Below are positions 1-64,000 of a stretch of DNA of 64,000 bases, one piece after another; position 1 is the first letter of the stretch; each line of letters opens with the position of its first letter. Below the pieces are notes generated by a model. That model had not been told where the DNA came from. It saw only the letters and a list, made by a program, of their open reading frames with translations, and did no database searches. The translations under genes were made by a program, and so were the position numbers. Source of the DNA: Clostridium saccharobutylicum DSM 13864 (GTDB lineage Bacteria > Bacillota > Clostridia > Clostridiales > Clostridiaceae). Location: contig NC_022571.1 in the NCBI RefSeq assembly GCF_000473995.1, forward strand, positions 4,681,416 to 4,745,415, read 5' to 3'.

Positions 1-682
1 TTGTATCATCATCATTGATTAAATCATCTGTATCTGTGTTCTTTAAAGTAACTGATTTACCAGCTGCTTCAACCTTGATTTTTCCTATATTGTAATCAGC
101 ATCGATGTAATTTCCATTTGCATCAGTGTATACTTCGTATTGTGCTACTCCTGCTTCTGAAGCATTTTTTACGTCATAGCTAGTAGAATACCATGTTGCA
201 CCATATTTTGCTCCTGGTATTACAGTTAATTGTTTACCATCTTTAGTTGCATCTGCATCTGTTTTAGAATATCTTCCATCGTTGTCAGATTTTATTTTCT
301 TTTTAAGATTTGCTGCAGCATCATCTGCATCATCTTCTACCATGTTATCATCTGTAACTTTACCACTTGTTAAATCAACGAAGTTGTCTCCATCTTGGAT
401 GTCAAGGTATTTTGCATTATGAACTCCATCGAATGAATCACCAGTACTAACACCGTCTAATTCAGTATACTTACCATCTTTTAAGTAGTATATAGCATCA
501 GTATCTCCGTCTTTAACATTTCCATCGATAACTGCAACACCATCTTTATAAGCTTGTGCGTTATATACTTTACCATCTTGAGATTCTATTCTCTTGTAAT
601 CAGCAGCGTAAGCTGGAACCATTGAAGCAACAGAAGCTGCAACTACTAATAAACTTGTTATTTTTGTTGATCTTTTAAACAT
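1..682 (-). CDS. Secreted protein, N-terminal part (cut by window edge)
   Basis: The reading frame is open from an ATG at 682 to the left window edge, giving 227 residues with no stop. A strong AGGAGGG site (694-700) lies 11 bases upstream. The protein starts with MFKRSTKITS, a hydrophobic stretch and VPAYAA, a typical Sec signal peptide cut near residue 26. The mature part is rich in Asp, Lys, Gly and Tyr, with recurring short D-G-K-x-Y phrases (for example DGKVYNA, KDGKYTELDG), and has no cysteine. It looks like a secreted or wall-associated clostridial surface protein. No enzyme motif is visible and the C-terminus, where wall-binding repeats would lie, is missing. I do not recognise the family. 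The AT-rich upstream region shares a 17-base word with the region upstream of the surface gene at 19380-20597. Confidence 0.8.
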   Translation of the reverse strand, partial: MFKRSTKITSLLVVAASVASMVPAYAADYKRIESQDGKVYNAQAYKDGVAVIDGNVKDGDTDAIYYLKDGKYTELDGVSTGDSFDGVHNAKYLDIQDGDNFVDLTSGKVTDDNMVEDDADDAAANLKKKIKSDNDGRYSKTDADATKDGKQLTVIPGAKYGATWYSTSYDVKNASEAGVAQYEVYTDANGNYIDADYNIGKIKVEAAGKSVTLKNTDTDDLINDDDT

Positions 683-946
683 AATTTTTCTTTCCCTCCT
701 AATTTTTCATAATTCAGATAAATTATAACACCCTTGTACATTTATGTAAAGGAATATTATGCTGAATATATTTATATTTAGTATAATAAACAATTTATTA
801 AATGTATTATTATACCCAATCTACATTATTTTAGTATAACATACCACATATAGTTTGTACATATAATTTTATCATATATTTATATATTTTCTTTATATGG
901 ATTTTAATTACTACAAAGTCATTATATATACAAACGTGATTTTAAT

Positions 947-963
947 TTTAGGTACTTTTTTAT
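947..963 (-). promoter_or_regulatory. 17-base word shared upstream of two surface genes
   Basis: The plus-strand word TTTAGGTACTTTTTTAT occurs here and, identical, at 20788-20804. Both sites lie upstream of minus-strand genes for secreted surface proteins, about 265 and 190 bases before the start codons. It may be an operator or part of a long leader, but AT-rich chance similarity is possible. Confidence 0.25.
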
Positions 964-1131
964 ATAAATTTTAGAAATATATTTTTTATTATACTTTATT
1001 TCCTTATTAGAACTAATTTGCATTATATAATACAAAGTTTAATTTAAATATTGGTACCTTTTTTAATATTGTAGAATAATTATTTTTTTATTACTGTTAT
1101 TCCTCATTTATGTAAATACTATATTTAGATT

Positions 1132-1215
1132 TATGTGGTAACTTACCGAAAGAATGAGGATTATATTTTCATAACCTTCTTGCTTAAGTTCATCCTCGTA
1201 TCTTTTCTCTTCAAT
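1132..1215 (+). repeat. Possible decayed copy (F) of the 191-nt structured element
   Basis: The end motif GTGGTAACTTACCGAAAG resembles the end and flank of the structured elements read from their complementary strand (compare copy E at 59103-59183). It is followed by an AATGAGGAT/ATCCTC hairpin with a loop containing TTCTTGCTTAAG. The interior is too diverged to align with confidence. Confidence 0.25.
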
Positions 1216-1240
1216 TTTATGTCTTATAGAATGTATGTAC

Positions 1241-1286
1241 TTAACAAAAAAACAGATAAGACTTTGTAATTTATCTTACCTGTTTT
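1241..1286 (-). terminator. Rho-independent terminator of polysaccharide cluster 1
   Basis: Read on the minus strand, an 11-bp stem (1284-1274 with 1261-1251, one G-T pair) closes a 12-base loop and is followed by TTTTTTTGTT. It lies just after the stop of the gene ending at 1322, so it ends the minus-strand cluster. Confidence 0.75.
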
Positions 1287-1321
1287 ATATCCTACATATA
1301 TTAAATTTGTTTTCTAATTAT

Positions 1322-2536
1322 TTAAATACTGTTTTTGTTTTCATAAAGTATTTTTTTATCTTCAAAATTTATAAATTCAAAAAAAACTTTGATAACTATA
1401 AAAAATTGAATTATGCTCGATATCACCATTGAAATTGATGTAACTCCAAATAAATAAGTCATGTACACATTCAATGACATCCCAATTATACCTACAGGAA
1501 CTACAATATTTTTTCTCCTAACTAAAAAATACACAACTGATAATATATCTGCTAGAAACATATATCTATCATGCATTGATGGTAGAAAATAAGTCTCAAC
1601 TAGTGTTAATAACAATGCCAATTCAATTATTTTTGTATTATCTAATTCAATTCTTTTACCTAAAATATATATAGATAAAATACCAATACTTATAATCGTA
1701 AAAATAATTCCACATTTACTAAACACTTTATTTCCATAAATCAAATTATATATATTAGGAAAGTTTAAAGTTAAGTTAGTATATTCACCAATTTGATTAA
1801 AATATACATTCCATAACAAATTTAAAGGTCTTCCAAACAAAAATGCAGGTATGTATAAAATAACATTTATCATAGGTATAATAAAAAAATTTATAATCGA
1901 AAAATCTTTTTTATTGAAATACAAAATTACATATAGCGGAAAAATAAATATAGCCTGTAATTTAAATGCCATAGCAAGTCCATAAAATAAAAATGCCTTA
2001 ACATATTTTTTATCTAACAAATAATAAATTGAAAATAAAATAAATGTAACATAAATAATGTCGCACTGCGCCCATGCAGAACTATTCAAAATAACAGTTG
2101 GTATAAATAAAACGAGTGAATAAGTAATAGTAGAAATAAGCTTAAAATTTTTATTATTTTTTAAAAGCTTTTTCATGATTAAATAACATGCCATTGCTCC
2201 AATATAATCAAATATAATAGAAATAAATTTAACTTTGAACATATAATTTAAAGGTACATATGTCAAACTTGCTAGTATGTATAAATAAGGCACATTATAA
2301 TCTGAATTTATAGATGCTATCCCTAAAAAGCCATTATGATTTGCTAAATATTCTCCCCACTTGCATATATAAACATCATAATCCGAACTTTTAATATCAA
2401 GAAAATTAACTCTTATAATAAATGCACAAATCGATACTATTATTATGAACATTTTATATAAGTTTTTATCAACAAATTCAATTATTTTCTTATCTATTAT
2501 ATTTAAATAACTTTTAATATTAAATCCAGGTTGCAT
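1322..2536 (-). CDS. GT-C type membrane glycosyltransferase (Gpi18/mannosyltransferase-like)
   Basis: This 404-residue polytopic protein has about ten hydrophobic segments. The phrases SSAWAQCDIIY (about residues 150-160), AMAFKLQAIFIFP and PSMHDRYMF fit the GT-C superfamily of polyprenyl-phosphate-sugar-dependent transferases (Gpi18/COG5542-like), which add sugars on the outer face of the membrane. The catalytic acid typical of the first loop may be within SSDYDVY (about 50-56). The start ATG has AAAGGAAAG 6 bases upstream. It is the last gene of cluster 1, followed by a terminator. With the GtrB-like enzyme upstream it suggests that lipid-linked sugars made inside are used outside to decorate a glycan. 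The sugar is unknown. Confidence 0.7.
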   Translation of the reverse strand: MQPGFNIKSYLNIIDKKIIEFVDKNLYKMFIIIVSICAFIIRVNFLDIKSSDYDVYICKWGEYLANHNGFLGIASINSDYNVPYLYILASLTYVPLNYMFKVKFISIIFDYIGAMACYLIMKKLLKNNKNFKLISTITYSLVLFIPTVILNSSAWAQCDIIYVTFILFSIYYLLDKKYVKAFLFYGLAMAFKLQAIFIFPLYVILYFNKKDFSIINFFIIPMINVILYIPAFLFGRPLNLLWNVYFNQIGEYTNLTLNFPNIYNLIYGNKVFSKCGIIFTIISIGILSIYILGKRIELDNTKIIELALLLTLVETYFLPSMHDRYMFLADILSVVYFLVRRKNIVVPVGIIGMSLNVYMTYLFGVTSISMVISSIIQFFIVIKVFFEFINFEDKKILYENKNSI

Positions 2537-2580
2537 TCTTTTCTTTCCTTTTCAATATATTTTTAATTCACTTTTATTCT

Positions 2581-2614
2581 AAAGTAAGCAATAAACACTC
2601 TTTATGCTTACTTT
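2581..2614 (-). repeat. 10-bp hairpin between two cluster 1 genes
   Basis: AAAGTAAGCA (2581-2590) is perfectly complementary to 2605-2614, with a 14-base loop. On the transcribed minus strand no U-tract follows, so it is not a standard terminator. It may be a processing or attenuation structure. Confidence 0.4.
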
Positions 2615-2670
2615 CAAAAAAGTTTCAATCATTAATTTTTTATTTCAATATATATTTTTTAAATTTATTC

Positions 2671-3636
2671 TTAAACATCTTTTATTTTGTTTTCAATTAA
2701 TCTATCAGAAATTATAAATCTTGGTCTTTGTTTCGTTTCATTATATATCTTTCCAATATACTCACCTATAACTCCAAGGCATAAAAGCTGAATTCCCCCA
2801 AGCATCCAAATAGAAATAGTTAAAGATGTCCATCCTGTTACTGCATTTCCAATAAAATTAATAATGATAGAATATATTAAAGTTAGAATACTAATAAAAA
2901 ATATAGTAAAACCGATTCCTGTAATTATTCTTATAGGTTTTATGCTGAGTGATGTAATTCCATCTAAAGCAAAAGCAATCATCTTTTTTAGTGGATATTT
3001 TGATTCACCTGCAAATCTTTCATGACGTTCATATTCAACTATTGAATATTTGTATCCTACCAAAGGAACCATCCCTCTAAGAAATAAATTAACTTCTCTA
3101 AACTTATTCAACCCTTCTAAAGCACGCTTACTCATAAGGCGATAGTCAGCATGATTATATACCATATCTACTCCTAGACTACTCATTAGCTTATAGAAAG
3201 CTAAAGCAGTTGTTCTCTTAAAGAAAGTATCAGTATCTCTCGAACATCTTACCCCATAAACAACATCAGATCCTTGATAATACTGTTCAACGAATTTATC
3301 TATAACATTTACATCATCTTGCAAATCTGCATCTAATGATATAGTCATATCTGCAAATTCCTTAGCAGTCATAAGCCCCGCTAGTAATGCATTTTGATGT
3401 CCCCTATTTCTTGAAAGATTAATACCAGAAAAAATATTGTTTTCAGAATGTAATTCCTTTATAATACTCCAAGTTTTATCTTTTGAACCATCATTAACAA
3501 AAAGAATTTTGCTTTCATCTGATATAATATTATTTTTAATCATAGTATTTATTTTTTCAATTAATCTTTTTGCGGTTTCATGTAGTACCTCTTCTTCATT
3601 ATAGCAAGGTATAACTAAATATAAAGTATCTTTCAT
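2671..3636 (-). CDS. GtrB-like polyprenyl-phosphate glycosyltransferase (GT2, DPM1 family)
   Basis: This 321-residue protein has an N-terminal GT2 domain: VIPCYNEEE at 8-16, NDGSKD at 48-53, the DAD-type catalytic motif DADLQDD at 102-108, and SRNRGHQNA before it. Two membrane segments follow at about 230-255 and 268-290. This is the layout of bactoprenol glucosyltransferase GtrB and dolichol-phosphate mannose synthase, which transfer a sugar from a nucleotide to undecaprenyl phosphate on the inner face of the membrane. The product would be donor for the neighbouring membrane transferases (3699-5225 and 1322-2536). A small GtrA-like flippase gene, the usual partner, is not visible. The RBS AAGGAG lies 10 bases before the ATG. 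Confidence 0.88.
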   Translation of the reverse strand: MKDTLYLVIPCYNEEEVLHETAKRLIEKINTMIKNNIISDESKILFVNDGSKDKTWSIIKELHSENNIFSGINLSRNRGHQNALLAGLMTAKEFADMTISLDADLQDDVNVIDKFVEQYYQGSDVVYGVRCSRDTDTFFKRTTALAFYKLMSSLGVDMVYNHADYRLMSKRALEGLNKFREVNLFLRGMVPLVGYKYSIVEYERHERFAGESKYPLKKMIAFALDGITSLSIKPIRIITGIGFTIFFISILTLIYSIIINFIGNAVTGWTSLTISIWMLGGIQLLCLGVIGEYIGKIYNETKQRPRFIISDRLIENKIKDV

Positions 3637-3698
3637 ATAGCACTTTCTCCTTAATTTCGGTAATTTTAAATACTTATGTATGCATTTTAATAATATTT

Positions 3699-5225
3699 TT
3701 AATACAAAATCAAATATAACGTATCTCCTACAAAAATAAATTGCTCATCTTTAGAAAACTCATCCCAATTTTTCCCCTTAAAGTACTTCTCATATATTGT
3801 TGAATCCATTGGTACTTTAATATAATCTTTATCTGAAAAATAATTTATCATATTCACATTGGCCCAAGGTGTTATAAATGCCCTTATATTAGTATCATAA
3901 ATTGAATATCCAATATTTTTATAATTATATGTAGGTTTTGTATCATTTTCTGCAGCAATATATTTAACCTTAATATTATTTTGATTTTCGTATTTTTCAA
4001 TTTCTTGATTAATCATTGAAACATATTCTTGATCTAATCTATTGCTTTCCATATGATTAATACCAATGTTCTGTATTTGTATATAATTGATTATTAAAAA
4101 CGTACTTGATATAACCAGTAATGCTCTCTCCATTCTCTTATTATTTTTACAATTAAACATTACTAAAATAATAAGAGAAGATAAAAACACAAAAAATCCT
4201 ACAATAGTTCTTTGTGCTAACCATAGATTACTTGTAAATAAATGTGGTGCAAATATAATTAAATAATTGATAACTATAACACATATAAAATATGCAATAT
4301 TTTTTTTACAATATTTATTTTTTCTTAGTAAATAACCAAGCATAAAAAATAATACAATACCAAATATACTAACACTATATTTAGGAAGAAAATTATATGC
4401 ATTATTCCAAATACTTTTTTGTACTCTTAAGACTCCTTCCATATTTGTTTTTATAACTTCAAAACTAAAACTCGGTGCCCTATCACCCTTTACAGCTATT
4501 CCTAATACTATTGCTAATTTTAATAATAAAACATTCAAGACAGAATTAGAAAAACCTATAAAAAGTACGAGAAATGATTCTTTGACAGAAACCATGTTTA
4601 AGTTCATTTTATTTTTAATTAAACAAATCACTAAACTGTATATAATAAAAATGCCTAAATTTGCTTGATATATTCCCATAGAAATCATTAAAAATAGGAA
4701 GGAACCTATAATATTAATAATTCTATTACCTTTATTTAATATGTAAATTGCTGCAACAGTACTAACTAATCCTGTACCTAAGAAAAAAGTAATCTCCGGA
4801 TACAAAAACCATTCTAATAAAAATACATTTATAAAAGATAATATAATTGAAATATTAACCAATATCCACTGACTAAATTTTAAGCTTTGTAAATACTTAC
4901 TTATAATCGAAAACAATATTGTACTTGACGCCGCAATACAAATTATTAAATATACTGAAAATATTTGCTGATTTAATGTTGGATTAATATTTAATTTATT
5001 AAATATTAAATTTAAAAAATATGTAACCATTCTCCCTTGCATTAGATATTGCATTCCTAAATTATCATATATAATAGCATAAGAATCTACAGAAAAATGC
5101 ATTTTCAGAAACATTGCATAAGCAATTCCTACAAAAATTAAATGTGTTATAAATATTTTAATATTACTACTTTCAAATTCTAATTTTTTCATATTAATCA
5201 CATTTTCATTCAAATTTTCTTTCAT
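3699..5225 (-). CDS. GtrII-like membrane glucosyltransferase
   Basis: The 508-residue protein has about eleven membrane segments and a polar C-terminal tail (about 410-508). The beginning, with a large hydrophobic helix followed by FSVDSYAIIYDN and LMQGRM, matches the Glucos_trans_II (GtrII) family, which moves glucose from undecaprenyl phosphate onto surface glycan. I chose the ATG at 5225 because AAGGAG stands 7 bases upstream; an upstream in-frame ATG at 5255 would place this RBS inside the coding region. Together with the GtrB-like gene just downstream it forms a two-part glycan-decorating unit. The acceptor is unknown. Confidence 0.72.
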   Translation of the reverse strand: MKENLNENVINMKKLEFESSNIKIFITHLIFVGIAYAMFLKMHFSVDSYAIIYDNLGMQYLMQGRMVTYFLNLIFNKLNINPTLNQQIFSVYLIICIAASSTILFSIISKYLQSLKFSQWILVNISIILSFINVFLLEWFLYPEITFFLGTGLVSTVAAIYILNKGNRIINIIGSFLFLMISMGIYQANLGIFIIYSLVICLIKNKMNLNMVSVKESFLVLFIGFSNSVLNVLLLKLAIVLGIAVKGDRAPSFSFEVIKTNMEGVLRVQKSIWNNAYNFLPKYSVSIFGIVLFFMLGYLLRKNKYCKKNIAYFICVIVINYLIIFAPHLFTSNLWLAQRTIVGFFVFLSSLIILVMFNCKNNKRMERALLVISSTFLIINYIQIQNIGINHMESNRLDQEYVSMINQEIEKYENQNNIKVKYIAAENDTKPTYNYKNIGYSIYDTNIRAFITPWANVNMINYFSDKDYIKVPMDSTIYEKYFKGKNWDEFSKDEQFIFVGDTLYLILY

Positions 5226-5306
5226 TAATTTCTCCTTACAAATATTTTTAATCATTATTTATTATAATAATGCCATAATTCTCATAAATTTATCCAATTA
5301 AAATTT

Positions 5307-5360
5307 AACTCGTTGTACTATATTATTACAATTGATTAATTTTAATTAGTACAACGAGTT
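5307..5360 (-). repeat. 14-bp perfect inverted repeat between cluster 1 genes
   Basis: AACTCGTTGTACTA (5307-5320) pairs perfectly with 5347-5360, with an AT-rich loop of 26 bases. It sits between the stop at 5371 and the next start at 5225. The transcribed strand continues AAATTTTAATTGG, a poor U-tract. It may be a weak terminator or an intra-operon stability or attenuation hairpin. Confidence 0.5.
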
Positions 5361-5370
5361 ACACTACTTT

Positions 5371-8300
5371 TTAAATATTCTTTTTAAAATATTTTTTTAA
5401 AATTTTATATCCTTTTTTACATATCTTAAATATTATAGGGGTATTTTCAAGCTTATTTTTTACTTTTCCCTTCAAAGTTTTTCTATCAAAGATCGTATAA
5501 ATCATAAACTTAATAATCTTATTTCTTCCCCATAGTATTTTCTCTATCATACTACTATAATCCATACCACTATCTAAACCTAAAGTAGGATTTTCAGCTT
5601 TTAGTATTTCTATTTCATTTTTAATAAATTCATATATATTAATTCTATCTCTAGCACCATAAACTAAATCTTCAAAATAAGAAGCCTTAAATATTTTTCT
5701 ATCAATATCTTTTGAATTTATAAGCATTCCTTCAAATACAAGTGATACTTCTTGACTCTTAAAAGGAATATATTCAATATATTCTTTAAAAATTTCAATA
5801 TAATCTTCTGTAAAATCAATTGCACCTTTTTGAATTAAATCTACAATAAAGAAATCTTGAAAATCTTTTTCTTCTAAATCAAACCTTGGTATTACTGTTC
5901 CTTCTTTTCTTTTAAATCCTATACAAGAAGGTCCTGGATCTGAAAGAAGATGTTCTCTTATTAATCCAGTCATGTTAGGAGTAAAATCATAAAAACTTTT
6001 TATTTTAAAATTATGCTTTCTCTTAACACTATCTGATTTCTTACTGTCACTATGTATAAAATACACATTTATTCCTTCTCCTGCTAGCTTTGAAACTGCT
6101 CCTTGAATCCTTCCACTATAACCCAAATCAAAAGTAACATCTTTTTTACAATTTAAAATTGAATAATAATCTTTTGCAACATTATAAGATTTCTCATGCT
6201 TCATTCCGTCATATAAGTTTTCTAAATAATATCTCATAAAATTATTATACTCATCTTCGTTTTCAAATGCTTTATTATATAAAATTCCATTATTCCTTAA
6301 ATTTATTTCTATATCTTTATTAACTTCTTTTGAACAAAACTTAAGTAAAGATAAAATTGTCTTTGGAGTATGATTTCTAAATTCAATAGGTAAATCATAA
6401 AAATCAAGTTCATTTATAAGCATTCCTGGTAAAAGTGATTTTCTAGATGTATAAATATACTTAGCTTCTGGTGCATTTTTATATACTTCATGATACTTTT
6501 CGTATATTTTCATAGGAAGATACCCATCTCTAGACATAAAATGAATATTATCATATTCTTTTTCTTCTGATTCTTCCATTATCCATTTTACTATTCCTGC
6601 CATATGCATCCCAACAGCATAATATCCCATAAAATATGGATCAATATTAAAATCACTAACTTCATTAAAACTTCTATATGGATTATCAAAATACTTGTTT
6701 GCCACAAGTGCTAACATTGAACGAAATCCTAATGAATCCATAAAGCCTTTTGGATTCTGTACACTTCCACATGCAGACTTGGCTATATAACCACAATTAT
6801 TAGTGCATACATTAGGAATTTTATTTTCAAAAACCTCTAATGCCTTTGGAATAAACATAGTTTTAATTCCAACTGCCTCAGCATTTATGATATCATTTTG
6901 CCATGTATCACCTAAATGAAGAATTTTATTTCCTTTAACGTTCAAATCTTCTAATACTGTTTTAAATAGTGCACCATTGTATTTAGTTAATCTTAATGTA
7001 GAAGATAAATATAACTTTTCATATCCATAATATCCATTTTTACTTAATATTTTAACAATAGTTTCTTCATCAAGATACATATCTGAAACTATGATTACTT
7101 TTTTTCCACATATTAGTGCAGCATCAAAAAGTTCTTTTACAGACTTACGCTCACGACAAAGTTGTATCTCTAATTTTTTTTCTTCTTCTTTCATCAAATT
7201 TGCAATGTCAACAGGTATATTGTATTCCATACTTATATAATTATAAATTTCATCAATATTAACATCTTGAAAAGAAGGATGTAAACCGCTTTCCTTTTGT
7301 CTTGCTATAGATTCTGCAGCAATTCTTATTTTATAAAAACTGATATTAGTCTCATATAATTCTTCGAATTTCTTATCTAACATATAAAATAAATCAGTAG
7401 GATTATAAAGCGGACGACATATTAATGTATCAAATATATCAAAGCTAATATACTCATAATCCCCTGTTATTATTTGTTCTTTTATGTGTTCTAGTCCACC
7501 GTTCCATTTTGTGTTAATAGATTCAAAGAAATGATCGTCTTCACTAGTATGTTCTTTATATTGTGGTAAAAATTCTTCCATAATTTTAGCTGCACATACT
7601 TTTTTGTGACCAAAGAAAACTCTTTCTCCAAGTTCCCTCCACATTCTAGAATAATACTTTTTAGTTTCTAAAAATTTATCTTTTATCCATTGTGGTGCAT
7701 TAACATCTTCAAAAAAATCATTTACAAAATCAAATACTAATTTTATATCTTTCATATTTTTTTCAAATTTTTTTATTGTTATATCATCTACATTTGTTGA
7801 TGCATCTCCATTTTGACAATAGAAATATCCATCATTTTGTGTTGTAGTAACTTTTTCAGCATAGTAAAACATCAATGTGGAAAAAGCAATATCTTCTGTC
7901 ATAATTAAATGCTCTGTTATTTTGTTATAATATTCTAAACACTTATCCCATAATTCCTTTTTATATAATTTATTCCATACTGTATGCCACGAATAACATA
8001 ACCCCTTTTGATTGAAATAATTATTTCTTACTTCTTCTCCGTTAAGCTCATCAAACAAAAAACAACAATCATGTAAATTATTAATATATTGTTCTTCTTT
8101 ACTTTTTTCAAAAATTGTTTTACCAATTACAATATCCGAATTATTTTTGATTGCATTCTTTACCAAGCAATGATAAAAATCTATAGTTACATAATCATCA
8201 CTATCAATAAATGCAATATAATCACCAGTAGCAATTTCAGCACCTTTTAATCGTGCACAAAATAATCCCTTATTTTTTTCATATGTAACATACTTTATTC

Positions 8301-8478
8301 TTTCATCATGTTCCATATAAGAATTTATTATTTCCTCTGCATTTCCTGGGGAACAATCATTTACAACAATGATTTCGATATTTTTATAACTCTGATTTAC
8401 AACACTATCTAAACAACGTTTTAAATACTTTTCCGTGTTATAAACTGGTATTATAATAGAAATCAAAGCATCCATCAT
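5371..8478 (-). CDS. Three-domain protein: GT2 glycosyltransferase, HAD hydrolase, SRDGY domain
   Basis: This 1035-residue protein has three parts. Residues 1 to about 300 are a GT2 transferase (IIPVYNTEKYLKRCLDS, VNDCSPGN, catalytic DSDD at 92-95). Residues about 340-560 are a HAD-like hydrolase (nucleophile motif FDIFDTL with D347, SDMY at 465-468, GDTWQND at 523-529); the second Asp of the canonical DxDxT motif is Phe. Residues about 600-1000 are a less familiar domain with SRDGY at 649-653 and DLGYSGRIQ at 784-792. The same two motifs, 135-140 residues apart, occur in the separate protein at 11832-13214. The fusion type is found in capsule clusters. It probably modifies or caps a glycan chain; the exact reaction cannot be read from sequence. 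RBS AGGAG lies 11 bases before the ATG. Confidence 0.8.
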   Translation of the reverse strand: MMDALISIIIPVYNTEKYLKRCLDSVVNQSYKNIEIIVVNDCSPGNAEEIINSYMEHDERIKYVTYEKNKGLFCARLKGAEIATGDYIAFIDSDDYVTIDFYHCLVKNAIKNNSDIVIGKTIFEKSKEEQYINNLHDCCFLFDELNGEEVRNNYFNQKGLCYSWHTVWNKLYKKELWDKCLEYYNKITEHLIMTEDIAFSTLMFYYAEKVTTTQNDGYFYCQNGDASTNVDDITIKKFEKNMKDIKLVFDFVNDFFEDVNAPQWIKDKFLETKKYYSRMWRELGERVFFGHKKVCAAKIMEEFLPQYKEHTSEDDHFFESINTKWNGGLEHIKEQIITGDYEYISFDIFDTLICRPLYNPTDLFYMLDKKFEELYETNISFYKIRIAAESIARQKESGLHPSFQDVNIDEIYNYISMEYNIPVDIANLMKEEEKKLEIQLCRERKSVKELFDAALICGKKVIIVSDMYLDEETIVKILSKNGYYGYEKLYLSSTLRLTKYNGALFKTVLEDLNVKGNKILHLGDTWQNDIINAEAVGIKTMFIPKALEVFENKIPNVCTNNCGYIAKSACGSVQNPKGFMDSLGFRSMLALVANKYFDNPYRSFNEVSDFNIDPYFMGYYAVGMHMAGIVKWIMEESEEKEYDNIHFMSRDGYLPMKIYEKYHEVYKNAPEAKYIYTSRKSLLPGMLINELDFYDLPIEFRNHTPKTILSLLKFCSKEVNKDIEINLRNNGILYNKAFENEDEYNNFMRYYLENLYDGMKHEKSYNVAKDYYSILNCKKDVTFDLGYSGRIQGAVSKLAGEGINVYFIHSDSKKSDSVKRKHNFKIKSFYDFTPNMTGLIREHLLSDPGPSCIGFKRKEGTVIPRFDLEEKDFQDFFIVDLIQKGAIDFTEDYIEIFKEYIEYIPFKSQEVSLVFEGMLINSKDIDRKIFKASYFEDLVYGARDRINIYEFIKNEIEILKAENPTLGLDSGMDYSSMIEKILWGRNKIIKFMIYTIFDRKTLKGKVKNKLENTPIIFKICKKGYKILKKYFKKNI

Positions 8479-8501
8479 AATAATCTACACTCCTAATCAA
8501 T

Positions 8502-9602
8502 TTATTTTTTTATAAATTTTCCGAAAAAGCTTTTTTTTAATTTTTCTTCTAATTCAAAAAGAATATTTTCTTTTTCTGCAATTCTAGTTTCTAGTTCACT
8601 AATATATCTGTCTTTACCTTCTACGTTCAACTTATAATCATTTAAAATTTTATCTTTTTCACTAATTTGAATTTCTAGTTCGTTTATATATTTATCTTTA
8701 CCTTCTACATTTAACTTATAAGCATTTAAATCTTTATCTTTTTCTAAAACCTGTTTTTCTAATACTCCTATATATTTGTTCTTTTCAATCATATCTTCAT
8801 TGTATCTGTTCAAATGAAGATCTTTAACTTTTAATTGCTCCATTAAACTATCAATATAGAATTTATTGTCCTTTAATATAAAATATCTTTTTCTTAATTC
8901 TTCTCTATATTCTACAGACAAAGCATTATTTTGTCTTTGATATTTGCTTAAATTGATTTTATTAATAGCTCTCATATATTTTTCTTCTGAAAGAAAAATT
9001 ATTCCTAGTCCCCAACTAAAATCAAATCTCATTGTGTTTTTAAATTTTTCACTTAATTCATTCCAAAATTTATTTGATCCCATTATACTTCCTAATACAA
9101 TATCTTCACTTATATCATGCAAAAAAATTATTCCATCATTTTTCACCTTAGGAAACCACGTATAAAAGTCATGCTTAACATCATCATAATGATGAGAACC
9201 ATCAATATGTAATACATCAATTGAATTGTCTTCAAATTTTGAAATTGCTTCATCAAATGTCATTCTTAACATATTTATTTTTTGTTCAGAATAGAATTTA
9301 TCTATTGTCTTTTTAAAAACCGAATATACATCATTTTCATAATCATTCTTTGTAAAATCATCACCAGACCACGTATCAATTGCATCAAGTTCTGTATTCA
9401 AATTAAAATCTTTTATCGCTTGAGCAAATGCAAACGCCGAACATCCATAATGACTTCCTAATTCAACAATAGTTTTTGGTTTGAAAAAACTCACAAAATC
9501 ATATGCAAAATTTCTATGTCCTGACCAAGGTGAATATCTAAGTAAATCATAATTTATTTCATCACATTCAAACTTTGGTTCATGATAGCTCCATTCTTCC
9601 AT
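8502..9602 (-). CDS. Class I SAM methyltransferase with C-terminal coiled coil
   Basis: This is a 366-residue protein. Residues about 20-200 form a Methyltransf_24-type domain: SAM-binding VELGSHYG (46-53), DAIDTW, HIDGSHHYDD (132-141) and LHD (161-163). Residues about 255-355 are heptad-rich, built from roughly 30-residue repeats of the type NVEGKD-x-YI-x-ELE-x-I-x-EKD, and should form a long coiled coil. The protein ends in a basic patch FFGKFIKK. Methyltransferases of this type often modify or cap glycan chains. The coiled coil is reminiscent of chain-length rulers such as WbdD, which sits beside a Wzm/Wzt exporter as this one does. That parallel is inference; no kinase domain is present. 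RBS GAGGGG precedes the ATG. Confidence 0.8.
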   Translation of the reverse strand: MEEWSYHEPKFECDEINYDLLRYSPWSGHRNFAYDFVSFFKPKTIVELGSHYGCSAFAFAQAIKDFNLNTELDAIDTWSGDDFTKNDYENDVYSVFKKTIDKFYSEQKINMLRMTFDEAISKFEDNSIDVLHIDGSHHYDDVKHDFYTWFPKVKNDGIIFLHDISEDIVLGSIMGSNKFWNELSEKFKNTMRFDFSWGLGIIFLSEEKYMRAINKINLSKYQRQNNALSVEYREELRKRYFILKDNKFYIDSLMEQLKVKDLHLNRYNEDMIEKNKYIGVLEKQVLEKDKDLNAYKLNVEGKDKYINELEIQISEKDKILNDYKLNVEGKDRYISELETRIAEKENILFELEEKLKKSFFGKFIKK

Positions 9603-9629
9603 TTTAATTATCCCCTCTTATTTTTTAAT

Positions 9630-10889
9630 TTACTTTACTCTTTCAATTGTATAGTCTTCAATAGAATTATTAAATACTCCAAAAATTGTTTTTCCAATTG
9701 TACTTGCAACTACATGTATCGCATTATTAATCCAACACTCTTCGGTTTGATTTAAAACATCAATACCTTCACCAATTCCTAAAGTAATAAAATAATCACC
9801 TTCTCTTATTTCTGGCCATGTAACTTTAAAAGATATGATATTTTTTCCTTTTTCTAATTGAAACTGTTCCACTTCTGATGTTAAAGATGTTTGCCCAAAT
9901 ACTTCATTACCATATTTATCTCTTGTTTGATAACCAACAATTAAATCATCTATGTCTTTATTAGAATCTACTATAAGTGAAATATGAATTTCATCATCCC
10001 TTTGGCAATATTCTGCAAAAGGCTCATCATTAATAGAGTAAAAATATTTTTCAATAATTACATCCATCTTCCCACTATATTCATTCTGCTTCGGAATTTT
10101 ATAATCTTCTAAATTAAGTACTTCATTTGATTTATTTGAAGTTAATGATAAATTTTCTTTTACTTGTCCTTGTTTAATTCTAAAGTATTGTGTAATAGCT
10201 TCATTAGGTTCACCATCAAATTCTAAGTTCCCTTTATTCATAACAATAATTCTTTTACAGAATTTTGTCATTGCATTTAAATCATGTGATACAATCAATA
10301 CAGTAGATTTACCAGCTAATTCTTTTATTTTTTTATAACATTTTTGTTGAAAGAATACATCTCCAACACTTAAAGCTTCATCTACGATTAGAATATCTGG
10401 CTCTACATTAATTGCTATGGCAAATGCCAGCCTTACAAACATTCCTGATGAATATACTTTTACAGGTTGATTTATAAATTCTCCAATATCTGCAAAGTCT
10501 AATATATCTTGCAATTTTTCATCAGTTTCTTTCTTTGAAAATCCCATCATCATTGCATTAAGATATATATTTTCAAACCCTGTGTACTCTGGGTTAAATC
10601 CTGCTCCTAGCTCTAACAATGCTGAAACCTTTCCTTCAATATCTATTTTTCCTTCACTTTGTGTTAATACTCCAGCTAAAATTTTTAAAATAGTAGATTT
10701 TCCTGAACCATTTAATCCAATTAATCCAACACATTCACCCTTTTCTATCTGAAAACTTATATCATTTAAAGCATAAAAATCTTTATGATACTTTTTTCCT
10801 GATATAGAAAAAGCTTCTTTTAATCTATCTTTTTTATTATTATATAAAGGATATACTTTCTTCACATTCTCTACATTAATTACACTCAA
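9630..10889 (-). CDS. wzt: Polysaccharide ABC exporter ATP-binding subunit with Wzt C-terminal domain
   Basis: The 419-residue protein has an ABC ATPase domain (residues about 1-245): Walker A GLNGSGKST at 58-66, LLELGAGFNPEYTG typical of the Wzt/TagH group, signature YSSGM at 146-150, Walker B ILIVDE at 166-171 and the H-loop SHD. Residues about 260-419 form a beta-rich domain like Wzt_C, which in O9a-type systems binds the finished, capped polysaccharide. With the membrane subunit directly upstream (12-base gap) it exports a glycan made in the cytoplasm. Translation begins at TTG 10889, with AGGAG 8 bases upstream; no better ATG fits the conserved N-terminus. Confidence 0.9.
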   Translation of the reverse strand: MSVINVENVKKVYPLYNNKKDRLKEAFSISGKKYHKDFYALNDISFQIEKGECVGLIGLNGSGKSTILKILAGVLTQSEGKIDIEGKVSALLELGAGFNPEYTGFENIYLNAMMMGFSKKETDEKLQDILDFADIGEFINQPVKVYSSGMFVRLAFAIAINVEPDILIVDEALSVGDVFFQQKCYKKIKELAGKSTVLIVSHDLNAMTKFCKRIIVMNKGNLEFDGEPNEAITQYFRIKQGQVKENLSLTSNKSNEVLNLEDYKIPKQNEYSGKMDVIIEKYFYSINDEPFAEYCQRDDEIHISLIVDSNKDIDDLIVGYQTRDKYGNEVFGQTSLTSEVEQFQLEKGKNIISFKVTWPEIREGDYFITLGIGEGIDVLNQTEECWINNAIHVVASTIGKTIFGVFNNSIEDYTIERVK

Positions 10890-10901
10890 ATTTTACACTC
10901 C

Positions 10902-11705
10902 TTATAATTCATCTGCTAAATGAGGTCTTAATTTTTTAAAAATTAAAGTTCCAAAAACAAATAAAATAATAGTTACCATCCAAAAATAAATTGATGTATT
11001 TATTCTATGCCAAAATGGTACTCCATAAAGAAAACTATCTCTATAACCTCTAATAATATAATAAATAGGATTTATTTTTAATAGCTTACCAATCCAAGAA
11101 TCCATTTTATCCGCATTCCAGAAAATAGGTGTAATCCAAAAACCAATTTGTAAAATTACTGATATTAATTGTGTCATATCTTTAAAAAATACTGAAAGTG
11201 CAGATACAGCCCAGGATAATCCCATACAAAATACTATAAGTGCAAATGTATAATAAAAGGATTGAAAAAAATATGCATTGATTCCATATCCATACATTCC
11301 AAATATCAAAAATATGAATAAAACAAAAAATATATGTACAAAAAAGGCTGATACTATCTTCATAATTGGCAAAATACTAACTCTAAATTTTACTTTCTTA
11401 ACTAAATAGTTATATTCATATAAACAATTAGAAGTAGACATTAAAATATCATTAAAGAAAATCCAAGGAATATATGCAGGCACAAACCATAAGATAAATG
11501 GAAAATTATCAATGGGAACTGATTTAAATCCCATTTCAAAAACAAACCAAAACACTAAAATTGTAATTAAAGGTTGAACAAATGCCCATATAATCCCAAA
11601 TATAGAACCTGCATATTTTGCTTTAAAATCATTAATTGATAATCTAAATAATAATTCTCTATCTTTAATCAGATCTTTTAAGAACTGACAAAATCCTAAA
11701 ACCAT
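10902..11705 (-). CDS. wzm: Polysaccharide ABC exporter membrane subunit (Wzm/TagG-like)
   Basis: The 267-residue protein has six hydrophobic segments and the ABC-2 permease pattern of Wzm/TagG: an N-terminal amphipathic part with LFRLSINDFKAKYAGS, then IIWAFVQPLITILVFWFVF, and the C-terminal RGYRDSFLYG region. It forms the channel through which the Wzt ATPase pushes a lipid-linked glycan across the membrane. The correct start is ATG 11705: GGAGG sits 8 bases upstream, and the longer frame starting at TTG 11720 would use this RBS as codons. The gene is placed between the stand-alone SRDGY protein and wzt. Confidence 0.9.
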   Translation of the reverse strand: MVLGFCQFLKDLIKDRELLFRLSINDFKAKYAGSIFGIIWAFVQPLITILVFWFVFEMGFKSVPIDNFPFILWFVPAYIPWIFFNDILMSTSNCLYEYNYLVKKVKFRVSILPIMKIVSAFFVHIFFVLFIFLIFGMYGYGINAYFFQSFYYTFALIVFCMGLSWAVSALSVFFKDMTQLISVILQIGFWITPIFWNADKMDSWIGKLLKINPIYYIIRGYRDSFLYGVPFWHRINTSIYFWMVTIILFVFGTLIFKKLRPHLADEL

Positions 11706-11831
11706 AAAAATAACCTCCAAAAATATCCTAATAATATTGAAAACATTCAGTATTATTTAGGTTAATAAATTGTTAAATATTTATATTATTAATCCACGTG
11801 AGTTGCTTTATTAACTTCAAATAAACTATAG

Positions 11832-13214
11832 TTAATTTACTTTATTCAACTTTAAATAATGAAGATACTCACATATTAAACAACTTAAATTAAATAGCTT
11901 TTTACATGATATATTAGATAACTTAATAGTTCCATTAATCCAAAAAGATTCATTATATTTTATTTGTTTATTATTTAAAAATATATTTCTATATATTTTA
12001 TAAAAAATATTATATTGCCACAATTCCTCATTTGTAAGTTTCTCCGCTAAATTTAACATATAACTTTCACTCGGATCATCAGCAAAGGGTATGCTTCCAT
12101 ATACGGTAGCTTCATTTATACTTGGAAACATCATAAAACTTTTAAGTAACTTTTGAGTTAAATTAGATAACTTATCTATGAAAATATTATTCCACTCATT
12201 TTCACTTACAAACAATTTCGTAAACTTTTCCACAGTATTTAATTGTAAATTCACGTTCCATTTCAGTTCTTGATCGCTAAAAACTGCATTAATTGAATTA
12301 TTATTGTTTCTTTTGTATCCTACTGTCATTCCATGATTTGCACTACACATACATTCAAATAAGTTGTTATTAAAAAAAACTCGTCTAGAACTATTAAATT
12401 CTTTAGAAAAATAAAAACAATTGTAGTCTCCATCTTCTACTTTTCCATTTTCAAACATACCAAAATAATATCCGCATAAAGTTCTATTATCACCTGCATA
12501 AGAAAGAATTTGCCTTATATTACGTTGCATCGACCCAAGCCAACCTACATCGACAATTGCATAATCTCTGTTTTCTGTTAGTCCTTCTTGAACAAAATAT
12601 TCATATATTATTTTATATTTAGATTTTGAGTGTTCTAATGCTTCTTTTATAAAACATTCATTATTTTTTAATTTTTCTCGTAAAATAATTAATTCATCCT
12701 TAGTTAAAAGCTTTTCTTTAAATTTAACATCAATCTCATTAAGTATTTTGCCTTGCATTTCACAACTTATTCCTGCACGTTTTAATACTATCTTAGGTGA
12801 AACTTTAACCCCATACTCACAAAAATATTTCATTGCCTCATTTTTATCAATAAAATAAATAGGTTCTCTTAACACCAAACGACTTACATATAAGTATCTA
12901 CAATCTATATTTATTTTATATTTATTACATATAACTTTAGCTATTTTATACATGATATAACCATCCCTGGAAAGGAAATATAACCGTTGCATTCCTCGTC
13001 TTTGTGCATCTTTCAATATATATATGACATAACTAACTAATACTGGTGCCGTCACCAGTACAGATGTTTCATATATTACACTATCTTCATAAGATAAATT
13101 TTTTGGCATGTTTTTTAATAATTTTTGACTACTAGTATAAAAATCAACAACATTTTGATATCTTTTTAGAATCTTTCCATAATATTTTATTTTTTTCGAA
13201 ACATTCTTGTCCAT
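11832..13214 (-). CDS. Stand-alone SRDGY-domain protein of polysaccharide cluster (function unknown)
   Basis: This 460-residue protein has no signal peptide and no clear membrane segment. Its core matches the C-terminal third of the 1035-residue fusion protein at 5371-8478: LSRDGYIMYKIAK (81-93) against MSRDGYLPMKIYE, RYLYVSRLVL against KYIYTSRKSLL, and DVGWLGSMQ (222-230) against DLGYSGRIQ. The HAD part is missing here; about 40 N-terminal residues precede a helix (about 50-70). A conserved acidic/aromatic core suggests an enzyme or a glycan-binding fold, but I cannot name the reaction. The start overlaps the end of the GT2 gene upstream by 28 bases, implying translational coupling. Confidence 0.65.
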   Translation of the reverse strand: MDKNVSKKIKYYGKILKRYQNVVDFYTSSQKLLKNMPKNLSYEDSVIYETSVLVTAPVLVSYVIYILKDAQRRGMQRLYFLSRDGYIMYKIAKVICNKYKINIDCRYLYVSRLVLREPIYFIDKNEAMKYFCEYGVKVSPKIVLKRAGISCEMQGKILNEIDVKFKEKLLTKDELIILREKLKNNECFIKEALEHSKSKYKIIYEYFVQEGLTENRDYAIVDVGWLGSMQRNIRQILSYAGDNRTLCGYYFGMFENGKVEDGDYNCFYFSKEFNSSRRVFFNNNLFECMCSANHGMTVGYKRNNNNSINAVFSDQELKWNVNLQLNTVEKFTKLFVSENEWNNIFIDKLSNLTQKLLKSFMMFPSINEATVYGSIPFADDPSESYMLNLAEKLTNEELWQYNIFYKIYRNIFLNNKQIKYNESFWINGTIKLSNISCKKLFNLSCLICEYLHYLKLNKVN

Positions 13215-14203
13215 ATCCTTATTGTTCTCCTTACTTTCTTTAAAAGAAATAATACAAATGCTACAGGCGAAATACCTAATAAACTAATTACACTATTAAA
13301 TTGTCTGCATTTCTTATCTTCTGTCATCTTCAATATATACTGTGTCTGCTTAAATAAATCTTTTGCTTCTTTTCTATGCTCTTTATCTACTTCGTAAATA
13401 GTCGCTAAATTTAAAATATATTCTACTACTAGTTTCGTTTTCATTCTATATGAGAAATTTATCTCGTTATTTTTATGTAATAGATCCATACATTCTTTTG
13501 TAATTGTAAGATAATCATACATAAACTTAATACTAACTTTATTCATTATAGAGTTTTCTCTTCCTAATTTGTAACAATAATAAGGATTATGATAAAAAAC
13601 TATATTTTTAGATTTCAATAAGGTTTTTACAGCAAAATCAATATCTTCGCATAAAAATCCCTCTTTAAATTGAAATTTATTTTCTTGCAAAAAACTTCTA
13701 TTAAATATAAAACGCCATGCATTCCAAAAACACCCATGAGGCAATAAAAATTTCATCATATATGAATTATCACAAATTAGATCTTCACTTCCCTCAATTT
13801 GATTAATTCTATCAATTATCTTTTCTTCTTGAGAAACTCTAAAAAAATCACTAACTACTATGTCTATTGATTTTTTTCTTATATTTTTTAACTTTTCTAT
13901 AACTCTTGAGAAATTTTCACTTATAATATAATCATCGCTATCTATAAATGCAATATATGTGCCTTTCGCTTCCTTAAGTCCACTGTTCCTTGCATTAGAA
14001 AGCCCTCCATTTTTTTGATTTATAACTTTAATCTCACTATATCGTTTTTCGAAGTCCAAGCAAATATTAAAGCTATTATCTGTGCTTCCATCATTCACCA
14101 AAATCACTTCATAATCTGTCAATTTGCATGCTAGTATACTCTCTAAACATCTCTTTAAATAAGTTTCCACATTATATACCGGCACAACAATACTTAGAAA
14201 CAC
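13187..14203 (-). CDS. GT2 family glycosyltransferase
   Basis: The 338-residue protein carries the GT-A fold signatures SIVVPVYNVETYLKRC (4-19), NDGSTDNS (37-44) and the metal-binding DSDD (88-91), with GGLSNARN in between. A helical C-terminal region follows, with a hydrophobic stretch near 300-318 and a basic tail (KKVRRTIRIW), which should hold it at the membrane. It is the first gene of the minus-strand cluster 1 and diverges from the plus-strand initiating transferase at 14459. RBS AGAGGTG precedes the ATG. Donor and acceptor are unknown. Confidence 0.85.
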   Translation of the reverse strand: MFLSIVVPVYNVETYLKRCLESILACKLTDYEVILVNDGSTDNSFNICLDFEKRYSEIKVINQKNGGLSNARNSGLKEAKGTYIAFIDSDDYIISENFSRVIEKLKNIRKKSIDIVVSDFFRVSQEEKIIDRINQIEGSEDLICDNSYMMKFLLPHGCFWNAWRFIFNRSFLQENKFQFKEGFLCEDIDFAVKTLLKSKNIVFYHNPYYCYKLGRENSIMNKVSIKFMYDYLTITKECMDLLHKNNEINFSYRMKTKLVVEYILNLATIYEVDKEHRKEAKDLFKQTQYILKMTEDKKCRQFNSVISLLGISPVAFVLFLLKKVRRTIRIWTRMFRKK

Positions 14204-14380
14204 ATTTTCACCTCTTTATAAAAACAATTTTGTATTTATTTTAACATAATAAAATAAATAAATAAACGGATTTTACAATATTTACTCATTGGTAGTTATT
14301 TCAGGCAAGCCTTTTTTTATAAAGCATGCAGCAATTATTCCAATTTGAGTAATTATAGATTAAGTACGATTAATCGTTTA

Positions 14381-14409
14381 TTGCAAAACTTCACATAAAA
14401 TGATATTAT
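14381..14409 (+). promoter_or_regulatory. Probable sigma-A promoter for the 14459 operon
   Basis: TTGCAA (14381-14386) is separated by 17 bases from TATTAT (14404-14409). The start codon follows about 50 bases later. Spacing and position fit a vegetative promoter; strength is uncertain. Confidence 0.5.
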
Positions 14410-14458
14410 ACAGCTAGTTAATTTATATATATCTACTGTATAAAGGATGGGTATAATA

Positions 14459-15883
14459 ATGATAAAAGAAAATCAAACATTTTTAAATCAAATCAATGCT
14501 ATTTCAGATATTATAATTCTATTTATATCAATGATATTAGCGTATTTCATTCGTTTTCATATATTTTCATCTAATACAGATTACATTAGGTTATTTACGT
14601 ATATTCAATTTACTGTCGTTATAATTCCTATAAATTTGATTATATTTTATTTTTTTAATTTATATCATTCATTTAGAACTACAGCTTTTATCAATGAATG
14701 TATTAAAATTATTAAATCAAATACAATTCTTATAGCAATTTTGTTGTCTTTATTGTTTGTATTAAAATTAGTTCATATTTCTAGATTAGTTCTTGTAATT
14801 TTCTATTTTGTAAATATTCTTTTAATAATCTCTAAAAGATTAATTTTAAGAAAAATTCTTTCAATGTTTAGAGAAAAGGGACTAAATTTAAAGCATGTGC
14901 TTATTATCGGTGCTGGTGAAGTTGCTAATGAATATTTAAATGTTATTAAAACTAATAAGAGCTATGGTTATAGTTATTCTGGATATGTAGCTAACAATTC
15001 AGATTTTCAAGGCAAAAAACTTGGTAATTATCATGACTTATTAAATGTATTATATGAGTACAAGCCTGATGAAGTTATTTGTGCTCTAGATATATCTGAT
15101 TCAAAATATCTAGAAAATATAGTTTCAGATTGTGAAAAAAGTGGTACTAAAATTTCAATTATTCCATTTTGCTATAAATACATTCCAAGTAAACCTTACA
15201 TAGATCAAATTGGAAGCATTCCTCTTATTAATCTTAGAAGAATTCCTTTAGACAATTTAGGAAATGCTTTTATAAAAAGAGCACTAGATATAATAGGTTC
15301 ACTTGTCTTATTAATATTAGTCAGTCCAATTATGATTATTACCTCTATTATAATTAAATGTACTTCAAAAGGCCCTATTATTTTTAAACAGAATCGTGTA
15401 GGCTTAAACAAAAAAATATTTACAATGTACAAATTTAGATCAATGAAAGTTAATTGTTCGGAAAAAACTGGTTGGACTACAAATAATGATCCTAGAAAAA
15501 CTAAATTTGGTTCTTTTATTCGTAAATTTTCAATTGATGAATTACCTCAATTTTTAAATGTTTTAAAAGGTGATATGAGCTTAGTAGGCCCTCGACCTGA
15601 ACTTCCTCACTTTGTTGAAACCTTTAAAGATGAAATACCTCTTTATATGGTTAAACATCAAGTAAAGCCAGGAATAACTGGACTAGCCCAAATTAAAGGT
15701 TATCGAGGAGATACATCTATTAAGAAAAGAATTCAATATGACATATATTATATCGAAAATTGGAACATACTAATGGACATAACTATATTACTTCAAACTG
15801 CTTTTAAGGGATTTAAAAATAGTGAAAAATTAGCAACAAGCAGCAGCAACCAAACTACAACTAATAATGGAGTAAAATTATGA
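14459..15883 (+). CDS. Undecaprenyl-phosphate sugar-phosphate transferase (WbaP/EpsE-like)
   Basis: This 474-residue enzyme has four to five N-terminal membrane helices (about 12-130), a nucleotide-binding-like domain with HVLIIGAGEVA (about 145-155), and a C-terminal bacterial sugar transferase domain (about 265-470) beginning KRALDIIGS. The catalytic core carries SIDELPQFLNVLKGDMSLVG and PRPE. It starts glycan assembly by moving a hexose-1-phosphate from a UDP-sugar to undecaprenyl phosphate at the inner membrane face. I chose ATG 14459; the in-frame ATG 14447 lies inside the RBS AAAGGATGG. It overlaps the next gene by ATGA. It is the first of two initiating transferases in the window, the other being the short one at 50835. 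Confidence 0.9.
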   Translation: MIKENQTFLNQINAISDIIILFISMILAYFIRFHIFSSNTDYIRLFTYIQFTVVIIPINLIIFYFFNLYHSFRTTAFINECIKIIKSNTILIAILLSLLFVLKLVHISRLVLVIFYFVNILLIISKRLILRKILSMFREKGLNLKHVLIIGAGEVANEYLNVIKTNKSYGYSYSGYVANNSDFQGKKLGNYHDLLNVLYEYKPDEVICALDISDSKYLENIVSDCEKSGTKISIIPFCYKYIPSKPYIDQIGSIPLINLRRIPLDNLGNAFIKRALDIIGSLVLLILVSPIMIITSIIIKCTSKGPIIFKQNRVGLNKKIFTMYKFRSMKVNCSEKTGWTTNNDPRKTKFGSFIRKFSIDELPQFLNVLKGDMSLVGPRPELPHFVETFKDEIPLYMVKHQVKPGITGLAQIKGYRGDTSIKKRIQYDIYYIENWNILMDITILLQTAFKGFKNSEKLATSSSNQTTTNNGVKL

Positions 15884-17016
15884 AGAAAATACTTTTTGTA
15901 GCATCAACCTTATCGCATATAGAAAACTTTCATATGCCATATATAAAATACTTTAAAGAACATGGTTATAATGTACATGTTATAGGAAAAGCTAATAATA
16001 AATCTGAACTTAAATGTATTGATAAAATTATACCTGTTCCTTTTCAAAAAAATATGTTTTCTATTAAAAATTTTTCTAATGCAATAAAAATCAGTAAAAT
16101 AATCAAATCAGAAAATTATGATATTATAAGTCTTCATACTACACTTGCAGCTTTCTTTACTAGACTAGGTATAATGTTATCTTTCAACAAACCCAATCTA
16201 GTAATAAATACTGTTCATGGATATTTATTTGACAATAACAGTTCATTTATAAAAAAAATAATTATGGTTATGGCCGAAAAAATCACCAAATGTGTTACTG
16301 ATACTATAATCGTAATGAATCGTGATGATTATAAAATTGCACAAAAACACAAACTTTACAGAAATAATATATACTCAATAGATGGTATGGGAATAAATTT
16401 ATCATCTTATTCTCCTATATCATATGAAGATAAAATTGCTTTAAGAAAAAAACATCACTTTTCAATTAATGATTTCTTCCTAATATATGTAGCCGAATTT
16501 TCTAAACGCAAAAATCAAAAATTTATTATAAATACAGTAGATAAACTAGTAAAAGATGGTTACACAAATATTAAGTTATTATTACTTGGCGATGGAATAT
16601 TGTTAGATGAATTAAAAACTTATACTAAAGAATTAGGAATTAATAATAATGTATTCTTTATTGGTTATACAAAAGATACATGTACATACTATCAAATGGC
16701 TGATATATGTGTTTCATCTAGCAGAATTGAAGGATTGCCATTTAACATTATGGAAGCTATGTGCGTTGGTCTTCCTATAGTTGCATCTAATGTAAAAGGC
16801 CACAAAGATTTAGTAATTCCAAACGAAAACGGATTTCTCTTTGAATACGATAATGATTCTGAATTTTATACATATATAAAAACAATATATGATAGTAAAG
16901 AAATCCAATACAAAATGTCTAATAAAAGTTTAGATTTAGTTGAAAATTATTCTATAAATAATATTTTACCAAAGACAATTAATATTATTTTAAATGAGTA
17001 TAAGTCACATATATAA
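15880..17016 (+). CDS. GT4 family glycosyltransferase
   Basis: The 378-residue protein has the GT-B fold of family 4: an N-terminal domain starting KKILFVASTLSHIENFHMPY, then after about 200 residues the donor domain with EFSKRKNQKF, LLLLGDG, and the glutamate motif RIEGLPFNIMEAM followed by GLPIVAS. It likely adds the second sugar after the initiating transferase, with which it is translationally coupled (4-base ATGA overlap). A terminator hairpin begins inside its last codons. The sugar donated cannot be deduced. Confidence 0.87.
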   Translation: MKKILFVASTLSHIENFHMPYIKYFKEHGYNVHVIGKANNKSELKCIDKIIPVPFQKNMFSIKNFSNAIKISKIIKSENYDIISLHTTLAAFFTRLGIMLSFNKPNLVINTVHGYLFDNNSSFIKKIIMVMAEKITKCVTDTIIVMNRDDYKIAQKHKLYRNNIYSIDGMGINLSSYSPISYEDKIALRKKHHFSINDFFLIYVAEFSKRKNQKFIINTVDKLVKDGYTNIKLLLLGDGILLDELKTYTKELGINNNVFFIGYTKDTCTYYQMADICVSSSRIEGLPFNIMEAMCVGLPIVASNVKGHKDLVIPNENGFLFEYDNDSEFYTYIKTIYDSKEIQYKMSNKSLDLVENYSINNILPKTINIILNEYKSHI

Positions 17017-17036
17017 AATGTGGCTTATTTTTTATA
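17002..17036 (+). terminator. Rho-independent terminator after the GT4 gene
   Basis: AAGTCACAT (17002-17010) pairs with ATGTGGCTT (17018-17026, one G-T pair) around a 7-base loop, followed by ATTTTTTATATT. The stem starts within the last codons of the upstream gene. Confidence 0.7.
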
Positions 17037-17052
17037 TTCTCCTCTTAATTAA

Positions 17053-17342
17053 ATATAGATAAACAAACTAAGAGCTAAATTTAAACTTCGAAATATATTC
17101 TAACTAGAAAGAAGCTGTGTTCTTTTTTGGAGTGTTACATTTATAATTGAGCTGTAATCATTTCTTCAGTAGAAGTTGTCTAATTCTTACTTGTTCTCAA
17201 CTTGTTTGAGGAACATGTAGGAATTGATACAACTTCTGCTGATAGAAATCCACAGCCCAATTATATAGCAACCGAGAAAAAGAATATAGCTTCTTTCGTT
17301 AAATTACCACATAAGCCTAAATTCTAAATTGTTTATCTATAT
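17053..17342. repeat. 290-bp unit with 14-bp terminal inverted repeats around copy A
   Basis: ATATAGATAAACAA (17053-17066) is the exact reverse complement of 17329-17342. The left flank inside the repeat resembles the left flank of copy D (57891 onward). This gives the unit the shape of a non-autonomous mobile element, although no clear target-site duplication is seen. Confidence 0.55.
17107..17297. ncRNA. 191-nt structured element, copy A
   Basis: The whole sequence folds into one long interrupted hairpin with four nested helices: P1 (GAAAGAAGC with GCTTCTTTC at the ends), P2 (AATTGAGCTGT with ACAGCCCAATT), P3 (CAGTAGAAGTTGT with ACAACTTCTGCTG) and P4 (AATTCTTACTTG arm) capped by CTTGT. Copies B (53382) and C (63681) have the same length and keep the pairing with different bases. 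It may be a small RNA gene, a regulatory RNA or a palindromic mobile element; the sense strand is not known. Confidence 0.55.
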
Positions 17343-17442
17343 CGCAATCACCCTATTTTATTGCAATGACATACTCACGGTGCTATAATATTACATATTT
17401 GTATAGAGAAATTACAAAAATAAATATTAGGATGTGTAAGAA

Positions 17443-19296
17443 TTGCAAAATATGAAAACTAATTCAAGAGAAAAACCTATTAATTTTTTCTTTCCAATTG
17501 CATTTATATTAGGAATCGTTCCTTTAATTGTTCGCTTAACTTTTATAGAACCCGATTCTAATCTTGCCAAGCTATATGGCACTACAAAACGAAGTGATTT
17601 ATTTTCACAAAGAAAAGCTTTGTTTTTACTAATTTTTGCTATTATCTTGGTCGGAATTAGCGTTGTCTTCTTTAAAAAAATTTTTGACAAAAAAGATAAA
17701 ATAGTTAATTCTATTTTAATTTCATCAGGTGTATTTTTACTATTCACTGTAGCTTCTGCAATATTATCACCATATAAGCAACAGGCTTTTTATGGTATGT
17801 ATGATAGAGCTGAAGGTCTCATTACAATAGCCTGCTATATGATTATTTTTATCTATTCTATTTATACCTTCAAAACTACAGATAATTATAACTATATTGT
17901 TATTCCAATTCTAATCGTAGTTGCTATTAATTCATTTTTAGGTTTCTTTCAATATATAGGGCAAGACTTAATTAAAAGTGATCTAGGTAAGTTAATTGTT
18001 GTCCCTAGTGAATATACAAATATTTCTCTAACTTTGTCATATGAAGCTGGAAAGCTATATGGTACTTTATTTCATTATAACTATGTTGGTAGTTTTGTAG
18101 CGATTATATTACCAATATTATTTTGCATAGCTATATTTGAAAAGTATGAAATTGGATATAAACTATTTGCATGTATAGGAAGTTTACTTTCTATTTGGTT
18201 ATTACTTGGAAGTACATCTCGTGCTGGAATAATTGGTCTTGTTATGTCAATAATTTTTGGTGCGATTATATTTGGAAAATTAATTTTAAAGAGAAGAAAA
18301 CAATTTTTAATAGGTCTTGGTTGTATAATCATTGTAGCTATCATAGGTAACTTTGCAACTAAGGGAGCTATATTTGCAAGAATCCCTAGCTTAATATCCG
18401 ATTCTTTTAGTGTTTTTAAAGACACAAGTGATTTTGATTATAGAGAACATTCGGCTGTTAAAGATGTAAAAAATACTGATACGGGTGCAGAAATAACATT
18501 AGCTAATGATACTTTAAAAATTGGTTTTGAAAATGGTAATTATGTATTCAAAAATTCAAAAGATGAAATTATACAGTTCGTTAGAACCAATGATAAAGAT
18601 AAATCATATAAAACAGATGCACAAAATTTCTCAAATATTTCTTTACAATTTGCTAAACTTGCTAAAACATCAAGCAGAGCTGATGGTGTAATTGTAAATA
18701 TTGATAATAAAACTGGATTTATGTTCAAGTTAAAACCGAATAATACCATTCATTTAGTAGATTATAGTAGTGGAATTGATGTTGACGTTGTTTATCCTGA
18801 TACTATTGGATTTAAAGGTAAAGAAAAACTTGGTTCTATGAGAGGATATATTTGGGCAAGAGCACTTCCTTTATTAAAACAAAATATCTTAATTGGCAGT
18901 GGCCCTGATACTTTTATTTTCAGATTCCCTCAAAATGATTTAATTGGAAAATACTATGCTTATGATACAACTAATATGGTTGTCGATAAACCACATAATC
19001 TTTACCTACAAATAGCATTAAACGAAGGTGTAATTGCATTATTAGCATTTTTAGCTGTAATGATAATCTACATTGTTGACAGCATTAAATTATATGCTCT
19101 AAAAAATGAATATGATAAGGATCAAATTCTTGGTATAGCAACTTGCTTAGGTGTAATTGGATACTTGTTTGCTGGATTATTTAACGATTCAGTTGTAAGC
19201 GTTGCTCCAATATTTTGGATAGTTTTAGGTGTAGGAGTTGCAATTAACTTTATTAATAGACAAAAACTCAAAAAAATTTGTAATAAATCACTTTAA
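17443..19296 (+). CDS. O-antigen ligase/polymerase-like membrane protein (Wzy_C/WaaL family)
   Basis: This 617-residue polytopic protein has about twelve membrane helices. The Wzy_C-type signature appears late: MRGYIWARALPLL and GSGPDTF, then DKPHNLYLQIALNEG with the conserved His. Between about residues 320 and 470 lies a soluble, probably extracellular, insert rich in D, N, K and T that is not typical of short family members. Such proteins join or polymerise undecaprenyl-linked glycans on the outer face of the membrane. It may complete the pathway started by the genes at 14459-17016, but the 290-bp repeat unit stands between. Translation probably starts at TTG 17443, 10 bases after GGA of the RBS; ATG 17452 is too far from it. 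Confidence 0.8.
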   Translation: MQNMKTNSREKPINFFFPIAFILGIVPLIVRLTFIEPDSNLAKLYGTTKRSDLFSQRKALFLLIFAIILVGISVVFFKKIFDKKDKIVNSILISSGVFLLFTVASAILSPYKQQAFYGMYDRAEGLITIACYMIIFIYSIYTFKTTDNYNYIVIPILIVVAINSFLGFFQYIGQDLIKSDLGKLIVVPSEYTNISLTLSYEAGKLYGTLFHYNYVGSFVAIILPILFCIAIFEKYEIGYKLFACIGSLLSIWLLLGSTSRAGIIGLVMSIIFGAIIFGKLILKRRKQFLIGLGCIIIVAIIGNFATKGAIFARIPSLISDSFSVFKDTSDFDYREHSAVKDVKNTDTGAEITLANDTLKIGFENGNYVFKNSKDEIIQFVRTNDKDKSYKTDAQNFSNISLQFAKLAKTSSRADGVIVNIDNKTGFMFKLKPNNTIHLVDYSSGIDVDVVYPDTIGFKGKEKLGSMRGYIWARALPLLKQNILIGSGPDTFIFRFPQNDLIGKYYAYDTTNMVVDKPHNLYLQIALNEGVIALLAFLAVMIIYIVDSIKLYALKNEYDKDQILGIATCLGVIGYLFAGLFNDSVVSVAPIFWIVLGVGVAINFINRQKLKKICNKSL

Positions 19297-19317
19297 CATA
19301 AATAATAGTTAGACACT

Positions 19318-19366
19318 AAAAAATACTTCATATGGAAATCTTAAATTCCATATGAAGTATTTTTTT
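19318..19366. terminator. Bidirectional terminator between convergent genes
   Basis: A perfect 15-bp stem (19323-19337 with 19346-19360) is flanked by A-runs on the left and a T-run on the right, serving both the plus-strand gene ending at 19296 and the minus-strand gene ending at 19380. Confidence 0.85.
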
Positions 19367-19379
19367 GAAGTTTACACTA

Positions 19380-20597
19380 TTATCTTACCCATGCTCCATC
19401 AGATCCTAATCTATATCCACCAACATATGTGTCGTGTAACATAGCTCCTTTAGTTCCATCTGAGTATGGTTTTAAGTAATACCAAGTTCCATTCCAATCT
19501 TTAAACCAGCCAGTTTGCATTTTTCCTTGTTCATCCATGTGATACCAATTTCCGTTTATATTTTGCCAACCTGTTTTTCTAACTCCATCAAAACTTAAAT
19601 AATACCAATCACTTTCAAGTTCTAACCAACCAGTTTTCCTATTTCCATTTTCATCCAAATAGCATACTTGTCCATTTTGAATACTCCAACCATTTGCATT
19701 AACTACAGTTGTATCATCTGTAGATGTACTATCCGATGAAGTATTTGTTGATGATGAACTTCCTCTAGTTATATTTAGAGTATAAACTCTTTCATCATCA
19801 TCATTTGTGATTTTTACTTTAATTGTATTTTTTCCTTCATCTAAAGTTACTTTCTTTTCATAATCATCATCTTCATGTACTGCGCTATCATTAACTCTAA
19901 CTTTATAATCATGATCTTCTGGTTCAGCCATAACTTTTACATAAGAAACATCTTTTTTAACTTTTATATCATATGAAGTTGTTTCTTTATCAAAGTCAAA
20001 ATCAATATCATCTCCAGAATAAGTTAAAGTTAAATCATCTAGATAAATATCATCATAATCACTACTATCATTGTCATCATCATTATCATTATTATCATTA
20101 TTATTACCAGTATACTTTACCTTAATAGTGTAGTCATATAACTTATTTTCTTTATCACTATATTTGGGATTATCCTTATCTGGTTCTTCACTATATACTC
20201 TTACAGTTAGTTTAGTAGTACTAGAATCTAAGCTAATAGATTTATTTGCTTTTTGACCTTTACTAGAGCTTGAATCATTAGTAAATACTCTTACATACTT
20301 ATCATTAACTCCATCTATCTTAACCTTTATTTTTTTAGAATTGGTTTTAGCATAATATTGTATGTCATATTTCATATCATTTGAATCTACTTTATCATCT
20401 GAATCATAACCCTTATCATCATAACATCTAATAGTGCTACCGCTATTAGTTTCAAGTTTTAATGATGATAATTCACTACTATTAGTCTCTGCTGCATAAG
20501 CTGCCTTCATTCCTAAATTTAATTCTGTTGGCGCAAGTGTAACTGCTCCACTTACAGCTAATGCAAGTGCAACAATTTTAATTACATTTTTCTTCAT
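19380..20597 (-). CDS. Secreted cell-wall-binding protein with cadherin-like beta-sandwich domain
   Basis: The 405-residue protein has a signal peptide (hydrophobic core 5-22, AYAAE near 33-37). A first beta-rich region (about 40-165, LSSLKLETNSGSTIRCY) is followed by an Asp/Asn-rich linker (about 167-190). A cadherin-like beta-sandwich domain (about 190-280) starts YLDDLTLTYSG and ends NTIKVKITNDDDERVYTLNITRG. After a Ser/Thr linker, about five wall-binding repeats (GWLELESDWYYL, GWQNINGNWYHM, GWFKDWNGTWYYL) fill the C-terminus. The repeats should anchor it to wall polymer. A related domain plan is seen at 56428-57402. It probably works as an adhesin or wall-structure protein. ATG 20597 is preceded by a G-rich RBS. 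Confidence 0.85.
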   Translation of the reverse strand: MKKNVIKIVALALAVSGAVTLAPTELNLGMKAAYAAETNSSELSSLKLETNSGSTIRCYDDKGYDSDDKVDSNDMKYDIQYYAKTNSKKIKVKIDGVNDKYVRVFTNDSSSSKGQKANKSISLDSSTTKLTVRVYSEEPDKDNPKYSDKENKLYDYTIKVKYTGNNNDNNDNDDDNDSSDYDDIYLDDLTLTYSGDDIDFDFDKETTSYDIKVKKDVSYVKVMAEPEDHDYKVRVNDSAVHEDDDYEKKVTLDEGKNTIKVKITNDDDERVYTLNITRGSSSSTNTSSDSTSTDDTTVVNANGWSIQNGQVCYLDENGNRKTGWLELESDWYYLSFDGVRKTGWQNINGNWYHMDEQGKMQTGWFKDWNGTWYYLKPYSDGTKGAMLHDTYVGGYRLGSDGAWVR

Positions 20598-20787
20598 TTA
20601 TTCCTTCCCCCTATTTCTGAAAATAAAATGTTAATTCACATTTTATTTTGTATTTGATATATTAAAAAACTTTTAATATATCTTAACATTCCAATATGGT
20701 AATATATATTAAAATTTTCTTAATTTATAATAAATTTATCATTTAATATATAATACATATACTATATAATACATAAATTTTCTATAA

Positions 20788-20804
20788 TTTAGGTACTTTT
20801 TTAT
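20788..20804 (-). promoter_or_regulatory. Second occurrence of the shared 17-base word
   Basis: Identical to 947-963, about 190 bases upstream of the start codon at 20597. Function unknown. Confidence 0.25.
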
Positions 20805-20960
20805 TTTATGCATATAAAATACTATAAATAGATATAATTATCTTTTATTTTTTAATTTACATTATGTGAGTAAACTATTGTTCAAAATATAAACTCTTTA
20901 AGTATATTAGCAGAAACACACTTAATATCTTTTACATATTATTTATTTTATCAATATACC

Positions 20961-20996
20961 TAAAAAATGACTTCTGAAAAAATACAGAAGTCATTT
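20961..20996 (-). terminator. Terminator of the first three-gene surface operon
   Basis: The perfect 12-bp stem AAATGACTTCTG (20965-20976 with 20985-20996) is followed, on the minus strand, by a T-run. It lies about 45 bases after the stop at 21040. Confidence 0.85.
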
Positions 20997-21039
20997 GTTT
21001 AATTTGTATCTTATTTATAATACAACAGAATTGCTACTA

Positions 21040-22122
21040 TTATTTAGTAACTGTAAGTTTGTATGTGTTAAGTACTTTATAAGTTACACCAGACTCAGCA
21101 TCTTGTGAACGAACAATTTCTTTTATAACTATAACATTGCTAGCACCTGCATTTATGTCAATTGCATACATACCATCTTTATCTGCTGTTATATTAACAT
21201 CAGTTCCATCTTCATTTGTAGCATAGAAGTATGAATTATCATCAGATTTATTATCAATTGTAAATCTAAACATTCCATCTGCATTAGCTCTTGCGCTATA
21301 AGTATCATCTGATTTTTTAGTTATTTTATTATATCCACTAGCAGCATTTATTGCATAACTACTGCTACTCTTATGGTGTCCAGCACCTGATGAACCTGAT
21401 GATCTTGATGAACTTGATGAATTATTGCTTCCAGTAGTATTTGGTGTTTGTGATATACCTGATGAACTAAATCCTTTATCTGGAGTTGGGATATTATCAC
21501 CTGTAGCTTCACCACTTGCTGCAAATGTATAAACTACTCCGTTAATTGTAACTTGTCCAGTTTGCATTGCTCCTGATGCTGCTAAATAATATACTTTTCC
21601 ATCAACTTCAACAACACCAGTTTGCATTGCTCCTGATACACTTGTGAAGTACCAAGTACCATTATCATTTACCCAACCTGTCTTCATTGCTCCATTTGAA
21701 GCTGTGAAATACCAGTTACCGTTATAATTTACCCATCCAGTTTGCATTGCTCCTGATGCATTTGTATAGTACCAAGTACTTCCATCTAGTACCCAACCTG
21801 TCTTCATTGCTCCTGAAGCATTTGTATAGTACCAAGTGCTTCCATCTAGTACCCAACCTGTTTTCATAGCACCTGATGCATCTGCAAAATACCAAGCGCT
21901 TCCATCATTTATCCAACCTGTTTTCATGTATCCAGTTGAATCAAAATAATACCATTTTCCATCTATAGCTCTCCAGCCAGTAGAATATGAATCTCCTTCT
22001 GTATTCCACCAACCTGTAGAATTTTGCTTCCATGCTGCTGATGCTCCTACTGGAGATACTGTAGAGATTGCAGCAACTGTTAATGCAACTGCAACTAATT
22101 TTCTTAACTTTAGATTTTTCAT
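21040..22122 (-). CDS. Secreted cell-wall-binding repeat protein (operon copy 1, gene 3)
   Basis: The 360-residue protein has a signal peptide (1 to about 28, VGASAAW) followed by about nine wall-binding repeats of 20 residues (about 30-205). These have the pattern GW-x5-WYY-x5-GAMKT: for example GWVLDGSTWYYTNASGAMKT. A Ser/Gly-rich linker (about 207-252) leads to a C-terminal domain of about 105 residues (from SSSYAINAASGYNK) that is not recognised but looks beta-rich and lacks cysteine. It is the last gene of a three-gene operon whose layout is repeated at 26979-30697. The repeat region should bind wall polymers and the C-terminal domain probably carries the specific role. RBS AGGAGGGG precedes the ATG. 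Confidence 0.85.
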   Translation of the reverse strand: MKNLKLRKLVAVALTVAAISTVSPVGASAAWKQNSTGWWNTEGDSYSTGWRAIDGKWYYFDSTGYMKTGWINDGSAWYFADASGAMKTGWVLDGSTWYYTNASGAMKTGWVLDGSTWYYTNASGAMQTGWVNYNGNWYFTASNGAMKTGWVNDNGTWYFTSVSGAMQTGVVEVDGKVYYLAASGAMQTGQVTINGVVYTFAASGEATGDNIPTPDKGFSSSGISQTPNTTGSNNSSSSSRSSGSSGAGHHKSSSSYAINAASGYNKITKKSDDTYSARANADGMFRFTIDNKSDDNSYFYATNEDGTDVNITADKDGMYAIDINAGASNVIVIKEIVRSQDAESGVTYKVLNTYKLTVTK

Positions 22123-22137
22123 TTTTATATACCCCTC

Positions 22138-23592
22138 CTAATTATATTTATGTTTATTAATATACATTCTTGTTGGTATCATTAAGATTGCTCCTACAAC
22201 AAATGTTATTATTCCAAAAATTGATAATATAGATAGAAAACGCTTTACTGTATTACAAATTATATCTTTTAAATAATCTGTATTTACATTGATGATATTA
22301 TAAATTTTAAACATATTACCACCAAGCGATATTGCTAATAAAAATACTCCTGAAAATAAAAGACTAATTCCTATCCACTTTACAATCGAAATAACATTTT
22401 TCTCTAACATCAGTAGCGCTATAGCTAATACTATAGGTGCAATAATAAATGCTACTCTCATCTTATAAAATATAGATATCACTTTAGCTATTGTTTGAAT
22501 CTTACTTGAATTCATCAAACTATTTAAGCTTATTTTTTGAACTTCTTTGTCTATAATATTTCCAGCTTCATCAGCTAATTTATTTACAATACTATCTAAC
22601 TGATTTTGAATAATAGATTTTTTATCATCTGAAATACTGTTTAGCTTGTCCTTCACATTACCATTATGATTAGAATTTGATGTAGAGTTTCCCTCTTTTA
22701 TCTCATTCTGATTAGATGATGATTCTTGTGAAGAATTATCATCAGAGTTACTCTGAGACTTAGCAGCATTAGCATTAGTAGCATCAGATGATCCTTTTGA
22801 AGATGAATCATTACTTGTTTCATCTTTATTATCATCATCCGGTGTTATGCCCTGCTGCCCTAACATTTTCCATGCTTGTTCTTCAGATATTCCTCTATCT
22901 TTTAACATTTGTCTAGCTTGATCTTCTGATATACCTTTTTCAGCTAATTTTTTCCTTACTTGATCTTCTATTTCGCTACGAGATGCTAATTTTTCAACTA
23001 TCATATTATTTGATCCAAAATCTGATTTATTCTGAACATATATAATATTTTGAGTTTCAACTTTTCCCTGAGCATTATCTAAATTCTGAACAATTATCTT
23101 TCCTTCAGAACATGATAAATTAGTACTTTTTAGTTGATCATTAAAAGCAATTTCACCATTAGCTAAATTATTTTTTTCATCTTGCGATGTATTTTCTGAT
23201 AATAAGTTACTACCACCAACAAAAGATTTTAAGATATCTGAAACTCTTTGTTTATATACTGTAGTATCTACAGTATTCATATTATTTTCACCTGTTTTTA
23301 AATACTCAATCAAACCAGTAATTGCAGTATCAGATTCTCTTTTTATATCATCTTCTGTTATTAATGATTCCTTAATATCATAATTTATGTTCTTTTCCTT
23401 TAGCACAGAATCTATTTTACTATATATGGATTCTGTAACCTTTTTATAAGTACCCTCTTTATTAAGCATATTTATATAAGTGTTTTTATTTAAAACGAAA
23501 CAATTTATAAATACGGTTAACACAGCTAGCATAATACTAAGCATTAATAATATTTTAATTATAATGCTAGTATATTTATGGGATTCTTTCAT
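22138..23592 (-). CDS. Membrane protein of unknown family (operon copy 1, gene 2)
   Basis: The 484-residue protein has one N-terminal membrane helix (about 10-32), a large outside part (33 to about 375), and three C-terminal helices (about 378-396, 402-425, 447-470). The outside part has an N-terminal region with KEGTYKKVTESIYSKID and TGLIEYLKTGENN, a helical tandem with three turns of the type GIS-x2-QA-x2-ML (about 205-250), and a Ser/Asn/Asp-rich stretch. Its paralogue at 28287-29882 has the same plan. The gap to the downstream gene is 15 bases. Function unknown; it may receive or present the secreted products of the flanking genes. Confidence 0.75.
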   Translation of the reverse strand: MKESHKYTSIIIKILLMLSIMLAVLTVFINCFVLNKNTYINMLNKEGTYKKVTESIYSKIDSVLKEKNINYDIKESLITEDDIKRESDTAITGLIEYLKTGENNMNTVDTTVYKQRVSDILKSFVGGSNLLSENTSQDEKNNLANGEIAFNDQLKSTNLSCSEGKIIVQNLDNAQGKVETQNIIYVQNKSDFGSNNMIVEKLASRSEIEDQVRKKLAEKGISEDQARQMLKDRGISEEQAWKMLGQQGITPDDDNKDETSNDSSSKGSSDATNANAAKSQSNSDDNSSQESSSNQNEIKEGNSTSNSNHNGNVKDKLNSISDDKKSIIQNQLDSIVNKLADEAGNIIDKEVQKISLNSLMNSSKIQTIAKVISIFYKMRVAFIIAPIVLAIALLMLEKNVISIVKWIGISLLFSGVFLLAISLGGNMFKIYNIINVNTDYLKDIICNTVKRFLSILSIFGIITFVVGAILMIPTRMYINKHKYN

Positions 23593-23675
23593 TATATATT
23601 AATGCCTCCTATTAATGCCTACCTATGCTGTTTATACTGATTAAATATAATTCTCCACTAATTGTAAAATTATAA

Positions 23676-24353
23676 TTAACCTAAGATATTGTTTCCTGCA
23701 TTAATATCTTCTAAATCTGCAAGAGTTAAAGTATTTAAAATATCTCTTATCTTTTCAGCATCATTCATACTAACTTGAAGTGCTATTGTACCATCTTTCT
23801 TTTCAACAGATACAGTTGTTGCTCCATCACTATTTTTACCTAAAGTAACACTGTATTCTGAATTAGCTAATAAATTTTTAAGTTTAGTCTCTTTATTAGC
23901 TCTATCAGTACCAGTTGCTTTATCAAAAGCTAATACATCATTCACTACATCTATAATTTGACCTCTTAAAATTTTAAATTCTGCATCTCTTGCATCAGCG
24001 TCATTTCCACCAACTTCATGACACTTATTTATAATTGCTTCTACTACACTATGTGCATTATCATTAACAGTTCCATTTAAATCAAGGTGATTTAAAAGTC
24101 TTTTTCCATTTTCATAATTTTCTAATTCATTTTTAATTGCATTTGTATTAATTCCAATAGCACTAGAAGTAGTTGTATTTTTATCAATACCTAAAATGCT
24201 ACCTCCATTTTTATATTCCTTAGCCATTGCTACTATTATAGCTTTTTCATCACTAGATAATGATTTTGTATCTGCTGCAAATGATGCAACTGATGTAGAG
24301 CAAGCCATAACTAGTCCAAGTGCTCCAATTGATAATAATTTTTTCATTTTCAT
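23676..24353 (-). CDS. Small secreted protein of unknown family (operon copy 1, gene 1)
   Basis: The 225-residue protein has a signal peptide (KKLLSIGALGLVMACSTSVASFAAD) with a probable cut after SFA. The Cys in MACSTS does not fit a clean lipobox, so a lipoprotein is less likely. The mature part is mostly helical (ILGIDKNTTTSS, NGKRLLNHLDLNG) with a C-terminal strand pair and helix, TLGKNSDGATTVSVEK then AEKIRDILNTL. This C-terminal unit is clearly shared with the 219-residue protein at 30038-30697, which leads the second operon copy. RBS AAAGGGGATAG lies about 10 bases upstream. Function unknown. Confidence 0.78.
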   Translation of the reverse strand: MKMKKLLSIGALGLVMACSTSVASFAADTKSLSSDEKAIIVAMAKEYKNGGSILGIDKNTTTSSAIGINTNAIKNELENYENGKRLLNHLDLNGTVNDNAHSVVEAIINKCHEVGGNDADARDAEFKILRGQIIDVVNDVLAFDKATGTDRANKETKLKNLLANSEYSVTLGKNSDGATTVSVEKKDGTIALQVSMNDAEKIRDILNTLTLADLEDINAGNNILG

Positions 24354-24506
24354 TTTATTCTATCCCCTTTCAGATTATGTGTTTATATTTACACCTATAT
24401 AAAATATTGGTAAAATAATTAACTATTTAAACAATCATATGTTTATATTACCCTATTTCCAATAATATTACAATATATATCTCATATTTCTTCTTTGTAA
24501 TCATAG

Positions 24507-24515
24507 ATTATATCA
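24507..24515 (-). promoter_or_regulatory. Extended -10 promoter candidate for operon copy 1
   Basis: On the minus strand TGATATAAT is a consensus extended -10 element, about 155 bases upstream of the start at 24353. No good -35 is seen, which is normal for this promoter class. Confidence 0.45.
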
Positions 24516-24599
24516 CGGCTTTCATATGCTTATAGGTAAAATAATCCAATAGATTAATCTCCCCTCAAATACATAAACAAAACAACTTTTTATCTTCAG

Positions 24600-26588
24600 T
24601 TATTCTCTTCTTAAAGATTCTACCGGATCCAATTTAGATGCCTTATTAGCAGGTAATATTCCTGATAATATGCTTATGATAATACTTACTCCTACTCCAA
24701 AGGCTGCATAAGAATTCTTTATTATAACTACATTAATATTAAACAGTTTATTCGACATAGTATTAATACCATTCATTACTGCATATGAGAAAACAAGGCC
24801 AATTACACCACTAAAAACTCCAATTAAAAATGCTTCACAAACAAAAATTCTTCTTATATCTTTTCGTCTCGCACCAATTGCCTTAATTATTCCTATTTCT
24901 TTTGTTCTCTCAACAACACTAATATACATAACAACAATTATCATAATTGCTGATACTATTAATGATATTGCCGCTATTCCTGATAATGCATATGTTGTGA
25001 TATTTATCATTTCATTAAACATTGAGGTCATTTGCTCTTGTGAAGATCCTGAATATCCAAATTCTTTAACCTTTTCTTTAATTGCAGGTGTATATTTTTC
25101 ACTAGTTGTATTAATATACATTACATTTGGTTTTAAGGCACTATTATTTTCTGAATAGATTTTTTCTAAATCAGAATAATTTAAGAAAACTGATTTAATT
25201 ATTGATGATAAATCTCCGCTAGCATTCTCAATTCCACTTACAACAAATTCTGCTTTTACAGTTTTTTGATTTAACAAAAGATTTAAGGTTACTTTCTGCC
25301 CAACAACATCTCCACCAAGTTTATCACTTACAGCTTTATTTATTAATATTTCACCTTCTTTAGGTAAACTTCCTTCTTGAATGTTTGATTCCGTTATATT
25401 TGATGATATTGTTGAAAGTCTTATTAAATTTGATCCTTTTCCATTATAACTTAATGAATTTGAACCCATTGAAATCAATGTATATCCCTTTTCTATTTGA
25501 GATACATTTTCTATTTGAGATAACTTTTGAATATCCGTATCTTCAAATGACTTCTCTTTATTTATCTCTGGTTTTTGTATTTTAGCAACATCTAAATCTA
25601 TTGTCTTATCATCTTCTTCACTAGGCATATTAACTTCAATTACTAAAGGATTAACATGACTATTCATCATTGTATTAAAATATGTTTTAACTCCATTACC
25701 TAAAGATAACATCAAAATAACGCTCATTATTCCTATGCTGCCACCTATAGAAAGAAATATATTACGTGCAAACTTTTCTTTCATATTTTTTAAAGCTAAT
25801 TTTACTGCAGATATTATACCTAAATTCTTTCCTCTTATACCAAAGAACTTAAATCTTTTTTGATTACTAGATGAATCTTCTAGATTATATGTATTTTCAA
25901 ATTTAAAAATTTCATCGTCCGAAATAATTTTACCATCAGCTATTTTGACTACTCTACTTGAACATGATGCTACTTTTTCAGAGTGAGTAACCATAATTAC
26001 AAGCTTTCCTTTTTCAGCTATGTTTCTTAATATTTCTAAAACCTGCATTGTAGTTTTTGAATCTAAGCTTCCTGTAGGTTCGTCTGCAATTATTATTTCC
26101 GGATTATTAATCAAAGCTCTTGCAATAGCAACTCTTTGTTTTTGACCCCCAGATAATTGACTAGGCTTTTTATTTATTTGATTTTCTAAACCAAGTTCAC
26201 TTAATATTTCTTTTGCACGCTTAATTCTTGCTTTCTTCTTTACATTAGATAAAGTCATCGCAATTGTCACATTATCTAAAATTGATAAATGTGAAATCAA
26301 ATTAAAACTTTGAAAAACAAATCCAACTTTACTCTTTCTGTAAGTATCCAATTCTTTTTTTCTAAGTTTACTAATATCTTTTCCATTTACAAGTAATTCT
26401 CCTGAATAGTTCGAATCCAATCCACCAATTAAATTCATTAAAGTAGATTTTCCACTTCCTGATTCACCAATTATAGATACTAATTCTCCCTTATTAAAAG
26501 ATACATTGACATCCTTTATAACATGAAACTTATTGCTGCCACTTATTTTATAATACTTATTAATATTTTTTAATTCTAATAAACACAT
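24600..26588 (-). CDS. MacB-like ABC transporter, ATPase and permease fused
   Basis: In this 662-residue protein, residues about 1-225 are a LolD/MacB-type ATPase (Walker A GESGSGKST at 41-49, LSGGQ at 145-149, Walker B IIIADE at 165-170). A membrane helix near 275-297 is followed by an outside MacB_PCD-like domain (about 300-530) and the FtsX-type C-terminus with three helices and SVVERTKEIGIIKAIGARRKD (about 555-577 plus). Such transporters move peptides or act mechanically on extracytoplasmic substrates. It lies between the two copies of the secreted-protein operon on the same strand, so it could serve them. No histidine kinase or response regulator is nearby, unlike Bce-type systems. Confidence 0.85.
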   Translation of the reverse strand: MCLLELKNINKYYKISGSNKFHVIKDVNVSFNKGELVSIIGESGSGKSTLMNLIGGLDSNYSGELLVNGKDISKLRKKELDTYRKSKVGFVFQSFNLISHLSILDNVTIAMTLSNVKKKARIKRAKEILSELGLENQINKKPSQLSGGQKQRVAIARALINNPEIIIADEPTGSLDSKTTMQVLEILRNIAEKGKLVIMVTHSEKVASCSSRVVKIADGKIISDDEIFKFENTYNLEDSSSNQKRFKFFGIRGKNLGIISAVKLALKNMKEKFARNIFLSIGGSIGIMSVILMLSLGNGVKTYFNTMMNSHVNPLVIEVNMPSEEDDKTIDLDVAKIQKPEINKEKSFEDTDIQKLSQIENVSQIEKGYTLISMGSNSLSYNGKGSNLIRLSTISSNITESNIQEGSLPKEGEILINKAVSDKLGGDVVGQKVTLNLLLNQKTVKAEFVVSGIENASGDLSSIIKSVFLNYSDLEKIYSENNSALKPNVMYINTTSEKYTPAIKEKVKEFGYSGSSQEQMTSMFNEMINITTYALSGIAAISLIVSAIMIIVVMYISVVERTKEIGIIKAIGARRKDIRRIFVCEAFLIGVFSGVIGLVFSYAVMNGINTMSNKLFNINVVIIKNSYAAFGVGVSIIISILSGILPANKASKLDPVESLRRE

Positions 26589-26626
26589 ATATACCTTCTC
26601 CTTCTAGTACAATAAACTGTGCTCTA

Positions 26627-26787
26627 AGGCACATTCAAAAAATAACAAGTCCATTTACCATACTATTTTCCATCATTCCGCATGAGCAAATTAACCTAAT
26701 ATACCCGCTATAAGGACGATTTGCCTCTTTGCCTGATGAAAAATATTCATAGCAACTTTGGACCTGTTATTTATTTTCATATACCTA
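26627..26787. repeat. Short inverted-repeat element G1 (MITE-like)
   Basis: The left end AGGCACATTCAAAA...AATAACAAGTCC matches, inverted, the right end GGACCTGTTATTTATTTTC...ATACCT. The middle also pairs (GAGCAAAT with ATTTGCCTC, CATCA with TGATG), so the 161-bp unit is one long imperfect hairpin. Related ends occur at 51882-51940, 56310-56337, 57490-57573 and 26951-26971. Confidence 0.55.
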
Positions 26788-26823
26788 AACATTGTAATAT
26801 ATTACTATAATCTTGTATAGGTA

Positions 26824-26971
26824 ATTTAGGCAAAATGAAGAAAGCAGATGAAGTAATCATATTCTTCATCTGCTTTCATTTTTTTATTTTTGATTAAATT
26901 TTATATATTTCTAATTTAAATTATTTTCTTTTACTATGTATTTATTTAATTTTATTTTTTGAATGTGCCTT
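26824..26971. repeat. Possible element G5 enclosing a hairpin
   Basis: The left end TTTAGGCAAAATGAAGAAAG resembles the left end of G2 and the right end TTTTTTGAATGTGCCTTA equals the right end of G3. The ends are inverted relative to each other only over a short TTAGGCA/TGCCTTA core, so membership is tentative. Confidence 0.35.
26836..26885. terminator. Terminator hairpin after operon copy 2
   Basis: A perfect 13-bp stem AAAGCAGATGAAG pairs with CTTCATCTGCTTT around a 10-base loop. A strong T-run follows on the plus strand, a weaker one on the minus strand. It lies downstream of the minus-strand gene ending at 26979 and probably ends that operon. Confidence 0.6.
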
Positions 26972-26978
26972 AATGATA

Positions 26979-28253
26979 TTATACTGTAATTGTATATGTT
27001 TTAGGTGTTACATAATATAATTTTCCTGTAGTCTTTGAAAATACAGATATAGACGCTCTTACATTAAAATCTCCACTGCCTGTAACTGTATATCCATTTT
27101 GTAAATCTCCTGATATATAAGCATCCATTCCATTTAATGTAACATAAATATCTTTTTTAACAATACATTCTTCTCCATTTATTGTTACAGTTTCTGTACC
27201 TGGAGTAAAGTTTAATTTAGGTTTTATAACTCCATCTGCTTTATAATCATTAAATGTAATTTGCGTATCTACACTATATTGGCTATCTATAATATCTTGG
27301 AAAGTCTTTGATGCTGTACTTCCACCATTTGATGAATTTCCACCACTTGAAGAATGTCCACTACCAGATGAAGATGAGCCTCCGCTACCTGATGAACTTC
27401 CACCACTATTTGACGTATTTTCATCTCCTGATGAGTTTCCATCATTGCTCTTAGTTATTATAGTTCCAGAAGATGTAAATGTTAAAGTTGGAGTAGGTAT
27501 ATTATTACCTATCGCTGCTCCACTTGCATCAAAAGTATAAGTTACACCGTTGATAACAACGTTACCTGTTTGCATTGCTCCTGATTGTGCTAAGCAATAT
27601 ACTTTTCCATCTACTTCAATTACACCTGTTTTCATTGCTCCTGATACATCTGCAAAGTACCATGTTCCATTATCGTTAATCCAACCTGTTTTCATAGCTC
27701 CTGATGATTGTAGATAGTACCATGTTCCATTATTATTCATCCAGCCTGTCTTCATTGCTCCTGATGATTGTAAATAATACCATGTTCCATTATCATTTGC
27801 CCAACCTGTCTTCATCGCTCCTGATGATTGTAGATAATACCATATTCCATTATCATTTGCCCAACCCGTCTTCATCGCTCCTGATGATTGCAAATAATAC
27901 CATGTTCCATTATCATTTGCCCAGCCTGTCTTCATTGCTCCTGATGATTGTAGATAGTACCATGTTCCATTATCATTCACCCAACCTGTTTTCATAGCTC
28001 CTGATGATTGTAAATAATACCATGTTCCATTATCATTTGCCCAGCCTGTCTTCATCTTTCCAGCTGAATCAAAGTTATACCAAGTCCCATCAACTTGCTT
28101 CCAACCTACAGCATTTCTGCCACTTTCACTCCAACTCCAATTATTTTGCCAGTCTTGTTTCCAACTAGCATATGCACCTGTTTGAAATACAGAACCTATT
28201 GTTAAAGTTGCAAGTGCTGCTGCAACTAATTTTTTAATTTTAAAACTTCTCAT
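26979..28253 (-). CDS. Secreted cell-wall-binding repeat protein (operon copy 2, gene 3)
   Basis: The 424-residue protein has a signal peptide (1 to about 29, GAYASWKQ) and about ten wall-binding repeats (about 30-245). Seven repeats are nearly identical (GWANDNGTWYYLQSSGAMKT). A linker rich in Ser, Gly and Asn (about 258-312) leads to a C-terminal domain of about 110 residues with QDIIDSQYSVDTQITFNDY and NGEECIVKKDIYVTLNG. This domain differs from that of the paralogue at 21040, so the third genes share the anchor and diverge in the tail. The coding DNA holds 60-bp tandem repeats between about 27640 and 28060. RBS GGGGAG precedes the ATG. Confidence 0.85.
   Translation of the reverse strand: MRSFKIKKLVAAALATLTIGSVFQTGAYASWKQDWQNNWSWSESGRNAVGWKQVDGTWYNFDSAGKMKTGWANDNGTWYYLQSSGAMKTGWVNDNGTWYYLQSSGAMKTGWANDNGTWYYLQSSGAMKTGWANDNGIWYYLQSSGAMKTGWANDNGTWYYLQSSGAMKTGWMNNNGTWYYLQSSGAMKTGWINDNGTWYFADVSGAMKTGVIEVDGKVYCLAQSGAMQTGNVVINGVTYTFDASGAAIGNNIPTPTLTFTSSGTIITKSNDGNSSGDENTSNSGGSSSGSGGSSSSGSGHSSSGGNSSNGGSTASKTFQDIIDSQYSVDTQITFNDYKADGVIKPKLNFTPGTETVTINGEECIVKKDIYVTLNGMDAYISGDLQNGYTVTGSGDFNVRASISVFSKTTGKLYYVTPKTYTITV
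27640..28060. repeat. Tandem 60-bp repeats inside the wall-binding gene
   Basis: Seven consecutive 60-bp units (period visible at the start of every line from 27661 to 28021, such as CCATGTTCCATTATCATT) differ at only a few bases each. The near identity at the DNA level suggests recent expansion or homogenisation and a length-variable site. Confidence 0.85.
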
Positions 28254-28286
28254 TATTATTTTACACTCCCCGTTTTTTTATTATCA

Positions 28287-29882
28287 TTAACGTACTTTAT
28301 TTATAAAATTCTTTTTTATCATTGGTGTAAGTAATAACAGACCTATAACTGAAGTTATTACTCCTGCTACCCATAAGTTTATTAAGAAATGTTTCATTAT
28401 AATAGCAATAACATCCTTAAAATAAACTGTATTAACATTGATGTTTTCATAAAATTTTGAAATATATCCACCAAAGAACACTGTAAATAAAATCAATCCA
28501 GATACCAAAAATGCACTACCTATACTTCTTAAGCTTAGATAAACTTTTCCATTATTTAATTTAATTAAAGCTAAAATCAATATAATAGGCATAATCATAA
28601 ATGCCCAAAACATTTTATAAAAGATTGATGTTATTTTAGCTACTGCTTGTAATTTATTAGATTCCATTAATTTGTTTAAATTTATTTTTTGAATCTCATT
28701 ATCTATACGAGTTCCTACTTCATCTAATAATGTATTTTTTATAGTATTTAATTTTTGGTCAGTACTTGTACCGTCATCAGTTATTATTGAATTTATAATT
28801 TCACCTTTTAACTTATCTATAAAAGATACGCCTTTACTTTCTCCATTTGAATCATTTTGAACACTACCAATTTTCTCATTATTTTGTCCAGATAATTCAG
28901 CATTGCTAGAATCTTGGTTCATACTATTGTACGTTCCGTCAGCAGTTTGACTTTGATTTCCATTAGATACACTCCCAGAAGTTTGACTTTGATTATCTGA
29001 AGTTGTTACAGAACTATTAGTATTATTATTACCATTATCAGTTTGCTGAGAAGTTTTGCTTTGGCTACCCTTAGACGTCGTTGCAGAAGAATTGTTACTT
29101 GATGAAGATTGTGGTGCGTCATCTATTGTTATCCCATACCCCTGCAATATCTTCAAAGCTTGTTCGTCCGTGATACCTTTTTCAGCCATTTTTTGTCTTG
29201 CTTGTTCTTCTGTTAATCCTTTTTCTTTCAATATGCTTTTAATCTTAGATTGTGCTTCACTAGAAGTCATCAGTCTTTCCATAGATATTGAATCTTGTCC
29301 ATATTTTGAATTATCCTTAACAACCATCATGTTATCAAAACTTAATTTATTTCTATCTATCCTCTTATTTTCATATTGTAATGCATTGTTCATATATATC
29401 ACTTTTTCAGATTGTGGTTCGTATTTATAAAATGATACATTTGTAGGTTGTATGTCTATGTTGTTATTAAACGATAAATCATCTTTTGATGGACTTACAA
29501 GATTATTTACAATAGTATTTAAAATTTTTGTAATCCTCTGTTTATATATTTCCGTATTTATAGGTGCTACATTATTCTCTCCAGTTTTTAAATACTGCAC
29601 CAAACCAGTAATTACATTATCTGCTTCGTTTCTTATATCATCTTCTGTTATTATTTGCTCTTTAACATCATTACCAATATTTTTAGAACCTATTGCTGTA
29701 TCTATTTTGTCATATACAGATTGTTTAATCTGTGCATAAGTCCCCTCTTTGCTTAGAATATTTAAATATGTATTTTTATTCAATACAATACTATTAATAA
29801 ATATAGCTAACACTGAAAGCATAATACTAATAACTAACAATATTTGAGCAATTATATTTATATATTTTTTTCTTCTTTTCAT
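28287..29882 (-). CDS. Membrane protein of unknown family (operon copy 2, gene 2)
   Basis: The 531-residue protein is a paralogue of the protein at 22138-23592. It has an N-terminal helix (about 10-32), an outside region with KEGTYAQIKQSVYDKID and TGLVQYLKTGENN, helical repeats of the type GLTEEQARQKMAEKGI (about 222-258), a longer Ser/Asn/Gln-rich low-complexity stretch (about 260-350), and three C-terminal helices with NVNTVYFKDVI in the last outside loop. The paralogue has NVNTDYLKDII at the same place. The conserved ends and variable middle suggest a scaffold with an extendable stalk. The reaction or ligand is unknown. The gap to the third gene is 33 bases. Confidence 0.75.
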   Translation of the reverse strand: MKRRKKYINIIAQILLVISIMLSVLAIFINSIVLNKNTYLNILSKEGTYAQIKQSVYDKIDTAIGSKNIGNDVKEQIITEDDIRNEADNVITGLVQYLKTGENNVAPINTEIYKQRITKILNTIVNNLVSPSKDDLSFNNNIDIQPTNVSFYKYEPQSEKVIYMNNALQYENKRIDRNKLSFDNMMVVKDNSKYGQDSISMERLMTSSEAQSKIKSILKEKGLTEEQARQKMAEKGITDEQALKILQGYGITIDDAPQSSSSNNSSATTSKGSQSKTSQQTDNGNNNTNSSVTTSDNQSQTSGSVSNGNQSQTADGTYNSMNQDSSNAELSGQNNEKIGSVQNDSNGESKGVSFIDKLKGEIINSIITDDGTSTDQKLNTIKNTLLDEVGTRIDNEIQKINLNKLMESNKLQAVAKITSIFYKMFWAFMIMPIILILALIKLNNGKVYLSLRSIGSAFLVSGLILFTVFFGGYISKFYENINVNTVYFKDVIAIIMKHFLINLWVAGVITSVIGLLLLTPMIKKNFINKVR

Positions 29883-29920
29883 TTAGCCTGCTAATCCCTC
29901 CTTAATTAGGATTAAACTCT

Positions 29921-29986
29921 CAATAACTTTTCACACGAAAATCTGCTTAGCAGACTATGTGTTTCTACGTTCTTTTAAAGTTATTG
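29921..29986 (-). promoter_or_regulatory. Structured intergenic RNA in operon copy 2
   Basis: CAATAACTTT (29921-29930) pairs with 29977-29986 and encloses an inner hairpin TCTGC-TTA-GCAGA (29942-29954) flanked by CACA/TGTG. It lies between gene 1 and gene 2 and could set their relative expression. Copy 1 has no equivalent at 23593-23675. Confidence 0.4.
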
Positions 29987-30037
29987 ACAGTTTTAACTTC
30001 ATTAAAATTTCCTCGTAAATTAAAATATATTGATTAA

Positions 30038-30697
30038 CTATACATTAACTCCTAATTCTGTTAAATAAGATTTAAGCTCATCATAACTATTAAATGAATT
30101 AAGTATATCAATTAATTTATTCCCATTATCAGAATCCATTTGAAGTATTATTTTATTATCTTTTTCAAGAGACACAGTTGTTTTCCCTAAACTATTTTTT
30201 CCGAACTTAACCTCACCATAAGACGCTTTAATCATATCAGCAGCTTTTTGTTCCTTAATTGATCTTGTAGAAGGATCTGTAGTATTATCAATATCCATTA
30301 ATTGATTTGCAACATCAGTAGCCATTGCTTTATAAGTATTAAAATTACCTTGATTTAAACTAGCATAAATTAAAGAAGAATTTAAAATTTCACCAATGCT
30401 AGCTCCATCTTTAATAGAATCAACAAGAATACTTCCTTCATCATATGAATTTAATTTTCCTTCAATTTTTTTATAATAATCAGAATCTTGATTAACAATA
30501 TCACTAACTTTTGTATCTTTATTAACATTTAAATTGCTTATTGGATTTCCACCAGCATAATACGTCCTTATTATTCCTTGTATTGCTGATTTTTGCTCAT
30601 TGCTTAATATATTATTTGCAGCAAACACTCCCACACAAGTACTAGAAGCTATTGTTAAACTTATAACACCAATTGATAATAATTTTTTCATTTGCAT
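30038..30697 (-). CDS. Small secreted protein of unknown family (operon copy 2, gene 1)
   Basis: The 219-residue protein has a signal peptide (MKKLLSIGVISLTIASSTCVGVFAAN). Its C-terminal part (about 168-210: KFGKNSLGKTTVSLEK, ILQMDSDNGNKLIDILNSF) aligns with the end of the 225-residue protein at 23676, and the two share the leader pattern KKLLSIG and the RBS context GGGGATAGAAT. The middle part is helical and more diverged. It begins the second three-gene operon. Nothing in it marks an enzyme; a secreted structural or signalling role is possible. Confidence 0.76.
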   Translation of the reverse strand: MQMKKLLSIGVISLTIASSTCVGVFAANNILSNEQKSAIQGIIRTYYAGGNPISNLNVNKDTKVSDIVNQDSDYYKKIEGKLNSYDEGSILVDSIKDGASIGEILNSSLIYASLNQGNFNTYKAMATDVANQLMDIDNTTDPSTRSIKEQKAADMIKASYGEVKFGKNSLGKTTVSLEKDNKIILQMDSDNGNKLIDILNSFNSYDELKSYLTELGVNV

Positions 30698-30864
30698 TTC
30701 ATTCTATCCCCTTTTAATTTATATAATTAAATTGTTTTATTAATCATATTATACTATACTTTTTATAAATATTTTTTAAAATAATTAATTTTATTCTATA
30801 AAAAATTAGGCTTTATATGAAAATATATAATATATATGTAATATTTGTCGTATATAGTCGTCAA

Positions 30865-30910
30865 AAAAATAATAGACCAAAATATGCAAGCATACTGGTC
30901 TATTATTTTT
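30865..30910. terminator. Terminator after the VanZ-like gene (bidirectional)
   Basis: A perfect 15-bp stem (30865-30879 with 30896-30910) is followed by a T-run on the minus strand. It is placed about 30 bases after the stop at 30943. Confidence 0.85.
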
Positions 30911-30942
30911 AATTATAAAACTAATAAATCACTCTAAAAAAT

Positions 30943-31437
30943 CTATTTTTTATTAGATATAAATCTTGGATAGATTTTGTAATACATTAAATAAAATAAA
31001 GTCAGTCCTATTAAAGCTCCTCCGAAATCTACTAGAATATCACTAACTAATGATGTTCTACCTGGTACAAATGATTGATGGAACTCGTCAGTTACAGCAT
31101 AGAATAAGCATATAAATAATATGTAAATTATTATACCTTTACCCTTTTTATTAAATCTAAAAAACATACCGCTTACTAAAATAGCTAATACCATATACAT
31201 AAATGCATGAGCATTCTTTCTAACTATATGATCTAATTTATTATCTTTTAATTGCTGTGTCTGAACAGTATTTTTATTAGTGTTAGTAGTTACATTAGAA
31301 TTTTGACTTGCCGCTTTATTTTCAATTAAATCAACTACTTTTGTGCTTTGTTCATGTGAGATTTCTCCATTATTACTTGACATATAAAATATAAATCCAA
31401 TCCAAAATATGCATAAAAGTATAACAATCTTTTTCAC
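30943..31437 (-). CDS. VanZ family membrane protein
   Basis: This 164-residue protein has four helices: an N-terminal helix (4-20), then after a polar outside segment (about 22-68) three more. The family signature is YAVTDEFHQSFVPGR followed by SLVSDILVDFGGALIG (about 118-148). The residues HIVRKNAHAFMYM before helix 2 are also typical. VanZ-like proteins are linked to glycopeptide tolerance in some strains, but their biochemical role is not settled and most are housekeeping paralogues. It is a single gene with its own terminator, next to but not clearly co-transcribed with the MNT/HEPN pair. Confidence 0.88.
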   Translation of the reverse strand: MKKIVILLCIFWIGFIFYMSSNNGEISHEQSTKVVDLIENKAASQNSNVTTNTNKNTVQTQQLKDNKLDHIVRKNAHAFMYMVLAILVSGMFFRFNKKGKGIIIYILFICLFYAVTDEFHQSFVPGRTSLVSDILVDFGGALIGLTLFYLMYYKIYPRFISNKK

Positions 31438-31489
31438 TATAATTTCCTCCGATTATTTTAAATTATCCGCTAAATATACAAAATACACA

Positions 31490-31885
31490 TTATATTAAAT
31501 TTCCTAAATTCTCAACTAACTCTCCTATTGCCTTAACATATTCATTTACTATTCTATTTGCAATTTCATTTGCTAAATTTTCATTATATATATGTGATGT
31601 AGAATTTCTATCTTCTAATAAACTAATCCAAACTTTATCATCAGATATTAAATTATTTACATATGCTTTTTTGTATATTGTACGTGGAAATGAATTTTCA
31701 AGAGTTACGCCTAAATATTTCATAAATTCTCTGAGTGCTTTATGAGTAAGCTCATATGTAAATTCAAATCTTTGGATTAAGCTGTCTCTTATTATATCGT
31801 TCTTTCCATCATATAGCTTACTTACTTCAACAAGTCTGTCATAAGCTTTTTTTAAGTTCATATATTTGAAATCAATGCTTCTCAT
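31490..31885 (-). CDS. HEPN-family partner of MNT nucleotidyltransferase (HepT/HI0074-like)
   Basis: The 131-residue all-helical protein fits the nucleotidyltransferase substrate-binding family (HI0074). It contains the HEPN ribonuclease motif R-x4-H-x-Y as RNSTSHIY (about 92-99), and FEFTYELTHKALREFM in the helix before. Proteins with this motif act as RNase toxins in HepT/MntA pairs, where the partner adds AMP to the tyrosine. The gene overlaps the upstream nucleotidyltransferase gene by 14 bases, which implies tight coupling. RBS AAGGAG stands 9 bases before the ATG. The toxin role is inferred from motif and partner. Confidence 0.82.
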   Translation of the reverse strand: MRSIDFKYMNLKKAYDRLVEVSKLYDGKNDIIRDSLIQRFEFTYELTHKALREFMKYLGVTLENSFPRTIYKKAYVNNLISDDKVWISLLEDRNSTSHIYNENLANEIANRIVNEYVKAIGELVENLGNLI

Positions 31886-32162
31886 AAATAACTACTCCTT
31901 CTTTTTTTACTTGATCTATAAATAAGTAATCATGTATATCTTTCATATCTGAAAAATCAAACTCTAATAAAGTTGTAGTATTCATCTCAACATCTTCAAT
32001 AAAATCTGCTATTGAGTTGTCACAATATACAGCTAAATCAATATCACTTTTAAATGAATTATCACCTCGTGCTCTTGATCCAAAAAGAATGACTTTACTA
32101 ATATATTCATATTTATGACATATAATCACTATTTCATCAACAATCTTTTGTTCTAAATTCAA
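31872..32162 (-). CDS. Minimal nucleotidyltransferase (MntA/HI0073-like)
   Basis: The 96-residue protein is a single pol-beta-type nucleotidyltransferase domain. It has the motif GS-x10-DxD as GSRARGDNSFKSDID, preceded by KVILF. In MntA/HepT systems this enzyme is the antitoxin that AMPylates the HEPN toxin. I place the start at TTG 32162, because AAGGGG lies 8 bases upstream; the longer GTG start (32171) would sit directly on the RBS. The gene precedes and overlaps the HEPN partner, the usual order for many such pairs. Confidence 0.82.
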   Translation of the reverse strand: MNLEQKIVDEIVIICHKYEYISKVILFGSRARGDNSFKSDIDLAVYCDNSIADFIEDVEMNTTTLLEFDFSDMKDIHDYLFIDQVKKEGVVIYEKH

Positions 32163-32526
32163 ATTTATCACCCCTTGGAAGTCCTAAACCTACTATTAAA
32201 TAATAATATTTTCTCATAATTATTTCACCTCTTCTAAATGTCTGTCATCTTAATTATATAAAGTTGTGAAATATATTGTGATTACATTATCTTTATCATT
32301 TAACTAGATTCAATTTCGTTTCTTCTGTTACTTATATTATATTCCATAACATACTTTTCTTAAACACAAAAATAGCACCAAACCTAAATTTAGTGCCATG
32401 CCTATATCCATAATTTTTTTAACCTTAAATATGCAAGTCAGAATTTCATAACTGACTTACATAAATAATCTTATCTGTACTTCCAATTTTTTATTTACGA
32501 AATTATGCTATATCTAACTCTTCTAA
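32163..32526. other. Gene-free spacer between galU and the MNT/HEPN pair
   Basis: It holds the RBS and presumably the promoter of the MNT/HEPN pair, and the galU terminator at 32365-32396. Nothing else is seen. Confidence 0.7.
32365..32396 (-). terminator. Terminator of galU
   Basis: On the minus strand the stem GCACTAAA...TTTGGTGC (32396-32389 with 32382-32375, one wobble pair) is followed by TATTTTTGTG. It lies about 130 bases after the stop at 32527. Confidence 0.65.
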
Positions 32527-33396
32527 TTATATTATATTTTTTAAATACTCCATAAAATCATCTTTAAGTTCAGGCTTTCTTAAAGCATACTCTACTGTTG
32601 CTTCTAAAAATCCTAATTTATCTCCAACATCGTATCTTCTGCCTTCAAAGTTATAAGCATACATAGCTTCATTTTTAGCAAGTTCTAATAATGCATCAGT
32701 AAGTTGAATTTCATTACCTTTACCTGGCTTAGTTTCCTCTAATATTTCAAATATTTTAGGCGTTACTATATATCTACCAAGTATTGCAATGTTAGATGGT
32801 GCATCTTCAGTTTTTGGTTTTTCAACTAAGCTCTTAACTTTACATACTCTATCTTCTATCTCAATTCCATCAACTATACCATATTTAGATACATTTTGAG
32901 GAGCAACATTTTGAACTCCTAATATAGTTGTCTTATATTCATCATAACAATCAATAAGTTGCTTTAAGCAAGGTTTCTCTTCATTATATACAATATCATC
33001 TCCAAGAAGAATTGCAAATGGTTCATTCCCAACAAAACTCTTAGCGCAATGAATAGCATGGCCTAATCCCTTAGGTTCCTTTTGTCTTATATAATGAATA
33101 TCAACCATATCTGATATGTCTTGAACCAATTCTAATAATTCATCTTTATTATTCTTTGCAAGCTCCATCTCTAGTTCAACAGATTTATCAAAATGGTCTT
33201 CTATGCACTTCTTATTTCTTCCAGTAATAATAAGAATCTCTTCAATTCCTGACTGAATAGCTTCCTCTATAATATATTGAATAGTAGGTTTATCAACTAT
33301 AGGTAGCATTTCCTTTGGTTGAGCTTTAGTTGCAGGTAAGAATCTTGTACCAAGACCTGCTGCTGGAATTATTGCTTTTCTTATTTTATTTGCCAT
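32527..33396 (-). CDS. galU: UTP--glucose-1-phosphate uridylyltransferase
   Basis: The 289-residue protein is full length for bacterial GalU/GtaB. It starts with KAIIPAAGLGTRFLPATKA and PKEMLPIVDKP (nucleotide-binding loop), has ILLGDD (metal site) and VEKPK (sugar-phosphate binding) in order, and ends with the family helix. It makes UDP-glucose in the cytoplasm for the initiating transferases and for wall polymers, using glucose-1-P from the phosphoglucomutase at 35204. RBS GGAGGAGAG lies upstream. It is a single gene with its own terminator. Confidence 0.95.
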   Translation of the reverse strand: MANKIRKAIIPAAGLGTRFLPATKAQPKEMLPIVDKPTIQYIIEEAIQSGIEEILIITGRNKKCIEDHFDKSVELEMELAKNNKDELLELVQDISDMVDIHYIRQKEPKGLGHAIHCAKSFVGNEPFAILLGDDIVYNEEKPCLKQLIDCYDEYKTTILGVQNVAPQNVSKYGIVDGIEIEDRVCKVKSLVEKPKTEDAPSNIAILGRYIVTPKIFEILEETKPGKGNEIQLTDALLELAKNEAMYAYNFEGRRYDVGDKLGFLEATVEYALRKPELKDDFMEYLKNII

Positions 33397-33909
33397 TTTA
33401 AACTCTCCTCCATAAAACTAAGTATTTTAATATTTTGCTTATAATTTTCTTTATATATAAATATTTAATCTTAATAATATAAATATATTGTATGTCTCTT
33501 ATCTTAACATATGCTTAACAGCATACCTAGTACCAAAATAAATTTTCTATGAAGCTATGTACATTATTATATACTACAACTTGTTCCATGAAAATAAGAT
33601 AAAATAACTTTTTATTTTCCTGCATTCCAAAAAACTTCTAAAGTGCAAAATCAATCTTTGGATTTAATTTACACACAAGCTTCAATTCCTCTCTAATACA
33701 TATTCACAGTGAATTTATTGAATTAATTTATCTTATCTATAGTATCGATTTTTGTAATATTTTGATATAAAAAAATTTATTAAATTGACTGAAATTTTAT
33801 TTAGTGAAGCGTATATATTAAGTATAAGACATATTCAAAAAAGTTTATTTTATGATCATAGAATAATCAAGACATATAAAAAATAAAAAGATTAAGGGGA
33901 ATGATAAAT
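33397..33909. other. Gene-free region between divergent genes
   Basis: It contains the upstream regions of galU (minus) and the replication-organizer-like gene (plus). A possible remnant of the G element end (GACATATTCAAAAAAG, about 33830-33845) is present. No gene and no clear promoter were identified. Confidence 0.6.
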
Positions 33910-34719
33910 ATGAGAGAAAGAAAATATGTAAAATTCAGAGTAGATATGTTTGATGATACTAAATTTAAAATAATAGATATGAAACCTGAAAGAGATCTTA
34001 TTCATTATGTTTGGACTAGACTTGTAATTTTAGCTGGAAAAGTTAACTTAGAAGGTGATTTATATCTTTCAAAAAATATCCCATATACAATAGAAACTTT
34101 ATCAATAGAATTTAATAGAAGTATTGATCAAATCAAATTAGCATTAGATGTATTAATAGAATTAGAAATGATTGAGTTCAGCGAAAATAAGATTTATAGA
34201 GTGAAAAATTTTGCAAAGCATCAAAACATAAAAGTTAATGATAAAATTAAATACAAGGTTAATGAAAATGATAAAAATAATGATAAAACTACCAAAAATA
34301 AGGAAGTTTCTGAAATTGAATCTGAAAAATGTAATATAATCGACAATAAAGATAACAAGACTGAAAATAAAACAAATCTAAATAAATTACAAACTGAAGT
34401 AAACACTAATATTAAAAATTATACTGTGAATAATTTAGGAACTAATTATATTGATGATGATTCTGGCAAACCCCATAATAATGTAAGTAATATAAAGCAT
34501 AAGTCTAACAGTAGTAATAATACTGATTCACATAATGATATTCCTATTACGCTACAAAGGAAAAAGACAAAAAAATCAAATAAGAACAGCAATATAAATA
34601 ATTTAATTAATATTATAGATGAAGATAGTGAGGATAATTTATTGTGTTTTTTTAGTGATGAAGTTGAAGAAAGATCTTTAGCTGAAGGGGAGCAAGTTAT
34701 TGGTGAGTGGTCTTTTTAA
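33910..34719 (+). CDS. Phage replisome organizer N-terminal domain protein (orphan)
   Basis: In this 269-residue protein, residues 1 to about 110 (RERKYVKFRVDMFDDTKFKI, ...TRLVILAGKVN..., ENKIYRVKNFAKHQNI) match the Phage_rep_org_N winged-helix domain, found in phage and plasmid replication initiators related to DnaD. The rest is a low-complexity Asn/Lys/Asp-rich tail without the usual C-terminal DnaD or DnaA-like domain, ending in an acidic stretch. No other phage gene is nearby, so it is either a phage remnant or a domesticated DNA-binding protein. ATG 33910 is 10 bases after AAGGGG; ATG 33901 would abut the RBS. Confidence 0.78.
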   Translation: MRERKYVKFRVDMFDDTKFKIIDMKPERDLIHYVWTRLVILAGKVNLEGDLYLSKNIPYTIETLSIEFNRSIDQIKLALDVLIELEMIEFSENKIYRVKNFAKHQNIKVNDKIKYKVNENDKNNDKTTKNKEVSEIESEKCNIIDNKDNKTENKTNLNKLQTEVNTNIKNYTVNNLGTNYIDDDSGKPHNNVSNIKHKSNSSNNTDSHNDIPITLQRKKTKKSNKNSNINNLINIIDEDSEDNLLCFFSDEVEERSLAEGEQVIGEWSF

Positions 34720-35203
34720 ATTTTCAGGCCTACGAGATGGTAGTAAGTACCTACTAAAAAACACAGTACCGTTCTTTTTTATCTTGTATGCTTTTTTGCT
34801 TTACATAAAAGTACAAAATATATCATTAATGAAAGATACATTAATAAATATGAATTAAAAAAGCAGAACCAATAATTATAAAAAATGAAACAAATACAAT
34901 GCCTAATGAATAGCATAATAAATTCCTCTTATTAGTTTCATCAACATACTATTTAGTTTTAGTATTTCAAAATAAAGATAAAAATATAACTGGAAATAAA
35001 ACTTTCAGTTACATAACATATCAAATATTCAATTTACACAAGTTATTCTACATTCTCTCTCTTAACAAAAAAATTGCACTAAATAATCTTTTAGTGCAAT
35101 CTTTGTAATTGGTGATTTTATGCTAGTACCTGCCCCCTTTGTGAGAAATACTTTCCAGAACTCGCTAGTCACAAATCCTAGTAATAACCTTGCGATTCCC
35201 TTA
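34720..35203. other. Gene-free region with possible gene remnant
   Basis: A minus-strand open stretch (34957-34841) encodes a plausible single-helix peptide tail, ETNKRNLLCYSLGIVFVSFF... ending at a TAA, but lacks a credible start and RBS; it may be a decayed membrane-protein fragment. A terminator lies at 35063-35100. Confidence 0.4.
35063..35100 (-). terminator. Terminator downstream of phosphoglucomutase gene
   Basis: The perfect 11-bp stem ATTGCACTAAA (35073-35083 with 35090-35100) is followed on the minus strand by TTTTTTTGTT. It is about 100 bases after the stop at 35204. Confidence 0.8.
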
Positions 35204-36931
35204 CTATTTTAAAATCTCATTAATCTTTTTCATTATTGTTTCTTCAAATTTCTTTAATTTGTCGTCTGAATCTTCTAAGTCTTTTCCTATAACAGCTACA
35301 TATATCTTCATTTTAGGTTCAGTTCCTGAAGGTCTTATAACAAACCATGAACCATCACTTAATACATATTTCAATACATTTGATTTAGGTAAAGTTAAAG
35401 TGCTTATTTTTTCATTACACATATCTTTCGCTTTTGATAATTTATAATCAAAAAAGTTTTCTACTTTAACACCATTTACATCTTCTATTTCATTATTTCT
35501 TAAATATTCTAAACAACTACTTATTTTTTCTTGCCCTTCTTTTCCTTTAAGTTCTATTGAAATAAGTGTTTCCTTATAATATCCATATTTTTTGCAAAGA
35601 TTTATAAATCCTTCATATAAACTTAAGCCTTTGTTTTTATAATATAATGTCATTTCACATATCATCTCTGCTGTTACTACTGCATCTTTATCTCTAGCAT
35701 GATCTCCAAAAAGGCATCCATAACTTTCCTCAAAACCAAATATAAATGTGTTACTATTAGTTTTCTCAAATCTACCTATAGTTTCTCCAATATATTTAAA
35801 CCCAGTTAACACATCAAACAATTCTACATTACATTCCTTGCATATATCTTTTACCATTTCTGTAGTTACTATAGTTTTAACAATAGCACCATTAGAAGGT
35901 AATTTTTCTTCTTCCTTATATGCATCTAATATATAATGAGTTAATAGAACTCCAATTTGATTCCCTGTTAATATTTTATATTCACCATTAGAATCTTTAA
36001 CTACAACACCAATTCTATCTGCATCTGGATCTGTTCCAAAGATAATATCCGGATTAACTTTCTCTGCCATTTTCAATGCTAGTTCAAATACCTTTGAATC
36101 CTCTGGATTAGGATATGGCGCAGTTGGGAAATTTCCATCTGGAATTTCTTGTTCTTTTACTATATGTAAATTTTCATATCCAAGCTCTTTTAACATTCTC
36201 TTTATTGGCATTAAACCTGTTCCATGGATAGGAGTATATATTATCTTTAAATCTTTAGCATGTTTTTCAACTAAATCTTTTCTTATAGTATAAGATTTCA
36301 AAGTATCAATATATTTTCTATCTACTTCTTCTCCTATTATGTTTAATAGACTTTTATTAACAGCTTCTTCTTTTGAAATTTTCTTTACATCTATGTAATC
36401 AACATTATTTATTTCTGAAATTATAGCATTTGCAGCTTCATCTGTTATTTGACATCCATCATTTCCATATACTTTATAACCATTATATTGCTTTGGATTA
36501 TGAGATGCTGTTAAAACGATTCCTGCATTACTCTTTAATTCCCTAACTGCAAAACTCAACTCAGGAGTTGGTCTTAAACTTTCAAATAAGTTTACTTTTA
36601 TATTGTTAGCACATAAAACTAAAGCTGCATATTCTGAAAACTCAATAGACATATTTCTTGAATCATACGCTATAGTTACTGATATGTTTTCCTTATATTT
36701 ATTAACTAAATATCTAGCTAATCCTTCAGTAACCTTACCAACTGTATATATATTTAATCTATTACTTCCAGCACCTATAATTCCTCTAAGTCCACCAGTA
36801 CCAAACTCTAAATCTTTATAAAAACGATCTTCTATTTCTTTTTCATCCCCTATAGATAAAAGTTCTGACTTTATATTTTCATCTATTATGTCTAACTCTA
36901 ACCAATAATTGTACTTTTCTTTAAAATTCAT
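35204..36931 (-). CDS. pgcA: Phosphoglucomutase / alpha-phosphohexomutase
   Basis: The 575-residue enzyme is full length for the PgcA type. It has the catalytic serine loop TASHNPKQYNG (S143), metal loop DPDADR (301-306), sugar-binding GFEESYG, and the phosphate-binding loop RPSGTEPKMK near the C-terminus. It interconverts glucose-6-P and glucose-1-P, feeding GalU (32527) and RmlA (40111). RBS AAAGGAG precedes the ATG and a possible -10 (TATAAT, 36988-36983) lies about 50 bases upstream. Confidence 0.95.
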   Translation of the reverse strand: MNFKEKYNYWLELDIIDENIKSELLSIGDEKEIEDRFYKDLEFGTGGLRGIIGAGSNRLNIYTVGKVTEGLARYLVNKYKENISVTIAYDSRNMSIEFSEYAALVLCANNIKVNLFESLRPTPELSFAVRELKSNAGIVLTASHNPKQYNGYKVYGNDGCQITDEAANAIISEINNVDYIDVKKISKEEAVNKSLLNIIGEEVDRKYIDTLKSYTIRKDLVEKHAKDLKIIYTPIHGTGLMPIKRMLKELGYENLHIVKEQEIPDGNFPTAPYPNPEDSKVFELALKMAEKVNPDIIFGTDPDADRIGVVVKDSNGEYKILTGNQIGVLLTHYILDAYKEEEKLPSNGAIVKTIVTTEMVKDICKECNVELFDVLTGFKYIGETIGRFEKTNSNTFIFGFEESYGCLFGDHARDKDAVVTAEMICEMTLYYKNKGLSLYEGFINLCKKYGYYKETLISIELKGKEGQEKISSCLEYLRNNEIEDVNGVKVENFFDYKLSKAKDMCNEKISTLTLPKSNVLKYVLSDGSWFVIRPSGTEPKMKIYVAVIGKDLEDSDDKLKKFEETIMKKINEILK

Positions 36932-37387
36932 TTTATTTTACTCCTTTGTAATTTCTTTTTAAATTCAAATAATAGTAGCTTTATTATAACTTTTTACTAT
37001 TTTCCTGTGTATTTCATGAATAATATTGCCTCATTACAGAATATTTTTTGTGTTCTACAAATAGCTATAAAATTTACTCCTTATACTGATGATAGAGTAA
37101 AAACAGATATATTTTCACATTGACCAGTAGAAAATTGCCCAACATAAAATATGGAAATTACTTATGATAATGAAAAACCTGTATTCGTTTATATGTATAA
37201 AACTTTTGTATTCCTATTTTTATGTTTTACAGCTATTAGATATTTTAGGTTATCATTGTAGAAATGAACGCTTAGTTAAATTGGCTGTTCTTCTCTTTTA
37301 TCTTAAAACCTTTTATATTAATTTTTATGATATAAAAAACACTACACGAAACATTTAATTTAGTGTAGTGATTGCACCTAGAAATTT
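36932..37387. other. Gene-free region
   Basis: It holds a weak promoter candidate for the phosphoglucomutase gene (minus strand TACACA 37011-37006, 17 bases, TATAAT 36988-36983) and the rfb terminator at 37334-37370. A 64-codon plus-strand frame here has no RBS and no protein-like composition. Confidence 0.6.
37334..37370 (-). terminator. Terminator of polysaccharide cluster 2 (after rfbB)
   Basis: CACTACAC (37370-37363 on the minus strand) pairs with GTGTAGTG (37347-37340) and is followed by TTTTTTATAT. It closes the long minus-strand cluster ending with rfbB. Confidence 0.8.
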
Positions 37388-38458
37388 CTAGGCCTCTGGA
37401 ATGGTAGAATTTGTGTACATTTTCTCATAATACTTTTGATAATCACCAGAAGTAACATTTTTCATCCATTCCTGATTATCTAAATACCATTTGATAGTTT
37501 TTTTTATTCCAACTTCAAAAACAGTTTCAGGATACCATCCTAACTCTTCTTTTATTTTATCTGGAGCTATTCCGTATCTTTTATCGTGTCCTTTTCTATC
37601 TTCAACATATTTTATTAAGTTTTCAGTTACTTCTTTATCTACATTCTCATTAATATAAGAGATAACTGTTTTAACTATTTGAATATTAGTTCTTTCATTA
37701 TGTCCACCAACATTGTAAACTTCTCCAAGTCTACCATCGTTAATAACCATATCTATTGCTTTTGCATGGTCTTCTACAAATAACCAATCTCTTATATTCA
37801 TACCATCACCATATACAGGTAAATCCTTATGTTTTAAACAGTTATTTATTAATAATGGAATTAGCTTTTCTGGAAATTGGAATGGTCCATAGTTATTTGA
37901 ACATCTAGTTATATTTATAGGCATTTTATATGTATCATAATAAGCCTTAACCATTAAATCTGAACTTGCTTTACTTGATGAATATGGACTGTGAGGATCT
38001 AATGGTGTTGTTTCCATAAAGAAGCCTTCTGCTCCTAATGAACCATAAACTTCATCTGTTGATACATGAAGGAATTTAACACCTTGTTTAAATCCATCTT
38101 TTGTTTCCCAAGCATTTTTTGCACAATTAAGCATATTAACTGTACCAAGTACATTTGTCTTAGCAAATACTTCTGGTTCTTTTATACTTCTATCAACATG
38201 TGACTCTGCTGCAAAGTGAACAACATAATCTACATCATATTTTTCAAAAAGACTAGAAACTAATTCTTTATCACAAATATCTCCTTGAACAAATGTATGT
38301 CTTTCATCATTTTGGATTGATTTAAGATTTTCTAAGTTTCCTGCATAAGTTAATTTATCTAAGTTAACTATTTTAATATGTTGGTATTTATTTAACATAT
38401 ATAAAACAAAGTTTGATCCTATAAACCCTGCTCCGCCTGTAACTAAATATGTTTTCAT
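37388..38458 (-). CDS. rfbB: dTDP-glucose 4,6-dehydratase
   Basis: The 356-residue short-chain dehydrogenase of extended type has TGGAGFIGSNF at the N-terminus for NAD binding, the catalytic STDEVYG with Asp-Glu, and Tyr-x3-Lys as YSSSK. NNYGPFQFPEKLIP and RDWLFVEDH are family signatures. It makes dTDP-4-keto-6-deoxyglucose, the second step of dTDP-L-rhamnose synthesis. It is the last gene of the order rfbA-rfbC-rfbD-rfbB. The last codons contain the palindrome CCTAGAAATTTCTAGG. Confidence 0.96.
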   Translation of the reverse strand: MKTYLVTGGAGFIGSNFVLYMLNKYQHIKIVNLDKLTYAGNLENLKSIQNDERHTFVQGDICDKELVSSLFEKYDVDYVVHFAAESHVDRSIKEPEVFAKTNVLGTVNMLNCAKNAWETKDGFKQGVKFLHVSTDEVYGSLGAEGFFMETTPLDPHSPYSSSKASSDLMVKAYYDTYKMPINITRCSNNYGPFQFPEKLIPLLINNCLKHKDLPVYGDGMNIRDWLFVEDHAKAIDMVINDGRLGEVYNVGGHNERTNIQIVKTVISYINENVDKEVTENLIKYVEDRKGHDKRYGIAPDKIKEELGWYPETVFEVGIKKTIKWYLDNQEWMKNVTSGDYQKYYEKMYTNSTIPEA

Positions 38459-38543
38459 TATTACAACTCCTTTATTTAAGCCCCCTATAAAAAGAACAAA
38501 TACGTATTTCCTTCTATTTTAACATGTTCTTTTTTGTCTTACA

Positions 38544-39425
38544 TTATTTATTTAATTTATCTATAAATGATTTAATTGCCTCTTTCCATTCTCTCATTTC
38601 ATCACCAACAGTATTTCTAAGCATCATATTATCAAGTGATGAATATTCTGGTCTCTTTGCTGGTGTTTTGTATTCTTCTGATGTACAAGGCTTAACTTCA
38701 CACTTTTCTCTAGATAATTCAATTATCATTTTAGCAAAATCATACCAAGTACATTCACCTTTACCAGTGCAATGATATACTCCATATTCTTGTGTTTCTA
38801 TTAGCTTTAATATATGATAAGCCAAATCATTAGCATGAGTTGGATTTCCTCTCTGATCATCAACTACTGTAAGCATATCTTTTTCTTTTCCAAGTTTCAT
38901 CATAGTATAAACAAAGTTATGCCCTACATATCCATAAAGCCAAGCTGTTCTAACAATAAATGATTTTGAACAAAATTTTTGCACATATTGTTCTCCTAAA
39001 AGCTTAGTCTTTCCATAAACACTATAAGGTGCTGTTAAATCATATTCAGTTAATGGTTTATTTCCCACTCCACTAAATACATAATCAGTTGATACCTGAA
39101 CTAATTTAGCATTAATTTTTTCACAAGCCATAGCTAAATTTCTAGGTCCAATTGAGTTAACCTTAAATGCAAAATCTTCATTACTTTCACAACCATCAAC
39201 ATTAGTTGCTGCTGCACAATTTATTACTACATCTGGTCTTAAATCATTTAATATTTCTTTCACTTGAGTTAAATTTGTTATATCGAGTTTATCTACATCA
39301 AGCGCTATAACTTCTGAATTTTTTATAATTTCTGAAACTTCACCGATTTCTGCTTTTCCACTCTTTATTATCTCTTGAAGTTCATTCCCTAATTGACCTT
39401 TACATCCTGTTATTAATATTTTCAT
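38544..39425 (-). CDS. rfbD: dTDP-4-dehydrorhamnose reductase
   Basis: The 293-residue protein has the NAD(P)-binding start ILITGCKGQLGNEL, the catalytic STDYVFSG and Tyr-x3-Lys as YGKTK, and VRTAWLYG. It performs the last reduction to dTDP-L-rhamnose. It is slightly longer than average because of an insert near 28-40 (SGKAEIGEVSEI). It lies 93 bases after rfbC in the same operon. Confidence 0.95.
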   Translation of the reverse strand: MKILITGCKGQLGNELQEIIKSGKAEIGEVSEIIKNSEVIALDVDKLDITNLTQVKEILNDLRPDVVINCAAATNVDGCESNEDFAFKVNSIGPRNLAMACEKINAKLVQVSTDYVFSGVGNKPLTEYDLTAPYSVYGKTKLLGEQYVQKFCSKSFIVRTAWLYGYVGHNFVYTMMKLGKEKDMLTVVDDQRGNPTHANDLAYHILKLIETQEYGVYHCTGKGECTWYDFAKMIIELSREKCEVKPCTSEEYKTPAKRPEYSSLDNMMLRNTVGDEMREWKEAIKSFIDKLNK

Positions 39426-39518
39426 ATATATTTACTCCTTACATTTAGTTAAAAGAAAATAGAGATTATTTTATTTTAACAATAACTTTGTTTAAATAAA
39501 ATCCCTACTTATATTCCT

Positions 39519-40100
39519 TTATTTCTTATATATAAAATCTTCATATTCACTTAAATCTAATTGTTTTAAGCTTGGATGTACCTTATCCTTTTCCGATAAA
39601 AGTATGTTTTCTATTCCATCTACTGGCCACTTTATGTTTATATCTGGATCATTCCACATAACTCCGCCATCATATTCTGGTGCATATAAATCTGTACATT
39701 TGTAATTAAATACTGCTTCATCTGATAATACTAAAAAACCATGTGCAAAACCTTCTGGAATATAAAATTGCTTTTTATTTTCATCATTTAAAACAACACC
39801 TTCCCACTCACCATAAGTAGGAGATCCAGTTCTTAAATCAACAGCTACATCAAAAACTTCACCTTTAGTTACTCTAACAAGTTTTCCTTGACTATGTTTT
39901 CTTTGAAAATGAAGTCCCCTAAGTACTCCTTTACTTGATTTTGATTCATTATCTTGAACAAAAGTCATATTAAGTCCAGCTTCTTGAAAATGTTCTTTAT
40001 TATAAGTTTCCATAAAATAGCCTCTGTTATCACCAAAAACCTTAGGTTCTATTATGTAAACTCCATCAATCTTTGTTTTATTAAAATTAAAATTCCCCAT
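39519..40100 (-). CDS. rfbC: dTDP-4-dehydrorhamnose 3,5-epimerase
   Basis: The 193-residue cupin-fold enzyme has RGYFMETYN, the catalytic-His segment RGLHFQ, VDLRTGSPTYG and IPEGFAHGF in family order. It epimerises C3 and C5 of dTDP-4-keto-6-deoxyglucose. The start is ATG 40100, with GAGG 7 bases upstream; GTG 40106 would overlap the RBS. Only 10 bases separate it from rfbA. Confidence 0.95.
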   Translation of the reverse strand: MGNFNFNKTKIDGVYIIEPKVFGDNRGYFMETYNKEHFQEAGLNMTFVQDNESKSSKGVLRGLHFQRKHSQGKLVRVTKGEVFDVAVDLRTGSPTYGEWEGVVLNDENKKQFYIPEGFAHGFLVLSDEAVFNYKCTDLYAPEYDGGVMWNDPDINIKWPVDGIENILLSEKDKVHPSLKQLDLSEYEDFIYKK

Positions 40101-40110
40101 ATTCACACCT

Positions 40111-41016
40111 CTACTTTACTGTTACTGCTACTTCTTTTTTAGATTTTTCAACCTCATCTACTATATCCATTAGATATTTCCCATAACCAGTTTTCATTAA
40201 TGGTTTAGCAAGTTCAATCACTTGTTTTGAAGTTATCCATCCTTTTCTGTACGCAATTTCTTCAAGGCATGCTATATATGTACCTTGAGTATTTTGAACT
40301 GCCTCAACAAAATTAGAAGCTTGAAGCATAGATGCATGAGTTCCTGTATCAAGCCATGCCATTCCTCTACCTAGTAATTGAACTTTTAATGATCCCTCTT
40401 GCATATATGATTTATTTAAATCAGTTATTTCAAGTTCCCCTCTTGGTGAAGGCCTCAAAGATTTAGCCTTTTCAACTACTGAATTATCATAAAAATAAAG
40501 TCCTGGAACTGCATACTTAGACTTTGGATTTTCTGGTTTTTCCTCCAAAGAAATAACCTTGTTATTGGAATCAAATTCAACTACACCAAATGCTTTTGGA
40601 TTTTGAACATAATAGCCAAATACATACGCTCCATTTTCTAAGCTTGCAGCTTTTCTTAAATGTTCTGTAAAACTTTGTCCATAAAAAATATTATCTCCAA
40701 GAACCATAGCTACATTATCATCACCTATAAATTTTTCTCCAATAATAAATGCTTCCGCTAAACCATTAGGATTTTCTTGAATAGCATATTCAATATTCAA
40801 TCCTAATTCTTGTCCATCTTTAAATAATTCTTTAAAATTAACTATATCTCTTGGGGTAGATATAATCAAAATATCTTTTATTCCAGCAAGCATCAAAACT
40901 GACATTGGATAATATATCATTGGTTTATCATATATTGGCACCATTTGTTTTGACATTGCTTTTGTTACTGGATATAGTCGCGTTCCTGATCCACCTGCTA
41001 AAATAATTCCCTTCAT
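40111..41016 (-). CDS. rfbA: Glucose-1-phosphate thymidylyltransferase
   Basis: The 301-residue protein has [20 protein letters not shown] and [15 protein letters not shown] at the N-terminus, LGDNIFYG (metal site) and EEKP. It makes dTDP-glucose from glucose-1-P and dTTP, the first committed step to dTDP-rhamnose. It heads the rfbACDB set; a 16-bp inverted repeat (41040-41110) lies just upstream, between it and the pyruvyl transferase gene. Confidence 0.96.
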
Positions 41017-41039
41017 ACTACCACCACTCCTTTAAATTT

Positions 41040-41110
41040 TAATATATATTTTGTAATGTAAATTTAATTTTAAACTAATTAATAAATAACTTAATACAAA
41101 ATATATATTA
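41040..41110 (-). repeat. 16-bp AT-rich inverted repeat upstream of rfbA
   Basis: TAATATATATTTTGTA (41040-41055) pairs perfectly with 41095-41110, with a loop of 39 bases. No U-tract follows on the transcribed strand. It may be an operon-internal regulatory or stability hairpin. Confidence 0.4.
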
Positions 41111-41116
41111 TAAAAA

Positions 41117-42331
41117 TTATTTCTGTTCAATTATATATGGAATATTCTCAATTTGACTTTTTAATAAAGGTATTTGTAATTCAAGCACTTCCTTAATTCT
41201 ACTTCTATTATTATATATTTTTATAATTTTCTCTATTATCTCATTTTCACTTTCATTTTTAGGATCTAAAACACAATCTCCTAATTCTATTTTCTCCCAT
41301 ATACCTATGAACTTTCTACTATATGCAATGGGAGCCGTTGGCACTTTTGTTGAAATTGCTGCTATACACGCATGCATTCTACTCCCTATAAAAAAATCAC
41401 ATCCGCTGATTATTGTCTTTATTTCATCTTCTCTATAATATTTATCTATTGTTTTTATATCTGTTCGTATTTTTTTACTTATATCATTAGCTATTTTTTT
41501 ACAAACACTAAAATCATCTTCAACCTCAAAATTTTTCGTCATTACATGAGGTATTAAAATCACTTCAACATCATTCATATTTGCAAATTTTTCAATTAAT
41601 GAAGTTACTAACTTCTTATAATTTGCTTTTAAATTAAACATGTTGTTTTTAGTATATCCACCATTATACAATAAAGCACTTACATTGATTCCCACCTTTA
41701 TCTTTTTTTTATCACTTATAAACTTATCTATAAAGGTTTTTTCATCACATTTCATATAAAAAGCTAAGTCTGGAATATACTTTATATCACGTTGAATTTG
41801 TAATTCTTCTGTTGCAACTTTTTTACTTATTTCATCCCTTACAAAAACTTTATCAGCTTTATTTAATATTTTTCTTGCTATTATTTTTACCCAGTTTCTA
41901 TTAAATGGGCCTAAAGTTTGTGGCATAATAACTATCTTTGTTTTGACATTAATTGCTATTAATTTTATTATTGAATGTTGAATAAATCTCTTAGTTCCAT
42001 ATATATCACTAAAACTATCGCCTTCACTTATATCAAAAACCATATCTGCTAATTTAATTTTTTTTAATATATAATTTTCTCCAAAACCAATGCTCTCGAT
42101 ATATGCTACAATAAGTTCATTTTTACTACACGGAGTTTCCTTAACTATTATTTCCTTATTATTGTAAATTATTTTATTTATTATTTCATCTTTTACTGTA
42201 TATGATAATATTTCTATTTCACTATCATATCCATATTTATCACATATCAACATTATTTGTCCTCTAGTTAAAGCATTTACTCCCCTGTTTCCAGAATTAA
42301 GAGAGGCTCCCGCCAAAATTATTTTTTTCAA
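41117..42331 (-). CDS. Polysaccharide pyruvyl transferase family protein
   Basis: The 404-residue protein has the CsaB/WcaK-type layout: an N-terminal GASLNSGNRGVNAL, then MPQTLGPF, KVFVRDEISKK, IPHVM, and the C-terminal IGSRMHACIAA with GSRMH, typical of the family. Members add a ketal-linked pyruvate to a sugar from phosphoenolpyruvate, making the glycan acidic; some relatives are glycosyltransferases instead. It starts at TTG 42331 with a weak AAGGGA site. Lying inside the wzx-rfb stretch, it probably modifies the repeat unit. Confidence 0.82.
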   Translation of the reverse strand: MKKIILAGASLNSGNRGVNALTRGQIMLICDKYGYDSEIEILSYTVKDEIINKIIYNNKEIIVKETPCSKNELIVAYIESIGFGENYILKKIKLADMVFDISEGDSFSDIYGTKRFIQHSIIKLIAINVKTKIVIMPQTLGPFNRNWVKIIARKILNKADKVFVRDEISKKVATEELQIQRDIKYIPDLAFYMKCDEKTFIDKFISDKKKIKVGINVSALLYNGGYTKNNMFNLKANYKKLVTSLIEKFANMNDVEVILIPHVMTKNFEVEDDFSVCKKIANDISKKIRTDIKTIDKYYREDEIKTIISGCDFFIGSRMHACIAAISTKVPTAPIAYSRKFIGIWEKIELGDCVLDPKNESENEIIEKIIKIYNNRSRIKEVLELQIPLLKSQIENIPYIIEQK

Positions 42332-42474
42332 TACACTTACTCTTCCCTTCTATATTGATTAATTAAATCACTCCCCCCAAAAAATAATTGATTAACACTT
42401 ATATTAATAATGTTCCCTAAAATAAACACATAAAACTTTGTCAAAACGCATGTAAAAATTAAAAATATACTTAT

Positions 42475-42523
42475 ATTACTAATTTTTAATTAATACTATT
42501 AGTATTAATTAAAAATTAGTAAT
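42475..42523 (-). repeat. 49-nt AT-only palindrome after wzx
   Basis: A 24-base arm (42475-42498) is the exact reverse complement of 42500-42523, with a single central T. It begins 8 bases after the wzx stop. It contains almost no G or C and is not followed by a clear U-tract, so its role as terminator is doubtful. Confidence 0.6.
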
Positions 42524-42530
42524 TATTCAA

Positions 42531-43967
42531 CTATTTTGTTAAAACATTTTCTTTTATTTCACTAATACTAATTGTATTAGTAATAAATAATAAACAAAAA
42601 TAAATTCCTCCTCCTATTATAGATAAAATAATTGCATTATAAGTGACTATTTTACATATTAATATAATTACACTCATGCCAAGTGAACTAACTAATATCT
42701 TTGCTATGAATTTATTTTCATATTTTATTTTTACAACATTTCTGCTTATCTTAAACATAAGCACCACATTAATAATTTCACTTATTAATGTATTGACAGC
42801 AGCCCCTTCTATACCATAATATTTAATAAATGCAAAATTTGATATAATATTGTAAATTGATGATAACAAAACAACTTTCATATATTTCTTCTGCAAATTC
42901 CAAGCACTCAATTCATATCCATAAATTTCTCTAATATATAATAATGCAACATAAATAAATAATATAGTTAAAACAATATATGCGTCTTTATATTTGTCAC
43001 CATATAAAGTAAGTATAATCTCTTTATTTAATATAAATGCTACACATAATATAGGTATAGATATTATGTATACTATTTTTCTTAAATTATTTACAAGTGT
43101 ACTTAATTTATCAATCTGTTTTTCATTATAATATCTAATTAATGATGGATATACTGGAGTAAATAAAATTCCAGCTATCATTATAAAAACATTAACAATT
43201 TTATACACAGAATTATATATTCCTATTTCATAATCTGTTCTCATAAATCCAAGCATTAGTGTTGCTATAGTAGAATTAATAGTAGCAAAAATGCCTGAAA
43301 AGAAAAATGGCCACGAATTCAAAATAAGTCTTTTATATTCTTTAAAATTAATTATGAATTTAAAATTCATATTATAATGCCTTTTAGCTATTTTAAGCAA
43401 GTATAAACTGCTAATTAATGTTGCTAAAAACATAAATACAGCTAAATAATATAAATTAGTTATATTAAAAAACCTTAATGCTATTATAACCACAACAGAA
43501 TACACAAGATTCTTTATAATTATTGAACGAGAATTATATTGCATCTCTTCATTAGCATTAAATATCCAGTCTACATAAATCGCATTTGGAAAGATAGATA
43601 AACCATAAAATAATATATTAAGTTTATATACTATACTTTTATTTATAAAAATAGCAAGTATAATAACTAAAATATATACAATTGTTGCAAGAATTAATTT
43701 CAAACTAAGGATAGTATTAATTTTATAATCATTATTCTTTTTGGATTTAGCAATTTCTAATACACAAAGTGATTGTAATCCAAAGCTTGCTAACGCTGTA
43801 AAGTATGTAATAATAGTATTCGAAAAATTTATTATTCCAAAATTATCTGGACCAAAATATTTTGCTGTATATACTACTGATATAAACATTAATACTTGAC
43901 CTAATACATTAGCAAAAGTTAATGATATAAAATTTCTTACTACTTTGTTTAATTTAATGTTTCTCAT
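42531..43967 (-). CDS. wzx: Repeat-unit flippase (Wzx, polysaccharide transport family)
   Basis: This 478-residue protein has about 14 membrane helices. The beginning, NFISLTFANVLGQVLMFI and KYFGPDNFGIINFSNTI, is typical of the PST/Wzx flippase group of the MOP superfamily. It moves the undecaprenyl-linked repeat unit to the outer membrane face for polymerisation by the Wzy-like protein encoded just upstream (44118). RBS AGGAG lies 7 bases before the ATG. Confidence 0.9.
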   Translation of the reverse strand: MRNIKLNKVVRNFISLTFANVLGQVLMFISVVYTAKYFGPDNFGIINFSNTIITYFTALASFGLQSLCVLEIAKSKKNNDYKINTILSLKLILATIVYILVIILAIFINKSIVYKLNILFYGLSIFPNAIYVDWIFNANEEMQYNSRSIIIKNLVYSVVVIIALRFFNITNLYYLAVFMFLATLISSLYLLKIAKRHYNMNFKFIINFKEYKRLILNSWPFFFSGIFATINSTIATLMLGFMRTDYEIGIYNSVYKIVNVFIMIAGILFTPVYPSLIRYYNEKQIDKLSTLVNNLRKIVYIISIPILCVAFILNKEIILTLYGDKYKDAYIVLTILFIYVALLYIREIYGYELSAWNLQKKYMKVVLLSSIYNIISNFAFIKYYGIEGAAVNTLISEIINVVLMFKISRNVVKIKYENKFIAKILVSSLGMSVIILICKIVTYNAIILSIIGGGIYFCLLFITNTISISEIKENVLTK

Positions 43968-44117
43968 TCGTATTCTCCTAAATTTAATAGATATTTCTTA
44001 CTGATAAAAAACTCTCTGATAACTTATGTATTAAATTTTTTATAATAATTTTTACCATTATACGATATTAATTTATAAATTAACGAATTTTTCCTAATTT
44101 AAATCCGACTTCAAACA

Positions 44118-45362
44118 TTAATCTATTGGTTTACAACATGCTGTTCTCTCAATTTTTATGTCTTGATACAAAATAGCTGGAATTATTAGAGCTATCCCAT
44201 AATATAAACTCGTCATTGCTTCATAAATTACATGTCCTCCCCAAAATGAATGTATTGTTCCACCTATTATACTTAATAACAAAGTATAATATTGAATTGA
44301 TAGTTTTGATTCAAAAAAATATTTAAGTAAAACTAATATTTTTTTTGTTATTATAGAAAAAATCACAATAAATATCCATATGCCTGAGTAATATAATATT
44401 CCATTAAAATCCATCTCTATTATATCAAACGAATGTAATTGCAATATATTATTGCAATTGGTAAAACCTATTCCAAAAAATAAAAGTGGATTTTGTTTAT
44501 AATAAGTACTAATATACTGTTCTACATATGATACCTGCAAATTTCTGTTTGAAACAATATAACTATATACATTATTTTCCCCCCAAGAATAAATCTTTTC
44601 TACCATAACATTATAGACATTAATAAATAGTTCTTGTTTAAAATAACTAAAGGAAATAATTGTTGCTATTGAAAAAAGACCTAAAATAATTTTAATATAA
44701 GTGAATTTCATTTTAAATAAAAAAATCAAATAAACTACTACTATACTTCCTACACCCCCAACTATCCCTGCCTTAGTCCCAATTAGGCATAATGATATAG
44801 CTGATAAAATAAAACTCACTAAATATTTTTTATATTTAAATTTTTCATATAGAAAAATATTTAATGGAGTAGTTACTATCAGTGTAGCTGTAACTGCATT
44901 CTGTACAGTAAAAAATCCCTTATAACCAAACCTTCCGTCAAAATAAGTATGAAATCCAATTCCAAATACACTCAATATTATACTTGCTACAATAATACAA
45001 GATGATAGTATAATATAGTTTAATATTTCATCTATCGTTAAAATATGCTTGGATAAAATACTTCTAAATGCATAAATTACTATAATAAAATACAATATTT
45101 TAGTGATGTATTGAATATCAGTAAAAACAGATGTTCCATTAGTGTATATATAAGTTACTTCCCCTATTCCAAATAATATAGCAATAAGAATAACAAAAAT
45201 CTTATCTTTATTATTTGTGAATCGAAAAAATAAATATGCCATAATTAAAATCCTTACCACTTGATTAATAGGTAAGGTTACGCCTGTTTTACTTATAACA
45301 GAATATATTATATCCAAAAATGGATTAAATATTATTATATATTTTAACAGTTTTTTATCCAT
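44118..45362 (-). CDS. wzy: Polysaccharide polymerase (Wzy-like)
   Basis: The 414-residue polytopic protein has about eleven helices and a large outside loop (about 250-300, with SNRNLQVSYVEQYI and LLFFGIGFTN). The phrase GTKAGIVGG (about 195-203) and the pattern with a long loop before the last helices fit Wzy/O-antigen polymerases, whose sequence similarity is low. It would join repeat units on the outer face. It sits between a GT4 gene and wzx. Its RBS AAGGAG (45371-45376) touches the foot of a 27-bp perfect hairpin, which suggests control of its translation. Confidence 0.75.
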   Translation of the reverse strand: MDKKLLKYIIIFNPFLDIIYSVISKTGVTLPINQVVRILIMAYLFFRFTNNKDKIFVILIAILFGIGEVTYIYTNGTSVFTDIQYITKILYFIIVIYAFRSILSKHILTIDEILNYIILSSCIIVASIILSVFGIGFHTYFDGRFGYKGFFTVQNAVTATLIVTTPLNIFLYEKFKYKKYLVSFILSAISLCLIGTKAGIVGGVGSIVVVYLIFLFKMKFTYIKIILGLFSIATIISFSYFKQELFINVYNVMVEKIYSWGENNVYSYIVSNRNLQVSYVEQYISTYYKQNPLLFFGIGFTNCNNILQLHSFDIIEMDFNGILYYSGIWIFIVIFSIITKKILVLLKYFFESKLSIQYYTLLLSIIGGTIHSFWGGHVIYEAMTSLYYGIALIIPAILYQDIKIERTACCKPID

Positions 45363-45376
45363 GTTACTTTCTCCTT

Positions 45377-45440
45377 AATATGATTGTTGTATTGAACAAA
45401 ATGAATAAAAACCCATTTTGTTCAATACAACAATCATATT
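45377..45440 (-). promoter_or_regulatory. 27-bp perfect hairpin abutting the wzy ribosome binding site
   Basis: Positions 45377-45403 and 45414-45440 are exact reverse complements around a 10-base loop. The RBS AAGGAG of wzy (45376-45371) follows with no gap. No U-tract follows the stem, so it is not a simple terminator. It may protect the transcript end, mark an RNA cleavage site, or control wzy translation. Confidence 0.65.
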
Positions 45441-45601
45441 TTCATTTTTAATTCTTTCTAAATTACTACAATATAAAATTTATTACGCTCATCTATGCCG
45501 TATTGTAATATTTTACACATTTTTTAAAATAACTTAAATATTAATTATTCAAACTTTATCCAAATGATAAAGATTGAACAATTTTCTTTCTGTACTTTCT
45601 A

Positions 45602-46702
45602 CTAATTAATTAGATGATGAATTTTTTCACAAATTATAGGCCAATAGAATTCTTCATAATTATATTCTTGAATTTTATAACAATTTTCTCTTAACTTTTG
45701 CTCTTGATTGCAATCCTTAGTTAAACATATTGATAACTCATTTACATCATCTATAGTAAATACATCACCATATTTTTCATTATTAGTTATGTCATATGCA
45801 GCATCAAAATCAGATGATATAATATAGCATCCATGCTTTATTGCTTCTAAAAAAACCAACGGAAACCCTTCATACCTAGAAGTTAAACAAAATATTTTTG
45901 CTTTTCTATATTCTTCTTCCAATTTTTTTCTATTGTATATTGCACCAGTAAACTCTATTTTTTCTTTTAAATTAGGATTTTTCGTGATAAACTTATTCAT
46001 GTAATCTTTAAATGATTCCTCTATAGGTCCTACAATCCTTAATCTCCAATTATTTAACCCACTTGAAGCCAATCTAAAACCTTCTAATAATATTTCCGTT
46101 GCTTTTTGATAAGATCCTATTCTACCTACTGTTAGTATAATATTATCTTTATTAGTATACTGCACTATTTCTTTTTTGCCATAATCATAAAAACCATTAG
46201 GTATATGTTCTACGTTTATTTTCCATTCTTCTCTTAAAAATTTATATATATTAAGTGTTTCTACACTTGTTAATTTACATTTTCTTAAAGTTATATTCTT
46301 TATTTTTGATTTTAATGTATTCATAGATGGATTTATCGCTTTTTTTATTTTATAATCAGCATCAAACTTAAGATATACTTTTCCATTTTTATTTAGAATC
46401 TTATATAAATTTATCCATACGATTTCTCTTTTACCTAAATGAAATAAATGTAATACATCAATTTTCTTTGCATTACCCAATAGATATATTGCTCCATCTA
46501 TAATAGATTTACCAGTATATTTTTTTATAAAGTTAATTTTTAATCCTTTAACCTCATCCCTTAAATAATCATACTTTCCATTTTTATAGCATACTATTGT
46601 TGAATCATATCCAAATTTTTTATACATAATAAATGGTATCATCCCAACATCTTTCGTTAGATGTATATTTTTCGTTTCTGGAAACATAGTTACAAATCGC
46701 AT
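45602..46702 (-). CDS. GT4 family glycosyltransferase
   Basis: The 366-residue GT-B enzyme has an N-terminal domain ending near HIPNGFYD (about 170) and a donor domain with VGRIGSYQKATEIL, RIVGP, TSRYEGFPLVFLEA (E-x7-E) and the final FYWPIICEKI. It should transfer a nucleotide-activated sugar onto the lipid-linked repeat unit. The RBS AAAGGAAG is good. A 240-base gap with a hairpin separates it from wzy downstream. Confidence 0.88.
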   Translation of the reverse strand: MRFVTMFPETKNIHLTKDVGMIPFIMYKKFGYDSTIVCYKNGKYDYLRDEVKGLKINFIKKYTGKSIIDGAIYLLGNAKKIDVLHLFHLGKREIVWINLYKILNKNGKVYLKFDADYKIKKAINPSMNTLKSKIKNITLRKCKLTSVETLNIYKFLREEWKINVEHIPNGFYDYGKKEIVQYTNKDNIILTVGRIGSYQKATEILLEGFRLASSGLNNWRLRIVGPIEESFKDYMNKFITKNPNLKEKIEFTGAIYNRKKLEEEYRKAKIFCLTSRYEGFPLVFLEAIKHGCYIISSDFDAAYDITNNEKYGDVFTIDDVNELSICLTKDCNQEQKLRENCYKIQEYNYEEFYWPIICEKIHHLIN

Positions 46703-46792
46703 ATTTATACTTCCTTTATCCTTAATTTATTTAGTTTTTCAAATAAACATTTTAATAAAACATGTAAAGAATATAGATATATTTCTATTCCA

Positions 46793-47674
46793 TTAAATTA
46801 TTAACTTTCCTTTTTTCTTCCTAAAAAAATCCTTATATGCACATAATATAGGTTTTTTATCCTGGTTCTTTATAATTGCTTTAGTAAAAATAAATATGAA
46901 GGAATAAATAAAAGATAATATTTTATTTATTCCTTTTATATTATCTTTTATAAAATAAAGCCTATTTCTTGTAATATAATATAAAAAATTAAAAGATTCC
47001 TTAACTGTACTAACAGATTCTTTATGATAAATAACTGATTTTGGACAATATAAAATTTTATATCCATTATTCAACACCTTAGCACAATAATCGGTATCTT
47101 CAAAATAGAGAAAATACTCTTCCATTAGCATACCAACTTTATTTAATACTTCCTTACTAATTAGCATACAACATCCGCTTGCAAAAGTTACATATTTCTC
47201 TTCATCATATTGACCATTATCTTTTTCAAATCCATTTACATCTGTGCATCCCTTTAATGCATTTATCCTTCCACCTGCATACCAAAGCATACTTTTATCG
47301 TAATAAAATAATATTTTCCCTATATTTATTCCTATCTCAGGGCTAGTTTTATTTATCAACTCATCAAGAAAATTAGGTTCAACTGTTGTATCATTATTTA
47401 ATAAAAGAACATAGTCTGCATTATTTTTTATTGCATAATTAATTCCTAAATTATTTCCTCCTGCAAATCCTGTATTAATTTTATTTTCAATTAAAATAAA
47501 ATTTTTTTTATATTCTTTTAACTTATTTACACTATTATCTTGTGAATCATTGTCCACAACTATAATTTTATAGTTTGAATATGTTATTTCATTTAAACTT
47601 TTTATACATTCGATTGTATGATCTACACCTTTATAATTCACTAAAATTATAAAAACCAATGGAGTATTATTCAT
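46793..47674 (-). CDS. GT2 family glycosyltransferase (rhamnosyltransferase-like)
   Basis: The 293-residue protein shows IILVNYKGVDHTIECIKS, VVDNDSQDNS, NTGFAGGNNLGI and LLLNNDTTVEP, the signature set of the WbbL/rhamnosyltransferase branch of GT2. SGCCMLISKEVL and YFLYFEDTDYC follow. The C-terminus has a hydrophobic segment (about 255-272). Because the cluster makes dTDP-rhamnose, it is a good candidate to transfer rhamnose (inference). It overlaps the upstream GT4 gene by 8 bases. Confidence 0.88.
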   Translation of the reverse strand: MNNTPLVFIILVNYKGVDHTIECIKSLNEITYSNYKIIVVDNDSQDNSVNKLKEYKKNFILIENKINTGFAGGNNLGINYAIKNNADYVLLLNNDTTVEPNFLDELINKTSPEIGINIGKILFYYDKSMLWYAGGRINALKGCTDVNGFEKDNGQYDEEKYVTFASGCCMLISKEVLNKVGMLMEEYFLYFEDTDYCAKVLNNGYKILYCPKSVIYHKESVSTVKESFNFLYYITRNRLYFIKDNIKGINKILSFIYSFIFIFTKAIIKNQDKKPILCAYKDFFRKKKGKLII

Positions 47675-48905
47675 TTTTTTTCAACTCCTTGTCATTTAAA
47701 ACTAATCTTTTGTAGTTAGTTATAACAGCCTCAATAGAATATTTTGAATCAAAAAGTTTTCTGCCACTTTTTTGAATACTTGAATATAATTCATTATCTG
47801 TTAATTTTACAATACTGTTTATAAACTCTTGTTCATTTTCTGCCAATAAAATATCTTTTTCATTCTCTACATCTATACCTTCAGCACCAATTTGTGTTGA
47901 TATTATTGGAATTCGTTTTCCTAATCCCTCTAATATCTTAACTCGCATTCCACTGCCTACGAATATAGGAACAATCATAATATCACATTTTTCTATGTAT
48001 TCATTAACATCATCAACGTAACCTGTTACAATAATTTTATTATTTTGCTTACATTTATTCATTAATGATTCACTAGGATCCTTTCCCACTATAAATAATT
48101 TATAATTAGAATTAGTCTGTTCCAATTTAGGTATAACTTTGTCAACAAACCATTCTATCCCTTGAGAATTAGGAAACCACGTTAAAGTACCTAAAAACAT
48201 TATATTAAGCGTTTTTTTATTATTGATTCTAGATCCTATTGTTTTCATAAAATCCGCTTGAATTGGAATAGGTATTACAGTAAACTTATTCTTATTAACA
48301 TCTACTCCATTCATTAAACACTTCTTGTCTTCTTCTGATAGAACAATTACTTTATCACATTTCTTCACAATTTTATCTTCAAAATTCTTTAATTTTTTAT
48401 ACTCAAGTCTAATAAAGCAGTTTTTTAAAATATTTTCTCCAGATTTAATCTTTCTCTTTAAAATTTGACTTTCACAATTATGTTCATCTAAATATATTGG
48501 ACAATTACACATTTTTAAAATATCCCAATATACACCTAATTGTAGATGATCAATATATACTAAATCATATTTATTTTTACTAATTTCCTTCTTTAATAAC
48601 TGGCTCATATTATTATCCTTAAATTTTAAAAGAACAAATGGTAATTTATTAAATAAACTTCTAAATGCTATAAATATCATTTTTTTAATATTCTTACTTG
48701 TTGTTAGTGGCTTCTCTATAATATGTACGTTATTAAATTTAGACTTCATATATTTTAACGAATCTAATTCTTTTCTACTTTCATAAAAAGAAAATATATC
48801 TACGTCATTTTCCTCTGATAACATCTCTAAAGTATTATAACTTTTAATTTTCCCCCCATTATCAAGAGGATATGGTAATAGATTTGTAATAAATAGTATT
48901 TTCAT
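47667..48905 (-). CDS. GT4 family glycosyltransferase
   Basis: The 412-residue protein starts MKILFITNLLPYPLDNGGK, a common start in GT4 enzymes acting on exopolysaccharide. The donor domain has IMFLGTLTWFPNSQG, KLFIVGKDPS, IVTGYVDDVNEYIEKCDIMI and VGSGMRVKILEGLG (in place of the usual EGFG...E motif), then IISTQIGAEGI. This C-terminal pattern is that of the PelF/Pst1-like group. It acts between the TagA-like enzyme and the GT2 in operon order. RBS GAGGT is close to the ATG. Confidence 0.87.
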   Translation of the reverse strand: MKILFITNLLPYPLDNGGKIKSYNTLEMLSEENDVDIFSFYESRKELDSLKYMKSKFNNVHIIEKPLTTSKNIKKMIFIAFRSLFNKLPFVLLKFKDNNMSQLLKKEISKNKYDLVYIDHLQLGVYWDILKMCNCPIYLDEHNCESQILKRKIKSGENILKNCFIRLEYKKLKNFEDKIVKKCDKVIVLSEEDKKCLMNGVDVNKNKFTVIPIPIQADFMKTIGSRINNKKTLNIMFLGTLTWFPNSQGIEWFVDKVIPKLEQTNSNYKLFIVGKDPSESLMNKCKQNNKIIVTGYVDDVNEYIEKCDIMIVPIFVGSGMRVKILEGLGKRIPIISTQIGAEGIDVENEKDILLAENEQEFINSIVKLTDNELYSSIQKSGRKLFDSKYSIEAVITNYKRLVLNDKELKKNE

Positions 48906-48949
48906 TATTTTACCTCATTTAATATTTTTTAAAATTAAGTAAAAATATT

Positions 48950-49687
48950 TTACTTATACTTCAACGCTATTTTAAAAATTTTAAGATCATCTACTAAATA
49001 CCTCTTAAACATTCTTTTGGGCTCTTTACATAGTCTATAAAACCATTCAAGACCACATTTTTGCATAAATATAGGTGCTCTTTGTATATTTCCCGCTTCA
49101 AAATCTATACTAGCCCCTATTGCTAATGAAACTGGTATATTTAATCTATCTCTAAATTTATGTATAAATTTTTCTTGTTTAGGAGCACCTAATCCTACTG
49201 CTAAGATATCTGGTTTCGATTTAGTTATAATATCTATAATTTTCTCTATCTCTTCTTGTTTATCTTCAAAGCCATAACTTGGTGAATATGTCCCAACTAT
49301 ATTAAGACCTTCAAATTTATTCTTTAGGTTTTCTGCTGCCTTTGCAGCTACTCCTTCCGCTGCACCTAATAAAAAAATCTTATAACCTTTTTCTGATGCT
49401 AATTTGCATACCTCTGGGAAAAAATCCGAACCTGAAATTTTCTCTTTTATTGGCATTGATTTAAAATTAGATATCCATATTAATGGCATTCCATCTGTTA
49501 GAATTAAATCTGCCTCCCTATAAACTTCTTTAAATTCTTCATCAACTTCTAATTTTACTATATGGTCAACATTAGGAGTAACTACATAGCTAGGTTTCCT
49601 TTTCGATACAAACTCATCTATCTTATTTATAGCTTCTAACATTGTTACATTATCTATTTCTGTATTTAAGAACTTAATCCTACTCAT
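48950..49687 (-). CDS. WecG/TagA/CpsF family glycosyltransferase
   Basis: The 245-residue protein covers the whole family: VVTPNVDHIVKLEVDEEF with the catalytic Asp, ADLILTDGMPL, RISGSDFF-like KISGSDFFPEVC, IFLLGAAEGVAAKAA, VGLGAPKQEKFI and a basic C-terminus with EWFYRLCKEPKRMFKRY, which binds the membrane. Members add N-acetylmannosamine(-uronate) or a related sugar to the first lipid-linked sugar. ATG 49687 is taken as start although its RBS is weak; an in-frame TTG at 49702 would add five residues. Confidence 0.9.
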   Translation of the reverse strand: MSRIKFLNTEIDNVTMLEAINKIDEFVSKRKPSYVVTPNVDHIVKLEVDEEFKEVYREADLILTDGMPLIWISNFKSMPIKEKISGSDFFPEVCKLASEKGYKIFLLGAAEGVAAKAAENLKNKFEGLNIVGTYSPSYGFEDKQEEIEKIIDIITKSKPDILAVGLGAPKQEKFIHKFRDRLNIPVSLAIGASIDFEAGNIQRAPIFMQKCGLEWFYRLCKEPKRMFKRYLVDDLKIFKIALKYK

Positions 49688-49717
49688 TTTTAGTTTCAAC
49701 ACTTTCTATTATAAATT

Positions 49718-50764
49718 TTAAACAATATTTTTATAATCTCTAAGATTATCCATATAATCTTTATTAACAATATAAATGCTATCCTCAGTCTCTAGCGTCA
49801 TAACATCATCTATTCCTATCATAACTATTCTCTTTCCTTTATTAATAGCTATATTACTATTAGATTCAATTACTCGTGCATTTCCATCAAGAATGTTATT
49901 GTTAATATCTTTTTCCTTATATCTTTCAACAGATTTCCAAGTACCTATATCATCCCATCCAATTTCACTCGGCACAACATAAATATTTTTTGATTTTTCT
50001 AAGACTGCATAATCTATTGATATGGATTCTGTTTTATTATATTTTTCATCTATTAACTTTTGCAAATTTTCTTCTTTTATGCTTTCTATTTCATGAATAG
50101 CCTCATATGTTAGTGGTGAATATTTTTTTATTTCATCTATGATAGTTGAAGTCTTCCATAAAAACATTCCACCGTTCCAAAGATAAGATCCATTTTCTAA
50201 ATATTCCTTGGCTTTTTCTTCATTTGGCTTTTCAACAAATTTATCTACTTTAAACGTATTAAAAGCATCATTTTTACTAGTTTCATTATTATATTTTATG
50301 TACCCATAACCTGTTTCTGGTCTATCTGGCTTCATTCCTAGTGTTATTATTGCTTGTTCATTATTTTCTAGGAAATCTTCTGATTCTTCTATTATATTTC
50401 TAAATTTCTCTTCATCTTTTATTAAATGATCTGAAGGTAGTACAATCATAGTTGAATCTTTAAAATATCTATCTATGACTAAAGCTGATAATGCTATACA
50501 TGGAGTGGTATTTCTTCCTTCTGGTTCAATTATTATGTTTCTCTCTGGTAATTCTGGCAATTGTTCTTTTACTAAATCAACATACATTGCACCAGTACAA
50601 ACAAATATTCTTTCCATTGGTATAATAGGTTTTATTCTATTAACTGTCATTTGTATCATAGTATCGTCACCTATTAAATTTAAAAACTGTTTAGGTTTTT
50701 CTTCTGTAGATAAAGGCCAAAATCTCGTCCCCTTACCTCCAGCCATAATTAAAGCACATAACAT
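49718..50764 (-). CDS. manC: Mannose-1-phosphate guanylyltransferase
   Basis: The 348-residue protein begins ALIMAGGKGTRFWPLS and KPKQFLNL, with IVLPSDHLI, GYGYIKYN and FVEKP, the GDP-mannose pyrophosphorylase pattern. It makes GDP-mannose from mannose-1-P and GTP. It lacks the fused isomerase domain of the long ManC/AlgA type. The start is ATG 50764 with AAGGAGAG upstream; a longer frame from 50794 would run through the RBS. No phosphomannomutase gene is near, so the hexomutase at 35204 or a distant enzyme may supply mannose-1-P. Confidence 0.9.
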   Translation of the reverse strand: MLCALIMAGGKGTRFWPLSTEEKPKQFLNLIGDDTMIQMTVNRIKPIIPMERIFVCTGAMYVDLVKEQLPELPERNIIIEPEGRNTTPCIALSALVIDRYFKDSTMIVLPSDHLIKDEEKFRNIIEESEDFLENNEQAIITLGMKPDRPETGYGYIKYNNETSKNDAFNTFKVDKFVEKPNEEKAKEYLENGSYLWNGGMFLWKTSTIIDEIKKYSPLTYEAIHEIESIKEENLQKLIDEKYNKTESISIDYAVLEKSKNIYVVPSEIGWDDIGTWKSVERYKEKDINNNILDGNARVIESNSNIAINKGKRIVMIGIDDVMTLETEDSIYIVNKDYMDNLRDYKNIV

Positions 50765-50834
50765 AATTTTCTCTCTCCTTAATTTTTGAATCACATATTA
50801 ATTTTAATGTTAATAATAATATTCTATTTAATTA

Positions 50835-51497
50835 TCAACTTGCATGCTCATCTCCAAATAACACACCAAATGTTTTCAAAATTAATTTTATATCGACTAG
50901 AGTGCTTCTTTCACTTACATACTTAGCATCAAGCTTCATCCAATCTTCAAATTCAATATCATTTCTTCCAGATACTTGCCAATAACAAGTAAGGCCAGGT
51001 TTTACAGAAAATCTAGTCATCATCCAATCTTCAAATTGTTCAACTTCTTTAGGAAGAGATGGTCTTGGTCCAACTAAACTCATCTCTCCCTTGAGTACAT
51101 TTACTAATTGTGGAAGTTCATCTAAGCTTGTCCTTCTTATAAACTTCCCAACTTTAGTTACTCTAGGGTCTTCTTTCATTTTAAACATTGGACCGTTCAT
51201 TTCATTTTGATCATGTAATTTAGATTTCAATTCCTCTGCATTAGCAACCATCGATCTAAATTTATACATTTTAAATCTTTTACCATTAAGACCTACTCTT
51301 TCTTGTGCGAAAACGAGCGGCCCCTTCGACTCTATTTTTACAATTATTCCAATTACTAGCAATATTGGACTTAAAATTACCAATCCCATTGCGGACCCCA
51401 AAATATCCATTACCCTCTTTATAAAGCAATATAATTTACGTGATTCTATTTGTTCTTTAAACAATGTCTCTTCCATCTCAGCGTTCAACTGTTGCAC
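50835..51497 (-). CDS. Short undecaprenyl-phosphate sugar-phosphate transferase (PglC/EpsL-like)
   Basis: The 220-residue monotopic enzyme has an N-terminal re-entrant helix KRVMDILGSAMGLVILSP (about 28-45), then FAQERVGLNGKRFKMYKFRSM, RRTSLDELPQLVNVLKGEM and SLVGPRPS, and ends in KPGLTCYWQVSGR. It lacks the membrane and nucleotide-binding parts of the long form at 14459. It would start repeat-unit synthesis for cluster 2. The start is GTG 51497, 7 bases after AGGGGGGG; the longer TTG frame (51527) would translate the RBS. Confidence 0.92.
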   Translation of the reverse strand: MQQLNAEMEETLFKEQIESRKLYCFIKRVMDILGSAMGLVILSPILLVIGIIVKIESKGPLVFAQERVGLNGKRFKMYKFRSMVANAEELKSKLHDQNEMNGPMFKMKEDPRVTKVGKFIRRTSLDELPQLVNVLKGEMSLVGPRPSLPKEVEQFEDWMMTRFSVKPGLTCYWQVSGRNDIEFEDWMKLDAKYVSERSTLVDIKLILKTFGVLFGDEHAS

Positions 51498-51693
51498 TAT
51501 ATTCCCCCCCCTAATTTCATTAAACAATATCCAATATTACTATAATAACATAAGTATATTTTATATAAAAGTACATAATTATGTTAATTTGATGTTTGTC
51601 CTTTTTTGGTATTTTTTATGGAGATTATTTTAAATAATCATATAATGATTTGTATTAAAATTTAGAATTTATCCGAAATGAATTTATGATTGT

Positions 51694-51722
51694 ATTATAT
51701 CACAAGCTAACTGCTATGTTAA
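51694..51722 (-). promoter_or_regulatory. Sigma-A promoter of polysaccharide cluster 2
   Basis: On the minus strand TTAACA (51722-51717) is separated by exactly 17 bases from TATAAT (51699-51694). Transcription should start near 51687, leaving an untranslated leader of about 190 bases that could hold regulation. Confidence 0.7.
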
Positions 51723-51881
51723 TATCAGAAATAATAAAATATTACTTATTATCTTACACTTCATCAATATACTTTCTAATTTTCCATAGTATACATAACA
51801 TATTTTTCACAATATTCTTTGCATAATTTTACTTATAATGATAAATTAAATATATATATGTTATATATAGAAAATAAATTA

Positions 51882-51940
51882 AGACGCATTAAAGAAAATA
51901 ATAGGTTCAAAATGTCATGATTATTTTTTTGAATGTGCCT
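51882..51940. repeat. Short inverted-repeat element G3 in the leader of the wall-binding gene
   Basis: AGACGCATTAAAGAAAATAA and TTATTTTTTTGAATGTGCCT are approximate inverted ends around GGTTCAAAATGTCATGA, a core also present in G2 (57514 region). The right end stops 4 bases before AAAGGAG, the RBS of the gene at 51959. Confidence 0.5.
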
Positions 51941-51958
51941 AATAAAGGAGTATTTGAA

Positions 51959-53008
51959 ATGATAAAATCAAAGCTAAAAAGTCTGATAGCATTATCAGCA
52001 ATATCATTACTGACAATGGCAACTGTTCTTCCAACATCAGCTTCTGCTGCTTGGAAACAAGACTCTAATGGTTGGTGGAATACTGAAGGCGATTCATATT
52101 CTACAGGTTGGAGGTCTATTAATGGTGCTTGGTATTATTTTAATACAGATGGATATATGAAAACTGGTTGGTTAAACGACAATGGTACTTGGTATTATCT
52201 AAATGATTCCGGTTCTATGAATAACGGATGGGTAAACAGCAATGGCTCTTGGTATTACTTAGATCCTTCTTCAGGTGCTATGAAAACAGGATGGGCAAAC
52301 AATAATGGAACTTGGTATTACCTAGACCCTTCTTCAGGTGCTATGAAAACAGGATTAGTTCAAGTAGATAATAAAACATATTACTTAAATAACTCTGGTG
52401 CTATGCAAACTGGAAACATTACAATTAATGGTCAAAGTTATACTTTTGCTACAAGTGGCGAAAAATTAACTACAACTGCTTCAAGCACAAATAGTACAAG
52501 CAGTACTGCAACTGACACAACAACAACTTCTTCTGATTCTTCATCAAATTCTGGCAGTTCAAGATCAAGTTCTGGTGGATCAAGTGGTGGATCTAGCTCT
52601 AGCAGTTCAAGTAACTCAAGCAGTTCTAATTCATCATATAGTAATGTATTTGGTACATGGAAAGTTGCAAAGCGACTTGATTCAAATGCTACTTCACAAT
52701 TAAGTGCCTTAAAAATAAGTCTTGCAATTGGAGAAAATGTTACGATTTCTAGCAGTAAAATACACACAAGTATTGGTAATGTTAATAATCCAAAATTCTC
52801 ATCTAAGACATTAACTGCTTCAGCTTTTGCAGCTTCTTATCCTGATACATTTGCAAGTTTAGGTATAGATGCTGATAAAATTCAATGCGTTACTGTTTCT
52901 GGATCATTTGATGGAAGTAACGGCAGTGGATCTTTATTAGTTATAGATAACAATACATTATACGTATACGCAAAAGGAACTCTTTTCGAACTTGATAGAG
53001 TTTCATAG
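51959..53008 (+). CDS. Secreted cell-wall-binding repeat protein
   Basis: The 349-residue protein has a signal peptide (SLIALSAISLLTMATVLPTSASAAW), then a first repeat WKQDSNGWWNTEGDSYSTGW shared almost word for word with the protein at 21040. About seven repeats (to about 180) have the form GW-NDNGTWYYLNDSGS. A long Ser/Thr/Gly linker (about 182-240) precedes a C-terminal domain of about 110 residues (from NVFGTWKVAKRLDSN) with a SLAIGENVTISSSKIHTSIG segment. This tail has no counterpart among the other repeat proteins here. The start is ATG 51959, 8 bases after GGAG; an upstream in-frame ATG (51917) lies in element G3. Confidence 0.86.
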   Translation: MIKSKLKSLIALSAISLLTMATVLPTSASAAWKQDSNGWWNTEGDSYSTGWRSINGAWYYFNTDGYMKTGWLNDNGTWYYLNDSGSMNNGWVNSNGSWYYLDPSSGAMKTGWANNNGTWYYLDPSSGAMKTGLVQVDNKTYYLNNSGAMQTGNITINGQSYTFATSGEKLTTTASSTNSTSSTATDTTTTSSDSSSNSGSSRSSSGGSSGGSSSSSSSNSSSSNSSYSNVFGTWKVAKRLDSNATSQLSALKISLAIGENVTISSSKIHTSIGNVNNPKFSSKTLTASAFAASYPDTFASLGIDADKIQCVTVSGSFDGSNGSGSLLVIDNNTLYVYAKGTLFELDRVS

Positions 53009-53050
53009 AATTTAAAACTACTAAATAAACATTTATTATATAAAATAAAG

Positions 53051-53173
53051 AGCCTCTTAATGGTAAGTTAAATATATTTAAGTTTGTCATAAATATAGCG
53101 CTAAAGTTTAAAACTTTCAGTACTGTTTTAGGACAAGCAACAAATAAATAACTTTCCACTAAGAGGCTTTTTC
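53051..53173 (+). terminator. Branched terminator-like hairpin after the wall-binding gene
   Basis: AGCCTCTTAATGGTAAGTTA (53051-53070) pairs with 53149-53168 with two mismatches and is followed by TTTTTCT. The 78-base interior has its own stems (AAAGTTT with AAACTTT; TTGTC with GACAA). This is unusually elaborate for a terminator. Confidence 0.6.
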
Positions 53174-53381
53174 TAATTTATAAATGATAAAAATAGCTAA
53201 AGAAATTTACAAACTTATTCAAAATCTCTTATAGTTAGGCATATTCAAATAAATATTTGTAGATTTTGCCTATTCAGCTTACTAAAAATTATAGCTAAAA
53301 ATAAAAATTAGAAATAGAAACAAAAATGTATTCCTAATTTCGGTGATTTGTCACGTAATTCTAAATTCATCTCCAAACAAA

Positions 53382-53572
53382 GAAAGAAGCTGTATTCTTT
53401 TTCGGAGTGTTGCATTTATAATTGAGCTGTAATCATTTCTTCAGTAGAAATTGTTGCATTCTTGCTTGTCCTTAACTTGTTTAAGGAACATGCAGGAATA
53501 ATGACAACTTCTACTGTTAGAAATCCACAGCCTAATTATATAGCAACCGAGAAAAAGAATACAGCTTCTTTC
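53382..53572. ncRNA. 191-nt structured element, copy B
   Basis: It is the best-preserved copy: P1 has 21 uninterrupted pairs (GAAAGAAGCTGTATTCTTTT with its complement at the other end), and P2, P3 and P4 all form. It differs from copy A at many paired positions in both arms at once, for example TTGC/GCAG here against TTAC/GTAG in P4. Its right end is 20 bases from the stop of the CpsB gene. Confidence 0.6.
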
Positions 53573-53592
53573 GGTTAGTCAAGATAAAACCC

Positions 53593-54360
53593 TTATCTAC
53601 CGAAAAATGAAAATATAGATTTCTTTTCTTTTATTTTTTGGCCGCAGAATTCTATATCTTCGTTTAAAATAAGTCTTCTTGAACTTTCTCCAATTAATTC
53701 ACCATTTATTTTATTTTTAGCATTTGCTAAATCCACACCTTCAGAAATCCCTACAGATCTAGTTGTAGTATTATGAGCATCTGAACCTATAAAATTATAT
53801 ATTCCATTAGTAATTAATATTTCAGCTGTTTTTCTGACACTATCTCCAAATACTCCTTCTAAACTTCCTGCATTCATTTGAAATAAATACCCTTCATTAA
53901 TGAAATCATTAATAATTGAAGGTTTATTTATAATATATTTATATCTCTCTGGATGCGCTATTATAGGAACTATATTTCTAACTTGCAACTCATAAAGTGT
54001 ATCAAATAGATTTTGCTCTTGATTCCTCATTGAAAACTCAATAAGCATATATCTTGAATCATTTATAGTTCCAATATTTCCTTCTAAATAATCATTGATT
54101 ATATTATGCGTAAAATATACTTCTTGACCCGCATAAACTTCTATATTTATTCCTTCGTCATTTACAATAGAATTGATTTTTTCTACATGATCCTTAACTT
54201 CATTAATCTTTGCTTCTCCATATTCCATTAAATAATGGGGAGTTGCTACAATTTTCTTGGTACCGCTTTTTTCTGCAGCTATTAACATTTCTAATGTCAT
54301 TTCCATATTTTTAGATCCATCATCAATTCCAGGTATAATATGTGAATGAATATCTATCAT
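53593..54360 (-). CDS. cpsB: Protein-tyrosine phosphatase of the PHP type (CpsB/YwqE-like)
   Basis: The 255-residue protein starts IDIHSHIIPGIDDGS, with the metal-binding His pair, and has VATPHY, AGQEVYF, PIIAHPERY and GSDAHN, the whole PHP metal-site set of CpsB/CapC phosphatases. It removes phosphate from the C-terminal tyrosines of the CpsD kinase encoded just upstream and so controls chain length and export. The operon order is cpsC-cpsD-cpsB with short gaps (12 and 17 bases). Confidence 0.93.
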   Translation of the reverse strand: MIDIHSHIIPGIDDGSKNMEMTLEMLIAAEKSGTKKIVATPHYLMEYGEAKINEVKDHVEKINSIVNDEGINIEVYAGQEVYFTHNIINDYLEGNIGTINDSRYMLIEFSMRNQEQNLFDTLYELQVRNIVPIIAHPERYKYIINKPSIINDFINEGYLFQMNAGSLEGVFGDSVRKTAEILITNGIYNFIGSDAHNTTTRSVGISEGVDLANAKNKINGELIGESSRRLILNEDIEFCGQKIKEKKSIFSFFGR

Positions 54361-54377
54361 AAGATTACTCCTTGTTC

Positions 54378-55121
54378 TTATTTGTGTTTCTTTTTAGTTT
54401 TGGTTTCATCACCATCTTCATTAGATCCATAATAGTAATAATATTTACCTCTTGTGTTTTCCACTGCGTGTAATACACTACCTATTATGTTAGCACCAAC
54501 TTTAGTTAAAAGATTTTTAGCTTCAATTACTGATTCTCTTTTTGTTCTACCTGCCCTTGTAACAAGTATAGTTCCATCTACGTCTTTAGACAGAATTTGA
54601 GCATCTGTAACTGCTAAAAGTGGTGCACTATCTAGTATTATTATATCATATGTTTCTTTTAGCTTTTCTATTAAATTAACCATAGCCTTTGATGATAACA
54701 TTTCTGATGGATTTGGTGGTATCTTACCAGATGGAAGCATATCAAGATATTCATTACGACTTTGAACTACTTCTTCTAATTTTGCTTTTCCTATAAGTAC
54801 TTCTGAAAGACCTACTAAATTAGATATTTTAAAATTTTTATGTACTGATGGTTTTCTTAAATCACAATCTACAATTATTACCTTTTTCTCATTTTGAGCA
54901 AAAGATATTGCAAGATTACCAGATACTGTTGATTTTCCTTCAGCTGCTTCAGCACTTGTAACTACTATACTTCTAATTTCCTTATCAAATGATGAATACT
55001 GAATATTAGTTCTTAAAGTTCTATAAGCTTCTGCTGCTATTGACTTTGGTTTTTTTTCTACTACAAATCCTCTATATTGTTGATTTGCTACTGCGTTTTC
55101 TAATTTTTTTGCTGAAAACAT
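54378..55121 (-). CDS. cpsD: Tyrosine autokinase (CpsD/YwqD-like BY-kinase)
   Basis: The 247-residue protein has Walker A with GKST (62-65), Walker A' VIIVDCDLRKP (81-91) and Walker B IIILDSAP (160-167). A run of five tyrosines (227-231) near the C-terminus is the autophosphorylation site. The N-terminal RTLRTNIQYSS is the usual contact with the membrane activator. It forms a ring with the CpsC protein and cycles with the CpsB phosphatase to regulate polysaccharide polymerisation. RBS AAAGGAGG is strong. Confidence 0.95.
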   Translation of the reverse strand: MFSAKKLENAVANQQYRGFVVEKKPKSIAAEAYRTLRTNIQYSSFDKEIRSIVVTSAEAAEGKSTVSGNLAISFAQNEKKVIIVDCDLRKPSVHKNFKISNLVGLSEVLIGKAKLEEVVQSRNEYLDMLPSGKIPPNPSEMLSSKAMVNLIEKLKETYDIIILDSAPLLAVTDAQILSKDVDGTILVTRAGRTKRESVIEAKNLLTKVGANIIGSVLHAVENTRGKYYYYYGSNEDGDETKTKKKHK

Positions 55122-55133
55122 AACCTGCCTCCT

Positions 55134-55814
55134 TTAATTAAAATCATCAGGTATTGCTCCAACAACTGGCAATCCTAATATTTGTTCTACTTGCTCTTTT
55201 GTTTTAAATGTATTATCAACAAATTCTAATAAGAAAGCTAATCCTATACTGACCATAAGTCCAAGTAAAAACCCAATAGCAATGTTTAATTTCTTATTAG
55301 GACTAACTGGATTTTCTGGCATTTTTACACTTTCTATTACTTTAACATTTCCATTTGGTATAAGTTCAGTAGATTCTTTTATAAATTGATTAGTAATTGA
55401 ATCAACTAAATCTCTAGATAATGTTTTATCTTTACTTATATATTTTATTTCTAATATTTGAGTATTTGCACTTGGCGTAACTGTTAAATTTTTAAGTACT
55501 TCCTGTGAAGTAACATTTAAGTCAGCATTATTAATAGCGTTTTCAACCAAATCGTTAGTTGTTATAACTCCTGCATATGTCTTTAATAATTGTTGATACA
55601 TTTGAATATCACTATTATTGTAATTTTTATCTTGAGTTTGACTATTTTCTTTTCCTATGAATAACTTAGTACTAGCTTCATATTTAGGTGCAATTATGAA
55701 GAAACTTAAAATTCCAGCAATTAAAGTTGTAATTACTGTTATTGAAAGTATCATTTTCCATCTCTTATTTAATATATCTACTATATCTTCAAGTCTTACA
55801 ATCTCTTCATTCAT
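55134..55814 (-). CDS. cpsC: Chain-length regulator / kinase activator (CpsC/YveK-like, Wzz family)
   Basis: The 226-residue protein has two membrane helices (about 18-38 and 178-198) around an outside Wzz domain starting APKYEASTKLFIG. The motif before the second helix is ENPVSPNKKLNIAIG, typical of the family. The short inner tail (DNTFKTKEQVEQILGLPVVGAIPDD) activates the CpsD kinase, which is a separate protein as usual in Firmicutes. It leads the three-gene operon. Confidence 0.94.
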   Translation of the reverse strand: MNEEIVRLEDIVDILNKRWKMILSITVITTLIAGILSFFIIAPKYEASTKLFIGKENSQTQDKNYNNSDIQMYQQLLKTYAGVITTNDLVENAINNADLNVTSQEVLKNLTVTPSANTQILEIKYISKDKTLSRDLVDSITNQFIKESTELIPNGNVKVIESVKMPENPVSPNKKLNIAIGFLLGLMVSIGLAFLLEFVDNTFKTKEQVEQILGLPVVGAIPDDFN

Positions 55815-56067
55815 TCTTGTCCTTCTCCATTACCAATATAATTTTTTTTACTATGTTTTAATATAATAATTTATTATAGATTATTTTATAACCAAAAAAT
55901 AATTTTGAAATGTATTTTTATTCGTAGTTGGCATATATCGTTTAAAATGTATAAAATCAGTTTTCCCCCCTAATAATGTATTTTACCCCTAAACACTACA
56001 CCATTCCAATTATTTCATCTTTTATTGGTTACTTTCCATCTGATTTTAATAGTTCTCAACGAGTTTA

Positions 56068-56096
56068 ATTTTATCATGTTACAACAATATTGTACA
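56068..56096 (-). promoter_or_regulatory. Weak promoter candidate for cpsC-cpsD-cpsB
   Basis: TGTACA and TAAAAT on the minus strand are 17 bases apart, with 4 and 5 matches to consensus. In such AT-rich DNA this is suggestive only. Confidence 0.3.
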
Positions 56097-56309
56097 TATT
56101 TTAATGAGTATTTCTCTTAACCTATTTGTTCTTAACGGTTTATTTCACTATAATTATGACTAATATATGCAAAAATACTCTCAGAATCTAATATAAACAT
56201 TTTTGTCTAAGTATAAATAATTATGTCATATCTTCAATTTTATTATTCACATTTAGTCACTTGAGAATACATAACAGATGAAATTTGCTATGGAAGTATG
56301 CTAGTAAAT

Positions 56310-56337
56310 GAACTTATTATTTATTGAAATGTGCCTT
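56310..56337. repeat. End fragment of a G element (G4)
   Basis: GAACTTATTATTTATTGAAA followed by TGTGCCTTG matches the right ends of G1 and G3. The left half is too diverged to place. Confidence 0.4.
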
Positions 56338-56369
56338 GATAATAGTATTTAATTACTTAATCAATAAAT

Positions 56370-56419
56370 ATAAAAAGAGGCTATTGTCTTATGATAAAAT
56401 CATTTTTCAATACCTCTTC
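56370..56419 (-). terminator. Terminator of the surface protein gene ending at 56428
   Basis: On the minus strand AAGAGGTATTG (56418-56408) pairs with CAATAGCCTCTT (56386-56375, one bulge) and is followed by TTTATA. Confidence 0.65.
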
Positions 56420-56427
56420 TTAGTTTT

Positions 56428-57402
56428 TTACATCATTTGTCCATTATAACTTAGTGTATATCCATCAATCGTTGTATCTTTAGCCATTTTTCCAGATGAA
56501 TATAAATAATACCAACTTCCATCACTTGATTGAATCCATCCTGTTTGCATTACTCCACTATTATCAAAACAATACCAATTTCCATCAATATATTTCCATC
56601 CAGTAGTCATATAACCATCTGTTTGTACATAATAATATTTACCTGTTTGATTATCTAATAACCAAGCATTCTTTACTGGAGTTCCATCAGAACCATTATA
56701 TTGCCATCCAAGTGCATCTTTTACCCATTGGCTTGACTTTATTTCAATTTGACTTGATCCCGGTACAATTATTTTTTCTATATTATTACTATTATTGTAG
56801 ATATCCTTACTTTGCTTATATTCATGATTAGTTTGACTATCATTATCACTATTAGCTGGATACTTCTTTGAGAAAGCCTCTTCTTTTTTAATGTGTACTA
56901 TATAAGTATTTGAACAATCTGTTACATCAGTATCTTTAACTTCATCATAATCATCTTGACTTCTATATATTCTTATATAAAGATTTGTAACATCATCTGT
57001 TAAATATATATCATTCCCTTCATCATATGGTCTTGCTGGATCATATGCTTTTGCATTTTCATTTTTAGATGTAAAGATTTTTGCAATATAATTCTTTCCC
57101 TTTATATCTGCAGATACATTTATTTTAGTATTTCCTGTTGGCAATACTGCATAAAATTCCTTATTACTATCTGGGTCTATATCAGATATATCAACTTCTT
57201 TTCCATCATAACTATCACTGCAAATTTTTAAATTACTGCCATTTGATGTTGTTATATTTAATGTTTTCAATTCATCTGGATCTAAAACCGAAGTTCTTGC
57301 ACTAACTGGTGTTATTAAACTAAAAACATTTGTAGGACCAAATGCTGCAACAGAACTTACTGTAAGAGCAATTGCAATTAATTGTTTAAGCTTTTTATTC
57401 AT
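56428..57402 (-). CDS. Secreted wall-binding protein with beta-rich domain
   Basis: The 324-residue protein has a signal peptide (LIAIALTVSSVAAFGPTNVFS, cut near TPVSA). A beta-rich domain (about 38-180) opens DELKTLNITTSNGSNLKICS and contains NDIYLTDDVTNLYIRIYRS, matching the first domain of the 405-residue protein at 19380 (SSLKLETNSGSTIRCY, TKLTVRVYS). After a polar linker come about five wall-binding repeats (WVKDALGWQYN, GWKYIDGNWYCF, GWIQSSDGSWYYL). It is thus a shorter relative with one domain less. The start is ATG 57402; GGAGG lies 8 bases upstream and the longer GTG frame would translate it. Confidence 0.83.
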   Translation of the reverse strand: MNKKLKQLIAIALTVSSVAAFGPTNVFSLITPVSARTSVLDPDELKTLNITTSNGSNLKICSDSYDGKEVDISDIDPDSNKEFYAVLPTGNTKINVSADIKGKNYIAKIFTSKNENAKAYDPARPYDEGNDIYLTDDVTNLYIRIYRSQDDYDEVKDTDVTDCSNTYIVHIKKEEAFSKKYPANSDNDSQTNHEYKQSKDIYNNSNNIEKIIVPGSSQIEIKSSQWVKDALGWQYNGSDGTPVKNAWLLDNQTGKYYYVQTDGYMTTGWKYIDGNWYCFDNSGVMQTGWIQSSDGSWYYLYSSGKMAKDTTIDGYTLSYNGQMM

Positions 57403-57489
57403 AAATTTTACCTCCACTACTACGCTTATACTTTTCGTCTATATTTTATCATTTTTATCACCGTTCGTATATTAACATATTATTAATTT

Positions 57490-57573
57490 AGGCACATGAA
57501 AGAAAATAACAATTCCAAAATGTCATGATGAAAAATAAACTTGGCAGATGGACTTGTTATTTATTTTCATATG
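57490..57573. repeat. Short inverted-repeat element G2
   Basis: AGGCACATGAAAGAAAATAA and TTATTTATTTTCATATG are inverted ends (ATGAAA-AAAATAACAA-TCC core) about 84 bp apart around CCAAAATGTCATGATG. It lies about 90 bases upstream of the surface gene starting at 57402. Confidence 0.55.
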
Positions 57574-57890
57574 ATTTAAATTATACATTGCATAAATAAA
57601 CTCAATATGAACTAAATTTAAAATTATGTAGTTACTTACAGAAATCATGTATATATATTCTAATTATAAGTCCAGTTCTACTTGTTATATCTATATATAA
57701 TGCTAAACATTAAATATTAATTAAAAATAATATTTTTCACTCAACAAATGGTATAATGTACAATGTTGATTTTAATTTAGAATATAGAGTAAATAATTAC
57801 AAACAACCTACTGGACTTTTTAATATTTGTTTTATATATGAATTTATAACAATTTGCTTGTTATAAAATTTTGTTTAATCACAATCTCCT

Positions 57891-57995
57891 ATAGATAAAG
57901 AAACTACAAATTAGATCTAAACTTTAAAATATATTCAATACTAGAAAGAAGCTGTATTCTTTCGGCAAATTACATCACAAGTCTAAATAAAAAGG
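57891..57995. repeat. Collapsed copy (D) of the structured element
   Basis: The left flank ATAGATAAAGAAACTA...CTAAACTTTAAAATATATTC and the end GAAAGAAGCTGTATTCTTT are as in copies A and B. The sequence then jumps directly to CGGCAAATTACATCACAAG, the right flank. About 170 bases of the hairpin are gone, as expected from deletion across a palindrome. Confidence 0.55.
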
Positions 57996-58006
57996 AGTCA
58001 TTAAAT

Positions 58007-59098
58007 GTGGAAAATTTAAAATTTACTAGAGACGATACAAGTATCGCTAAAGGCATTGCAATTATATGTATGTTTATTCATCACTTATTCACGTTTCCTA
58101 ATAGAATTAAAGGAAGTTCTGAATTTATTTCTTTATTTCAATTTAATGGTAATAATATTGAGTATTGGTTTGGGCAATATGGCAGAATCTGCGTTGCCAT
58201 GTTTTTATTTTTTAGTGGATTCGGCATATATAAACAGTTTGCTAAAAACAATGCTCATGTTAGTTCCAATGTTTTTAAAAGACTTAAAAATTTATATGTT
58301 AACTATTGGACAGTATTCATAATTTTCATACCAATTAGTTTCTTTACAGGTTACAGAGAATTTAATCTTGCAGAGTTTTTTGATAATTTTGTAGGATATA
58401 GAAGTACATATGATGGAGAATGGTGGTTCTTCGAATTATATGTTTTAGTTATCGCAACATTCCCTGTAACAGTAAAATTAATTAAAAACAGTTCTGTAAC
58501 TTCATTTTTTAAAATTATGGTACTAGCTGTATTATCACGTACAGTTTATGTTTCTCTTAAAGATGTCCCACTATTTAACACATTTGCTAGAACTATCTTT
58601 TATAGTGAATTAAACTTGTTATTAACATGGCTACCTTGTTTCTTAATGGGGATAACATTTGCTAAATTTGATTTATTTCCTAAAATAAGCCAAAAATTTA
58701 AAGATAACAAATTAGATAATATTTTCGTATATTTATTGATTTGCCTAGTTCTAATGTATGTAAGATTTAGAAACGATGATGTTATTGATTTTGACTATTT
58801 AATAGCACCACTATATATTCTTTGTAGTGTAAATATTGTTAAAATACTGAAATTAAATAAGCTTTTTGTTTATTTAGGCAAACATAGTTCAAATATGTGG
58901 CTGGTACATAGCTTCTTCTGCTATCAATATTTTCAATGGTGGGTATATCTACCTAAAATATCAATCTTCGTGTTACTATGGCTAATTATAATAACAATTG
59001 CTACTTCAATCGCTATAGAATTTATTAAAAAACAAGTTACTAAATTATGTTCAGGTGAATTTAAACTTTCATATATGAATAGAGCTCTTAGAGATTAG
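58007..59098 (+). CDS. Membrane acyltransferase family 3 protein (OafA-like)
   Basis: The 363-residue protein has about ten membrane helices. The N-terminal helix ends with ICMFIHHLFTFPNRI, holding the catalytic His region of acyltransferase 3 enzymes, and GRICVAMFLFFSGFGIYKQ and GEWWFFELYV follow as usual. Members O-acetylate or otherwise acylate surface glycans or peptidoglycan. It starts at GTG 58007, 9 bases after GGAG; an ATG at 58005 is in another frame and stops after four codons. It is a single gene between surface genes; the acceptor is unknown. Confidence 0.87.
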   Translation: MENLKFTRDDTSIAKGIAIICMFIHHLFTFPNRIKGSSEFISLFQFNGNNIEYWFGQYGRICVAMFLFFSGFGIYKQFAKNNAHVSSNVFKRLKNLYVNYWTVFIIFIPISFFTGYREFNLAEFFDNFVGYRSTYDGEWWFFELYVLVIATFPVTVKLIKNSSVTSFFKIMVLAVLSRTVYVSLKDVPLFNTFARTIFYSELNLLLTWLPCFLMGITFAKFDLFPKISQKFKDNKLDNIFVYLLICLVLMYVRFRNDDVIDFDYLIAPLYILCSVNIVKILKLNKLFVYLGKHSSNMWLVHSFFCYQYFQWWVYLPKISIFVLLWLIIITIATSIAIEFIKKQVTKLCSGEFKLSYMNRALRD

Positions 59099-59102
59099 AG
59101 TT

Positions 59103-59183
59103 AAGTGGTAGATTACCGAAAGTACATGTATTTTTTTGCTCAATTGCTATAAAATAAGACTGTGAATTTCTAAAAGTAGAATT
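59103..59183 (+). repeat. Half copy (E) of the structured element, inverted
   Basis: CAATTGCTATAAAATAAG, then ACTGTGAATTTCTAAAAGTAG correspond to the complement of the right half of copy A (GGTTGCTATATAATTGGG, CTGTGGATTTCTATCAGCAG). It begins with ATTACCGAAAG, as in other copies. The apical hairpin and other arm are missing. It starts a few bases after the stop of the acyltransferase gene. Confidence 0.5.
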
Positions 59184-59189
59184 TCCAAT

Positions 59190-59234
59190 AAAAAATAAAC
59201 TACCCATCAAGCTAATAAATTAGCTTGATGGGTA
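59190..59234 (-). terminator. Terminator of the small secreted protein gene
   Basis: A perfect 16-bp stem (59201-59216 with 59219-59234) is followed on the minus strand by TTTATTTTTTATT. It probably also stops plus-strand transcripts from the acyltransferase gene. Confidence 0.85.
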
Positions 59235-59301
59235 TGAGTTAAATCACTAATAAAAAATTCTTAAATACTACTTATATGTATAATTAATGTTTAGTCAGAT
59301 T

Positions 59302-59910
59302 TTATCTGTTATACCACATTACATTGTTAACTTGTGTTTGCCAACCTTGGCAAGCCCAGTGATCCCAGCCTCTTCTTCCATCATTTTCAAAATATGATCC
59401 CTTAGGTTGTTGTCTTGAGAATACCCAAACTCCAAATGTAGTTCCACCATATTGATATGTAGCAAAATATTTTACTCCAGAAATATTATGTTTGTAGTTT
59501 TGTGATAAATCCATAACAACTACATTATATTGACCGTGAGCTGCATAGAATGCACTTTCCATTAATCCCTTACAAAATGCTGCATTTTGCCCATTAAAAT
59601 TTCTAGCGTTTATTGCTGAAATTATTCTGTTAGCAATACCTAATACATCAATATTTACATTAGCATTAAAATTAGCACTTCCACTAAAACTGCTACCGCC
59701 AGATGCTGCTAAACTAGCTCCATAAATACTGTCTTTGCTTGTACCATCAGTGCCTTTAATACTATCAGGAGAATCTGTTGTTATACCATTACTTACTTTA
59801 TAAGTTGCATCTGTAGTAGCTGCAAATGCTGCAGTTGGCATGCCTATAGTACCTGCTAAAATTCCTAAAGATAGGCATAATGTTATTACTCTTGTTCTGA
59901 TTTTTTTCAT
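59302..59910 (-). CDS. Small secreted protein of unknown family
   Basis: The 202-residue protein has a signal peptide (VITLCLSLGILAGTIGMPTAAFAAT, cut near 30). A Ser/Gly/Asp-rich segment (about 35-85) is followed by a compact domain (about 86-202) with INARNFNGQNAAFCKGLMES, AHGQYNVVVMDLSQNY, YGGTTFGVWVFSR and a C-terminal WDHWACQGWQTQVNNVMWYN. Two cysteines (about 113 and 189) could form a disulfide, which is notable for an exported clostridial protein. The aromatic-rich end suggests sugar or wall contact. I cannot assign a family; a bacteriocin-like or matrix role is only a guess. RBS AGGAG precedes the ATG. Confidence 0.75.
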   Translation of the reverse strand: MKKIRTRVITLCLSLGILAGTIGMPTAAFAATTDATYKVSNGITTDSPDSIKGTDGTSKDSIYGASLAASGGSSFSGSANFNANVNIDVLGIANRIISAINARNFNGQNAAFCKGLMESAFYAAHGQYNVVVMDLSQNYKHNISGVKYFATYQYGGTTFGVWVFSRQQPKGSYFENDGRRGWDHWACQGWQTQVNNVMWYNR

Positions 59911-59940
59911 TTTTAAACACTCCTAAAATATTTATATATT

Positions 59941-59985
59941 TTAAATTAATATTTTAATTAAGCACATTATATAAATGCTTAAAAT
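59941..59985 (-). promoter_or_regulatory. Leader hairpin upstream of the small secreted protein gene
   Basis: AAATTAATATTTTAA-TTA-AGCA pairs with TGCTTAAAATATTAATTT, with a 3-base bulge. It lies about 30 bases upstream of the start codon and could lie in the 5' leader. Confidence 0.35.
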
Positions 59986-60427
59986 ATTAATTTAATTGCA
60001 CAGTAAGTTTTTTATATATGCTTGTCCTATATTGTGGATAATGAAATATACTTATATTGATCAATATATTGTGAAAATGATAATTCATTTAAATCTGCTC
60101 ACAAACTATTCTTAATATAAATGAATTAATTTTATTAAGAATAAACTTGATTAATAATAAATAAATTTCATCAATTAGGACTTATATACTATATTAATAA
60201 TATAGAGCAATAACTGTGCCACATTGTTTTATTGTATTATTGGCTAGGTCGAAATAATTATTTAATAAATAATACAAAACATGTCCTAAAACTGCACTCT
60301 TTATGTTTTATATGTTGTACTATTTTAGTTGATTGTACTATTTTATTACATACTTGGTAAACTTAATGCAATAATTATATAATATAGAATACATGTTATT
60401 GTGAATTTAACTTGTTATTAACCTAAA

Positions 60428-60480
60428 AATTATATAAGCACTTTAAAATAGAACAATTATTTTAAAGTGCTTATATAATT
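60428..60480 (-). terminator. Terminator of the YibE/F-like gene
   Basis: A perfect 23-bp stem (60428-60450 with 60458-60480) closes a 7-base loop; the minus strand continues with TTTTTAGG. It lies 40 bases after the stop at 60520. Confidence 0.8.
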
Positions 60481-60519
60481 TAAAAAATCAGTATCTTTAT
60501 TGCCCATTTCATACAAATA

Positions 60520-61707
60520 TTATATAAAATCAGAACTTTGCTTTCCTTGAAGTAATTTTGCTGCAATAGCAGAAACAATCGGTACTGTAAAAATAACTGC
60601 TAAACTACCACAAACAGCATTAACAATATCAATTGTAATGCCATTGGAGTTGAACAATTGCTTAAACTGTACTTGATAAGAATACATAAGAATAAAAGAA
60701 AAAATGGACTCACCTAGAAATGCTAGAATAAGAGTATTACTCATAGTACCCATCATATCCCTTCCAATATTCATACCAGATCGGAATAGTTCATTAAAAC
60801 AAGCATTCTGCTTTTGCTTATGAAGCTCATTTATTGATGTAGCTATAGAAATAGCAATATCCATTACAGCTCCTAGCGAAGCTATAATAACTCCTGTAAA
60901 TAAAAGATCTTTTACCTGCAGCTTACTTTGACCAGCAATGTTAAGCAATGCATCTGTATCTGAAGATGTGTAACCAGATATTCCTAGAATTTTACTAAAA
61001 ACAAGCATAATAATAACCGACACAATTACACCTGCAACTGTTCCTAATACAGCGGACAAAGTTTTTCGATCAAATCCCCCAACTAGAAATAATGTTACGC
61101 AAGAAGTTATAACAACAAGGAAAATAGTTGCAGCAACAGCCGATATACCATAGAAAAGTAATGGAACAAAAATGAATATTACTGTTGTCAGAGTAAATAT
61201 AATCCCTAGCACAGAATGAAAACCACGCCAACCACCTACTAAGCAGATTGCTCCAATAAAAATACCTATAAGTACAAGTAAAGGAACAACACGATATGGT
61301 GAGAACATATAAACATTTATCTGTGATTTATCACCAGTAGATGTATTTACAGACACAACAATCTCTTGGCCATTATGAAGAATAAAATTGGTATCATAAT
61401 TCAGAGCATTATTAACTTGAAAAGTCTGTCCTTTATATTGTCCACTTTCTATAAGTACGTTAACCATTTGTCTCCCAATATATAACCCTGAGAAACCTGA
61501 AGGATTTATTACTTGTTCATCAATTGATATAACCTTACCTTTTTCGTAATGCATTTCTCCGCCTGCTCCTGAACTATATGGATTATAAATTGGCGTATGC
61601 GAACTGAAATTAACAGCTATTACAATATAAGCAACTAAAACAGCAATTGGTATAATAATTTTACTGCATATTTTAATAGCTGAAATCCTATCTAATTTTA
61701 GCTTCAT
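60520..61707 (-). CDS. YibE/F family membrane protein
   Basis: The 395-residue protein has one N-terminal helix (about 13-33), an outside beta-rich segment (about 45-130, with GKVISIDEQV and GQTFQVNNAL), and seven to eight C-terminal helices. TGVIIASLGAVMDIAISIATSI and GRDMMGTMSNTLILAFLG are the signature of the YibE/F family. Its function is not firmly known; it is found in Firmicutes and Actinobacteria. It stands alone with its own terminator next to a secreted phosphatase gene. Confidence 0.88.
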   Translation of the reverse strand: MKLKLDRISAIKICSKIIIPIAVLVAYIVIAVNFSSHTPIYNPYSSGAGGEMHYEKGKVISIDEQVINPSGFSGLYIGRQMVNVLIESGQYKGQTFQVNNALNYDTNFILHNGQEIVVSVNTSTGDKSQINVYMFSPYRVVPLLVLIGIFIGAICLVGGWRGFHSVLGIIFTLTTVIFIFVPLLFYGISAVAATIFLVVITSCVTLFLVGGFDRKTLSAVLGTVAGVIVSVIIMLVFSKILGISGYTSSDTDALLNIAGQSKLQVKDLLFTGVIIASLGAVMDIAISIATSINELHKQKQNACFNELFRSGMNIGRDMMGTMSNTLILAFLGESIFSFILMYSYQVQFKQLFNSNGITIDIVNAVCGSLAVIFTVPIVSAIAAKLLQGKQSSDFI

Positions 61708-61788
61708 TTTATTTCTCCCGTTTCTATACTTCCACTATACAATAGCAAAGTAATTTTATTTAACCACATTGAGATATTTTATATAGCT

Positions 61789-61826
61789 AACAAACAGTCC
61801 ATCAAATATGGACAGGACTGTTTGTT
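61789..61826 (-). terminator. Hairpin after the phosphatase gene
   Basis: A perfect 12-bp stem AACAAACAGTCC (61789-61800 with 61815-61826) lies about 27 bases after the stop at 61853. The following U-tract is poor, so termination may be partial. Confidence 0.55.
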
Positions 61827-61852
61827 ATTCACTAAAATATATTTATCTTTCA

Positions 61853-63511
61853 TTAGTTCTTTGTAATTGTATAGCTGTCAATTAAAGATTGATTCTCAAC
61901 TTTAAAATCAGTTGTTGCATAAGTTTTTATTTTAAATGTATTATCAGTAAAACTTACGTAAGAATACGATGGAACATATCCTTGCCATCCAACAACGCTA
62001 AATGAATGATCTGCACTTCCTCCAACTGTATCATTACTTCCAGTGTTGAAGTCATAATATTTACTTCCTGTACCAGTGTCAAGTGTAAAATAAACTGTTC
62101 CTTTTGGATTAGTTACACTATTTGGATATTCTTTTCTTGCATAAGTAGCATTTGGATTTGTGGTCCCTGGTGCAGATTCATTCCCAATATTCTTTAAAGT
62201 TTCAGGAGTTCCAGTATTAGGCTCAACAACATTTCCATTTAGCATTTGTGCAGTACGAGTATAGTAGTGATCATGCCCTTGTAATACAACATCGATATTA
62301 TATTTATCCATCATCTTTGTCCAAGTATTACGTATTGTTAAAGCAGGATCTTCAATTTCATTTTTAGTATTGTGATTAGCTTCACTATATGCAGATTGAT
62401 GCCATGTAGCCACTTTCCATTTTGCATTAGGATTAGCTTTAATAGCTTGTGCTATAAATTGATCATGATCAGCAGTACCATAATTATTCGCATCTAATAC
62501 CAAGAAAAGTACTGGACCAGCAGTGAACCAGTAGTCACCGTCATTTCCATATTTAGTAGAGCCAAGCTTGCTTATGTTTGGCTGATTGTAATGATATCCA
62601 TAATATTCACCCATTTGGTGATCATGATTACCACAAAATTCAGCTAAAGGCATACTTTGAATATAATTTACTGCTGAGTCAGGATTAAAGAAGTCTCTAT
62701 ATTGGTACCATTGTCCATCAGATGAATTTGAAGGTTGTATCAAGTAATTGTAGTCATTAACTTGATCTCCCATTGTAAAAAGAAAGTTTAAATCTTTATT
62801 TTGATTCACTAACTTAAGCATGTTTTGCCAAGCTGTTTTATCATCATTTAAATTCTTATGCCCACCGGTAGCACTAGATTTAGCAGTCCCCTTAGAATTA
62901 TCAAATGCACCAATTTGTGGATCGCCAAAAGCAGCAAAGCTTACTTTATCCGTAGATAATGTACTAATACTATACACCGGACTCCAATTTCCTTGTCCAT
63001 CACTTACAGAATATGAATACTTAGTATTCGGAGTTAATTCTTTTACGGTCACTTTATTTGAATATTCGCCAGTTGGAGTATCTGACACACTTTTCCCATT
63101 AAACACATTGTCTCGATAATTCGAAGGATCACCTACCCCATTAGTATAAGGAAGAACTGTACAATCTTGCTTAATAGATTGTGTAACTTTTACAGTACTC
63201 TGAGTTGCATCATGAATATCTGCCGAATTTGGAAATTGTGTTCCATTCATATCAGATGTACGTGCAATTTTTATTTGTGTCTTTCCAGAACTCTGAGTGA
63301 ACCAAGCAAAATCAAGTTCTTTTGGATCCGAACCAACATTTGCATTAATATTATAGCCTCCTGTTACCTTAGGCAATGAAAATCCTTCAATACCAGATGA
63401 ATCCATTACTTCTGCGTTAACATTTTCCACAAAATGCAAACAAGAAGTAGTAGCGATAATTGTGCCTACAGCAATTGGAATAATAAATTTAGCTTTCTTA
63501 CTAATTTTCAT
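61853..63511 (-). CDS. Secreted purple-acid-phosphatase-like metallophosphoesterase
   Basis: The 552-residue protein has a signal peptide (IIPIAVGTIIATTSCLHFVENVNA). An N-terminal fibronectin-like domain (about 60-185, ending LTPNTKYSYSVSDGQGNWSP) is typical of purple acid phosphatases. The catalytic domain has FGDPQ (D197), GDQVND (248-253), GNHDH (294-298), TWHQSAYS and QGHDHYYTR, the five metal-binding blocks. It would release phosphate from organic esters outside the cell. The N-terminal Cys in TTSCLHF may suggest lipidation but the lipobox is imperfect. RBS AAGGTGG precedes the ATG. Confidence 0.92.
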   Translation of the reverse strand: MKISKKAKFIIPIAVGTIIATTSCLHFVENVNAEVMDSSGIEGFSLPKVTGGYNINANVGSDPKELDFAWFTQSSGKTQIKIARTSDMNGTQFPNSADIHDATQSTVKVTQSIKQDCTVLPYTNGVGDPSNYRDNVFNGKSVSDTPTGEYSNKVTVKELTPNTKYSYSVSDGQGNWSPVYSISTLSTDKVSFAAFGDPQIGAFDNSKGTAKSSATGGHKNLNDDKTAWQNMLKLVNQNKDLNFLFTMGDQVNDYNYLIQPSNSSDGQWYQYRDFFNPDSAVNYIQSMPLAEFCGNHDHQMGEYYGYHYNQPNISKLGSTKYGNDGDYWFTAGPVLFLVLDANNYGTADHDQFIAQAIKANPNAKWKVATWHQSAYSEANHNTKNEIEDPALTIRNTWTKMMDKYNIDVVLQGHDHYYTRTAQMLNGNVVEPNTGTPETLKNIGNESAPGTTNPNATYARKEYPNSVTNPKGTVYFTLDTGTGSKYYDFNTGSNDTVGGSADHSFSVVGWQGYVPSYSYVSFTDNTFKIKTYATTDFKVENQSLIDSYTITKN

Positions 63512-63914
63512 ATAATATTACCACCTTAATAAATATTTTCCTAATATACTAAATTTATCACTACTACTTTAAATGACAGTTAAGTCATGGTTAATTTTAC
63601 TTTAAATTGTATATTTTATATAAAACATAGATATCTAAACTATAATTTAGACTTATTCTTTAAAATATAATCATGAATTGGAAATAAATGGTACACTTTT
63701 GTGGAGTGTTAAATTGAGAAAAGGACTGTAGTATTTCTTCAGTATAAGTTGTTCTATTCTTGCTTGTCCTTAACTTGTTTAAGGAATATGCATGAATGGA
63801 ACAAATTATGCTGTTAGAAATCCACAGTCCTTTTCTATAGTAACCGAAACAAAAGAGCACCATTTCTTTCGGTTAGCGATCACATAACTTTAAGTTACAA
63901 GTTATGTCTCTATA
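63512..63914. other. Gene-free region with structured element copy C
   Basis: Besides the element (63681-63870) and a small hairpin CATAACTT/AAGTTATG (63883-63906), nothing is seen. Open frames inside the element are by-products of its palindrome. Confidence 0.8.
63681..63870. ncRNA. 190-nt structured element, copy C
   Basis: The outer helix P1 has a different sequence from copies A and B (AAATGGT with ACCATTT, CTTTTGT with ACAAAAG) but pairs equally well. P2 is AGAAAAGGACTGT with its exact complement instead of AATTGAGCTGT. P3 has ATAA/TTAT instead of AGAA/TTCT. Conserved single-stranded words are GGAGTGTT, TTTCTTCAGTA, AGAAATCCACAG and AACCGA. It lies directly after the chemotaxis-receptor gene end on the minus strand. 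Confidence 0.6.
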
Positions 63915-64000
63915 TTATAAACTGAATTTATTTACCTGCTCTATCATTGAATTTGTTTTGTTATTTAATACTTGAGATGATTTTTCTACTTCATCTGCTG
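63915..64000 (-). CDS. C-terminal end of a methyl-accepting chemotaxis protein (cut by window edge)
   Basis: The last 28 codons on the minus strand read ADEVEKSSQVLNNKTNSMIEQV and then NKFSL before TAA at 63917-63915. The helical, Ser/Asn/Glu-rich pattern ending in V-x-x-F is that of the end of the signalling domain of chemotaxis receptors. Only this fragment is visible, so the assignment is tentative. No strong terminator follows; the transcript would run into the structured element copy C. Confidence 0.5.
   Translation of the reverse strand, partial: ADEVEKSSQVLNNKTNSMIEQVNKFSL

Follow-up and report, generated by a model that had tools for sequence, protein, structure and literature searches.

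The three hairpins of the analysed window, a 64,000-nt stretch of the Clostridium saccharobutylicum DSM 13864 genome, appear to be copies of an IS630-type palindromic MITE of approximately 284 bp that is retained where it is able to end a transcript; we put the probability of this reading at roughly 0.78. The copy number, the structure, one TA duplication, the insertion-sequence ends in relatives, the bias of placement and orientation, and the small number of ordinary terminators were computed directly. The first-pass annotation had regarded the hairpin mainly as a selected RNA structure and had named, as an alternative, a mobile palindrome with arms maintained by gene conversion. We judge that this alternative was right, the gene conversion being one candidate cause of the arm matching.

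A covariance model trained on 82 copies, drawn from six genomes, recovered exactly the three cores given in Table 1, each on both strands; copies A and B were in its training set and copy C was not. No fourth place in the window was found with this model at E<=0.01. The positions and lengths first proposed for the three copies were thus reproduced, by sequence and by the model, and so was the common hairpin: each copy folds to one long hairpin on either strand, with -81 to -96 kcal/mol over 225-226 nt. The element had been described as multicopy and 191 nt long. The first part holds, with at least 145 places in its own genome, but the 191-nt palindrome is only the core of a longer element of 284-285 bp with the termini TAGATAAAC...GTTTATCTA. 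Similarity among copies extends about 45 nt to each side of the core, up to TAGATAAAC and GTTTATCTA, which form terminal inverted repeats in copies A and C and across copies. Copies A and C span from TAGAT to CTA, and TA adjoins three of their four ends. Inspection of the sequence places this TA at 17054-17055 and 17340-17341 for copy A and at 63913-63914 (the gene side) for copy C, which has CA on the opposite end. The far arm of copy B is lost or unrecognisable. No open reading frame of 80 aa or more was found inside the three window copies.

Table 1. Copies of the element and adjoining genes in the window. The strand of a copy is given for the sense direction in which most copies lie behind a gene.
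Feature	Coordinates	Strand	Core	Basis and remarks
Copy A, whole element, 284 bp	17056..17339	(-)	17107-17297	Ends from sequence, core from covariance model
Copy B	53382..53599	(-)	53382-53572	Core and shortened gene-side end finishing TAGATAA (sense strand)
Copy C, whole element, 285 bp	63628..63912	(-)	63681-63870	
CpsB/CapC family gene ahead of copy B	53593..54360	(-)		Pfam PF19567, E 3e-60
3' end of 589-codon open frame leaving the window (to 65684)	63915..64000	(-)		ORF reading
Glycosyltransferase gene upstream of copy A	15880..17016	(+)		Pfam PF00534; direction that of the strand read in the first-pass annotation; exceptional placement
Wzy_C (O-antigen ligase family) open frame beyond copy A	17443..19296	(+)		Pfam PF04932

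The stop codon of the CpsB/CapC gene falls inside the end of copy B, and that of the 589-codon frame lies immediately before the TA of copy C. Copy A departs from the usual placement behind a gene. The strand on which the hairpin was first described is the reverse of the transcript of the adjoining gene, copy A excepted. The surroundings of copies A and B (14447-19296 and 51917-55814) contain surface-polysaccharide genes (glycosyltransferase, Wzy_C, CpsB/CapC) and a choline-binding-repeat protein.

The first-pass annotation had suggested a covariance-model search of the host and of other Clostridium genomes. In the own genome (G000, a single contig of 5.1 Mb), the model found at least 145 distinct places (150 rows minus five opposite-strand duplicates), and 83 of the 145 places listed lie beyond 3.5 Mb. 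A DNA similarity search of the same genome gave 74 matches, with many places matched on both strands. The 5' end pattern, with up to three mismatches, occurs at 116 places in G000, compared with none for the reversed control, and some of these places enclose shorter or different insides. With the same model, under stricter filters and with few candidates scored per genome, 19 of 68 genomes of the genus and 16 of 147 genomes of the order matched, the latter all within one of 42 genera. A pattern search named Clostridium beijerinckii HUN142, C. uliginosum, C. chromiireducens, and Clostridium sp. LS among the holders. In one relative, the spread is uneven: contig C1 of G034 has 12 copies in 1-400000 and two in 400001-671097, with the model and thresholds used.

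Among the 145 places listed in G000, there are 16 neighbouring pairs at most 1 kb apart, where about four are expected. The two-copy loci are mostly places where two genes converge and a separate copy follows each of them. A composite element made of divergent copy pairs was considered and rejected; several two-copy loci exist, but their spacers share only other repeats. Carriage by a phage or plasmid was likewise rejected, as one copy matched nothing in either collection and the pattern was absent from viral contigs. The hairpin had been said to match no RNA family, and indeed no Rfam match was found in the window at the Rfam cut-offs, the best score below them being that of MIR8007 (48.2 bits vs 195). 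With nothing but weak hairpin look-alikes below the cut-off, and with copies too many and too dispersed, a new Rfam-type RNA was dismissed, as was the 6S-like long hairpin suggested earlier, which is ill-suited to at least 145 dispersed copies.

Evidence for mobility comes from relatives. At one clean empty site in the close pair G034 and G008 (92% over aligned blocks), a copy is present in G008 and absent from G034, with flanks that fit exactly with a TA duplication; this was one of six sites examined, and the other five were not clean. Two element-to-element junctions also pass through TA. Furthermore, G059 holds a 1,196-bp IS630-family insertion sequence, running from TAGATATCCAA to TTGTTTATCTA with TA on each side. 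Its two frames, 184 and 212 codons long, overlap and match the domains HTH_33 and HTH_29, and DDE_3, and the NCBIfam model transpos_IS630 matches both, the first below and the second above the cut-off. A MITE copy adjoins this insertion sequence and is joined to it via TA. The likeness of the MITE arms to the ends of the insertion sequence goes past the outer 11 bases: 48 arms scored 12.1 on average, compared with 7.1 when the inner part was shuffled and -0.5 when everything was shuffled. The last 32 bp of the insertion sequence recur at 91-94% in G008, G034 and G059. In G034, three pieces 82% alike to it lie at contig ends and stop about 25 bp short of TTGGATATCTA; next to two of the three, across TA, is a MITE-like end. 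The identification of this IS630 relative raises confidence in the mobile reading and slightly lowers its novelty. The element therefore does match a known transposon end-structure, a result that the first-pass annotation had listed as contrary to its selected RNA structure.

G000 itself retains three decayed pieces of the insertion sequence at 71-75%, together with short end or 28-bp matches. The catalytic domain of IS630, DDE_3, gave no match in G000; pieces of it are present in three of the seven first genomes and seven of the 12 further genomes. Given the decayed pieces and the lack of a DDE_3 match, current movement in the own genome would have to be considered unproven. Six near-identical copies (98-99.9%) of another IS630-family element, of approximately 1.18 kb, occur in G071 (L209, L214, L217, L219, L222 and L223); they do not have the ends of the MITE family. 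Palindromes near gene 3' ends also recall REP-like sequences mobilised by a Y1 (RAYT) transposase. However, the ends are of the IS630 type, and Y1_Tnp has no match in G000 while five of 14 control genomes do match, so that this explanation is extremely improbable.

Several variants were observed. A recurrent one, seen in G000 and G008, is enlarged close to the hairpin tip by about 50 bases, GCTCAC..GAGAAAGTTC and its complement (L162-L167 in G000; L139:14984-15277 and L130:17939-18196 in G008); these bases, present in both species, are possibly a second, nested palindromic repeat. Short elements of about 106-190 bp in G000 (L157, L158, L160 and L161) have the same ends and the basal hairpin only, with arms that still match. 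At the identical insertion point, L130:17939-18196 of G008 and its counterpart in G034 share their flanks but differ in subtype, as though the ends had been retained and the interior swapped.

The compensatory changes reported for the three copies are substantiated by the larger alignment. It comprises 82 of the 86 listed copies (L020:1501-1676, L050, L062 and L080 are absent), after exclusion of copies below 80 bits and of loci L025, L048, L053, L064, L068, L081 and L083. At least one compensated change was observed in 50 of the 62 consensus pairs, and pairing is seen in 95.1% of cells. The covariation score, 0.415, is far above those of 500 shuffles (0.139, sd 0.004) and of slid partners (at most 0.082). 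The tree of the 82 copies has 216 direct switches from one Watson-Crick pair to another. Of the single changes from Watson-Crick pairs, read on the gene-sense strand, 79 led to G·U, 117 to A·C and 82 to other states; for G·U vs A·C, p is 0.008 by a plain count that ignores shared descent. In 38 close comparisons, the numbers were 47, 96 and 58, respectively, and at eight orthologous loci, where the folds of both sequences entered the count, there were 24 G·U and 25 A·C. Since the excess of A·C is seen on the tree and in the close comparisons and is nearly absent at the orthologous loci, mutation alone may not explain it; the opposite strand, as RNA or as single-stranded DNA, may be the folding one.

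Selection of a gene-sense RNA should favour G·U, and A·C is not below G·U on that strand, which argues against such selection. The covariation is real, but its grain differs from what selection of a gene-sense RNA would leave. One could still suppose that a structured RNA of the 3' untranslated region is selected at each locus, as a regulator, an RNase target or a stabiliser of the mRNA, and that mobility is a side effect. The fixed orientation behind stop codons and the strand-specific conservation of unpaired words would fit this, whereas the G·U count and the ends in common with an insertion sequence would not. Nine orthologous loci were compared (five close pairs, e32k, e32.5k, e125.2k and L076/L062). 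In the five close pairs, the core differs by 2.6-4.3%, the preceding gene by 2.6-5.9%, and the DNA behind the core by 2.6-4.7% (the four that align). No compensated change was found in these five pairs, by a count that uses the fold of each sequence and so leans to pairs intact in that sequence. Because these cores diverge like their surroundings and without compensation, they appear to be old single copies under little selection, and the arms must then be matched mainly in moving lineages. At e32k and e32.5k, the divergence of the core lies between that of the gene and that of the downstream DNA. The core of e125.2k differs by 38%, is probably of another subtype, and was left out of the compensation count. 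L076/L062 is different: with 7% divergence in the core, 31-36% in the arms and 27% downstream, and with compensated changes, it looks as if it were locally selected, which supports the 3' RNA explanation and counts against a MITE-only reading. Overall, we consider a locus-by-locus selected RNA improbable, and as the main reading of the family it is not supported, given the TA duplication, the IS630 ends, the G·U and A·C counts, and the uncompensated close orthologues.

Another process that could match the arms without selection on structure is quasi-palindrome correction, in which one arm is copied from the other during replication or repair; it is compatible with a MITE. The direct Watson-Crick switches without preference for G·U would be expected from it, and double changes fall in adjacent runs (24 vs 11.5, sd 3.0), a pattern that would result from arm-to-arm copying or from subtype exchange. 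Exchange could thus produce the runs equally well. The conserved unpaired words are accompanied by conserved mismatches and loops, which copying should erase, and the five close orthologue pairs have no compensated change. Correction of this kind is a doubtful explanation.

In six genomes, the gene-side neighbour has the expected direction for 81 of 94 copies. A stop codon lies within 90 nt on the gene side in 68 of the 94, on the other side in 10, and on both in seven, and for copies between two genes of one direction the ratio is 38 to 11; the gene calls for these counts are plain open frames. In a set of 126 copies, of which at least one is counted twice (L044 = A31987), the 5' end could be read in 82, and a long frame ends nearby in 62 of those. 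The stop codon is at -40 to +29 relative to the first base of the element in 56 of these 62. The end of the element supplies a stop in each of three frames, and at many loci, the element itself provides the stop codon of the gene. About a quarter of copies, including copy A, are away from stop codons.

Ordinary terminators were sought by a crude scan for a simple hairpin and a T-run. None was found between the stop and the core at 71 loci, and one locus had a terminator within 120 nt behind the core. Among the controls, which were restricted to two of the six genomes (G034 and G008), 117 of 581 genes had one (p 1e-5 for 1/71 vs 117/581), as did 19 of 600 random windows. A laxer scan gave two and nine of 71 loci, 157 control genes and 87 windows; a stricter one gave none and none, 78 and nine, respectively. 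The hairpin may replace the terminator of the gene, and that it ends transcripts is inferred, indirectly, from the scarcity of ordinary terminators.

Whether the elements are aimed at gene ends or retained there was approached through shared and young copies. Of the 14 copies of G034 examined for synteny, 13 could be mapped; all 13 were counted as shared, and all are in the usual orientation. Of the 29 copies of G008, 12 are shared (10 in the usual orientation), 12 are unmappable, and five, at four sites, are missing from G034. The usual orientation is found at one of four sites absent from the sister species vs 13 of 13 shared (p 0.006). One of the four G008-only sites carries another subtype in G034, so that its youth is uncertain, and among the pairs counted as shared at least one (G008 273046) resembles two different subtypes. 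On these small numbers, the counts favour retention. An enzyme or partner that prefers gene 3' ends, at stops or terminator hairpins, would leave selection a minor role in placement; the narrow range of stop positions, tighter than tolerance alone requires, and one young copy directly behind a terminator-like hairpin speak for such aiming, and EFAR elements reportedly target stem-loops. The orientation of the sister-absent copies speaks against it, and we regard aimed insertion as rather unlikely.

The most probable explanation of these properties is that the element is a non-autonomous palindromic transposon belonging to an IS630-family insertion sequence, as its terminal repeats and TA duplication suggest; we infer that it was moved by the IS630 enzyme and that it was then retained rather than aimed. 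Almost all of it is a paired arm. The arms would change together because each moving lineage must keep them matched, possibly through recognition by the enzyme, through single-strand folding during movement, or through copying of one arm from the other. Copies survive for the most part downstream of stop codons and in a single orientation; there, the end of the element gives stops in three frames and the hairpin probably substitutes for the terminator of the gene. More tentatively, the transposon could be a portable transcript end, combining insertion at TA, three-frame stops and a terminator-replacing hairpin, and hence kept only one way at stops; this is possible, yet on balance we doubt it. 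In this tentative reading, a further hint comes from the gene-sense strand, where A·C is in excess (as G·U is on its complement): it may be one particular strand that folds during movement.

Similar repeats have been described in other bacteria. RUP of Streptococcus pneumoniae (107 bp) is linked to IS630-Spn1 (PMC2229807), and the present element resembles it in being a MITE with a TA target and ends in common with an IS630-family element, the same arrangement as that of RUP and IS630-Spn1 in the available part of that account. It differs in its length of 284 bp, its single long covarying hairpin, and its one orientation behind stops; no orientation bias at stops is stated for RUP in the text available from PMC2229807. 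ERIC of enterobacteria (127 bp), according to the same partial account, is a long imperfect palindrome with TA ends that is cotranscribed with genes, and in Yersinia its orientation bears on the decay of mRNA (PMC2229807). The present element shares the long imperfect palindrome and the TA ends, but by the description available it is set apart by another host, twice the length, and the tie to an IS630 element. SPRITE of S. pneumoniae is described, in the accessible text, as a small mobile hairpin resembling an intrinsic terminator (PMC10969869); judged by that description, our hairpin is distinct, being about 190 nt long and unlike a canonical terminator. The Efa-1 and Ype repeats of E. faecalis and Y. 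pestis, as far as the available descriptions go, are like the present family structured, intergenic, and found preferentially at gene 3' ends (PMC1590033, PMC2267715), whereas Efa-1 is described there as two adjacent stem-loops and ours is one long hairpin with a TA duplication. Clop-1 of C. perfringens and Clot-1 of C. tetani are listed as repeat families in PMC2267715 and are known here by that description. Among the literature matches listed, no Clostridium account of the MITE family was found, and the available text of PMC10969869 does not use "clostridi".

The family is thus a large and real one, undescribed in the searchable literature, of the known kind of IS630-type palindromic MITEs, and it is distinguished by its long covarying hairpin and by a one-way placement at stop codons, where it apparently stands in for a terminator. 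Its very strong covariation indicates that such a signal can arise from a mobile palindrome and that it does not, on its own, demonstrate a functional RNA. In many bacteria, short palindromic repeats accumulate at the 3' ends of genes, which raises the question of whether insertion is aimed at such sites or survival is limited to them. With more than 100 copies per genome, a fixed orientation, an insertion-sequence relative, and both filled and empty sites among close species, this family is suited to that question, and the laboratory hosts it has, Clostridium beijerinckii for example, make both readings testable. If the transposon were indeed a portable transcript end, well over a hundred of the 3' ends of a genome would be transposon-made.
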